The notes under the pieces: generated by a model
Database searches by the model: none
The model's input: the letters and a program-made list of their open reading frames with translations, nothing else
What the model was told of the DNA's origin: nothing
In this document: in pieces, positions 1-64,000 of the stretch
Layout of the letters: each line of letters opens with the position of its first letter
Numbering within the stretch: position 1 is the stretch's first letter
DNA from: Apostichopus japonicus
Taxonomy: Eukaryota > Echinodermata > Holothuroidea > Aspidochirotida > Stichopodidae
Reading direction: 5' to 3'
DNA length: 64,000 bases
Assembly: GCF_037975245.1 (NCBI RefSeq)
Contig: NC_092566.1
Location: 5,208,001-5,272,000, forward strand
Program-made: the position numbers and the translations under genes

Positions 1-3000
1 AAACTATATATATACGTTCCCATGCAGTTGCTGCTTTGGCATGCAACAAACTCCCTTCATCATGTAACTAGCAAAGCAGCTATCATCCAGTTTTACCCGA
101 GACACAACGGATTGTAAAACCGTGCCAGACATGGTTGTAATGAGGTTCGGAAGGAAACGGATCACTCAAATAGGATTATTCTGATCCAAAAACTATTCAT
201 GAACTCTTTTAAAGCCACTCAAAACTACTTACTAAAACTTATATATTCACTTTGTTTTTAGGCCGTTTGTCGTTATATGTACAGCCGTAATGTATTATTC
301 AATGACAAGATCAAATTACTCTCGAGTCAGTGGAAGCGAAGAATTTATGGCGAGAATGCTATGTCATGCATGGTGGCTATTTTATGCGAGTCTGGAAGAT
401 GGCGTAGGGGGGGGGGGGGGGGTGGTATATATAGAGGTTTATAAAGCTCGGTATGAAATGATTTGAGTTTTATTAATTCGGTTTGCCTGGTTAAGTGGTA
501 AGCCGTGGCCATGACGTGGTCTGTGTTTACAAATCGTCTGAAACAAAATACCCTGTCGATGGAGGAAAACGTGAAAGGAGAAGGGTGAAGGAGAAGAGGG
601 AAGGAGAAGGGGGAGAGAAGAACTGAAAGGGATAGGGGATATGGTACGGGAGAGGTAAAGGTGGAGAAGGGTAAGAGTGGGTAGCCTCTTGGTAAAAAAG
701 ACCTGTCTGTACCGATCGTTTAAAATGACACGTTTGCGTTTTGTATCGTTAAGTTATTAGCATAAGCTTGACATACTATATACGAGAAGAACACAGACCT
801 ATTCAGTGCTCGGCTCATTGTAACATGTTACAAGTTTGTTGTCTTAAGTTCCTTGAGTGGAGATCGTCTAAAAGGTGAATAAAAAAGTAACCTAGAAATT
901 ATGTAGTATTACTAGCATGTATTACAAAAAATATGGCCGAATTAGTTTCAAAATAAACGTTAGAAGCTGATAATATCACCGGCATTTGGTTAAATTACAA
1001 ACTGTTAAATATAAGAATTTTTTAAACTTATTGCAGTTAGATCAAAGCGTGTAAATTTTGTTTCAAGTTAATATTGTTGTTATTAGTAGTAGTATTTGAT
1101 TTGAAGAAATGGTTTGGCAGCTGGAAAAATCATCTGATTTTTTTACAACTGTTTCCTTCATTTGACTTTATTGCCATTATTAGCTTTCGTTTGTCTTCGA
1201 CGCTTAAAAAACAACTTCCTTAAAGTGAAAATAGAACAACAAATTGGTTCTTTGGTTGGTCTTCGGAAATCTTAGATGAGAGGGTAAGCAAAACTGAACA
1301 TCTTTGTATCGTTATGCAGAGATTGGTTTATTGTTTTTCAATTATCAGCAATGAAGTACTAATAGACCAATAGCAGCGAACATGTCTGCAACAATGGCCC
1401 CGAATCACGAGAAACGTATGGAGTACTCGATAGAAATAATCAATAATTAATATATCGATAGAAATAAACAGTAATGAAATTTATCTATAGTCTTCTGTTG
1501 TTATGGAAGAGGGAGTCGGGCATATGCTTTTTGCTAGGTCGGGCAGGCAAGACCTATTTAAAAAAAAAAAAAACATTTTCTGCCAATTTTTGAAGAGCTT
1601 GGGGGTGGGGGTGGGGGTGTGGATAGCACCCATACGGCGTCGAGTGTATTTCCAAATGAGGTCTTTTAATGAATTAACACATTATTTTGTATTTATTTAA
1701 ATGGTGTCGTTGCTATTGTTTTCATGTCGACTATCATTCTAAAATAGTGTGAACGCAACAGACATCGTGAGACCGATGGGACGGTGAACTAGCAGTTTTA
1801 GTAAAAAAAAAAAAACATCTTTGACGCTGAAAGTTTTTTCCGGGTTTCGTTTCCCGTTCCATCTGTCAGTGTAGATTTAATAGCTGAGAGACATATATTT
1901 CAACGTATACAACACAAGGAACATATTTAAAGATGAGGAATCGGCAGTTTATATTGCTGAATCGGCAGTACTGTATATATTGACGATGCCAGATGCCATT
2001 TTTGCCGCGTACGATATTGCCGTAATTAGTTTTCATCGTTACTGTGCTGTTGGGGGGGGGGGGGGTTACTATCCATATTGTCACTACTATCGGCTCTTAA
2101 TCGAAGTTCAAAAAAGGGAAATATGTGACGTCACGAAAAACTTGGCTTACAATATTTTTGGATTCCGCTGAGACGACGTAACATCTTTAAAGACGAATCC
2201 CTTTGGTCACCGACGAATTACCGACCCAAACCTTCTAAATCATTCCGACAAATTACACCTCCCCTCACCCTCACCCTCCCCCCGACCTTCTCCCGCCCTC
2301 TCCCACAGATCAAACACATATGTATATATAGGCCTATGTCCATCATGTGTCAAGCTTTATCATTGGTGTATGCCAGCCATCATACATATGTCAAACTTTA
2401 TCATTGGTGTATATAACTATATTCTTTATGCTGTTGAACTTGCAAAGAGTGTGTCACGGCGAAACAGAGATTTCTTTGTTTCGGTATTAAAGGTTCTTTC
2501 ATCAACCGAGAATCTTTTCAGTAACAAGGCCTCCTGGAGAAAATCAAAGAAATCAATTTATGGATGTTTCTGCGCGGCAGAGGGTTTGATTTGGGCGATG
2601 ATGAATGATATCCGTGGTTTATTGTTACCATGGGAACAGTATAGCAAATTTAATCGTGTGTAACTGTTTTATCTTTAATTCCTGTATTAGTTTCTTCATA
2701 CTATCTTTATAGCAGGGTTGAACTCTTAAATTTATTTAAGTAGGCGGAGATGTTTGCTTTAAACGAAGAGATTTATCGATCAGATCTCCAATCACATGGT
2801 CAGTTGAAAGATCGAGAATCTTTAAGGCTAAAAAAGAAAATAAATATGTTTTTTTTAATTAAAGCGATGTGTCATTTGTCTTTGAATATTCTGGTAGTCA
2901 AGTTTTGACGACATGTAGAAGCGGAATGGGGGGGGGGGGGTTATTGCAGACCCGTGGCTCGGGCTCGGAGTCATTTAGCCCATCCCTTTATGGGATACTG

Positions 3001-6000
3001 AGCGCATAACAAATACATTATCATTTTCATGATGTACGGTACCCTACTGGGTACAAAGACAATTACTTCAAAAATTTGAAATGTTTATTCATGTATTTTA
3101 TTTCTTGGCTATATAGAGTCTTGAAAAAGATATGACACAATTATTGCTAGACTGCGATGAAACGACGTCATCACCATTTTTTTTTTTTTTTGCGTATTCG
3201 AGACATTTTATAAATTTTCAAAAGCGAATATCTGTCGTTGTGCTTTACGTTAACCAAGAAACGAAAAGGAAGAAATCCATTTGTCTATATAAATTGCACC
3301 CCTTTCAGTGTAACCTACTACTATAATTATATAAAAGTAGCTGTCCTATAGAATGATGAATTAAAACCCCCTTTCATTATCAAATTCATAACAGGTTATA
3401 CTATCATGAAACGTGCCATGATGACATGTTTCTAATTCACCATATAGTTTCTACATTTAATGATTTACTAAGCACTATTTTATGTGTGCTAATTTCTTTC
3501 ACATAATAAAGCCTTTAAGTTAATAGGTTACTTTCGTGTCCGGGTTCGTATGATGCTCGTGGGGAACGTTGTACTTACTTCAAACAACTTTTGCTAAAAG
3601 TCAAACTCTATATATACCTAGTTCAGAACACACATGCACCCACCAATATATATATAGCCTACATATATAGCCTATATACACAGCTGCACACTGCTGTAAC
3701 TTGGTGATATGAGGTTAATAAAGATACCTAGGCTATTACACAATGAGAAATCTTAATAGACTGATCATCGGAATAGAGAGGAAGTTTCTTTAAGCTGTTT
3801 CACTTGAGAAAAAAAGAAAGAAAAAGAAAACGGCCTTTGTTGATCTCATAAACTTGACAAATATTAATTTCGTTTTCTATTACCATTGCTGAATTATCAA
3901 CGTTAAGCGTTCACTAAAGACATCAACAAGTAAACAACGACCGCAGAACGCCTACACACTATATTAGAACAGTTACCTAGCATATATATGACATAGACAT
4001 TTACCCAATTCAGTTCAGAATATTACTTTTAGACAACAAAAGAACTCTAGCGGTCATGACTTACGGAACTAACATACCATGTATATGCACTTCCGTACTG
4101 GTTAAGTTTTACTGTCATGTTTCTGGGAGGGTTAAGGGCAACTTGATGTACCGCTGTCTGTTTGTACATGGACACGTTCTATTTAGATTAGTTCGTTGCC
4201 TTTGGACTTCTCCTCCCATACCCCTCCCCCTGTCCCCTCACCATTCCGCTCCCCCTCCCCTGGCCCTGGGTTGTTAAGATAATAATATGTAATAGCAACC
4301 TCGTCACGACCAACTGGCACGTAATTTGAAAATTGAAATGTCGCTACAGTGCTACGGTATATTTTATTTCTTCTCCGTTCCGGTTATTATGTTGATGTTT
4401 TTCGTCAATATTTTCATTACTGATGTCTGTGACGTCAGAAGGTCTCAAGTTTCTTTCCCAAACGAACTCTGTCCGGTTCAACCGTGTCGGAAAGTCTTGA
4501 ATCCAGGAAAGGATTGGTCACCGACCTGTTGACGGACGATACGGCAACAGTCAGACGGGTTATAGGAAATGAAACATCACACTGACACCTTCACCTTCTT
4601 GCCTTCTATACGATGTGTACCACACGACCTTCGATCTACAATCTATAGTGTAATAAAATATTTAAATTCAATAGCATTCACGACCTTTCCTCCCCTATTA
4701 CTCAACACTAAGTACAAAGGCACCCACACAGTCTTGGTATTAATGGTATGCCCAACAACTCTTCGATTCAGCAACATCTGCGACTAATTTATCACGATTT
4801 AGCAATTATTTTGAATTAAGTTTTTGTATGTACATAGGAAAGAAATTGTTAGGTTCACTTGAAGTGGTTGTTTGTCATTTAAGTGGGTTGTTAATGAAAC
4901 CTAAACCGTACACCTCAAACGTTTTACATAATAAAAGGGACCCCCCCCCTAGTACCCTCCTCTCCTCCGCCTTACCCTCTCAACTCCCTTTTCCGCATAG
5001 CGATAACGTACACAAGTGTGACGTCATGGGCTCATAGCCATACGATACTATCTAGTAAACTTGTAGATGCGCGCATCATACACGTAATGCGGTAGGTACG
5101 TTTGATTGGAAAACTGTCGAGAGGTCTGAGAATCATTCGACTCTGGTCTAAAACTACATAAAAAAGTAACAACTCGAGTCGTCAAACGTTATCAGCTCTC
5201 GGAGTCTATGGCAAGCCAATATGGCCATAATGGTTGTATACTACGCGTGCTAAACACGACCAATGAGTGCAGGTTTAAACTCGTGTGCTACGTTTATCAG
5301 ACGCGACTTCGAAGTTTGACAACCGCGCAAAAGAATTCTCGAGAACGCGCTGTCGAAGGTTAGAGGTTATACTGCGAGTGTAGAGGGGGAGGCGACTTAT
5401 AGTTGAGGAGTTGGGGCGGCCCATACCTCGGTTACGGCAAAAAACTTGAATTTATTTTCTCAGAAGAGAGTGTTCAAATAATTAGTTAATGCTCTTAAGG
5501 GTATACCCACAACAGATAACAACGTGACTATATTTCGTATTTCTATTGCATATTGGAAACAACAGTTTTATGCATTAACCAGTTGACTCAAGATAACAGT
5601 TTTGACTCCGATTAATCCGATTTTGTTGTCTACTGGTCAGCAGTCTCCATTCTTCCGCTTGACAGTTACTGACCCGATATAAATCAAACGATATGAACAA
5701 TAATTTGCACTTTCATAAATAATAACTATAGCCTATACGGTAACGAGCTGACCATCGCGAACCTAGTCTGCAGCTGAACTCTGTCGAAATTAACTGTTTT
5801 TATTTCCTATTTTATAATTACGCCTAATCATTGTTGCAGACGGATTGCTTCTAAGATTTACTGCTTCTCTGTAAGTAGTGTAGGCCTATATAGATATTGG
5901 CCGCCATTCTGTACTTAACATGTGTTTTTTGTTCACTTCTTTTTCTGTTTTCTTTTACTACGCGGGTTGTACAGCCCTGGCAGGAGATACATATAAAGGT

Positions 6001-9000
6001 GCCTCTGTTAACGACAATAGCGGGAAATTGTTCGGTGATTCTCCAATCCTTTGCGGAAACCACACTTTAATAGTCACCACGCATTGTGCTGGGACTCATT
6101 CGAACTCTTTCAAATCGATATAGGAAGTTTATTACGTAATAAAGAGAAACATTGTTCGTCGAGGCGGAAGGCTTTAAGCTTCATGTTCAAAGTGTATTGA
6201 AGGGGTCCGTCATGAGTTCGGTACTTAAACGGTCAGATACCTCCGGCTTGAATTAATGAACTTTTATTAGAACTGTCGTAGATTCCAAAATATATCTGTC
6301 GACGACTTATACTCATCTACAGAGCTATAGCCATACTTAGCATGGAGTGACACATTTACACACTTTTCACTGTGCATGTTCCTAATGTTATCGTTCCGAT
6401 GTCCGGTGACGGGCACGAAAGGGGTTTATAACACGTTCATGGTATAACTAGAACAAGAAGCGACCATTTTGTGGGGTAATATTCTGTCTGCCAGTGAGGG
6501 GAGGGGGAGGGGATGAGCCTCAGGTTTATTTCTGGGGTTTAAAACCCCCAGACATATACATAGCTGTGCCCCTGCACCCGGGACAAAATCACCTTGCCCC
6601 GCAAATACCATATAGTGTTCTGGTATATGGGCATATGACATTATAGGGCAGGCCTACACTCATAATACTATATGGGGCAAAAATAATACGGTACTTCCAT
6701 GCATGGTATAATTACGACGTAGTCTAAGATTGTCACATATAATATGCAATGGATATGATATAGTATGATATATGTGTACTATATAGCATGGTGTATCTGG
6801 CTACTAATAACTTTATATAATATATACGTATCATAAAAAATATGTTTCCATTAGTAATAATTATTACCATCAGTAGTAACTGGTTAGTGATTACTGCACT
6901 CGGAATTACTATATAGCGAGTCACGTTACAAATCTGGTATCCATATGCATAATAATTATTACAGGCCGCACTATATAACAGCTTGGAAGTACGTATATTA
7001 TGATTATCCCATGCTGACTGTGTATATACCCCCGATTCACGTAGATATGGATTGTAGTTTCGTGAAGTCTCTCACACATCAGTAACATCCTCCAGGCAAA
7101 AGCAAACCGTCGAACCGGACTTGTCGAAAGATCTGTAGACGGGGTAGCCATCCCAGATGCCCATGTCAATGGCCGAGAAGTCGCTTGAACCAGGGACTTG
7201 TTGGTTACCATGGAAATACAATATAGGCACCATACTCGCTACACCGAAAATGGAATTTTGTTGTCATCGTTCGATGTAATTCGATTATTGACATTCTTAA
7301 AGGGATTACGTGCGTTTTCGAAAAAGGAAATACATAAGATAATGTTGGATCTTATATGTTTGTCGTTATTTTCCAATGTACCACCGGTTTTGTTCATGAA
7401 AGAACATATGTCATTTCATGACAGAAAATGAAAATCATAGTTGTTAAATCTAACGAGAACGGCTTAAAAACGGTAACATTTAGAAGGCATTTTTGAAGAT
7501 AAAAAACGTCTCTCATTATAAGAGCTAGACCACGCCTAGATGTGAGTTTAGTCATGAATATGCAGCACTTAACAGCGACGGCATCATCGGTGTAACACAT
7601 ACATACTACTCAAGGTTCAGTGATATATTCCAAATTTGAGTTAAAATGTTGAAGGTGTATAATAAGCACTTGCAGGCTTCTACCAAATTCGTGGTAGCTT
7701 AAAAAATCTGCTTTGTTGGCTCCAATTATAGCACGCTATATAGCCAGGGAAGTTTTATGATTACGTAATCGACCTGCCACGGTCGTAAATCGACCTCAGG
7801 CTCTACAATTAGCCTGCATAGCTTCTTAACACCATTAGGCTCTTTGTTTAAACACTATGGAAACATGTTCACGTCTACAGTGTAGTTAATCATACAGCGT
7901 TCACATAAAGACCCGCATACAAGAACAAATATATGTGGCAGGCGTTGCAGACTAATTGGTAAAAAGAGGTCATTTTACGACCAGTTTTTACTTGCGATTA
8001 CGTAATCTCAAGAAACTTTTTCATTATGGTGTGCTACAGTTTGGGTCCATACAGTAGACCTTTAACGTCGTAAAATCAGTACCTCATTGCCTGTATTGAT
8101 TTATCCCCATGGTCCGGCAGCAGTATACCGTACAGATAATGGTAATGCATTGGTATGGTATGTAATATGTATACTGTACATAATACATATACATACTACA
8201 CACTAAGCCTGTTAGATAGTAGTTGTAAGCTTAGTGATACCGGTTGTTTCTTCTCGACTATTTTCATATCTAAAAACCTATTTTAAATGTAAGTCACGTA
8301 CTTATAATAGCTATTTCTACATTCATAAGCACGGTGATGTTCTGTTTAAAACATGCATGTTTGTCTTATGAAACTTATTTTTTGTTGTATTCAGACGAGA
8401 AAAGATGTTTCCATGTTGAAAAACACAGTAAATGCCTTACAACGTAGCAACCATCACTGCCTGGTGCAATTTTCAATTTGCGAACACAACTTAGGCCTAT
8501 GTACACTTTTAGTCTGCATGGCTCCTCGTAATACAATTTTAACGAGATATATGCTCAGAAACGTTGAGCGCACTAAATGTTGTACCTTTCTGTTTGTACT
8601 TTTTTTTTGTCCAGTAGTGAACGAGAACCAAAACCAAATTTGCAAAAGAGATGTACAAAAGATAGATTAATTCGCCAAACTTCAGGCGTCACAACAGATA
8701 CGGGTGAATTACGTGATTATATGATATCAATTCTAGATCTCTTCAATCGTTTCCTGAAGTCAGTTGTGAAAAATATGAAACTTGTTTACAAATTTCCTGC
8801 TGGTCTTCTTAGTTGTGGCATGTCGAATTGGCAGAAGCAGACCACATGAAAATATTAGAGATTGCCAACTCCCGACTCCATGCTCAACACTGTATTGCCC
8901 TATATGTAGTAGCCTAATGACTGCTGGGATGAGGGGGTGGGGGGGGACGGGTAATTATCAACGGGCTTAGGTTCACTATATATATGTACATACATTAATG

Positions 9001-11122
9001 TATAGTTACATACGCAACGCTACTTGTAGGTATTCACCAATCGCTTCTATTCTCACCGAGTGGTAGTGCCTTTGGAATGCGATGTGGGACAATGCAGCAT
9101 AATATGCAGGCGTACCGCGTACAGTATTCAATTTAACACAACGGCCATATAAAAACAATCTTTGGCCGGGATCTATAGGTGTTATGCGTATTCATTTACA
9201 GTATTGTGTGTATCTGTTCGTTTAAATAAGTATACACCTATCATTGGAATTAATACGCTCATATGGAATTGCAGGGCGTGGCCTTTCAGGCGTACTTTTA
9301 GTTAGCGTCTGCATATGATAGTATAGGCTACTGCATAAAGCTTTGTGATTGTATGAAAGAACAGTGTGACCCAAATCGGTCTGTGGGCGTAATTGTGACT
9401 AGTATATAACCTACTGAGACAGTCATCTTGTAAAGACACAGACTTTTCGTCACCAGAATCACATGAATATCGTTAAGATGAATTAAGTTTACATTAAGGG
9501 CACTGAGCTACTGCTCAATCGGAATTGACATTTGATGTTAAGTTTGTCGTTTTAAAGTTACCATAAGCTTAGGCTAATTTATAATACAGCAGTTTAATAG
9601 ATAGGATACATATAATGACACCTGGAAATAGTTTTTTTTTACATAAGTCCGATACTTTTACAATTAACCTCGTTCTGTCATTGGAAAGGTTTACTTTATG
9701 TTTGTCCGCGAATGAAAATTTCTCGGAAATGTTGTTTCTACATATGTAATCTTTGAACCGTGATAATCTACTGACAGTTTATCACAACATCAGGAAAGGA
9801 AACCACCAGATTCAGTGATTGTTGTTTGTGGTTGACAAATGAACAACTCCGCCATATCAGAACACACATACACAAATAAACACAGAAACAATTGTTGGAG
9901 AGTTTTTTTGAATCGCTAAGGGTTTTATGTGTTATATGACTAAGAATCATGCTTATATCTGTTCTATCCGGCAGATTTTAACAAGCGTGCATTAGTACTA
10001 TAGTACAAATAAAACTTTCCATGCATGTAGAGAAGTAGGAGTACATGCTCCTAGCATATATATTAAAGGAGCCTACAAATATCTTTAAATCTAACACATT
10101 GAAACATTACCTGTCCTCAGTGTTTAAATAAGTTCCTTATTGTGTTGGACTATGACATCATAAACACATAATATTCTGCTAAGGGAGTGCATCCTTGAAG
10201 TTATTCCAGAAGGCATTCATCTTATGTTTATGTGCGATGATTTATCCAAAAGGATTTACCAAGCCGTTGACCAAAAAACAGAAGGAAAAAAAAAACAAAT
10301 CAAATGTTAGTTGAAACATTGCGTGAAGTTGACCAATGCCTGACCACAGCGACGGACGATGGGTTAACGACACTCTCGTACACCTGAAGGGGGGTGTTGA
10401 GAGGTCTACCTGAGTGCCTTAGTTTGAGTTCCAACCCTTTCAATATCCTGTTGAAAAGTTTTGAGATGATGCTCTCTGATGTTTAGTTTAGTTTTGTTTT
10501 GCTTTGCTTATCAAAGTAATATGTTCTTATGAAAATAACGACTGTTTCCTCAAGGCTAATATTTGATGTAGGGTTTTTTTTTTTCTCGTCGGTCGAAAAA
10601 CAAAATTGTACACTTATGGTGTTTAACTGAACAGGCCATCTTTCGTTAAGTTGTCTCTCTTTATATGTAGATGGTTTTTCCCCTGCATTATCGAAATATC
10701 GTATGTCACGTGTTTGTTTTTCTTTCAATATCTGGCGGACTTGGAATTGTTATTCAACCTTCCCTCGATGGTACTTGACAAATTATAAGTAATCTTTCAA
10801 CAGTTAAGTATTGCTCGTTTTAAGTGTATGTGTTAACATTTTAATGTGAGAACCATGTATGTATATATAAAGAAATATTGCCGAGCTGTGAAAATAAGAA
10901 TGTAACCACGAGTAACCAAATATCGGAGACCGGAAGCTATGGCCATACCATTTATATTATTTATGCTTTTCTGCTATTCAACATTTACGAAGTAAACCAT
11001 GCACAGTAACTTTCGAGACAGAGTGGCCAAACATCGACGAATGAAAGTAACCAAAAAAGACAGATAAAATCTGGAAATATATATCTTTAAGATTCTTCCT
11101 CTCCCCTTTTCTGTTGCTGCTG
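1..11122. other. Intergenic, no supported gene
   Basis: AT-rich with many short TATATA stretches and G/C runs. All ORFs are short, lack domain similarity and lack convincing splice context. Worth noting: GGGGGTGGGGGTGGGGGTG near 1600 (G-quadruplex candidate), a duplicated CTTTATCATTGGTGTAT at 2355-2414, and palindromes containing TTACGTAA at 6130, 7759 and 7996. Confidence 0.6.
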
Positions 11123-11130
11123 CTATAAGA

Positions 11131-11538
11131 CAGGGTTGTCCAACCTTTGGCAGAGGAGGGCCACATGGAATGATTATGATGCAGGAGGGGGCCGCATGAA
11201 CCCTACGCTCGATGTTTCGATTTTTTGGCCCGAAGCCCAAGGCAACAAAATGTGAGCACTGCGCGCGGAGCGCACTGATTTATTTTCCTTCCTGATAAAA
11301 CAGATGAATAAAGTTCAGCCGCCCCCCCCCCCCTCCTCCGCTGAGAGAGTGTCACACAAACTGACCTGTATGCAGTTTTTTGGACCCAGAAGGTTCGAAT
11401 GATTGATTATATAGCTTCAAATTGTTATCAATAAATCTGCTCACTAAAATTTCGCACCGTAGAGCATCTCTGGCGGGCCGGACGCAACCCTGCGGCGGGC
11501 CGGACTGTGGCCCGCGGGCCGTAGGTTGGACAACCCTG
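11131..11538. mobile_element. Non-autonomous hAT-type element, copy 1 (408 bp)
   Basis: Terminal inverted repeats CAGGGTTGTCCAACCT and AGGTTGGACAACCCTG are flanked by a perfect 8-bp duplication CTATAAGA (11123-11130 and 11539-11546). An 8-bp duplication with CAGGG termini is the hAT pattern. It contains a poly-C run and a GC-rich region (GGCGGGCCGGA twice) near its right end. No transposase is present. The copy at 45525-45927 is nearly identical in the same orientation. Confidence 0.93.
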
Positions 11539-11774
11539 CTATAAGAGGAATCAAATAAACCCTCCGCACAGATAAAGAGAAAAACAAGAAACGAAAAGAC
11601 CAGGGCAGCCATGAATGATTAAAATTGCTGACGGTTGGTTGGATGGTTGGTGAAATGTGAACAATTATAAAGCGACCATTATTTGACCTCCGAACATATT
11701 TCGATATTTCGGGAGAACAGGGCACTGAATCTATATATACCGAAGACCTAGAAGGAGATATATTCACTTCTAAA

Positions 11775-12115
11775 TATTAATAATAATGGACATTTATAAT
11801 GCGCCGGTATCCGTCAAAAAGACGCTCATGGCACAGTGACACAAACAGTGCGACAGCAAAACAGAAACAGTAAACATAGTACAAGACAAACATGCAAGCG
11901 AAAATGGGCAACAATGAACAATTAATTAAACAGTTTTCATCAGATGAGTCTTGAGAGAGCGTTTGAAAGAAGCAAGAGATGGACTGTGTTTTACATGTTC
12001 TGGAAGGCTGTTCCACAGAGAAGGGGCAGCAGCAAAAGCTCTTCTGCCCCATGATCGATTTGAGCGAATGTCACACAGAAAACAAGTAGCACATTGCATA
12101 GCACTCTCTATAACG
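11775..12115 (-). mobile_element. 5'-truncated LINE, 3' end of reverse-transcriptase ORF and tail
   Basis: The minus strand reads SNRSWGRRAFAAAAPSLWNS followed by LPEHV, then PSLASFKRSLKTHL and a stop. This is the common C-terminal end of CR1/L2/Jockey-type reverse-transcriptase polyproteins (AAPxLWNSLP, FKxxLKTHL). A short 3' region ends GCGCATTATAAATGTCC with a TTATTATTA-like tail at about 11780. Only the last part of the element is present. Confidence 0.82.
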
Positions 12116-12912
12116 TATATATCATATAACCATTCATAATGTGGGAAAACTTCGCAGGATTGCCTACAACCTTTCTCTCAATTTTAGTTTTTTTTTCATT
12201 TAATTTCATCTGGAAGCTATTTTAACATTTATATTCACGGTCAATTAACCAAGAGGGTACGTGTTAAAGTAAAACCATGACCCACTATATCACTTCTAGA
12301 GGTTGAGCGTATCCGCTCCGGCTGTGATGAAATCCACTGTTGATTCCTTTGCTTTCGATTTAATGCTTAGTAACCGAACAACACTTTATCATCAGTTACG
12401 CACACTACGTCTGAGTGTCAAGGTCTTCATTCCAACCCACTTTCTAAATTTAAAGCCATGTGTGTATATGGCTCGAGAAAGTGGAATATATTCACGTACA
12501 AAAATTATATATGCTTTACTTTGACGAAATACATACATGGTTCACTTCAAAAAACATGTCATATTCATATATATTATATAACCTATGTATACAGATATAT
12601 TCTCTCTGGAAATTATATTTATTCCCTTAAAACATATATTTATATATTCTCCAGGCGTACAGAAAATATTTTCTAATAACAAGTATGTATTCTGTGCAAA
12701 CCTATATCTATTCTCTTATACAGTAAACAGTCTTTAATAATGTATAGTCTCCAACACAATTTTTTTGTCTATGCCAAGAGTATATTTATTTTCTAAGAGA
12801 AAAAAATCCTAATCTTGAAAAATATATATATTCTCTTACAGAAAAATATTTTTCTCCAAGAAAAATATATATGCTATACAAAGTACGTAGCTCTGTAAGT
12901 GCCAATTGAGAT

Positions 12913-13609
12913 GGTTACATCTCTATGTTCCGACGTCTCTATGTTCCGACGTCTCTATGTTCCGACATCTCTATGTTCCGACGTCTCTATGTTCCGACAA
13001 TTTTTTTGGACTCTAATTTTTTTTACCCAAATTTTTTCGGACTCAATTTTTTTTGGACCAAAATTGTTGACCAACATGTTTTCGGACCAAAATTATATTA
13101 GACCAATATATCTTTATGACCAAATTTTTTTGGACCAAAATTTTTGACACCACATGTTTACGGACCAACCTTTTTTCGGACCCAAATTTTTTTTGACCAA
13201 ACTGATTTTGGTCCCAAAAAATTTGAGTACAAACAATTAAATTTCGGGTCACAAGCAATTTTCGGTCACAAGCACTATTTGGGTCATAACAAACTTTGAG
13301 CCCTTTTTTTCCTGGAAAAAATTTGGTGCGTCTAAAAAATTAGTGTCCCCCAAAAGGTAGGTCAGAAAAAAATGTTGGTCCAAAAAAATTGAGTCCCCCC
13401 CAAAAAAATTGGGTCCCAAGAAATTTGGGGCCCAAAAAAATTAAGTCCCCCAAAAAAATTGGTCCGAAAAATGGGGGACCAAAAAGATTGAGTCTCCAAA
13501 AAAAAATTGGGTCCGAAAAAAATTTGGTCAAAAAAAATTAGAGTCCAAACAATTTGTCGGAACATAGAGACGTCGGAACATAGAGACGTCGGAACATAGA
13601 GATGTCACC
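12913..13609. mobile_element. Palindromic repeat-built transposable element (697 bp) of uncertain class
   Basis: Flanked by a perfect 8-bp direct repeat ATTGAGAT (12905-12912 and 13610-13617). Termini are inverted: GGTTACATCTCTATGTTCCG on the left against its near complement on the right. The left end has five 16-bp tandem units TCTCTATGTTCCGACG, the right end three inverted ones. The interior is built from degenerate units of GGACC plus A/T runs. They read TTTTTGGACCAAA in the left half and mostly as the complement in the right half, so the whole element is one imperfect hairpin. No protein is encoded. Confidence 0.82.
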
Positions 13610-13617
13610 ATTGAGAT

Positions 13618-19392
<5,775 letters not shown>

Positions 19393-19435
19393 ATGGTAAT
19401 TGAACGTTCAGTCTGGAACCTTTTACACCCAGTCG
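19393..19435 (+). CDS. EGF-like: pro-EGF-like exon 1: start codon and first part of signal peptide
   Basis: The ATG at 19393 has an in-frame TGA a few codons upstream, so the reading frame begins here. The exon encodes MVIERSVWNLLHPV and ends in phase 1 at a strong GTAAGA donor. Joined to exon 2 it gives an amphipathic n-region and a hydrophobic core (GLIVLLHW) with a likely cleavage after Cys-Arg-Ala (residue 25). The Kozak context is only fair: T at -3, G at +4. An untranslated exon further upstream cannot be excluded. This exon is the least certain part of the model because it is short. Confidence 0.68.
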
Positions 19436-22400
19436 GTAAGAAGTATGCCGGGCACCCATTTAAGCCCAGGACGCCCCTCCACCCCCCCCCCCATAATGGT
19501 TCATGCCCCTAAACTAAGTCAGTCGGGTGGGAGGATAAGAATTGTCCCCAATCAATTCCTTAGAAATTTTGTGCATGTCACTTGGGATTTGTATATGTCT
19601 GTCTTATACGGTATGAATTGATCTATTTGAATAAGCAATTTGATTAGTAATTAAAAAACAAATAACATGGCAGAGTTTAGTTAGCCATTGTCTGAAATGA
19701 AAACAATTTTTCTTTCATATTGCCAGAGATACTTAACAGTATTTTTGTTTTTATTTATCTACAGGCCTTATAGTCTTACTTCATTGGTGTCGTGCTGACT
19801 GTCCAGATGGTTACGAACAAATAAGGAGAAATGGATGCAGAGGTAACGTTGAAATGAATGAATCAACATATCCCTGTGTTATTTGTGGGACTATAAATCA
19901 AGGAGTTTGTATAACGTTACGTCACGTAATGTAACGTCCCATATTATGTAATAACCATTTAGAACAATTTCCTTAAATTATACAAAGCTGTCAAATCAGA
20001 AAATAAAAATTCAGACAGCTGCACTGAAGGTCACCTGCATTTGGATATTTCTAGCCTTCTGAAACGTTTCCGAGAAATGAAGTGAAGGTCAAATAACGAA
20101 GTCATTATCTTGTGGAAAGAGAATTATTTCTAAAATATAATTGTCTAAGAGATGAAACGTATGACCATTAATATAAAGTTTGATATCTTGGGATGTATCA
20201 GTGCTTACACTGCAGGTGGTGCATCCTAAGGTCATGTTTTAAATACATCACATAATACCTGGATAAGTTGACATGTGACAACTGGTGACCCCCCCCCCAA
20301 CCCTCTGCACATGCCATATAGCAATTGTATATTGAGAAGTGGGAGAAGTGGGCGCAATATGCCACAATAGATTGATGTTATATATGTTATATGGTAAAAC
20401 AACAACAGTAACTTCAGTAGGCCTAATAGAATTTCCTTAAGTTGCATCGATATGTTCAATATATATTTTTCGTGTAGATATTAACGAATGCAGCGCTTCT
20501 AGTGAACGTAAATGTGGTCAACTTTGCGCCAATGAACCTGGGACATTCAGATGTGGTTGTCTGTCGGGGTACATCCTCTCATCGGATAACACGTCATGTC
20601 TTGTAGATGGTAAGTATCACTTAGTGTTTTCTGTATGTGGACGCCAGACTTGTAGTAAATCCGCACTTGTATCAATCTAATCAATCAATCAGAAGACATT
20701 TATATAGCGCCAAAGTCAACATAAATTGTTCAAAGGCGCTATTAGCCTTGGTCATTGGTAACTTGTCACACCCACACACCAAAGTGTGCGCAATTCAATC
20801 TCTCCTGGGGCACCACAGTGCACCACAACCACGTGTCCCCGGGGGACTTCCCATACGGTGCAGCCAAAAACCGGCGCACGCAACTATATTTACAAGTTAC
20901 CTCGCAAGTCCCCATTTATACACCTGGGTGAAGTGAGGCAATGGAGATAAAGTGCCTTGCCCAAGGACACAACGCAATGATCTGGCCAGGGCTCGAACCT
21001 GTAATCCTTAGATCACCAGTCCACTGCCTTAACCACTTGACCACAACGCCCTCCAAGTTGGTATCAAGTTGGTATCAAGTCAAACGTCAAGTTAAACCAT
21101 TCACTGGGAGGCAGAGCAAATATTCGATACCTTTGATTACGCAACACGGATTGTATCAATGTTTCATATACGTTATACGTGCTTATTCACACTTGCGAAC
21201 ATATATCACGTGACTTGACTATGCCAACCTCCGATACGCACACGTACAGTCGAATTCCGCCTTGATCAATACATTTTCAAACTAAAACAATTTCTGACAA
21301 CGATAATGTCTCTATCTCAGACCCATCGCCGAATTGGCGAAACCGAATATTCCGTTATTCTTTCATTACGATGTTTATGTCAACTATCTTCAAGTTTAAT
21401 TTTAATGTGAACTATTCACATGATTCATTGTATACTCCAAATCATTCTTGTTATTCTTATCAGGATCAGATCCGGTTATCTACTTCCGTCGAAGGAAGGA
21501 CATCGCCCAGGTAGATCCTGCGGGCTTACATCCACAGATAGCTGTTCGACGTGTCGGTAACATAAGATCCTTTGATGTGCATTACGAGTCGAAATCCGTC
21601 TACTGGATAAACGGGAGAGTCCCGTCTATCGGTATGTCGCCACTCGATGAAAATGGAAGGACAGAGGTATGTATTACTAAAATCGGTGAAGGAGGGGTGG
21701 GGGACAGTTGGTTAGATTTGAGGATTTAAAGAACCGATCTCTGGTGGTGTAGGAGGAAAAAATCCCGAAATATGAGATGAGGCTACAATATTCAAGGGTT
21801 TACTGGTATACCGTTTCACCCCTTCCCCTCCTCAACTCAAACCGTTTACATGCAAACCATCATTTGAGGTTCTAGTCGTCCTGCGTTATTTATAAATAAA
21901 ACATATATAAGCCGTTTCTATATAATATGGTGGTGTTTTAAAACAAAATGAGTTAGTATCGTAATACACAGTTAGTTTGTACCATACAAAACTTAAAAGT
22001 AAGCGTTACATGGCACCATCAATTTAAGGAAAAAATCAAAAGAAATATTTTCCGCCGAGTCTACACTTATGGCTGGTCTACTGCTTTATAAAGTACACAT
22101 GAGTGTGTAGAACTAGGTCGAGCCCAAGGGACATTTATGTCACCGGGACTACTCTTTCGAAATCTTCATTTCTTCTTACGTATGTTATGCAAATGAGAGT
22201 GCATTATTCTTTATCCCGTTCATCCGCTAGCTCTGGCGTTCACCTCTCTCTGTCTCGTGTGTTTCCTTTGGCCCCCTAATAACCATCGGGCACAGGGCTG
22301 TATCCCCCCCATGACCCTTCCCCCTCGTGAGGCCTGAAGATACCCGCAAAGAAACGTAAAATGTATCAATGTTTTTTTTTTGGGCTTCACCATACAGCGA

Positions 22401-25400
22401 ACGGTCTATGCAGCTCTTAGATACCCTAACTTACAGACAAATGGATGCCCCGTTTGCTAAGATCAAAACAAAATAATCCAGATTTGATATTATTATAACT
22501 GAATTCATTTTCCATACGAGAGGTGATAAAGTGAACAATTAAACTGATAATCAGATGTGTAGATAATTACAACACAATAACAACCGTATAAAAAAATCAA
22601 CCGGAAGTTATGTCTGCGATCTTTCCTCGGAATATCTCAAAAGATTTTACTTGAAAAATATTGATAACAATCAGGCAGTTTTATAGCTAATACAAATAAA
22701 TATTTACAAAAATGAAACGTTTCAAGTTAACATCTCAGGAGGAAATGACGTAGGGCACAGACTGCAGGTACGACTGAATTAGTAGTTATCAAACGTCTTA
22801 TTATATCTTACTGGATTTTAACCTGTTAGACTTTAAAGGGACTCTATACAGTCACACGAAAAAAAGAAGAAATTTCGAACACTTGCAAGACATTTCCGAC
22901 AGTTAAGAATATGCTTGTTTCCATTGTACGTATATATCTGTGCTTCTTTTAGTGTTCACAATGTTTAACTGGTGATATAAATCCAATGTTTAGCATTTCG
23001 TCACTATTGTAGTGCTTTTAATAACTGTATTGTTGGTTTTTCTGACGAAACCTATCCCACGTTATTATTACATAATCGAACATTGTTTGTTGAATTATAA
23101 TCTCCACAACTTAAAAAAGCAGATATTAAGTTTCGCAAGAAAATCTTTTACAAAGATATAAGCCTAACACAATTAAGTCTTCAGCCCTACCACACTTTCG
23201 TAGCAGATCTATATGTATCTTTATTTCACCTAATTTGCATATGAAAGTCTGGGTTAAAGTTGTATTCGAGATCGATTGATTAGGCTAATAATAACCAGAT
23301 AGCCGCGGATAATTTTCTCCGTCAAAACGAGAAGTCTCAACCTACATGCTTCGCCAGTGGCCCGAACTGGTCTAGTTGGACCCGGAAAACTTGTGTCACA
23401 GGGTCCACCTCTTTTACATATTGACCCCGGGCTTTGGCGCTTGAGCCCACCCCCCCCCCAACTCCCGCAGAAGCTACTCTATACCTCTCCATGCACGTAT
23501 GTCCCACATCATTTTCGTACCGTATATTGTATTTGTTTTTTTAATCAATAAAGTATTTGATTTCTATGCCTTTTATTAATTAATAGGTTTTCAATATTGA
23601 GAATCTAGTGAAGCCAGAGTCGTTAAAGATCGATTGGATTGGTCATATGATATATTGGACGGATTCTAAATCTAAGGCCATCGTTAGGTGTAGCATGAAC
23701 GGAACAGACCAAGAGACGGTGCTCACATCCCAAAAGAAACCCAAGGCCCTTGTTCTTGATCCTATCGATAGGTAAGTAAAACTACCCCATCACCAATGGA
23801 TTTCCTGCTCGTGGAGTGCCGTGGAGATGATAGGTAGTCTAGAAAAGTCCCTTTCCCCCTCCCTCCTCCTCCCTTCCCCCTCCCAAGAGGTAGATATATT
23901 ATTTAACTATTCACTTGTAATATATATATCATTATTCGGCACCATACTCCAGTCCATTACTCGGTAAAGGTGGTTCCTCTCATATAACATAAAGGTAGGC
24001 TAATTAACTCCCTTATTAAGCTTTCTTCACCCCAACTTTGTTTTACTTTTGCTCATATTATCATAATACGTACATCGCTACTCCCTTCCACCCCACCCCT
24101 CCCCCACCCTTCGATCCCAATTAATTTCCCCTCCCACCACTCTGCGTCACCACGTACTCTGCGTGTTATACATATCTTAACTTAATTAAATGGAATCGTA
24201 CTGGTCCTTGAAAGAACCTATTTGCATTAACTTTACTGAACTTACCAATGATATGGATATGCGAAAGCTGCTTCAAACATCTTTTTAAGTTATTTGTAAC
24301 CAACAAAGCACCACAACCGCCCACTCTCAATGACGCTTCCTACACCTTCGAGACAGCCCATAAGTACAGTAACCAATCTGTTTGAGTGTGGGAGGCGGTG
24401 GGACTCGCTTTGAAACGAGACGTTGTTGTAAGGCTTGGAAAATTCAGAGATTTTCATCGTTTTTTTTTCCTTTCTCAAAGATTTGTTTTCTGGAGTACGA
24501 GTGGTAAAGCAGAACGTATTTACAGAGCTGACTTTGATGGTGCTACCCGCCAACTCATCGTCAGAGAAGAACTGGAATTAGTTGTCAGCCTGGATGTTGA
24601 TATTATTGATAAAAGAATTTACTGGTTGGACCAGGAGAGAGGCAAGATAGAATCAGTCAACTATCAGGGATCTTACCGTACTGTTCTCGTTAGCGGTATC
24701 AGGTATATATATACACCATTATTGTTACATTTCCCAAACTATGGGTCTCCATGTATTATAACGTTCGCTTATATATATATATATATGTTTGTTTATAAGA
24801 GTCTCTCTGTCTTAAAATATAATATAAAAAAAGTAGAAAACACTGACGGCGCCCCTTCCCCTCGCCTTCTCCCATTACCCTCTTCTCGTCGCGGCTGGGC
24901 ATTGAGTTGAGTTTTACAGCATGTTATAGGGATTGGGTGCTGATGGGGTGCCAATAGAGAAGTCGGATGTGGTATCAATGAAGGGAGGTAAAGCCACAAT
25001 CATATTCGACGTGAAAACTCTTATAGAATTTATGAAAAATCCCCACGGTTTTAGCGATTATTCACACAAAAAAGGCAAAAAAAAATTAATGTAAGGTCTT
25101 TATCTCTCAATTAACAGGACTGAGGCGACTGGGTTATCACTTCTCGCTGACTCTATTTATTGGTTAGGGACGAATCCGCCCTCTGTCCACAGGGCGGATA
25201 TTAGGACAGGCCGGCGTCAAATACGCCTCCGTTCGAACTATTTCTTGTCCGGACAAAATAACATTGTTGTTATGCATCAAAACAAACAACCAACAAGTCA
25301 ACAATGTAAGTATATTATTTATTAAAAAAACTTTCTGCATTTTTGGTTACGATGCCGAAGGCTCAGTAACCTTTGTTACCGTGCACGTGTGTGGGTGCGG

Positions 25401-28400
25401 GTGCGTGTGTGACGGATAGCCATGTAAACACGATATCTCAACCACTACAAGAATCAACATCGTATTTGGTAGGTAAATGCCCAATGATGAGCAGATGTGC
25501 CCGTTTGTTTGGGTTACCATCTCTTGCATATTAATTAGTGGGCGGGCTCACCATAAAATGGTTGGAATGTCAGTATCTCTGCAATATATGTCCGAGTAAG
25601 CAAATACCTAGTATGGTGATGTCACTACACAGTATTTACATGTCCTTTGCAACACCAATTTAAACCTCAATAATATTCATTAGGGGGTGGGGCATAATGA
25701 GATATTGATATGGTAATGTGGTACATAATATGCACATTTTCATGACGTCTCCATTTTGATGCGCTTATTGGTCATCATAATATTGCAAGAAATGGCTTTT
25801 AAACACAAGACAAGAACCAAATGTTCCATGGTTTGCATCCTTGTCACACTACATTCGCCGAAAAAAAGCAGTGTTCTTTTTTGTGTGAACATCATGAATA
25901 TTAATAAGTGAACATAAAGTTGTTAATCAGATATCTTTGAAATTGTATGTCTAATTAGCTTTATACATGTACTTGATTAATACAATGAAAGTATATAGAT
26001 ACATGCTTATGAGATCATAAAATTTGACCTCGTTAATATTCATGCATATATATGTTTTTATGCTGTCACTAAATAGACTTTGCCAACAACTGATTCCTGG
26101 TACCTTCCTTTATATATTGCCGCAATAGTTAATCCCTCGTCATTTTGGTGTGCGCAAGTTCATGAATAATATCATGTATGGCTTAACACACTAAGAATAT
26201 GTTTAGGCATCGGAACCATTAAACGTTTTTGTTTTTTTGGTGTTACTTTTATAGATTTTTTAATGCAAACTTTTAACGTCAGTAAAACTCGAAAGGGTGC
26301 AACATTCTTAACTGACGACCAAAGCCATAACTTGGCTTTAAAATTAATTATGGCATGTTATATCCATTGTGGTTTCGACTTATACGGATACATTATTATA
26401 TTTGTAACATGCCGCTACCTAACAGGGCATATCATTATACACCTTGCCGATTATAAGAATCTTAACGCCTACAGTAGATTTTTACACATACAACTTAGAA
26501 AACCGCAGTCATGTTAACGTTGACTGCTGAAACCACAACGGAAGGGTGTCAAACTCGTAAAAGGTAAAAAATGTCTGGTTTAATGAAATTGCAGGAGAAA
26601 ATGTCAACAATTCTATTCTTTTGATGTAAATTACATGAAACTCACATATTTCGTGGGAACGTTGTTCGTGAAACTGTTTTATAATGTTAATTCAATTTAT
26701 TTGGAAGTATGATACATGTTATTTGCATCTGGCAATTTCCGGAAGATGTTTAATATGCATTTTAACTGTACGGTATCGCACATAGGAACTTCATATCATA
26801 AAAAAAAATATAAAACATTTTGAAACTAAAAACAGTTGGGACACTTCTCTGATGTATATAGTCAATTCTTTTACGCAATACTTCAAAGCATATGTAAAGT
26901 GGTAGTAAGAGCAGTTCCGAAGCTTCATCAATGGTCCAATTTAGTCGTTTTCCCATCTGTCTATGTATATTAAATATGTACATAGTCTCATTTCGTGCCT
27001 GTTGGCGTTTGAAGAAAATACTGCTAGGGTCGAAATAATATTTACAGTCGATTATTCATGTATTTGATTTTTCATCAGTTTATCACGGTGACTGTTCGTC
27101 CTGGAATAGCTGCTACAATTTTCCGCACCAAAAACGAGTCTCGACCAACGAACCATTCGTTTTGTTTACGACCAATAATACCGTCCGTAAGATTAACCAA
27201 GATGGCAGTAATTACAACTACGTCATCACCAAAAACGTTTACAATCTCGTCGGTGTGGATTATGACCCAAGAGTGGGTAAAATCTTCTTTGCCGATGCCG
27301 GGAGGGGCGTAATTGAAAGCGCCAACTTAGATGGTACAGAACGTCGAGTAATCGTTAATAGTAACAACATAGAAACCGTGGAAGGAATCGCACTGGACTG
27401 GATGCATAGACAGATTTACTGGACGGATTCAAGGTAATTGCCCTCTCAGACGAAGCACCAGGGACGGGGAGGGGCGGAGAGGGATGGTAAGGGTGGTCGC
27501 GGTGGGTGCAGGGGTCGCCATATACCGACGGAAGATCGAACTTAATTCGCTGATCCGATATACTATATACCTGTCAGGCATGACTGATCTGAGGAGGGAT
27601 GGGGTGGGGAAAGTCAGATGGTGGTACAACCCCGGGGTTCCGGGACCGGTTAAACAGACCGGGGAAATATGGGATAAAGAAATTAAATTTATTTTCATAA
27701 TATATGTTAAAGGAAAACGAAGACATGAAGAAACTGGGTGCAAAGTAAATCTATTTCATTGGAACTGTTACCATAAGGGTGGTTTAGTGATACCATGTAA
27801 AGGAACAATAACTACACCATGTCCTGTCCACCCCCCCCCCCTGGGTCCGAGTCAAAGGTACCCATCCCACAGTTTCGTCGTTTGCACTAAATGCACCCTT
27901 ATGCCCCAGATCAGCCTTGTGCTAAGTGTAGAATAAATAACACAATGATATAAAGTCTATCAGAGTGTGATGGCGCCTGGTTTCATTCTGATAGAGTTTA
28001 TACCCGTACATTTCATGTAGATAAATGGACTTAACACGTAATTTTAAATTTTCTAATTTCTTCTGGCGCAATAACGGTGTGGGAAACCGGTAACTGGTAA
28101 TAATCGTTAAGAACTAATTATTATGTCATATCTTGATAGCTTGCACCACGTTGCTGCTTCAAGTTCACACGGTGGCTCGATACGGATCCTGGCCAATACC
28201 GGTGTTTTCCAGCCTCGTGGAATTACGGTTTATCCTGCATTGAAGTAAGTACATACCGACAATCAAGCGATTATGGTTTAACTGCAGCGATTTGTATGTT
28301 GTCATTAAAGTGTGGGTATATGAAATTATTCTCGAATGAACCACTTATAACAGCTATTAGTCGCAAAGTCAGGGACGCAACCAAGTACACCTCTGGGGTG

Positions 28401-31400
28401 AATACCCCCCCCCCCCTCCCCCAATAGTATAAAGAGGGACACAGCCCTCCTCCATCAGCAAATAAAATTTGGCACCCATTTTGCATCTACCCACCACTTA
28501 ACCAAAATTTACCAAATTAAAGGTGGATACTTCCAATGTAACACATAACATCTCACACACCCTTTGTCCCCTCTGCCCCCCCCCCCCTCCCCCACTCACC
28601 TGCAGTGCAAAAATGGTGGGTACACCGCTCAGTTGAGCTGAGTGAGAACGATCTAATGTAAGGGCGATGTAGTATATACATGCTATGAAGGTTATTCTGA
28701 AACTTTTAGTATTAACCCCCCTCCCCCCTTATCTAAACAGAGAAATAATAGGGATAATAAATATTGCTAGTTTCAAAGCGTTCATTGTTATATTATAATA
28801 CAGCATCAGTTTTTGCTCTGATAAATTGAAGCTGTCACAAGAGATGAAAGGCGACAAGTCGTTATTTTCATTGACATGTTATGTTGCAGCTAACATGAAA
28901 AGGTTCATCATAATTAGGTCATTTCTCTGTAAAAAAAGGATCGTTTTATGTGAAAAGAGACATTTATCCATAGAGAATTAGGCAGTATTTCAAAGGACGG
29001 TTTTGTATATAAGATTTCGCGTTGGCTATAAACATGACAAAAAAAGAAAAGAAAAACAGAAAAGAGAGTTTTTTAGTTTGTTCTAAACGAGGAAGGAAAG
29101 GGGAAACTGTCCAAATGCTTAGAGTGAGGGTCCGAGGGGAGGGTGGGGGGGGAGGTGGAGGCGAGGGGTAGTGAGAAGTCGATAGCACTTATTGATCCCT
29201 TCTGTCAAGGCTGCGTATAGTCAATGTTTTGTTTATCTGTCACTTCCATAGCTGGATTTATTGGACTGATATTGCCGAAGGTGCATCAAAGATTGTGGCT
29301 TCTCTTCATGACGGGACCTACCGACGAGACATCATCGACGAAAATCTTTTCTACCCGAATAGCATCACCATCGACTTCGTGCAGAATAAATTACTATGGG
29401 TGGACTACGGTCTGTCGGTCATCGAACAGTCATCGCTAGAAGGATTAGATCGAAAGGTTCTCTTTCGTTTAGCAGAAAGTGGACATGCAAATATTCAGCC
29501 GCATAGTTTAGAAGTCTTTGATAAGTTCATATGGTATACTAACTGGGAGGATGACATGTTAGTACGACTGGATCACCGTAATCACCATACCATGGATATT
29601 CTGGGTGATGACCTTTGGCATCCCACTGGTATCAAAGCAGTTGATCCACGCAGGAGACGAATGCCAAGTAAGTGTTCTATTTCTCTCTTTAGATGTTTCT
29701 CTCTCCCTCTGTGTCTCTTTTCTCTGTTATGAAAGAAGCATGTTTGTATTATGGGTTTGTACTACAAATCAATACACCCAATGACTTGACTCACAGAATG
29801 TGTCCTTGCTTGTGTGGTGCATCCACATTGTCTTGCAAAACATTTATTTACCATCTCGAGAATTTCTGAAATGTAAATCGTTTTTCAAAATTCATATCAA
29901 TGTTTCTGTAATATGTTAACGGTGTCAGATATTGGCTGTAAACATGCTATATGTAAAAATAACGGCCTCCCGCTGTTCAAACTTAAAAACTTATACAAAT
30001 GTGTGGTATTTTAACGCTGACGTCATATTTGTATTCCATCTATAGGTCTCAATCCGTGTAATGTATTCAATGGCCGATGCGACCATATTTGTACGTTAGC
30101 CGCCGAAAACCAAGCCACGTGTAGCTGTCGTGCTGGATACCAGATTTTGGAAGATGGCCGCACCTGTCTCCTTGGTAAGTTTAGTATCCGAGAACGTCGG
30201 TTCAAACGTGCGGATCCAGACCGGGGGTGGGAGGGGGGGGGGGGGTTGTAAGGATTGGTTGTACACTACCCTTGTCAACCTCTCACAAAATTCATGAGCA
30301 GTTACTAGCTGTAGCCACATTTTTGCGTTTAGACCTAAATATAGTCTGAATATGCCCCAATGGCCCCATTTGACGTCTAAGTTTCTATTACAAGTCCTCT
30401 TACAAGTAGAACCGGCTTAAACTATCACAGGGCCAGACATGCACCTTACATAAATCTTGGATTCTTGTGCAGTATCTTGTATACTCCCGTTCACAGGGCT
30501 TCGTCATAATTCACTTGACGTAACACTGTTATATTTATACGGTAGTCTCGATATAACGGGACGGGCTTAACAGTGGATCAAAGTTGTTTCGTGTATAAGG
30601 ACCAGGCACTATTATTGGTGACTTTTCTTAAACAGAAGTATTTAATGTTGATTCGTACCACAACGAGACCGTCGATTACGTCACACGAAGGTATAGGTTA
30701 TACCTGAGAGTTCACCAACTACCAGCTTCATTCTCCCAAAGGTTCTACGAATGAACACTCTTAACCGTCATGGGGGGGGGGGGGCGTGTCGGCGTCGGTG
30801 GGTAGGGGAAAATTTGGCAGTAAAGCAGTATTTATGTATTAGTCTCTCCGTTCGTGTATCGATATATCGGTGGAATTCCAATCAAACTTTTAACCATATG
30901 ATTTTGTTTATATGTTTAGTAGTCTACCTGTTCAATGAACACACTATACTAGTATTTCCGACTTCAAATAATGTGTCAATTAAGGGCAGGCACACAAATC
31001 GTTCGCTGTTGCGTTGGAAAATTGTAGTCTTTACTTCTTCGGTTGAACAGAAATTGACAATATTATTGCTTTAACTTTCCTTCGATGTAATAAACAAACG
31101 CAATATTACTTCCTGTCTGGGCTTATACTTGTTAATGTTGTTTGTAATTGTATAATAAATAAATTCATATATGCTTTTACAAATTTATTATTAACATAAT
31201 ATCAACGATAAAACGTACTTATTACTTAAACCTAAATATCACTTCCTGTATAATCGTCGCTGTTTCTGCTTGTATATAGTAAGTAAAGAAGTTACTTGAG
31301 GAAAATTGACTTTGGTATAGGTTATCATACGTTACTTTAATAGTCAATCGAGGCAAATAGAGAGAGTTCTTCATATGTTTAATACTTAATATTTGCAGAT

Positions 31401-34400
31401 GCTCTTTCCTGTGTCTAAAGTTGGTTTTGTATTAAACTTTTCAAAGGGTCTCATCTGACTCCAAACATGTATGATTTATATTGGTAAAGGCTTACTCTTG
31501 GCGGTAGAAAAAGCTGTAAACCGCACTTGCGCTATTAGATGAAGTAGTCTTGTGGAAGGATGAGGGGGGGGGATGGGGGGGGGGGGTGGGGGTGGAGATG
31601 CGGTGCCTTCCGCTTGCATTCCCAGTCGATAGAAAATGTCTTGCATGTGTGTGGTCTTGTCTTGGCAACGATGATGGAATATAAGTTTGCTGCAACGAAC
31701 TTGGGATTCCTTCTGCTCTGTTTCGTTGTAGTTTAGTTAACACCAGCTAAGGAGGCAATGTAGGGTATGGAAAAGCATACAAGAAATTGTTTCTACCGAT
31801 TGAATGATAACAAACCAATATATATAACTGTTGCCTCTGTGTTTCGTTTCTTTGGTTAATATAATATAAAATAATATATATATAAACTAAGTTATATACA
31901 TATGACATATGTTAATATTGGCAGTATATACAAAGTCATGAAAAAATATATCTTTATAATAAACAATACATGTTCAATATCGGATTAAGAGCTCGGTCAC
32001 CAATGATCACCAAATCAACAATTCTGGATCACTTTTGGCGCACATTGTATGCCTCTGAATGGCTGGATGGTTTTACTCTGATAATTATGTCATGCCTCCA
32101 AAGGTCTAATGACGTCATGATCACATGACCACACTCTTGATATAGGGACACTCAGGGTTGCCAATGATGATTAGGGACACTCAGGGTTGCCAATGATGAT
32201 GTCAAGTTAGATTATTTTATTTTAATGCTCACGTTTGTTTCTTCAGTCAAGTGTTCTCAAAAGTTAAAATTAAACGACCGTTGGTTTTGTTCTGTTTTTT
32301 TTTCATCACAGATAATCCCTGTGAAAGTGGCGATGCGGTATGTGGAGATAATGCCTTTTGTCTGAGTGATAGATCCGGTGGCTATACCTGCATATGTAAC
32401 AATGGATATGAACATGACCTAAATTATGGTTGCGTAGGTAAGATTTTATGGTCCTGAGGAGGGTGTGTGTCTACTTATAATGAAAATATTAATCTGTTGT
32501 TTTGTCTTAAGCATTAGGCTATCTTCATCAGCATGTTACTATATAATATATCGCTATAAAGTCACAATTAATGGAATTAAGCGCCTCACTATTGGATTTC
32601 CGAATTACGGCGTTCAAAGGACGTACAATGTATGACTGATTTTATTATTTGTTTTTTGTTTGTTTGTTTTGCAGAAATACAAGTTCCTCTGCTAGGTCCT
32701 GTGCTCGTCACGATACCGAACCGACCAACTGAACCAACGACGACTCCAGTGAAAACGACAACGAAGGAAGCAGCGACTACGCTGTCGTCACCTGAGACTA
32801 CGACCATTGAACAAGTCAACAAGACAACCACGGAAGGTGCGACGACGACAACGTTCAGATCGACCACGATGGAAGACCATTTAGCCGCTTGTCCTATCTC
32901 ACATACAGATTACTGTACTAACGGGGGATCGTGCAAATGGATCACTGCCCTCGACTTGCCATCTTGCACGTACGTAAAATCAGCTGATTGTTGCGGTATA
33001 TAGTAGCGTATAGTAATTGGGATTTCACTTCCTGATCGACTTTACCAATACAGTACGACCTAAGGCACGATTTTTTTTGGGGGGGGGGGCATGAGACGGT
33101 ATGAACTCAAATTTCAATTTCATTTTTTGCAGGACATGAACAAAGTTGTCAAAGACGAATGGGGTTATCGTTTATATCAGTGAAGTTAAAAATAACATGT
33201 TTTAGTTGAGTTCTTAGAATTGATAAAACAAATTAGATTTCCCGATTAACAATTAAGGACTGCATTACAAAGGAGTCGACGTCATCGTCAACTAAGCCTT
33301 AAAAATGGAACATTTAGCATATTTTAAAACTGAATATCATGAAAACCGGAATAGCCTGAAAAAAAACGGGATAACCGGAATAGAAACTTCACTAATCACT
33401 AGCACAGCTAACACTCGCATTTATCTATTTACTTAGACTATAACAATTAACACTATAACAAAATTCTGCCAAATGTCACCATAAAAGCTGGTAATATGAC
33501 ACGACATATCTGACCTGGAATAATCATTCGTTATAATCTGTTTTTATATGTCTCTTTTCAACCAGTTGTACGCCACAGTATACTGGTGCTCGCTGTAGAC
33601 ATACCAGAACGCTTATATCGCGGTTCTTGGATAATCCGGTGGCGGTAGCTGTTTCTGGCGGTGTTCTTCTTCCCATTTGCTGCATCCTTTCTCTACTTGC
33701 AGGTTGCTTCCTCTGTCGAAGGTAAACCATATTACAAATACGCTCTTTATTTCAATAGAATTGCCTCAGAATATGGTGTTTTGTATATGTGTGCGGTGTG
33801 TGTGTGTGTGTGAAGCAGATCTAAACTGCCCTAATTTGGACATGCATAGGGCAGTGGGAGAGAGAGAGAGTGGTGTGGGGAGGGGGGGGGGGGCTGGGAG
33901 GGCTTTGAGACAGTCACCACGCATTCACGACTACGTGACACAAGATCCACTATGTTCAGCCTCGTAGCTAATATGTTAAGTACTGTGATCTTTTTGCCTG
34001 GAAATTCTGTAATCACTTTCAGTTTTAAAATTTTTTAAAATAATTTCTTACTGACTATCTTTGGTTATTTGTTGTTGTTGCTTGATTCAACAGTTGCTGC
34101 ATGTGTTGAAAATTTCAGACAATGATGCGTCTTATTCCGAGCAGAGGTCAACTGAAATCATTGACACTGTTTTCTGACATTGTTTTCAGTTAAAGTGGAA
34201 TGTTTGGTTATTTTGCCACGTGTGTTTTAATGGTCATTACTTATGGTTATCATCTGCGCTTACGTTCATGATAATGTTATGAACTTTTGTAGATTTTCTT
34301 AAAACATTCGCGCCTTTTTGTGTGTGTTTTCAGATTGAGCACTGGGTCATGCAAGTCGAATAATTCTCCAACGAATTGTCATCCAGATGGTAGAGTCTCA

Positions 34401-36870
34401 ACTGATCTTTTTCTGCGCAGAAGTACTTCCTACCACCAAAGAGGTGAACACATAGATAATCCGGTCTACCACCCACCTCGAAATAACATCCAGGTATGTG
34501 TCAAACAAACTTTTTGTTTCCTATTTCTTCCTAAAACGCCGCCACAGAATACATCCACTCCGTGCTTAACCATCATCTTCATTATGCAGCCCAACACAAC
34601 ATGCAACACCATACCCTCCTCCTCTTTCCAATCCCTACAAATACATCCATAATAGAAGTACACGTTCATTCAAGGGCGTAGGAACTGGGGGGCTGGGGGG
34701 CGGAAGTATCATTCCGCCAGTCAGAAAACCACTTTTTCATTTCCAAATGAGAAAAAAATCTCATTTGGAGCACCAAATTGCATCTAAGGCCAGGTGAAAA
34801 TGCAAAATTATTTACAAAATGGAGTGGGTGTTGAAGTGTGCTATATTACACCAAATTGCATCTGAGGCCACCTGGAAATGCAAACAAAATTCCACCCCTC
34901 CTCTTAGACCCCTCCCCCAGGCCGGCCATCAGTCTTCAGCCCCCCCCCCACTCAAAGGTACCTTCCTACGCCACTGCATTCATTTCATATTAAGATCGTC
35001 AACACAGCGCGGAAGTTGAATAAAGAAACACATGTCTGCGTACGCCCCTATTGGCTTGACTTAATTTGCATTTAATCAGTAACCAGCTGGCTAAATTCCA
35101 GCTGGGTGCATTTGGCGTGATAAAAAATTACATAACTTTCCAACGCAATGGGATTCAAAAATTTTGTTAGATCAAACCATCTATGCTGGGTTGAGCTATC
35201 GTGATCCGCCACCATCACCCGATCCATCCATCCATTTTACTGAAACTTGGACACAATGTTGGTTGGATCTTGGGCTACTTTCGACCACCGGGAAATGAAA
35301 GTCAAAGGTCATTAAGGGGTCACTACAGGCCATTATGTGAAAATTTCATAAACGTATCTCCTCTTTCCCAGAAGACCACATATTTTTGAAAGTTGGTCAT
35401 AATGTTTCTTGGGTAGTGGTCATTAGAGGTAAAAACCTGAAAATCTCTATTACAGTCTGTCAAGTGATCTTGACTGCTCATTCTTCGATTGATTTTGATG
35501 GAACTTGGACACAAGGATCGTTGGATGTTGGGCTACTTTCAGACATCAGGAAGTTAAGGTCAAAGGTCATGTACAGGTCATTACAAGCCATTATGTTTAT
35601 CTTTAATAGGTATCTCCTCTTTCCCAGAGCGACCTATGTTTATGAAAGTTAGACACAATGTTTGTTGACTGTTGGGATACTTTTGACCACCGGAAAGGGA
35701 AGGTCAAAGGTCATTTAGGGGTCACTAAATGACATTATGTGGAAACCCTTCAAAATCTATCTCCTCTTTCCCAGAGAACCATGCACATTTTCTTGAAAGT
35801 TGGGAATAATATTTCTTGGGCAGTGCCTCTTTCGGGGTGTACAGGGATTTTGGATCCAAGGTCATTAGAGGTCAAAACCCGGAAATTTTTAAGAAATCAA
35901 GTGATCTTGAATGCTCATTCTTCGATTAATTTTGATGAAACTTAGAAAAAAATGATCGTTGGATGTTGGGCTACTTTCGACCACCGGGAAACTACGGTCA
36001 AAGGTTGTTTACAGGTGACTACAGCCATTATGTGGCCAATATTGGAGCGTAACATCCTCGCTGGAACAATAAATTCGCACTAAATCAAATTGAACGGTTC
36101 GAGTTACTGCACCATTGGTGCTCTAGTTATTAGCAAGTCCATTCTCAAGCGAAGTCTTTAGCATGGGCCCATAGAGTTTTGATAAATGTTATTCTAGTTA
36201 TGAAGACACGTAACTTTGTGTTCAGTCCTTTCAATCTTATATTACCTAATATTGTTCCAACTTGGGACATAGTTATGCCTCAAAGAACTTGTACTGACAA
36301 TATGAGCAATATAAATATCCTCTTGCTATCAGATAATAGTTAGGAACTGTTCATACTGTCAATACGAGTGCTTCAAAGAATGATATGGAAGGACAGTCAG
36401 GAGGGATATTAACATTGCAAAATTTTCCCAACTGGCTGTGTTATTATTATTCTATACGATTTATGAATTAATTGATGTAATTATTTATCTTTTGAACTCC
36501 TAATCAATAGATGCAAACAATCGATCGATCTTCATTCCATCTCGCTGAACCACGGACGACAGAACAGTTCTCAACGTTCCCACGACGTGCACCGCCAGTG
36601 CAATCCACAAATAACAACAACGCTGCTGATGCCACTACTACTACTACTACTACCAATGACGTCACATCGACTTGCCAGAGCCTTCCACGTGATCAGCAAT
36701 TACACGAAGAAACCAATAAGCTTACCAGTGGTTATGAAGATATGAGCCGAGGCAATAAGCCCAGTTCGCGGAAAGACACTAGCTCATATATCAGTATGGA
36801 CGACTCGTCTACGGAAGGGCATGAATACAGTAGCACAATTGCAAAGCATTATTCACAGACCAGGATTTAG
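19393..36870 (+). CDS. EGF-like: Pro-EGF-like type I membrane precursor (16 coding exons, 1050 aa, complete)
   Basis: Sixteen exons join in frame with compatible phases and GT-AG introns: 19393-19435, 19765-19842, 20478-20609, 21464-21666, 23587-23771, 24481-24702, 25118-25305, 27079-27433, 28140-28244, 29252-29667, 30046-30174, 32312-32437, 32675-32969, 33566-33721, 34334-34493, 36511-36870. Domains by residue: signal peptide 1-25, half EGF 26-40, Ca-binding EGF 41-84, YWTD propeller about 86-335, two-Cys linker 351-370, second propeller about 376-640, EGFs 647-683 and 689-726, Thr-rich stalk about 745-793, membrane-proximal EGF 800-836, membrane helix 850-876, cytoplasmic tail to 1050. The juxtamembrane EGF has spacing CX7CX5CX10CXCX8C with YxGxRC, the ErbB-ligand signature, and its intron falls between Cys4 and Cys5 as in vertebrate EGF-family ligands. 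Family knowledge: such precursors shed a soluble ErbB/EGFR ligand. Inference: this is the animal's EGF-type ligand gene. Alternatives (LRP, LDLR, nidogen) lack this ligand EGF. Splicing is deduced by eye. Confidence 0.88.
19765..19842 (+). CDS. EGF-like: pro-EGF-like exon 2: end of signal peptide and a half-EGF
   Basis: A pyrimidine-rich stretch ending in ACAG precedes the exon. It encodes the rest of the signal peptide, then the mature N-terminus DCPDGYEQIRRNGC, which looks like the third loop of an EGF repeat. The exon ends in phase 1, so the split codon makes the Asp that opens the next Ca-binding EGF. Confidence 0.85.
20478..20609 (+). CDS. EGF-like: pro-EGF-like exon 3: calcium-binding EGF domain
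   Basis: One whole EGF module in a symmetrical 1-1 phase exon, residues 41-84. It begins DINEC (Ca-binding consensus), has six cysteines at 45, 53, 57, 66, 68 and 81, and carries the Asx-hydroxylation pattern C-x-N-x4-F-x-C-x-C at 57-68. Confidence 0.93.
20679..21054 (-). mobile_element. tRNA-derived SINE in pro-EGF-like intron 3
   Basis: Read on the minus strand it starts with a tRNA-like head: A-box-like TGGTCAAGTGGTTAAGG, then the B-box GGTTCGAGCCC. A body with GTGTCCTTGGGCAAGGCACT follows, a core seen in many marine invertebrate SINEs. It ends GGCGCTATATAAATGTC with an ATTGATTGATT tail. The tail resembles that of the LINE at 11.8 kb. Confidence 0.85.
21464..21666 (+). CDS. EGF-like: pro-EGF-like exon 4: first blades of YWTD propeller 1
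   Basis: Residues 85-152. The opening strand reads PVIYFRRRKDIAQVD and the second blade has YWIN at 131-134 where YWTD is usual, both typical of LDLR class B repeats. Phase 1 in, phase 0 out. Confidence 0.92.
23587..23771 (+). CDS. EGF-like: pro-EGF-like exon 5: YWTD propeller 1, middle
   Basis: Residues 153-213. Contains a canonical YWTD at 175-178 followed by the usual blade pattern (IVRCSMNGTDQETVL). Phase 0 in, phase 2 out. Confidence 0.93.
24481..24702 (+). CDS. EGF-like: pro-EGF-like exon 6: YWTD propeller 1, middle
   Basis: Residues 214-287. Two blade motifs, FWST (217-220) and YWLD (261-264), separated by RIYRADFDGATRQLIV, the usual LDLR class B spacing. Phase 2 on both sides. Confidence 0.92.
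25118..25305 (+). CDS. EGF-like: pro-EGF-like exon 7: last blade of propeller 1
   Basis: Residues 288-350. Blade motif YWLG at 302-305 followed by a Gln/Asn-rich stretch with no cysteine, where other family members normally begin an EGF repeat. Phase 2 in, phase 1 out. Confidence 0.88.
27079..27433 (+). CDS. EGF-like: pro-EGF-like exon 8: linker and first half of propeller 2
   Basis: Residues 351-468. It starts with a linker holding only two cysteines (356 and 362), then blades PFVLFTTN, GKIFFADAGRGVIESANLDG and RQIYWTDS (YWTD at 464-467). The acceptor follows a T-rich stretch ending TTCATCAG. Phase 1 in, phase 2 out. Confidence 0.9.
28140..28244 (+). CDS. EGF-like: pro-EGF-like exon 9: propeller 2
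   Basis: Residues 469-503, completing one blade (GGSIRILANTGVFQPRGITV). Phase 2 on both sides, 105 nt, in frame with its neighbours. Confidence 0.88.
29252..29667 (+). CDS. EGF-like: pro-EGF-like exon 10: second half of propeller 2
   Basis: Residues 504-642. Blades show NWIYWTD (YWTD at 507-510), NKLLWVDYG and KFIWYTNWEDD, ending near RRRRMP where the next EGF begins. This is the longest exon. Phase 2 in, phase 1 out. Confidence 0.92.
30046..30174 (+). CDS. EGF-like: pro-EGF-like exon 11: EGF repeat after propeller 2
   Basis: Six cysteines at 647, 654, 658, 668, 670 and 683 in a 1-1 phase exon. A propeller followed by a packed EGF is the standard LDLR/EGF-precursor arrangement. Confidence 0.92.
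32146..32199 (+). repeat. Short tandem duplication in intron 11
   Basis: GGACACTCAGGGTTGCCAAT followed by GATGAT appears twice in succession. No known role. Confidence 0.85.
32312..32437 (+). CDS. EGF-like: pro-EGF-like exon 12: EGF repeat
   Basis: Six cysteines at 689, 696, 702, 712, 714 and 726 in a 1-1 phase exon. It starts DNPC rather than the DxxEC of a strong calcium site. The acceptor follows an unusually long T run. Confidence 0.92.
32675..32969 (+). CDS. EGF-like: pro-EGF-like exon 13: Thr-rich stalk and loops A/B of the ligand EGF
   Basis: Residues 728-825. A Pro/Thr-rich, probably O-glycosylated segment (about 745-793) leads into Cys1-Cys4 of the ligand EGF (800, 808, 814, 825). 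I placed the donor at TGCAC/GTACGT because it joins the next exon in frame and gives C-T-C. A second GT six bases on would break the C-x-C spacing. Confidence 0.9.
33566..33721 (+). CDS. EGF-like: pro-EGF-like exon 14: loop C of the ligand EGF, stalk and membrane helix
   Basis: Residues 826-877. Cys5 at 827 and Cys6 at 836 frame TPQYTGAR, which holds the family-invariant Gly833 and Arg835. A 13-residue basic stalk (RHTRTLISRFLDN) follows, where shedding would be expected, then a hydrophobic helix at 850-876 and Arg-Arg as a stop-transfer signal. Confidence 0.9.
34334..34493 (+). CDS. EGF-like: pro-EGF-like exon 15: proximal cytoplasmic tail with NPVY
   Basis: Residues 878-931. Ser/Asn-rich tail with DNPVY at 919-923, an NPxY-type motif of the kind that binds PTB domains and clathrin adaptors in LDLR-family tails. 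Phase 2 in, phase 0 out. Confidence 0.85.
34673..34976. mobile_element. Short element with GGCGTAGGAA termini (about 304 bp) in pro-EGF-like intron 15
   Basis: GGCGTAGGAA at the left end and TTCCTACGCC at the right, with a possible CATTCA direct repeat outside (34667-34672, 34977-34982). Inside, CACCAAATTGCATCT occurs twice. Boundaries are approximate. Confidence 0.5.
35557..35569 (+). promoter_or_regulatory. DR1-type nuclear-receptor consensus, unit 2
   Basis: AGGTCAAAGGTCA: two perfect half-sites with one spacer base, the RXR/HNF4/COUP consensus. Sequence match only; repeated exactly at 35701-35713. Confidence 0.5.
35701..35713 (+). promoter_or_regulatory. DR1-type nuclear-receptor consensus, unit 3
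   Basis: Second perfect AGGTCAAAGGTCA. The other two units of the array carry one- or two-base variants. Confidence 0.5.
35859..35874 (+). promoter_or_regulatory. DR4-type nuclear-receptor consensus
   Basis: AGGTCATTAGAGGTCA, two perfect half-sites four bases apart, the spacing used by TR- and LXR-type heterodimers. Sequence match only. Confidence 0.45.
36511..36870 (+). CDS. EGF-like: pro-EGF-like exon 16: distal cytoplasmic tail and stop
   Basis: Residues 932-1050, stop TAG at 36868. Holds two YxxM motifs, YEDM (1006-1009) and YISM (1024-1027), an acidic DDSSTE patch, and a (ACT)n microsatellite at about 36637-36652 coding for seven Thr. The acceptor is ATCAATAG. The exon begins with ATG in phase 0, but this Met is internal to the spliced frame. 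Confidence 0.82.
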   Translation: MQTIDRSSFHLAEPRTTEQFSTFPRRAPPVQSTNNNNAADATTTTTTTNDVTSTCQSLPRDQQLHEETNKLTSGYEDMSRGNKPSSRKDTSSYISMDDSSTEGHEYSSTIAKHYSQTRI

Positions 36871-36979
36871 GCTAATAGATTAAGAACTTGAACGGCAGAA
36901 ATTGGATATGTTATCGAAAACGTAGCATGAAAACGAACGTATATCCGCCGAGACGCTGAAGTATGCGTAGAGTATAAAG

Positions 36980-37516
36980 CAGGGGTTCCCTAACTGGGGT
37001 GCATGAACCTCCAGGGGGTGCGTGAGTCCATCCCAGGGGGTTTGTGAGACGTTTCTGAAAGTCAAAACTAGAGTACTTTTTGTTTAACTAAAATCTGTTA
37101 TATCATGTAATTTAGTAATGTGCAAAAGTCGTACCTATCGACAAACTTTTTTCGCATCCCATAGGCATATGTTGCCATAGTAGTACCGTACCATGCATGT
37201 GATAAATAACTGAATTATGAAACAGACGCAGGCTGCATGACTTTGGTGAAGTTGGTGTACGCATGCAACAGTACGTCGTGAAGATAAAGAGCTGATCTAA
37301 TCTGATCTTGAAGTTTCCAAATAATTATTTGTTCATCTGTTGTTGTTTTTTCATTACAATATTACAATATAACTATGTACTTGATCTTTTACGAAGCACT
37401 GTTATGCGTATTATAGTATAATAATGACTCAGATCGTGTCTCGAATAGTTGGGGGTTCGTGGACAACTCTGACATCCACAGGGGATTCGTGGGGGGATAA
37501 AGTTAGGGAAACCCTG
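36980..37516. mobile_element. Non-autonomous hAT-type element, second family (537 bp)
   Basis: Termini CAGGGGTTCCCTAACT and AGTTAGGGAAACCCTG with a perfect 8-bp duplication GTATAAAG (36972-36979 and 37517-37524). It lies 110 bases after the pro-EGF-like stop codon, inside the predicted 3' UTR. Confidence 0.9.
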
Positions 37517-37616
37517 GTATAAAGAGTTAATTAACAACTACAACAATTACCTTCTGGGATTTTAATCACGAAAACTGCTCCTATCGACAATCATATCGAA
37601 ACAAGTAGAGGTCATA

Positions 37617-37622
37617 AATAAA
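37617..37622 (+). terminator. Candidate polyadenylation signal of the pro-EGF-like gene
   Basis: AATAAA lies 747 bases after the stop codon, followed about 15 bases later by a GT-rich stretch. If used, the 3' UTR contains the whole hAT-type element at 36980-37516. A second candidate (AATAAA near 38297) lies further down. Confidence 0.4.
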
Positions 37623-37624
37623 CA

Positions 37625-39271
37625 AGCAACTTTGGGTGAGTGTGTGATAATGACGGAGGGGGAACCCCGAGGGACGGGAAGTTGGAGGCTGGGTGGGAAT
37701 TAGTTGTCGATTGACCTTTACAGCTTACAGGCTGTTCAAATATGCTATAGTTTTATATAGCCAGTTGTGTGTTTGTAACCGATAGAGTTTTGCTATTAAG
37801 GATGTATATGAATAAGTTCACCCTTCCTCAACCCTTCCCCCTCCCTGCCCCTCCTTCAATATTGGGAACCCGATTATGGTCTTAACAAGTTTTCATCTAA
37901 TTGTACATCAGTACTTTCAGTCCGTCTTTTCTATTATTAACACTGTTATGACATTTCAACTTAAGTCAAAAGGAGCTTGGTGGGGGGGGGGGGGGGGCAG
38001 TGGAGTGGGAAACATATCATGTGACATTAATTCCAGATACTTTTGTAACGATATGGCAAAGAAATATGGCTCAAGGTCACGCCTTCATTATACCAAAGTA
38101 AGTGGAAACGTTTCTTGTTGAGCATTCTTTTCTTCTGTGTGAAGGAGGTGCATTCTTTGAAGTTTATATTTGTAAACATTGTATATTACTTTTTTTCTTT
38201 CGCGGATACTTCTTTCGACAGTGTTGTGAATACTTTTCTACGTTTTTGAGGTTGGGGTGACGGACCAAACTCTCAACTCGTTTGACTCTAAGTATAATAA
38301 AGAGATTTAGAACCTCCTTTTAGAGCGCTTAAGTTGAGAGAAAATTCTGTATACATTTTAAAAGTAATGTGATCAGCATGCAATATTAATGCTATGCACT
38401 GGACTATAATATAATGATCAAGGCAACGTCTGACACAGGAAAGTGTGACGTCACAGTACGGATGCCAATTATGACATCTAAATACTACACGTGTAATCAG
38501 GTTGGAATATATTTCAAATCTCTCTCAGATATACAAATTAGTGATATACCGTAAGTTGAACGAAATAACTAGTATGTGATTGATCTATTCTTAAATCATC
38601 TCGACCGCGGTATTTTTTTTTTTACAAAAATATATTATTCTTAAATTTTTTTTTTTCTTTAGTCATTTTTATACGTAGTGTTTTAGTTTGATACAATATT
38701 AAGATTTAAAAAAAAAAATAACAATATGCTGGTCATATGTCCCAAATCGATGAATTGGATATGTCGTTTAATATTCATCACGTGATATATGTTTTACGAT
38801 TACGATACGTAATTTATATCGAACGCGAGAAATAGGTGGCGGTGTTTATGAGTGTGTGAAATGTATTTAATGCATGAGATTTTAATGTTTCATATCTTAG
38901 ACTTTAGTTTCTTTTCTTAGGGTAAACCCCCAAACGAACAAATTTGTTTCCTGTTTCTCTAAATAGTAGTTCGACAATGACGTATCACTGCCCATCATCA
39001 TTTTTATTCAATGTTTATTTTTTATTTCTTTCTTATTTGTTTGTTATAATTGTTGTTTGTATCTACATCAGAATATGTTTCCCAATAAATTTTGTATTTT
39101 TCATCCTTTCAAGTTTTCTGTTGTCTATAAACTCGTCACTTTCAAGACATACCAAAGCATATAAAGAAGTTTTCAACTGGTATATCCTACCCACCACATG
39201 ATAGCTGAGAAATTGGCCTCTCATGGCACTTGCAAATTTCCATATCATGACCGTTTAGATTTAATTGAATG
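37625..39271. other. Intergenic spacer, no gene seen
   Basis: Contains a 16-base G run at about 37982, a perfect TGACGTCA at 38446 and T-rich stretches. Nothing coding is supported. Confidence 0.55.
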
Positions 39272-39610
39272 TAGTGAACAATTAAAACATTTTGCAGAAA
39301 AATGTTGAATTGACGAGATATGATAATTTGTCAATTTAACATTTTGCAGAAAATTGTTGAATTGACGACATACTATAAGTGATCAATTCAACATTTTGCA
39401 GAAAATTGTTCAATTACTCAGTTGGAAGTGAACAATTGAACATTTTTCAGAAAAATGTTCAATTTACGAGATCTGATAAGTTTTCAATTAAACATTTTGC
39501 AGAAAAAATGTTCAATTGCTCAGTTAAAGCAACTGAGCAATCCAACATTTTTCTGATTTTTGATAAGATATTATCTTGTCATCTAAACAATTTACTGGAA
39601 AATGTTGACT
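39272..39610. repeat. Tandem array of hairpin units, period about 50 bp
   Basis: Five clear units and one or two degenerate ones. Each has the core CAATTxAACATTTTGCAG followed by AAAAATGTTxAATTG, so each can fold into a stem of about 14 bp with a small loop. Spacers alternate between ACGAGATATGATAAG-like and CTCAGTTGGAAG-like words. AT-rich, between the pro-EGF-like 3' end and PFDN1. Confidence 0.88.
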
Positions 39611-42060
39611 TATTGGGCCAAAGTTATCTTATGTTGATGGCACTTTTAAACTTCCGTAGCCTAGCTATGCTACTGTACAGGTTCATATGAGTCTATTTAA
39701 TTTCAAATTCGACTCGGGCCATTGACTGAAGTCCGTTTGGAGACTTCTTCAATATTTTTCTAGAATATCCCCATTGGAAATGGAATTATTTCAATGTTAT
39801 ATGTTCTATGCTAAAAATTGCACATAATATTGCTTAAAACTAATTAAATATAGACCCTAGTGACAATAAAGTCATCAAGCTAATCCGATATATTTTTCAA
39901 CCTCCATAAATCCCATTCCTCCATTCTCCGAGAACACTTATCTTCTTGCCCTTAAATATGACAAAATCTGAATGAGAACCAAAATATACAGGATATTTTT
40001 CTGAAGTGTATTTATCCAATTGCAAAGTATAGAAGCTCATCACTGTACGTTCCAAAGTATGGTCAGTGTAAAAACGTATCCTTGATTTTTATACTGAACT
40101 TTCGGTGCCAAGACACTTTACACAATAGCCATGTATCTAAAATGCAAATCAACAATTAACATTTTTCGACTCTTTTTTTTTCATTAAAAAAATCTGCGTA
40201 TTTATACCAGCTATTGAGTTCTTGTGTCCATTAGTATCAAAATATAACCGATAACTAAAACTTTTATGTTTAGGGTAGTTCTCCTTTGTGCCAATGTTTG
40301 GCAAATCTCCCACTGTTATATATAATACTACAATTGAAGAACACCTAAAAACAGTGCAAAACACAGAAATAACTATACATCAACTTTTTGATAATCACAA
40401 ATTTCCACTGCAAGAGTATAAATTCTACCAATCCAATCCCCAGATACTGAATACGCATTTATGAGCAGATGTCGCTGAAGATATGCTGATCATCTTAATT
40501 GGTGGATATAATTGACCAAGTTTATCTAAAAAAATTGCTCAGAAGAAAATGTTTCCGATGTCTCAGTTTCAACACAGATGTAAATAGTCATGGTACGTTC
40601 TTACATAGCGTGATATCATGTCACGATGCAGTACTGATGTCTTTTTGCTATTAGATAAAAGGTTTGGAACTGTTTAAAACTGCCACAAAAATTGCTTTGA
40701 AGGGTTGACATGAAATATATAAACAGATTAGAGTGGTAGCAAATTATCCCAACTAGTTGATGTTCTCTGATATCACATCTACAGTAAGCTTTCCACACTT
40801 CACTGCAAGAATGGTAAGAACAATCCAACATGCTAGTCTGCTAGCCTACCCAACACTTAACAATTGACAGAAACGTCCTAGATAATATGCACAAAAGTAA
40901 TAATCATAAAAGTAAATATCAAGGTTAAGTATCTCCTAACCTAAACTACACCTTGATGGTATACAAGTATAAGAAATTTCATTTTTCCTCTGTAATTGAT
41001 ACTTGTGATAAACTAGGACACCAAATAATTGTCCAATTTGGCCTCCCATGAAGGATACACATGATGTCAGGTAGTTGTGACTAAAGCTAGCATTACAAAG
41101 ATGATACAAATGATATTTGAAGGTAAATATGGAATGAAAATCTTACATATATCAGTTTTACCATTTGACTTCCCAAGGAGGGTACATATGAAACCCTTGA
41201 TATGGAGATACCGAAGAAATCAAGAAGGAACCTGGCCACAAAATCCTTCAATTATTTCACAGAAACTATTCAAGTTAATCTCAACCTTCTTCAGCTCATC
41301 ATTTTCATCACATTTTAACTGGAGGTATTTTTTTGGGGTGCTAACTTTATGGCCTAAGCTTTTAGCCAAGAACTCCTGTGAAATCGGTACACTTTAGCCT
41401 AACATGCATTCAGTACTGAGAATAATATGGTAGATTTTGTAAAGTTACATAAAAGAGAATTCAAATACTCACAGATATGCAAATTGGGATTGGCAAACAT
41501 TTAAAGATAACACATAACAGTAATATGCCACAATATCTAACCAAACAGCAAAAGACGAAGCACCGCAGTCAATTTGTTACACAAAAGGTCACGACACATG
41601 CTATAATAATTTTGTACACTTTTTAATGAAAATCTTGATATCTAATGTCATTCTCTAAAATGCCAAATATTAAAGGTGATTGCTTAAAGGGACTTCCTAT
41701 TGAACCTACAAATGGCTAAACTGGTCATCGCAATGCTATGAAAATTACAACAAAACTTGAGCAATTCTCTGGTGTTTTCAAACAGTCACATCTAAAATAT
41801 TCAAGTATTTCAGAGAAATTTGTTTCTTCAAAAGTCGTAATATAGTGACACTGGAGTAAACCAGCCTTTCGATGAAGTTCGGTACCATCAGGCAATGGTG
41901 CTTCAGTTTGCTACACATGCAGTTCCTTTTTGACCAAACCAGCTGTGTTTTAGGTGAGGAATGGCTACCATGATGGAGTCCATCCTCTGGTCAGCTTGCA
42001 TCTCACCTACAACAGGTCATCCAGTAGATCCCCCCACATTCACAGATAGACAAGAATTCA
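39611..42060 (-). other. Region downstream of PFDN1, including its 3' UTR
   Basis: AT-rich, free of long G/C runs. The PFDN1 3' UTR occupies the right part; an ATTAAA-type signal (minus strand, about 41622-41627) would give roughly 430 bases. ORFs here are short and unsupported. Confidence 0.4.
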
Positions 42061-42150
42061 CTATGGTTTGGCAGCTTGTCTCTGCGCCACCATTTCTCTT
42101 AGGTTATCTTCGCTTTCCTTCAATTTCTTCTGGTAGTATACTTTACTTCC
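42061..42150 (-). CDS. PFDN1: PFDN1 exon 4 with stop
   Basis: Thirty codons including TAG. Encodes YYQKKLKESEDNLREMVAQR, matching the C-terminal helix of prefoldin 1. The acceptor follows a long pyrimidine tract ending TTTTCACAG. Confidence 0.94.
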   Translation of the reverse strand, partial: GSKVYYQKKLKESEDNLREMVAQRQAAKP

Positions 42151-45100
42151 CTGTGAAAAGAAAAGGAAAGAAAAGATGATTAACACTGTCAATGCGGGCA
42201 ATTCTATTGTCTTGTAACTTAACTGGTTTCAATAACTTCTGGCAATTTACTGGAGCGTCTGTAAAAGACTTGACGAGACAAGATTGATGGAACAAGTAAT
42301 CATTTGTCAGACCATGAAAACACATTTAAATCAACATGTACTGTAGTTAAGAGCTACTTTCTGGTTAAGCTACATAGGGGAATATTTACGAACAAAATAA
42401 AGAGTACTTTCCTGTAATTAATTGGTTGCTATGTGAACACATGGGGAAGACTCTTATAACTAATCACAGTCTGGTAGATGTTAGGAAGATGTGTCACACT
42501 CAAAAGCAATATATATTTACATCTCATAATAATCACTTCCCCACCACATCTCCAACTCCAGCCAAAAATATCCTGTTAGGGAGATGTGTCATTCTCAAAA
42601 GCGTTTATGAATTAATATGTTTTATAATGATTTCACCACCGCAACTCTGCCTCCAGCAAACACATATCCTGTCAGAAAATTGCGGGGAATTCCATGAATA
42701 CTCCAGAATTTGAAACGATGCGAAAACACAAGCAAATGTGATCGTTTTAATTTTTTCCTTCTTCTTACTTACTTTATTTACTGCATCCCTATTATCCATG
42801 TAAACAAATTTAAGTTTTGACTTCCCTTGAGATCCAATGACTATCAACTTGAGTTCCAACATTTTGACATGACAACTTCCCTGAATTTTCCCTCTTTGCA
42901 AAGGAGGATTCTTTGTCCTGCAACTGCAGCAAGAATTTTGTACTATAAAAACTGTGTATGGTGACCCTCCCTCATACTCCCCCTCCCCCTCCTCCCCTTT
43001 CATCTTTCCACCAATCAGTACAATATGTAGAAAAAATTGACTCACCTCTAAATTTTTTATTTTGTCGTCACAAGACTTTACTTTGTCTTCTAGGACTGTT
43101 TTAATAGTAGGTTTATCATGTAGAAGGAACCTGACAAGAAGAAGGAAATAAAAATGTAACAGACTTATCCTGGGGTTGCTTACTGTTCATTCTCAAAGGT
43201 ACATAAAGAATTCCAAATTCAGTTCATTTCAAACAACTCCAATACACAGATTTTCTTCAATTTGTTGATCAAACATGTTTATATTATGAGCAGAGGACAA
43301 CAAACATTAAAAGAGCAATTTTTTCAACTTTTCTTTGATCTCAAATGTACGTCATTGTAAGAGTTTCAGTTCTAGATGACTTTCTGTCACCATCACTCAT
43401 ATCTCGATGATAAAACTTAAAAACTTATGAATCGCCTTATCCAATGGAATATAGATGCTCTGAGGTAATGTACAAATAAAAGGTAAAATTACAAACAAAG
43501 AAGAAGTAAACAAAATAGAGGTAACACTTATCAAGAAGGACAGCAAAGTAGCACACAGACAAAAAATCTAAAATTAAACTGCAAAAACAATGCAAACTAG
43601 CAAAACTAACAAAAATAGCACAAAGAAGCCTGAAAAATGCAAAGAATTAGCAAAAAAGCAGCTTTGAGTAAAAACAGTTTTTACATGTCTCTTACATTCA
43701 TGATGCATATAACTTTCAGACTGGACATGATACTTAATGGTTAAGATGGATGTCAGAGAGAACGTCTAGATGACAAGGAAGTCCAGGGATGTGCCCAGGA
43801 TTTCCTGAGTGCAGGGTATACTGATCGCCTTCCTGGGGGAGGGTTGAAGGGGTAACGGGTGTCCCCCTCCCCTTTGAGAAATGATTCGATTTTTGGAGGT
43901 GCTCAGATGCCAAATGCTGGCACTTGTGTAGCATTATAAGTACATACACAAGTACTAGATTTGCTAACAATTAACATTTTTTAATTTCTTTTCAATTTAT
44001 GTTGAATATATTGTTTAGGAATGTCAGGATTTTAGATAAAAATAGTGCTGGGCGGGATTCACGATTTTTAAGACAGTGCTGGGCGGTAATTTTAAGTGCT
44101 GGGCGGGGCCGCCCAGTGCCGCCCAGCGTGGGCACATCCCTGGAAGTCACTAGAAAAATTATGACAGCGACACAGCAACAGTGAGTACTTTACGTTTTAC
44201 AATCCGAGCAATAGTTCAACAGATAATGCAGCCACATTTTAGACTCCCTGAATGTCACTCAAGGCGGAAATTATGTTACTTACATTCTACCAACCCCTTC
44301 ATAAACTTTAATTCCATCTGGGAGAGCAATGATTTCTGATTCTGTCAACTTGGCGTGTTGCTGGAGTCTTTTTTGTTGTTCTACTTGCATATCTAGAAGC
44401 TTTAACTGTTGTTGTGTGTCCACCATTTTCACCTGTAGTTCTTGGAAAGCCTGTCAAATTGTCAATTGTAAAAAAAAGACAACCATGATCATCATTTAAT
44501 GATAACAGAAAATATACAAAAATATTGAGATAAATTCATTTGTTAATACGTAAAATTTGGAAAATCTAAAGTGAATAATGCTATACCTGACAATGCCAAT
44601 TGTTAAGGCTAATACGAACCTTAAATTTGATAAAGCTCAACCATGTAAAATCTCCAAAGGAAGTTCTTCAAGCTGATCTAATGGTGCAGCAATCAAAGCT
44701 TCTTTATTTTTTTTTCTGTAACTCAGACATATTCATACTTATTCATTACCCTAACTTTACAAGTTCAGCTTTGAGACCTCCAGGTGTGACTTGTTGCAAA
44801 ACTTTGTTTGAAAAGCTATTCCCTAGTGTTCGGCCTACAGCTCTATAAGAACCAAATAATGATGTATATTTTTTTGAGGTCATCGCAATGAATCAAGAAG
44901 GAGTTCGATTTTGCAAAAGAATTTAGCTGTGTATGTTATCAAAGACTCTCGTACGTCAAGTCAATAACAACCCCAGTTAGAGAAAAGACGTAGCCACGCT
45001 GTGTCACTAGGCCGCACCTTAAATCAATTTAAACCAGTAGCCAAGGCTATGTAACTTAGTGTAACTGTAACAGAACATCAATTTGCAAAAAACCTTGGCT

Positions 45101-45478
45101 TGTGTATAGGCTAATGCCCCCTACATTCGCTGAGATTTGCCATCGAAATTTCGCATAACTAGTACCAGGTCTAGTAGTCATACGGCCATCACTGTAGTCC
45201 TGGCCTAACTTAGCATAACCTTGGTTGGCCCGATTTGTCATAGGCCTAGGCTATTGTATATGATAAATGCCTAACGTTAGGCTAGGCTTACAAGTTACAC
45301 TACAGTGGTTTATAATCACAAATAGGTTTCGTTTATATACAAAGTCTTGTGCCATTCATAATACTTCATTAACTTGATATTACTCTGATGTCTTCAAGTA
45401 CAAGCGATGAGCCAAAAAAGTAAACGAAACAAAATAACCTACTTTTCTGAGCTCCATGTCTACCGTGGAAGCAGCCAT
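42061..45478 (-). CDS. PFDN1: Prefoldin subunit 1 (four exons, 125 aa, complete)
   Basis: Exons on the minus strand, in order: 45443-45478, 44284-44450, 43046-43130, 42061-42150. All introns are GT-AG with matching phases. The protein starts MAASTVDMELRK, runs through a first coiled-coil helix (about 8-50), the beta-hairpin motif YEGVGRMF (62-69), and a second helix (about 75-120) ending RQAAKP. Human PFDN1 is 122 aa with the same order and an almost identical hairpin motif. Prefoldin is a cytosolic hexamer that passes unfolded actin and tubulin to the CCT chaperonin; PFDN1 is one of its four beta-type subunits. Start chosen at the first ATG, context AAGATGG. A hAT-type element ends 47 bases upstream of the ATG, so the 5' UTR must be very short, lie in the element, or be spliced. 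An ATTAAA-like signal near 41622 could end the transcript. Confidence 0.95.
43046..43130 (-). CDS. PFDN1: PFDN1 exon 3
   Basis: Completes Met68, then FLLHDKPTIKTVLEDK and the start of the C-terminal helix. Donor GTGAGT after Leu-Glu, phase 0. Confidence 0.94.
43784..44142. mobile_element. hAT-like TIR element in PFDN1 intron 2 (about 359 bp)
   Basis: Termini CAGGGATGTGCCCA and TGGGCACATCCCTG, flanked by the direct repeat GGAAGTC, whose right copy overlaps the terminal bases. Toward its right end the word GTGCTGGGCGG recurs three times and is followed by its inverse GCCGCCCAG. Class is inferred from the terminus only. Confidence 0.72.
44284..44450 (-). CDS. PFDN1: PFDN1 exon 2
   Basis: Residues 13-67, the N-terminal coiled-coil helix and first part of the beta hairpin. 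Acceptor TTTGACAG, donor GTAAGT, phase 2 out (the AT of Met68). Confidence 0.95.
45443..45478 (-). CDS. PFDN1: PFDN1 exon 1
   Basis: Encodes MAASTVDMELRK and ends in phase 0 at GTAGGT. Human starts with the closely similar MAAPVDLELKK. Confidence 0.93.
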
Positions 45479-45524
45479 CTTGTTAATGATTTGTAGAATG
45501 AGAGCTCCAGTCGTTATATTAGAA

Positions 45525-45927
45525 CAGGGTTGTCCAACCTTTTCCAGAGGAGGGCCACATGGAATGATTATGATGAAGGAGTGGGCCGCATGAACCCTAC
45601 GCTCAATTTTTCGATTTTTTGCCCGAAGCGCAAGGCAACAAAGTGTGAGCACTGCGCGGAGCGCACTAATTTATTTTCCTTCCTGATAAAACAGATGAAT
45701 AAAGTTCAGCCGCCCCCCCCCCCCCTCCGCTGAGAGAGTGTCACACAAACTGACCTGTATGCAGTTTTTTGGACCCAAAAGGTTCGAATGATTGATTATA
45801 TAGCTTCAAATTGTTATCAATAAATCTGCTCACTAAAATTTCGCACAGTAGAGCATCTCTGGCGGGCCGGACGCAACCCTGCGGCGGGCCGGACTGTGGC
45901 CCGCGGGCCGTAGGTTGGACAACCCTG
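45525..45927. mobile_element. Non-autonomous hAT-type element, copy 2 (403 bp), at the PFDN1 5' end
   Basis: Same family as 11131-11538, with an intact 8-bp duplication TATTAGAA (45517-45524 and 45928-45935). It ends 47 bases upstream of the PFDN1 start codon. The close similarity of the two copies suggests recent movement. Confidence 0.93.
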
Positions 45928-45935
45928 TATTAGAA

Positions 45936-48900
45936 TCACCCGAGAATTTTAACCCTTGTGTAAGTTTTGCGAAATACTGGCGTGTCCTACGACAGTTTTA
46001 CTTCCTCCGACTGATTTAGGTAGGAGACTGAACCTTTATGGGAGGCCCAGAAATAAATCACAGATTCTATAAAGGAGGGGGAGCTACTACCTTGAGGTTA
46101 AGTGGGGCATTTTTTTATACTATAAATGAGGTCCACATAAGTAGTCCAAAACGCTTTTGCACATAAATACTTTGTTTGAGGTTGAAAATATAGGGCGACG
46201 GTGGTAAGCCCTTCGTATTGGTCCAATTCTTTCCCGGCTGAATGTTAAAAGTCCCACGACCGAACCGTGTCCCCCCCCCCCCCCGACTGGCAATCGGCAG
46301 TTGTTCCCGTTTTGCACGCCATTGCCCTCCAGGAGTCAGACTTCAAACTGGGTTTGAAACACTGAAGGGGAGATTATATGCACATGCACTAGCGTGAACA
46401 AGTGAGTAAGGGGGACATGGTTTAGCTTTTCTACAACCCGGCAGTGGGGAAGAATTGGACCACTCCTCCACCCCCTCCCGACATGACAAAAATTCAAGAG
46501 TAGCCTATTTACTAGAACAACCTTCATGAAGAGTCATGAAGATATGCTATATAGAATCGAGGGCGGGGCCTTAGCCAGCTCCCTCCCTCCCTACCCGGTG
46601 CAGACTACCCATCTGGGCTACCATCATGATACCAAGAAACAAAGAAAAAAAATATCACAAGTTAAAGCACACTACTATTTTGCCCTCCTTAAATAGTTGT
46701 TGCCCATTCTGAAATTGTTGTTGCTCAGAATACCAGGCTACAAGCCTGACAAAAGGGTATTGTTACCAAAGAGACGTTTTCAGCATTGTCTTCCCATGCA
46801 ATTCATTATTTTTATTACTTACAACATGTTTTATGTATCATCTTGAGTCATTGGTAAGGACTCATCCCCTCACCACCATTGATTGGGAAAGGGCAAACAA
46901 AAATTCCTTCGACAAACTCGATCAAACAGAAGCGCTAGAGCGCAATGTTTATAAAGTATTTATGGTAATAGACTGCAGCAGCACGTTTTTGACTGGTAAC
47001 TATCAACAATTTAATCTAAATCAATTTGCTGGCAGTTTTATGGAGTCCAATTGCATTATTGGTCGAGTCACTCCCAGATGAGCGCCCTCGCATGAGTGGA
47101 TTCCTGGACTCATTCATTTCATCTCTAAGGCAGCAAATGGAACTCTTCTGTGTCATTTGGACGTGAAAATCTAGTGACTCGACTCATAGCACTGCCTGTT
47201 AGTGACTCTTTGACCACAGCAGGAGAAATTCCGGACAAAAGTAATGACGGACACAAGTTTAAGTTAACTTTAATTTTATTAAGACAAGGACTTAAAAAAT
47301 ATTGCACTACAATATGAATTTTATAAATCATAAAACTTGAAACTGATAATCAAACAAAATTTAGTACACAAACTGAAACAAATCAAGGTGGACGATCTGA
47401 TAAACAATTACCACATGTGTTTGCATGTGACCAATACTTAAGGTACCAAATGTGATAGGTCATCTAGCATTCTATAAGCTATTTGATTGTACCGAGCGTT
47501 TCTATGACAAACCTTTTCACATTTCACAAAATCATCTATTACAGATAAATATGACTCCAAACTTCAAGCGAACAGTTGCATTGGTAAAGTATGAATACGT
47601 TTATCATGTCTTGTAACACATGACGTAATAAATTGTACTTTGATCGTAACCAAAACTTATTTCTCTTTAGAATAATAGCTTCTTTTATGGATGTTTGGTC
47701 TTGCACATTAAAAAATGAAACAAAGAGCTTGTTAGTCTCATTTGATGATGCCACAAACATCCCGTCTCCCAGATCCGTAAAATTAGTGAGATAAAAGTGT
47801 CATTGTAATGCAATACCCCAAAGTGTGTGTTTTATTACCGACTGCTGTTACAGCTTTTCGTTTCTCTTTTTTAAACAAAAACACCACCCGACAATCCTGT
47901 GAATAATTTATGACTATCTTACCATTAACCATCTACAAATCTACACAACAGACGCTGTACCAACCATCGAGACATTCTGTACTAGTCGTGCACAGGGCTA
48001 GGAGTTGATCAACAGAACAATGAAGCATAGGCTGACTTGATTTACACTACATATGAGTTTATCCATTAACTAACTTGTTCAAGTTCATAATCACAAGAAA
48101 ATATACACATCTTAACAGTACTTTTCAACCATAAGAAATATCAATTTCATAAATTTTCATTCTGTACTGAACTGATTAAAAAAAGGAAAATCAAAAAGCA
48201 AGCCATCAACAGAAGATTAACCATTAATTGCCATCACCATAATCATGAATTTTTTAACCATAAATGTTGAAAAGCTAGACCCTTCTTTGTACTCTTTAAA
48301 TCTCTTAAATTAATGAGTGGCCATACACTGGCTGCTAAGTGAAACAACCATATAAATCGTGTGAAATGCTCATTTTGTAATGAACTGATAAACGAAGAAG
48401 TGGAAAGCAAAATAGGAAGAAGATAGAATATGGGTGTTTAGCTAAATTGAGCAAAATACCACCAAATATTTCAACTGATCTGTTAGACACGTATTGACAT
48501 TTGCATCTAAAAGTAAGACATTTCGAAGGTATTTTTAAGGATCTAATTTGACACTTGTTGCAACAAACTTACCAAATATTTAGTTAAAGCCAGCTTGCAA
48601 AACTTTTAGATTTAGAAATTAATAGTGCAATATTCCATATAGGTGCAGTATGGTGTAGTTTTTCTACATCCCACCACCTCCCACCCTCCTCCCACCACCA
48701 AAAAGGTGCAGTATTTATGCACAGAGTCTTCTCCAGATTTGTACATGCACAATAGGCTAGGTGCTAGCATAGGCATGATTTGCTATGAAAGCAACTGTAG
48801 GCCAATAGACTAAGACACAATGGTGGTATGTATATGCTTTGTCAGCACAATTCACATGCATATTTACAATACCATCGTATCATACCATGCATATTTTAAT

Positions 48901-51515
48901 ACCCACTATGTAGCAATACAATATCAACACTCTTAATAGAGACAATAGTTACATTGTTACAGAATTGTTCAAGATTATGTCTTCGGTAGGGTATGATAAT
49001 ATTGTATGATATGATGTCAATGGGGGTGATTTGGAAAGGCAATGCACTTATGAGAGGAATTCAGAAAAATAATAACATAGTTTCTGCTTAGGTCATATTT
49101 GTACAAAAGAGACTTTGAAAAACACGACCCTCTCCTTTTTTGGGTTTTTTTCCCACGATGCCAAACCAAAAGTACAATTCTAAAACAAAGTAGATCCAAA
49201 CCTATAGCAGTAAAACTGTGTGCTTACTGCACATGTAACACAAGCAGGACATACAATGGAACTAAACACAGTCACCAGCTGAAAACATATCAAAAATATA
49301 TAATATTTGCCAATTTAGATGTTAACAAAACTTTGAACTAATTGTGGTTACCTTAAATGATAAATTTTAATTGATAAATTCTGCCCCTTTTTTTGGTGGC
49401 ACTTTAAATACTACCATATAGACTGATTGTTTCTCTCTAAAGCAAGCAAACATTAAGAGAAACATGATAATTGAGAAAGCTCACTTTTAAAATTTGTAAA
49501 TGACAAAAGAATACAATATCAATGTTTGTTCAACTCATTTACCTGTCATTCCTTAACTTTGCAGCACTGTCTCAACCAACCTCCCCCTCCCCCTTTCCGC
49601 CCTTTGATAAAAAAAAGTGCAGAAAGTTTCTTTCTAAACTTGTATACAATTTTCAATTCCTTCTATAATCACATCTGGACAACAAACCAAAATGTTCAAT
49701 ATCTGATCTTGTATAAATACCATTGATATAAATATATATTAAATCTGCCAGAATTAGTTTGACCATATGCTCTGCAAGTGACCCCAAAAAGCAAATTTTC
49801 CAACAAGACCAAGATATATATATTTATAATGGATTGAACAAGCCGACAGAAAATTTACTGTAAATGAACTGCTTGCCTACAGATGACTCCAACAAATGGA
49901 AGTTTAGGGGATGTTTTGTTTTTCCCAATTAGGTGTCATTTTACTTATCACAGCATATTCGACAACTACTTCAGAATTAAGCCCTGTTAGCTCACACGAA
50001 GTTTGAACATGACTTTCAGCTTAAAAATGATGATTAACTGAGTACATTGAAGTTAAAGAATGCAAAGATATATCTTGGGATGATGGGTAACTAAAAGTCT
50101 TGTGTGAGAGAAGGAGAGTATTGAACAAAGTGGTAAATATTTGATGAATGTAAAAACATGCAACCACTCAAGACTCGACAGATTTTGTTGGCCAAATATC
50201 GTACAGGAAGTATCAACTGTCTTCGATAATGGAACTTTCTCTCTGAGCACTCAAGAAGGGCCGTATGGGTGTACAGCAATACTCTAGTTAGGCAACATTT
50301 GAATATGTACTATGTTTGCAGGCAAGGGAAAGAAACTATGTTAGATTTAACCATCTTTCACTAAAGATTACTAACGAAAAACAAGTTCATAATAAGCTCT
50401 TACAAGGTGATCTATGTTTTTGTTGTTTTTCTTAATTTATAACATTTGATGACATTAAAATGGAAATGAAGATTTTTCTTCATAAGATACAAGAGGGAAC
50501 TTGTACACCTATCCCCTAAATTGGTTTGATATGGCCCATTTCAAAAACTTTTAAGAGTAGCTTGCCTTAATATCGCATGTCCATGAGATAGGTACCTAGT
50601 TGACTGGAGGCTTGCAGTATCCTACATTTCCTTTTACTAGAATATCTTAAAGATAAACTTGAGTGAATGTCCCATGTCCATGCATCCTTGGAATGGGTGC
50701 CCAACCAACCAGTGTGTAAAGTAAACGTTTGCGATCCCTTTCCCACCCTACACTTCATTCACTCAATGGTAACAACGGCTACATGCTTTTGGATCAAGAG
50801 ATTCACACCCCCCTCCTCCCCCTGTTATTCCCTAAACACATGACATTTTCTCCATCACTAGTTTAGAATCTTAATAGAAAAGAAATAAAGTTAAATGACT
50901 CTATTGAATACCGATAAATAAAGAAATTTTTCCTAAGAAATATCTTCCAGTAAGGAAAGTTCCAATTTTTATTAAAAAAAATAACAATGAAAATAACTTT
51001 GGCAGAAATTCATTATTTTATATATTTAGTTTCTTTAATCTACCTTTGCATATATATATATCAGGAAAGGCAACTTACAGGTCTAGAATTTCCCCCCAAA
51101 AATTAGCCACTTGCTAAGAAATGCCCAGTGCACAGAAAAAGATGCAAAAAACTTACTTGTACTGCAATTTTCAGCGCATTTACAGCACCGATGCATTTAA
51201 ACAACTATGTCTGACTTAACCCTTTTTGATGATTTGAAATACTTCAAAGGATCAAAAACTGCAGTGGGAGTACTATGAAAACTTCAGCCATCTCAGGCTA
51301 ACTCTGGGGCAATAAACCTAATCATTAGCTAAAGTTGATTAGATATACATTGTTTCAAAGTGGCAGGATCTCTACTCCGTCTGTGACTATCTGCTTTCTG
51401 ACTTACTCTCATAGCTAATCACACCATTCTTCTTTCATGAGTGTTGAGATGTCTCTAAATTGACCTGAAACGAAGAACATGACCTTTTCAAGGTCACCTT
51501 TACCTGGGATCCAGA
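45936..51515. other. Spacer between PFDN1 and CYSTM1, includes CYSTM1 3' UTR
   Basis: A poly-C run sits near 46270. From about 47280 to 51515 the sequence is AT-rich with few G/C runs and no repeat that I recognise. Minus-strand AATAAA signals occur at 50967-50972 and near 47277. The nearer one gives a 3' UTR of about 550 bases, the farther about 4.2 kb. No coding region is supported. Confidence 0.45.
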
Positions 51516-51716
51516 TCAACCATCGAGAAGGCAACAGAGACAGAGGGCGCACATAGCTATCAGGCAGCATTTCTCTGCGGTATCATCGTCGCGTCGATTC
51601 CGATTGTCGACGTAGACAACTGTCCGGTCTGTGTAAACCGTATTTTGAGGAGGCGGTGGAACGGATCCCTGGCATCCGTAAGTTTGGTGTTGTCCCGTGT
51701 ATGGCTGATAAGGGCC
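51516..51716 (-). CDS. CYSTM1: CYSTM1 exon 2 with CYSTM module and stop
   Basis: Residues 39-104 and TGA at 51516-51518. Acceptor ATCAACAG. It holds the diagnostic VVYVDNRNRRDDD segment and the six-cysteine hydrophobic tail. Confidence 0.92.
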   Translation of the reverse strand, partial: GPYQPYTGQHQTYGCQGSVPPPPQNTVYTDRTVVYVDNRNRRDDDTAEKCCLIAMCALCLCCLLDG

Positions 51717-53180
51717 CTGTTGATTGGATGAAACATCAAACTGATGAACAAACTGTTCATATAGTATATCATGAAATGAGAAATGTCAAGTGTGACGACT
51801 CAACTGCGGTTATAGATGTTTATAGTAACTGAAATATCATCATTAAAACTTGAGAAACTAAAAGTTACATCTCCGCTGGTTTCAGACTACAACTGAAATC
51901 TTCAGAACAGAAAATGCTATTGGTCACACTCCAAGGCAGACAGCTGTAGAGATGACGCACTACCAGAACACACATACAGTCATACACCTTTGCTTTAGCA
52001 ATGAGGGGCAACATCGATAAAGTAGATAAGGATATATCTGGCGTGGCTGTCCACCTTGATGTGTGACGAAATAACTCAGTGAGAGGGTCATAAACTTACA
52101 TAATGAGAAATAAAATGTCACAGTGCCAAAGTATAGACTAGAAACATGCACTCATTTAACACTTAGAGTAGGCCTACTTCCTCGAGTTGTTTTCTATGAG
52201 AACTTGGCAGTTTTCAACTAAAGAGTTCAACGCTTTCTTATGCTCATAACTTGAGCAATCAACAAACGTAATAATGGTGAATTAAACAAAACAGGAGACA
52301 TCATCATAACATTGGGATAGGGTTACCATACACCCCTATAAATTGCGACTGTCATGATTTTTCTCCAATGCGAATATATCGTACCATAGGAAAATGAACT
52401 TATCCCACTTTTCTAAACATCTATCTTTATGCTAGGCTAACAAAAATGTACACATGAAGTATGCATCACTATAGTTGATTTTTCAGAAGATTGAAGATAT
52501 GTATTTGTTTACATCACATAAGCTTGCATGATGGCTGCATAATTAGCCCAACAAAGCTTGGTGAGAAAAGCTGTCTAAAGCTGTCCAAAGTGCAAGAGTG
52601 TTAGCTCAGTGGTTAAGGCTAGTGCATTTCAATCATAAGGTCCCGAGTTCGAGTCACTCCAAGATTAATGTATGCCGTCCAGTTACAGAGTTGTTGACAA
52701 TTGACAATTCATAATCATGGACGTTAAATATGAATCTATGAGACTGACTTCGGTCAGCTTGCGGCTTTGATTAGCCAATGATGGCTTCTTCGCGAGTTCC
52801 TGCTTGCAGGAGGATCTAAAATACATACATACATACACACATACATACATACATACATATGCACATACATACATACATACATACAAGTGGCTGCAAAAGC
52901 TGTCTTAAGTGGGCTGCATAGTTTCAACAAGGACAACCCGACACTGACTGTATCTACACTGTGATACTCCCATTGGAACCCTCCCATAGGACACAGTGTC
53001 CCATTTTCTTCAACCATAGAAATATGGTAACCTTATATTGGGACTATAAAGCATTTAAAACTGTACCTGGGCAGCCGGATATGTGGCAGGTGGTCCTGGT
53101 GCTGGTGGGTAAAAAGTCTGAGGGGGTGGATACGGCTGAGGCTGAGGAGGGTATGCTGAGTAAGGGGGTGGATTAGTCAT
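51516..53180 (-). CDS. CYSTM1: Cysteine-rich transmembrane module protein (two exons, 104 aa, complete)
   Basis: Exons on the minus strand: 53067-53180 and 51516-51716, joined in phase 0. The N-terminal half is Pro/Tyr-rich with a PPPY motif at 4-7, a possible WW-domain ligand. The C-terminal half has PPPPQNTVYTDRTVVYVDNR and then the CYSTM module at about 79-104, with cysteines at 88, 89, 94, 97, 99 and 100 in a short hydrophobic stretch. Human CYSTM1 (97 aa) has the same layout: a PPPY start, PPKTTVYVVED before the module, and a CCCC-type C-terminus. The family is membrane-associated, and palmitoylation of the cysteines is likely. Its molecular role in animals is poorly defined; plant and yeast members are linked to stress tolerance. 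The intron carries a tRNA-derived SINE. Upstream untranslated exons are possible. Confidence 0.92.
52581..52894 (+). mobile_element. tRNA-derived SINE in the CYSTM1 intron
   Basis: tRNA-like head with A-box TTAGCTCAGTGGTTAAGG and B-box GAGTTCGAGTC, a 3' part with the hairpin TTCCTGCTTGCAGGAGG, and an (ATAC)n tail at about 52822-52885. A 15-bp target-site duplication with one mismatch, AAAAGCTGTCTAAAG, flanks it (52566-52580, 52895-52909). A different family from the SINE at 20.7 kb. Confidence 0.85.
53067..53180 (-). CDS. CYSTM1: CYSTM1 exon 1
   Basis: Encodes residues 1-38, a run of Pro, Tyr, Gln and Ala. Donor GTACAG in phase 0 after Pro-Ala-Ala-Gln. Confidence 0.88.
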
Positions 53181-54220
53181 CTTTCAGTCTTGTGTACTTA
53201 ACAAGTTGAGATCGTACAGACAACCTGTTTCCAATCAAAACTGGCAGAACTACAGATCAAAAAGGAAAGAAGAGTTGCTTGTACATTTCACACAGACACA
53301 AATATTTTTTTCATAGTTGTTAAAATGGTGTTATAATGCATCTGTGCTTGTTCCAAACCCTTTGCATACTGTGTTACATACATGTACAGTAGATGCACTG
53401 ATAAACTCTGTAGTTGCCATGTATAATACATGATACAAAGCCATGTTGTAGCCACTTTTCAAACCATTCTTTTAATCAATCATTGAAAACTGGCTAGATA
53501 ATTATATATGGAGAAAGAAGTAAACATCAGTATTGCATTCTGTCTCAATTCAGTGAATTATTATTTTATCCCTTTACATAACTAATACAGGAAATTCTTT
53601 CATATTGGCTGAAACTTATCAAGCCATCAATGAAATCACTTATATTTGAAGATAAAACTAAACTGCAGAACAACATCTGAGAGATTATGAAAATCTATGT
53701 ACTTAAAAGAATATTTGCAGTTCTATTCTAACATTGCGAAGAAACTGTAAGCTAGTGTATGTTACACTTCTTGAAAAATATCTCTCATCATCAGACAGTG
53801 CCACCCGGATCATCCCGAATACGTCATCAGGGGGATTTCTTTGTCCAATGTTCAATTCACCTTTAATTAGCCTTACATTTAATACCATCACATTTTCAAA
53901 TACTGAATTCAATTTTATGCTGATGACATTCTATGACTATCATTATGCCTACCACTCTCATTTTTTTCTATTAAACTATGATTGTTAAGCAAATAGGCCT
54001 AGGCCTAGCCATATACCGTAGAGCCGGGACGAAATAAGACTCCACACAGTTTGGATATCTGTGTCATTCTAATATATTTTTCGAACCAACAAGAATAATA
54101 AACAAGCATCACTATTCCAGAGCACTTTACGAACTAACTACATTCAAACTTAGGCCTACAGTACCTGCCATTGTGACGACATAATGTTACTACAAGTTCA
54201 ACACTGATATAGTGATAGGG
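53181..54220 (-). other. Upstream region of CYSTM1
   Basis: Expected to hold the CYSTM1 5' UTR and promoter. No clear core element seen. It abuts the Mutator-like element. Confidence 0.35.
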
Positions 54221-54230
54221 CCTTGGGGTC

Positions 54231-54990
54231 CGGTCATACTAATTAGCGTCAACAGGCCCATTTCACGACAACTCAAGACAACAAGTTTAAAATACCATCA
54301 AATACAATGGCTGTAATCAGAGTGTATCTGTAAACACGTTTAAAAATGACTGGAACCATTGTGCATACATATTTTTCACGGGAAAAAAATCTTCTTCGTA
54401 AAAATAGTCAACTTTCTTCGTCCATAGAATTGGACGATGTGATGCTATTGCGCTTGCGCAATGACTTTGGACCGCACCATTATGATATGGATGGGTTTGT
54501 GTAAGGGATTTGGAACTACCTTTGTGTACAATAAATAAAGAAAGAAATAGAGACAGAAAGAAAGAAAGAAGGAAAGGAAGAAAGAAGGACAAAAAAAAAT
54601 TGAGACAGAAGAAAGAGTTAAAAATCAAAAGAAAGAAAGAAAGAAATACATGTAAATAAAACTATAATATGAAGAGTTTCTTACATTGACACGAGTGTGT
54701 GGGCACCATTCTTGACTAAAAAATTACTTACCTGTAGTGTAATGGTCCGGTCCAATGTCATTGCGCAAGCGCAATAGCATCACGTCGTCCAATTCTACGG
54801 ACGGAGAAAGTTGACTATTTTTACGACAAAAACATTTTTTCCCGTGAAAAAAAAGTATGCACTATGGTTTCAGTCAGTTTTAACCGTGTTTCCAGATACA
54901 CTCTGACTACAACCATTGTATTTGATGGTATTTTAAACTTGTTGTCTTGAGTTGTCGTGAAATGGGCCTGTTGACGCTAATTAGTATGAC
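54231..54990. mobile_element. Long-TIR foldback element, Mutator-like (760 bp)
   Basis: Inverted arms of about 250 bp (54231-54480 and 54740-54990) share long runs such as TAATTAGCGTCAACAGG and its complement. The element is flanked by a 10-bp direct repeat CCTTGGGGTC (54221-54230 and 54991-55000). Very long inverted repeats with 9-10 bp duplications are typical of Mutator-like elements. The spacer is a purine-rich GAAA/GAAG tract (about 54530-54655). No transposase. Confidence 0.85.
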
Positions 54991-55107
54991 CCTTGGGGTC
55001 TAATGCCTATGCTAGTGTTAGTAATATTAACAAGTTAGGCTGGGCCTACCATTGTATTGCATAAAACTAAGCTAGCCTTGACCTTCTACAAGTTAAATAT
55101 ACTCTAA

Positions 55108-56024
55108 GGCCACGAGAATGAAAGTTATAGATTTGTGTCCGGACTTTTTTGAAAACACATGAGGCTTTTTTTCATTATTCATTATTTTACAACTGCGCAT
55201 GCGTAGCTATCTACATAAACCATTCACGCAAGTGGTATATAAACGACTTCAAAATGCCATGTTTGCTATCACAGTAGGGGAGAATAAAACCCTGGCTTTG
55301 AAACACAACTGCTACTAGTACTAGGCTAGCTGGATGGGGATGCATAGAATTTATAAAAATGTTAAAATACCGGGCTCCTGTCTGCAACATGATGTACACA
55401 GTGACAATAAAAGCCTACATGACTTGGTCACTACAGTGCATTGACCTGGAACAGTCTGACTCCGTAGTCAGACTGTTCGTACGTAGGCTAGGCCTAGATC
55501 GACTGCTTTTTATCCTATGCTTTAGCATTACAACATTTGGAGACGATCAAAAACACCGCCGAACATTAACCACTGAATTGTAAAATTTCACATTCTGATC
55601 ATGCCATCCATCAATATTTGTATATCGTATGCAATGTCAATAAACTTTGTTATAGTTTAGCCCTTTTATTTCAACAATTCGAGTCTTGAAACTATAGGTA
55701 AGAACAATGCATGATATCAACGCACGCGTGCGCGTGGAGACATTGCGAGAATCCGATGTGCTCATTGGTCGGTGCGGTTGGAACGATTTGACCTATGACC
55801 CCGATGACGCCGCGACACTGGCAAAGTGATGATACTGTTTTCATAGCTGCATTTACGTGATAAATAGATCGTCTTTCCGCTGTGCGCGATTTGGAAAGTT
55901 TTTTTTTTTTATAATGAAATTTTTTGTAATAATGAAATTTTTGGAAATAATGAAAATTTTCGTGCGGTAGCTTTTCAGGAATGCGGGCGGTGGACGCAAA
56001 TCTATAACTTCCATTCTCGTGGCC
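55108..56024. mobile_element. PIF/Harbinger-like TIR element (917 bp)
   Basis: Inverted termini GGCCACGAGAATG extend imperfectly for about 35 bp (AAGTTATAGATTTG on both ends) and are flanked by TAA on each side (55105-55107, 56025-56027), the TWA duplication of PIF/Harbinger. Interior ORFs are short and look random. A 17-bp AATAATGAAATTTTTGG repeat sits near the right end (55910-55960). Confidence 0.8.
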
Positions 56025-56027
56025 TAA

Positions 56028-57872
56028 ACTGAGTAGAGCGAGTTAGGGCAAACACTAAATAAGATTTTCAAGTTCTCACCCTGCCCACCCCTCCCCCCCC
56101 CCCCCCCCAATGACTCGACCAGAACAAAGTGTGATACTGCTTAAGTACATAGTCTTAGGCTACATGCTTAGGCACTTAATAATGTTATGTACATTGTTAT
56201 GCTTAATTAACTTAGGCACTAGGCCTAACGCTGTGCTTTACTAATGTTAGTCCTAGCTTATTGGAAGTTACTGTACTTCGGCTTAGGCTAGGCCTAGTAC
56301 TAGTTATGCCTAGCCATAGAAATTGAAGTAAGGTTTCTAGGCCTAGCCTAGCTAACTATTACTTACTACTAGGCTACTTAGCGTAAGTTAGACCAAGCAA
56401 ATTCAGTAACGTCAATATATATTTACTTACTTTATCTTGGTTTACAGCATTATTTAGCTATTGCCATCAGAAGCTTTTGGCCTTTTAAGTTTTACCACTT
56501 TCTTCGAAATATTTCAGTCTTGGTTTGACCTGATATTGATAACTCTAAAATTTAAGTTGTGTTGTGCGTGTAATACAAATAGCTATGAAAAAGCAGTGAC
56601 GTAATAACGGTCATAGCAAATATCCATAACGCAGGTACGTAACAAAATAATGACAATATTCAATGTTTTGAAGTTGCTATTGTGATCAACCCTATATTTA
56701 GATTATACGACTCTGGTGATGAACTCCATGAGACGCCATCTGCTAAAGACATATGGAACTGATGCGTTATAGGATAGGCATGACTTTATTGAAGGAATTG
56801 TTTAGTGAAAATGGGATCCAGTCCTTTCGGTCATATACTTTTTGTCTTTGTATCGCCCTAAGCCTTGCCCTGTGATGAATTTTTGTTTCCGTGATAGAGT
56901 GCTTGAAATGTTGGCCCGTCCTGCCAGAAAATTCGAATCTAACACTGACTTACGTCGAGCCGTGACGTCAGTGCCGCACATTGGTCAGAATCGATTAGAT
57001 CTCAATCTAAGCTTGGCTTTGATCAACTACACAGATATGTATACAGACTTCGCGTAAGGCAGTGTATACAAAAGATCTCACTGTAAGCTTGGCCTTGATA
57101 CAATAGACAGGAAACAACATATTATGCAGAAAACCGAGTAAGGGAATTTTTGAACGTTTTATAGGAATTTTTTAGTGGCAGTCTATTGGGCATATGGAAA
57201 AAACTCCATAATTGTTTTCATCGCCACAGTCCTATTTCGGGGATTTTTCATCCTATGATTCAGGAGAAATGAATTTTGATCCTCGCGCCAACTTCACATA
57301 ATATTTTTGGACAGTGAAGAACGATGAGCGCTGTGACGTCATCGCGGCGCTTCTTTTTTGGGGCTGCAAGGGATGCTATGATTGGCAAGCTCCACTGTAG
57401 CGAGGAAAGTTCAAATTTATGAAAGTAAACTAGCGATTTAGAAATTTCTCGGTGAAGAAATCCAAACATTATCTTTAGCTTATCTGACAGAAATCTTTGT
57501 GATGAACAACTCACCCAAAACAGCTTAAACAAATATTTCTCCGTTTTGGAGATATCTGTGGCATAGTAACATAATGGCACTGTACGTATGATATAGCCAT
57601 GTCAGTACATATCTATAACCCTTGTCATGCACCGTACGAGCAAGTAAGCTTACACTAATAAAAACACACTTGTGAACTGACAAAGTTCGTGTCAACATAT
57701 CTTTATTGAATCTATCCGAATACATTACAATATCCTAGTTTAAATGTCGTGTTTACGAGCTGTAATATTGTAAATATGTGATGCCATAGTTCCACAGGGA
57801 TCTGAAACCTTGTCTCTTGCTTTTCCGATATTTTCAATGTAGAGTATTAGCAGTGCTGGTACTAAAACCAAC
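56028..57872. other. Intergenic, AGGCCTA-rich in its left part
   Basis: A 16-base C run near 56093 leads into a stretch (56140-56400) dense in TAGGC/GCCTA words. Two TGACGTCA palindromes lie at 56963 and 57334. AGATCTCAxTxTAAGCTTGG occurs twice near 56997 and 57073. No gene supported. Confidence 0.5.
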
Positions 57873-57876
57873 TTAA

Positions 57877-58221
57877 AGGGTGTGAAGACTCGCGCAAAAA
57901 GAAACGTCTAATGCCGGTAATCTGACCTAGTTTCGAATGAGGTGTAACAGAAGTGTTAGACACTACCATCGATCGCAGAAAATACACACACACAGCTTGC
58001 TACCCATCGGTAATTAGACACTAGTGTATAGTCAGTACATACAGCTGCGGTCAATATCCACAGCACAGTGTACAAACAATACAGCGATGGACATCTTAGG
58101 TCTAAAGATAACAAGGTATCACGTTTCATTACTGTACTGTCTGCATTTTGTAGCGACACGAACAAAACGTCACTTGCTTTTCAGATGGCCGCACGCGGTT
58201 TGGGGCGAGTCTTCAATGCCT
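57877..58221 (+). mobile_element. TTAA-type short TIR element, copy A (345 bp)
   Basis: Flanked by TTAA on both sides (57873-57876, 58222-58225). Termini AGGGTGTGAAGACTCG and its imperfect complement CGAGTCTTCAATGCCT. TTAA duplications suggest piggyBac mobilisation. The same sequence recurs in the opposite orientation at 61885-62239. Confidence 0.85.
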
Positions 58222-58225
58222 TTAA

Positions 58226-60059
58226 TGCCATCATTTGGTAGGCTATAATGTAAAGATCTTCAGTATTTTAGATTCAGCGTATAATTATGCAAAACTCATC
58301 TCCATCACAGATAACAAGACATCAAGATAACACCTGGCCGTAATGAATAAAGAAAAACAAAAAGAAAATGTGACACGTGTGGCTCGATGATGTCATATTT
58401 AGACTTGATCAAGTTTTCAGTCTTGTGTGTGAAATAACTCGAAATATGTGAAATCCCTTAAATGGAATAAGAATTTTCCCAGCTGTTTTTGGGCGGGGAA
58501 GTAATTCTTGACAGTTATCTCTGTCATATAGTCTAAAAATGTATGTTGGGTTGTGACTCATTGGATAACAAGAAATTGAGTGATTTACCATCATGAACAG
58601 GGGCCGGGAACGTGTCGGGCACCGGGGCACGCCGGGCACCTGGGAGGTGAGTAGAGTCTGATCATGCTTTATCAGGAGGGCTCTAAATGTGTCTCTTTTG
58701 ACCACTTGTGCACTAGACATCGTCGTCGTTATCACACCCTGAATTTGATAGACGGGAACTTGGGTTTGGTTAGTATACTCTTTTGGGTTTCTTACTCGTT
58801 CTCTGTCAGTATAGTTTTGTATGATGGTTCACAGTCACGGATCCCAATTGTATGTATTTGTATGTACTCGACTTGACCCATGTCCTATAAAGTCGAGTCC
58901 ACAAGGACTTGGGACTCGAGCCATAAAATCAAGTAATCGCCTTTACTACACGCGGCGTCTCAGACTTGAGTATACGTATATATATACCCAGTGCACCCAC
59001 GTATTCAATAACTATAAAGTATACACGTTGATGTTTTTCGTGATTCGACAGTATTTTTGTCCAATTATTATGATTTATGATCTTTGTTATGCCTCAACAG
59101 CTGCACTGTATTATTTTAATATTCAATTATATACATATTCAATCCCATGTTATTGTTGTCACTATTCTGCATTTTTTTCTTCATGAACAACAGTGTAGCA
59201 GGAAGCAATCCATGGTGACTCAAACTGTAAGAGAAGTGACGAGTGCATTAAAAGCCTCAGTTGTTACAAATGAACCATTCAGTAAGCACAACTAACAACA
59301 CCGTGCCTGGAATAAGGTTCAAAATAATCATTGTTTAAAGGTAGTCAGTACAGGCCCTGCCCAAATTATAGCACGCTATGATAATTGCTAGAAGTTTTCA
59401 AAAGGTACTTTCCTGGAAGTCTTTACTCTCCAAATTGTTCTTAGACATTTTGAAGGAACACACAGTATGACTGAATTTCCCAGTGAGGAAAATTTCCTAC
59501 AAGGTTGTAACAAAAACAGTCTAAGAATTTTGACCAAAGGTGACCATATTTGAGTATCTAGCATATTTCAGTATAAAACATGCCAATTAATGACTGCAGA
59601 AGGAACTTCCGATATATCAATATCATATGCTCCATATGTCTTATAATGGTCAGCTATACACCAGCGCTCACATTTTATGCCAAACTCGAAAGTAATATCG
59701 ACGCGATTTACTTTGGTCTGACATAAAATAAACTTGTCACTGCTGCATTATTAGGCATTACCGTAACCGGAACTTACCGAAATATGCAGGCATATTGTAT
59801 TAAGGCTGAATGCCAACTGAATTTCACAGTTGGTGAACATGTGTTCGAATACGATGTAGGCGTGACTAGTTAAAGGTCTGATTGTGGCTATGTTGCAATT
59901 GCGATCGAATTTTTGCCACTTGTCTTTTTTGGATTTCTGTGAATACTGCATACGCGCCACATAAACTTTATACGAGAGTTTCTTATTCGGGTGCTAATAT
60001 AGATATTACACTGACGGGCTGCAACAGGAGGAAACTTCAGCGAAGTTCATAGTATATTT
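58226..60059. other. Intergenic, no gene seen
   Basis: Short degenerate GACTTGGGACTCGAG-type repeats lie near 58866-58970. ATTATAGCACGCTAT at about 59364 is shared with a site near 7726. Nothing coding is supported. Confidence 0.5.
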
Positions 60060-61310
60060 CGTTAACGAACACCAGTACATAAAGAATGGTAAGATTTATG
60101 TTGAGACCTTCATAGTTTATGTTTTTGTTTCTAAACCATATTCCCTTTGATTTTTTGGGGTTAAGCAATATTTCTTGTTTCTTTGAAAAATCGTGAAAGA
60201 TCAATTATTAATTGACAAGGCATTATTCAACGCACTTGAAAAGTCAAGAGAAAGAACCTTTGCTATAGTGGTTTCCTTACAACCTAAGTGAGACATAGTA
60301 ATATCATGGATTAATAAAAGTACAGCATCGATGCAATGTGCACCCTTCTTATATAGGCCGCAAACTGTCACTTCTCCCCAAATTGCTCTTTATTCTGCAT
60401 CAGCCGATTTAGAAGGGGCTTTTGCATACTATTGAAAGCAATACTGGCTAGATCAAATGGTCGAAAATCGTTTGCAGTATATATATGGATTCTTTATCTT
60501 CGGGACAGGAGCTGTTACAAAAAATCTTTCCATGGTACTTCACTATTTTGAATGCTTTCTTGAAAGAGAGATGTAAATATTGGTGCTAACTCATTTTGAA
60601 AAATATTTAAAAATCCACCAAGGAATATTATCTAACCCACACGCTATATACCTCTTTTTACTGTACTAAATTGATTACTGACAAGCCTGGCATCAAATAA
60701 AATACAGTCGTCTTTAGATTAAGCTAGATTAAATGAGATATCTCTGTTGCATGATTGATTAAAACGTCCAAAATGCTCACTTAATACCTTCCCAAACTCT
60801 GTATCAATACTCTTTTAACCATTTTGTGTTGGGCTCTCTTATACTATTGAATAATATTCCAAAAACAAAACAAAAACATTCTCGAGAAATTCACTTCGAA
60901 TGTCAAGAATATATTTGTGTATTTTTCTCTGGATTTTATTTCTTAGACTTTTATTTCCGTTCTCAATGGCTTTCTATTGATCGTTGTTGCTTAATCCGAT
61001 TATCTGCAGGTATAGTCGCCTCATCATTTCTGTTGGTTCCCCTTGTTTAAATGGTACACATGTGGTCGCTTACAAAACCGATATATCCTAATATCACATT
61101 AGTAAGATCGTTTATATTCTCACAACTTTTACTAAAGAAATCCCAGTCCGAAGTTTCGTTAATTTCTTTCATTTGATTAATATGTCCTCTGTAAAGATCC
61201 CTGTCTAGCTGTTTGCGTTTTTGTTTTATAACAGCGCGTTTCTTTTCAGTATACTTTGCGGTATGACCAGTAAATTATTGTGATCTGAGGTGGAAATCGA
61301 ATGCAATTTA
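60060..61310 (-). pseudogene. Decayed LINE reverse transcriptase, fragmented by frameshifts and stops
   Basis: Minus-strand pieces in different frames match successive LINE reverse-transcriptase blocks: KKRAVIKQKRKQLDRDLYRG (about 61.2 kb), IPWWIFKYFQNELAPIFTSL (about 60.6 kb), NDFRPFDLASIAFNSMQKPL (about 60.45 kb), then LIHDITMSHLGCKETTIAKV followed by LSLDFSSALNN (about 60.25 kb), which is the F-x-D-FSSAFNT block. Many stops and shifts show it is dead. CR1/Jockey-like by general appearance; clade uncertain. Confidence 0.75.
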
Positions 61311-61884
61311 TTAGCGTAGTAGCAATCACCTTGAATGTTACAGTGCATCTATCAAATAACTGAACTGTAAGTAGGTGCAAAAATTTACAATATTTTTAAA
61401 AACCTATCATCGAGCTAACGACGCATTGCTTGAATTGGGCACGCTAGTATGCGACTTTGTTAAAGCAGGGAGTTGTTATGGAAACTCCCTGGTTAAAGTG
61501 TGTCATTTGAATTTTGTGTTTGTGCGTTTGGTGTGCAGCTAGTATTTTCTTGAATGCCTGAAATTCGATTGACATCAATTCAGAGCGTTTGTCTATAGAT
61601 AAGGAAACAATTTTTCCTGTATGCATAGATTGTAACGTATTGTGGTGTTGCTGTATGGTTTGGCTTGTTCAATATCAAAACATTTGTCTGTCCTAGAGTG
61701 ACTAGATATGTTTGCTCAGTTCAGTTTCATTCCTTTTGTGTTGGTGTGTGAATTAGCTTTTATGGTTGTTGTAGTGTCTTAAATTCAGTTGCACAAAGTC
61801 CAACGTACGTTTGTGTATTACCGCTGTCTTGTGTTGTGATACTTGCCTGTAAACAACCCCGTCCTCCCTGCATTTCCCCCTTAA

Positions 61885-62239
61885 AGGCATTGAAGACTCG
61901 CCCCAAATCGCGTGCCGCCCTCTGAAAAGTTAACTTGCCGTTGCTTGCAAGTGAAGTTTTTTGCTAGTCGCTACAAAATGCAGACAGTAATGAAACGTGA
62001 TACCTTGTTATCTTTATCTGGACCTGAGATGTCCATCGCTGCTATGTACACTGTGTTGTGGGTATTGACCGAAGCTGCATGTAGTCACTGTACACTAGAG
62101 TCTAATTACCGACGGTAGCAAGCAGTGTGTGTATTTTCTGGGATCGATGGTGGTGTCTAACACTTCTGTTACACCTTATTCGAAACTAGGTCAGATTACC
62201 GGCAACAAACGTTTCTTTGTGCGCGAGTCTTCACTCCCT
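61885..62239 (-). mobile_element. TTAA-type short TIR element, copy B, inverted (355 bp)
   Basis: Inverted relative to 57877-58221, with long matching stretches such as GAAACGTGATACCTTG. TTAA is intact at 61881-61884; the other flank reads TTGG, so that site has mutated or been altered. It ends about 300 bases upstream of the 62.5 kb ORF. Confidence 0.82.
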
Positions 62240-62536
62240 TTGGAGGAAAGGGTACTTCTACTTTATAAATAGCACTTTGTCGCTGCCTTCCCTTTGAAAT
62301 AAGACACCTGAGCAAGTGTAATACTTGCCGGAAAAAAACATACCTAATTTGATTTTTTTTTAATCTTATTTTTTTCTTCGGAAGGTAATAAACATGGAAG
62401 GAAATTGGAAAGCTTTGCTTTGAGATCTCGGTTGCGAACTGAATCGGGGAGAACAGACAGGCAAAATCAGAAATTGGTTTTAGAAAACAACTGTTAATTT
62501 CTCGTCGTGAAGAAGAGAAAAGAAACGAAGAAGAAA

Positions 62537-63106
62537 ATGTGTTACATCCTTGATAGCGATACGCAAAGTAATGGTAGCGATATTCACAGCACAAATGATG
62601 TACCTACAAATAGCCATCACCTTGACAACACTGCAGTAGTCGAATTACCGATACAGGACTCGGATTCACAACATAGCAACGAGGCGACCTCGGAGAGTCA
62701 AATTTCATGTTCGGAACAAGCAGCGGCATTCGGCGGCGATCACATCGTTGATGTCCGCAGTAGCCATGGAAACGATGAAGGCAACGCCGCGGCGGAATCT
62801 TTCCAATGTTTTGTTGTTGGTCCGCGGCAAATCATTTTAGAAAACTTTGGTGAGTCAAAAAGCCGTGAATCGAAAGGGGAACGAGTGGTGATTGAAAACA
62901 GACAGACAGAACAGGAACTTGTTAGAAGTGACCAAACTATCGTTGACTTGTCGGCAGGAAGTGGTCCTAATAGAGAACGTGTCAATATTGGATCGAATGT
63001 AAACAACAAGCGACGGAAGAATTTCTCACTTGTTCTTTGTTCTCTGATAGTGCTATTGGTGCTTTTGATTGGACCTGCTCTACTTATTATATTGTCTTCA
63101 CTATAA
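62537..63106 (+). CDS. Unrecognised single-exon ORF, 189 aa, probable C-terminally anchored membrane protein
   Basis: The first ATG is at 62537 with A at -3. The frame is open further upstream only through non-ATG codons. Residues 1-90 are rich in Ser, Asp, Asn, His and Glu and look disordered; the middle is polar and charged. The end has a basic KRRKNF anchor followed by about 25 hydrophobic residues (SLVLCSLIVLLVLLIGPALL) and stops three residues after it, the arrangement of a tail-anchored protein. There is no signal peptide and no domain that I recognise. The base composition is richer in G+C than its flanks, which favours coding. It could also be the first exon of a longer gene, since a GTAACT donor lies just after the stop, or a chance ORF. 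Confidence 0.5.
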   Translation: MCYILDSDTQSNGSDIHSTNDVPTNSHHLDNTAVVELPIQDSDSQHSNEATSESQISCSEQAAAFGGDHIVDVRSSHGNDEGNAAAESFQCFVVGPRQIILENFGESKSRESKGERVVIENRQTEQELVRSDQTIVDLSAGSGPNRERVNIGSNVNNKRRKNFSLVLCSLIVLLVLLIGPALLIILSSL

Positions 63107-64000
63107 CAGGAAGGTAACTTATGAAGTACGTCAAGCAAGGCATATGCCTCGCACCAACATTATTACCGAATGGACGGTTCTCGAATAATTTACAAATTAA
63201 GGATGGAAACAGGGGCGGATAGAGGGGGTATGGGGTATGTCACACCCTCCCTTCCCACCCTCACTCATAATTAAACATCACTTAAAAATTAAAAAAATAT
63301 CAAAAGTATACTTATTAGCACAGTCTTGCCTTAAGACCTAATCATGAAACATATGATAGTCTAAATATGCCTCAGTATGTACCATTTGTTATCTAAAATA
63401 TTAATTTAGTGGGTGAGGACTCCCCCCCCCCCCAGACCCCCTTGTTGGGAGTCGGCTGCAGCTACCCAGACCTACGCCCCTTCCTTTTAACAATCCTGGA
63501 TCAGCTACCGCCCGAGAAGGCAAAATACATCCATGAATGTAACATGATCAGCTTAGCATCATGTAAAGTGCCATTACTATTTTTTTTTTGGGGGGGGGGG
63601 GGAGGGATGGTTGTTATATGCATTTATTTGTTCATATTAAGAAAACTAGAAAACGAAAAATTGAAAAGAGAAGAAAGGAAAGGGGAAGTTCAAGCAATGT
63701 ATCCGGCATGAGTCGGGATCAGAGGTTACTATATATCATTGTGAAAAAAACTATTTAAAGTTGTATTATATCCGTAAACTTTCATTTTGGTAAAAGCGAG
63801 TCATCAGTTCGACTCCGCACGATATACAGACACATTTTCTGATACCCTACTGACGTCACACAGTTATATGCTAAGGTATGGGGTGTCTAACAGTTCCGAG
63901 TGTATTACGTTTGAGGAGTTTGTTGTTGTTGTTGCTATCCTGTTTACGGCTTTCCTTTTGCAGTCTTCAATATACGAGTAGGTCTATATATAAAGCATCT
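63107..64000. other. Right end of window, no gene seen
   Basis: Repeat-like GGGGCGGATAGAGGGGG near 63211, poly-C at 63422, and a T run joined to a G run near 63580. A TGACGTCA lies at 63851. ORFs here look spurious. Confidence 0.5.

Follow-up and report, generated by a model that had tools for sequence, protein, structure and literature searches.

The window analysed here, 64,000 nucleotides (64 kb) of Apostichopus japonicus DNA, contains in order an EGF-ligand gene (+, 19393-36870), PFDN1 (-, 45478-42061) and CYSTM1 (-, 53180-51516), so that all three genes lie where the first-pass annotation had placed them, in the order that it gave. The features are as follows.

19393-19435, + strand: probable first exon of the ligand gene (start codon and start of the signal peptide), donor GTAAGA
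19765-36870, + strand: pro-EGF-like precursor of an EGFR ligand, 15 further exons, phases fitting and one terminal stop
Ligand exons 1-8 of the 15, + strand: 19765-19842, 20478-20609, 21464-21666, 23587-23771, 24481-24702, 25118-25305, 27079-27433, 28140-28244
Ligand exons 9-15 of the 15, + strand: 29252-29667, 30046-30174, 32312-32437, 32675-32969, 33566-33721, 34334-34493, 36511-36870
21464-25305, + strand: first YWTD beta-propeller (against human pro-EGF, propeller I scores 97-100 bits and propeller II 125)
27079-30174, + strand: second YWTD beta-propeller and an EGF module (186-188 bits to propeller II of human pro-EGF)
32675-33721, + strand: EGFR-ligand EGF module (six cysteines, Arg before Cys6), then a transmembrane helix; phase-2 intron between Cys4 and Cys5
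42061-45478, - strand: PFDN1, four exons (45478-45443, 44450-44285, 43130-43046 and, with the stop, 42150-42061), GT/AG borders
51516-53180, - strand: CYSTM1, start codon at 53180, stop at 51518-51516
53180-53067, - strand: first exon of CYSTM1, Pro/Tyr-rich, donor GTACAG
51716-51516 (probable limits), - strand: second exon of CYSTM1, cysteine-rich, acceptor inferred

Three intergenic ORFs between the triplet genes were scanned with Pfam, and none matched a family. There is not a single N in the 64 kb or in the 264 kb surrounding it, and therefore no gap-marked join between 37 and 42 kb, where the annotation had asked whether an assembly error might lie. That the ligand gene and PFDN1 were brought together by a false join is, as judged from the assembled sequence, hardly credible: such an accident would have had to reproduce the human order, and the assembly used here is probably the PacBio HiFi one with a contig N50 of 17.2 Mb (PMC10344927).

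The window prefoldin is of the subunit 1 type as judged by its nearest PDB match (three matches: 'Prefoldin subunit 1' at 114.9 and 98.5 bits, and 'Prefoldin beta subunit 1' at 24.4); it scores 65.7 bits against Pfam Prefoldin_2 and is one of four loci for that family in the genome at E up to 0.001. CYSTM1 falls short of the curated Pfam CYSTM cut-off (16.2 and 17.8 bits, against 25.2), as does human CYSTM1 (23.9 bits), so the threshold would reject the human protein too. The Pro/Tyr-rich head and the RRD...cysteine-rich tail can be aligned to human CYSTM1, and in all three comparisons of the two proteins the alignment score exceeded those of all 1000 shuffles (scores of 143, 73 and 36, with the best shuffles reaching 79, 54 and 34 respectively). 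In tblastn, two differing versions of human CYSTM1 found the tail exon (E 6.5e-9 and 8.5e-6). Run over the whole genome, the Pfam CYSTM profile gave no match, missing even the window copy, and was therefore uninformative; it was replaced by a query with the window's own tail, which found no second copy in the genome at E up to 10.

The ligand gene, read as 16 exons including the putative first one, encodes 1,050 residues with the sole stop at the end. Across the junction of this first exon the protein would read MVIERSVWNLLHPVG-LIVLLHWCRA. Among the upstream ATG-to-donor candidates scanned, this exon ties for second place in hydrophobicity (1.96), the top score being that of 17456-17486 (2.78). 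Pfam recognized Ldl_recept_b (122.2 bits), FXa_inhibition (46.9) and cEGF (34.8) above cut-off, with EGF_CA (26.4) and EGF (20.5) slightly below it. As in pro-EGF, a pair of YWTD propellers precedes a ligand module that lies close to the membrane.

Propellers of this type also occur in LRP and LDL-receptor proteins, and the gene might be read as an LDL-receptor-family member with an EGF repeat that merely resembles a ligand. The propellers do match LRP2, LRP4, LRP6 and LRP8 strongly, and the first is closer to LRP8 (168.5 bits; VLDLR, 159.6) than to propeller I of pro-EGF; moreover, the Pfam EGF models did not match the ligand module. The second propeller, however, scores higher against human pro-EGF than against the best LRP or LDLR propeller in the PDB (170 bits; single LRP2 propellers 65-130, LRP6 150, LRP4 chains 160-170), and no LDL-receptor class A repeat was present among the nine Pfam families matched (the exons upstream of 19765 being uncertain). 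For the module itself, a PDB listing of 53 sequences opens with 19 that are either ErbB ligands or chimeras of EGF and TGFA, all ahead of the first other protein, and the module has both the ErbB-ligand splice site and the Arg before Cys6. We regard the LDL-receptor-family reading as very improbable.

Two marks of ErbB ligands, a split of the EGF module between its fourth and fifth cysteines and proximity to the membrane, have been described (PMC1618406), and both are found here. Exon 32675-32969 ends TGC AC/GTACGT, just past Cys4, and the following exon begins T TGT; 13 residues separate Cys6 from PVAVAVSGGVLLPICCILSLLAGCFLC, a helix judged by eye. The Arg before Cys6 (...YTGARC) is a conserved residue that stands outside these two marks, and the splice mark is not exclusive, because mucins, meprins and IMPG2, whose receptor activity is unproven, carry it as well (PMC1618406). 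Over about 37 residues the module is identical to EGF at 18/37 positions, to TGFA at 17/36, and to HBEGF and BTC at 16/36 each, and so is about equally close to all four. In EGF, Leu47 is regarded as important; the matching Leu of the window module is displaced by one residue towards the C terminus.

We take human 5q31.3 to carry CYSTM1, PFDN1 and HBEGF in that order, on strands relative to which PFDN1 alone is inverted in the sea cucumber, in agreement with the annotation; the wider neighbours of HBEGF we take to be ANKHD1, SLC4A9 and PURA. The linkage itself is in print: HBEGF/PFDN1 is given as a 5q31.3 locus (PMC6223698), and in sheep CYSTM1, PFDN1, HBEGF and SLC4A9 share an interval (PMC6568386), while in cattle all four are listed for a single SNP (PMC8446201). 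With the 19,828 genes of A. japonicus (PMC10344927) and two ligand genes assumed, the probability that PFDN1 would have CYSTM1 and a ligand gene as its two neighbours by chance is about 1e-8, which bears out the earlier judgement that the order is hard to reach in that way. Against this figure, and against the further markers of both human regions described below, independent evolution of the order in the two lineages seems very unlikely, although PURA and SLC4 are unlinked in the sea cucumber and HBEGF is reported to have no microsynteny between tetrapods and teleosts (PMC2834686).

The window lies on chromosome C6, which makes up 2.8% of the genome. This chromosome also carries three families that serve as markers for the human EGF region, namely MCU, the three top PITX-like homeoboxes and two of the three Sec23_trunk loci (candidate SEC24 genes), together with an ANKHD1-type KH locus, a further neighbour of HBEGF. 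Four of the seven families located from the human EGF and HBEGF regions thus have a C6 locus, and the probability of at least four of seven is 1.3e-4, where any family locus on C6 scored as a match and PLA2G12 and GAR1 were omitted; the markers were chosen sequentially, some after the MCU and PITX positives, so this value does not come from a fixed list. (PLA2G12 gave no match in the genome search, which does not show absence.) Of the 5q31.3 neighbours ANKHD1, SLC4 and PURA, only the first is on C6. PURA is on C16, SLC4 genes are on C23 and C2, and alpha-catenin is on C5; much of human 5q31 is therefore not linked here, and the claim extends no further than the three genes and a degree of linkage at the scale of the chromosome. 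From the 264 kb around the window, 2180 ORFs were ranked by coding potential and ten scanned with Pfam; none of these ten was a further 5q31.3 neighbour (other genes may be present). The same scan met BICC1-type KH exons and one ANF_receptor exon, which by eye resembles a metabotropic glutamate receptor.

C6 has a further gene, at 16.06-16.07 Mb, whose EGFR-ligand-like modules show the phase-2 split between Cys4 and Cys5 that marks the window gene, which gives this chromosome more than one possible ancestor. The triplet could then be ancestral while HBEGF came from another ligand gene of the ancestral chromosome, which moved beside PFDN1 or replaced the first. A half module of the second gene is identical to HBEGF at 11/25 positions (16/36 for the whole module of the window gene), and PMC2834686 allows that several ligand genes may have existed before the two vertebrate genome duplications (2R). 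Yet the second gene is 10.8 Mb from the window, the part of it that was read carries several EGF-like modules, and the best PDB match of its half module is NRG1 (27.0 bits; HBEGF scores 21.8). Replacement of a ligand at the same spot, moreover, demands an extra event. We think this origin of HBEGF unlikely, if deserving of some weight.

Our preferred reading, which we hold to be probable, is that the window is a remnant of an ancestral deuterostome neighbourhood in which a pro-EGF-type ligand gene, PFDN1 and CYSTM1 stood together and from which both EGF and HBEGF came; its scope is one species. This suggests that EGF and HBEGF derive from one old gene and that the neighbourhood is more than 500 million years old. 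Before the two duplications there would have been a single ligand-PFDN1-CYSTM1 locus. In the daughter region at human 4q25 the propeller-bearing ligand would have been retained as EGF and its neighbours lost, and in that at 5q31.3 PFDN1 and CYSTM1 would have been kept, with the ligand, stripped of its propellers, becoming HBEGF. The echinoderm gene probably encodes a precursor with type I membrane topology, from which proteolysis may free the EGF module nearest the membrane; this module may then activate the animal's EGF receptor.

The annotation had derived HBEGF from a pro-EGF-like locus beside PFDN1 and tied it to EGF through one ancestor. This reading is supported in part. It gains from a triplet that is real and far beyond chance, from the pro-EGF architecture and from the C6 markers; it is held back by the module's even closeness to four ligands, by PURA and SLC4 lying off C6 and by the tetrapod-teleost difference noted above. 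Descent of EGF and HBEGF as 2R duplicates of one locus fits the triplet, the architecture and the markers, and a shared ancestor is not a new idea: in 2010, on other grounds and with no invertebrate orthologue to hand, EGF, TGFA, HBEGF and the EREG cluster were traced to a single pre-2R gene, assigned to protochromosome C (PMC2834686). More speculatively, and with some doubt on our part, the vertebrate EGFR ligands at large might all go back to one pro-EGF gene that bore propellers and stood beside PFDN1 and CYSTM1. HBEGF, TGFA and the amphiregulin group would then be stripped-down descendants, and the block would have been held together in deuterostomes because elements controlling the ligand gene lie within PFDN1 and CYSTM1 or past them. 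The shortness of EGF modules prevents them from resolving the relationships of EGFR ligands, and a positional anchor is a way round this: the locus names a candidate pre-duplication gene and its architecture, and makes the origin of HBEGF a question answerable by gene order in other deuterostomes.

Among known systems, the EGF-type ligands surveyed in 2016 are the same molecule family, and differ in that none was recovered in sea urchin (PMC4914847); the filter for new candidates there required one EGF motif and would exclude a multi-module gene such as this one, which suggests why such a survey misses an echinoderm ligand of this kind. The single pre-2R EGFR-ligand gene was said to have no clear orthologue in Ciona or amphioxus (PMC2834686), and the passage proposing it gives no architecture for the ancestor, whereas the window locus, a candidate invertebrate counterpart, agrees with that predicted gene and partly with the chromosomal context given for it. 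Human HBEGF (5q31.3) shares PFDN1 and CYSTM1 as neighbours and an ErbB-ligand module, and differs in being short, devoid of propellers and one residue shorter between Cys2 and Cys3. Human pro-EGF (EGF, 4q25) differs in its gene neighbours, and the window gene departs from it in having an EGF module ahead of propeller I, fewer modules elsewhere and a Thr-rich segment leading up to the ligand module; the two share a pair of YWTD propellers (the second alignable over its full length), EGF modules, and a membrane-proximal ligand module, with equal Cys2-Cys3 spacing, followed by a transmembrane helix.

The first-pass annotation had claimed that a gene for an EGF-type ligand, PFDN1 and CYSTM1 stand together in the window. 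All three were located there, and this microsynteny is confirmed and is not a product of chance. The block and some of its surroundings comprise:

19393-36870, + strand: pro-EGF-like EGFR-ligand precursor gene (16 exons; the first, beginning at 19393, is plausible only)
between this gene and CYSTM1, - strand: PFDN1, complete, in four exons
53180 to 51516, - strand: CYSTM1
10974-11618, - strand: ORF stretch nearly identical to the next
45380-45929, - strand: its counterpart, immediately upstream of PFDN1 exon 1 and overlapping its frame
11926-12177, - strand: ORF resembling, by eye, the end of a reverse transcriptase
12920-13606: two minisatellite arrays of 16-bp units in opposite orientation, TCTCTATGTTCCGACG and GTCGGAACATAGAGAC, flanking diverged T-rich and A-rich 16-mer arrays, the whole forming a long palindromic repeat
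62498-63106, + strand: open frame of 202 aa, acidic and Ser/Asn-rich, with a hydrophobic stretch at its C-terminal end

PFDN1 had three PDB matches, and both strong ones were prefoldin subunit 1. The window CYSTM1 misses the Pfam CYSTM cut-off, as does human CYSTM1 (presumed sequence); it was detected by tblastn with two presumed CYSTM1 versions, and its alignment with the presumed human sequence outscored the shuffles in all three comparisons. When its tail was compared with the entire genome (E up to 10), a single candidate got through a first look and no second copy emerged. When ten window ORFs were scanned with Pfam, neither the three lying between the genes nor the one overlapping PFDN1 matched any family, and the sole match, weak and below cut-off, was at 2172-2660. 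The near-identity of the two ORF stretches suggests, from sequence, that they are copies of one dispersed repeat; two ORFs scanned at these repeat-like places had no Pfam match. The frame at 62498-63106, possibly a tail-anchored protein, matched only DUF7649, weakly (15.8 against 27 bits). The 64 kb of the window contain no N bases and no Rfam matches. The genome searched (G000) has 671.6 Mb in 35 contigs, and the window occupies G000:C6:5208001-5272000 in it; the published A. japonicus assembly is given as 671.6 Mb in 34 scaffolds, with 23 chromosomes and 19,828 genes (PMC10344927).

How does this block compare with the neighbourhood of HBEGF in mammals? The exact human order and strands of CYSTM1, PFDN1 and HBEGF are assumed here. 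In the literature, HBEGF/PFDN1 appears as a single locus at 5q31.3 (PMC6223698); CYSTM1, PFDN1, HBEGF and SLC4A9 are adjacent in a human gene list mapped from four variants (PMC12381276), and are grouped, with NRG2, PURA and IGIP, in a sheep interval (PMC6568386) and at one SNP in cattle (PMC8446201). The best explanation is common descent: HBEGF and EGF probably derive from a single gene of pro-EGF type that had PFDN1 and CYSTM1 as neighbours, a reading drawn from one invertebrate only. An earlier study puts forward a single origin for all EGFR ligands, a gene on vertebrate protochromosome C (today portions of human 2, 4, 5 and 10), and reports neither a clear orthologue in Ciona or amphioxus nor HBEGF microsynteny between tetrapods and teleosts (PMC2834686). 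For sea urchin, a survey with one EGF motif as its filter recovered no EGF-type ligand (PMC4914847). The open-access literature of one library, covered mostly through listings, yielded no description of this block outside vertebrates.

The membrane-proximal EGF module of the ligand gene, CPISHTDYCTNGGSCKWITALDLPSCTCTPQYTGARC, directly precedes a transmembrane helix and then a cytoplasmic tail. It was undetected by the Pfam EGF models; in a PDB search, ErbB ligands took the top 19 ranks among 53 listed sequences, before any other protein (TGFA 42.4 bits, EGF 40.7 with an EGF/TGFA chimera between them, HBEGF 30.3). The counterpart of EGF Leu 47, a residue that we take to be important, is shifted one residue later, and receptor binding by the window module is therefore not assured. 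Its splice site between Cys4 and Cys5 and its location near the membrane are the two criteria for ErbB ligands given in PMC1618406, and its Arg before Cys6 is a residue conserved among them; the splice mark is not exclusive to them, because mucins, meprins and IMPG2, of unknown receptor activity, also carry it (same paper).

The main rival to common descent from one gene is that the ancestral chromosome had more than one ligand gene. In its favour, a second gene on C6, the chromosome carrying the window, lies at 16.06-16.07 Mb (G000:C6:16060001-16079000, - strand) and has several EGF-like modules, of which two are EGFR-ligand-like (CPERYRDYCLNGGTCHYITDLAEPSC and CHEKGANYCLNGGTCNFVASENRIEC). 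In the first, the position and phase of the donor match those of the window gene, a phase-2 intron apparently splitting CPERYRDYCLNGGTCHYITDLAEPSC between Cys4 and Cys5; a half module of this gene had NRG1 as its best PDB match.

If the window gene represents the single gene from which EGF and HBEGF derive, members of both human neighbourhoods would be expected on C6 (2.8% of the genome). All three MCU matches were on C6 (human MCU and MCUB being presumably at 10q22 and 4q25), as were both ANKHD1-type KH matches (ANKHD1 at 5q31.3 and ANKRD17 at 4q13, we assume) and two of three Sec23_trunk loci (relatives presumably including SEC24A, 5q31, and SEC24B, 4q25). Among 52 matches to the PITX2 homeodomain (PITX1/2/3 taken to be at 5q31, 4q25 and 10q24), the best three were on C6, 79-83% identical over the first 47-49 residues of the presumed sequence, and the next 13, 41-63% identical, were all on other contigs. 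Off C6 were PURA (5/5 matches on C16), SLC4 (41/41 on C23 and C2) and alpha-catenin (4/5 on C5, one weak on C23); PLA2G12 gave no match. Four of seven located families have a C6 locus (P = 1.3e-4 under random gene spread, with human positions assumed and the family list expanded during the work). On the right-hand side of the window, 61-64 kb away, there are BICC1-type KH exons scoring 66 and 53 bits; a third match, at 94 kb, is weak.

Some local arrangements were also seen. The three PITX-like exons, at C6:9.255, 9.281 and 9.331 Mb, span about 76 kb and are possibly a local expansion. Of the SLC4-type transporter loci, four separate ones are on C23 (near 0.28, 3.14, 6.76 and 12.38 Mb) and a fifth is on C2. 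To the left of the window, at C6:5.14-5.16 Mb (- strand), an ORF with an ANF_receptor domain (203 bits) is accompanied by similar frames in a row, as judged by eye; together they probably represent tandemly arrayed genes of metabotropic-glutamate-receptor-like type.

The ligand gene, which may well have been annotated by machine in public databases, encodes 1,050 residues with one stop, at the end. Its product has two YWTD propellers, EGF modules and a Thr-rich stretch; Ldl_recept_b (122.2 bits), FXa_inhibition (46.9) and cEGF (34.8) exceed their Pfam cut-offs, and EGF_CA (26.4) and EGF (20.5) fall slightly under theirs. Propeller II with its EGF module scored 186-188 bits against the same part of human pro-EGF (presumed sequence). 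In the PDB, single LRP2 propellers reached 65-130, LRP6 150 and LRP4 chains 160-170. Propeller I is nearer to LRP8 (168.5 bits) and VLDLR (159.6 bits) than to the first propeller of human pro-EGF (97-100 bits, presumed sequence), which may itself be divergent.
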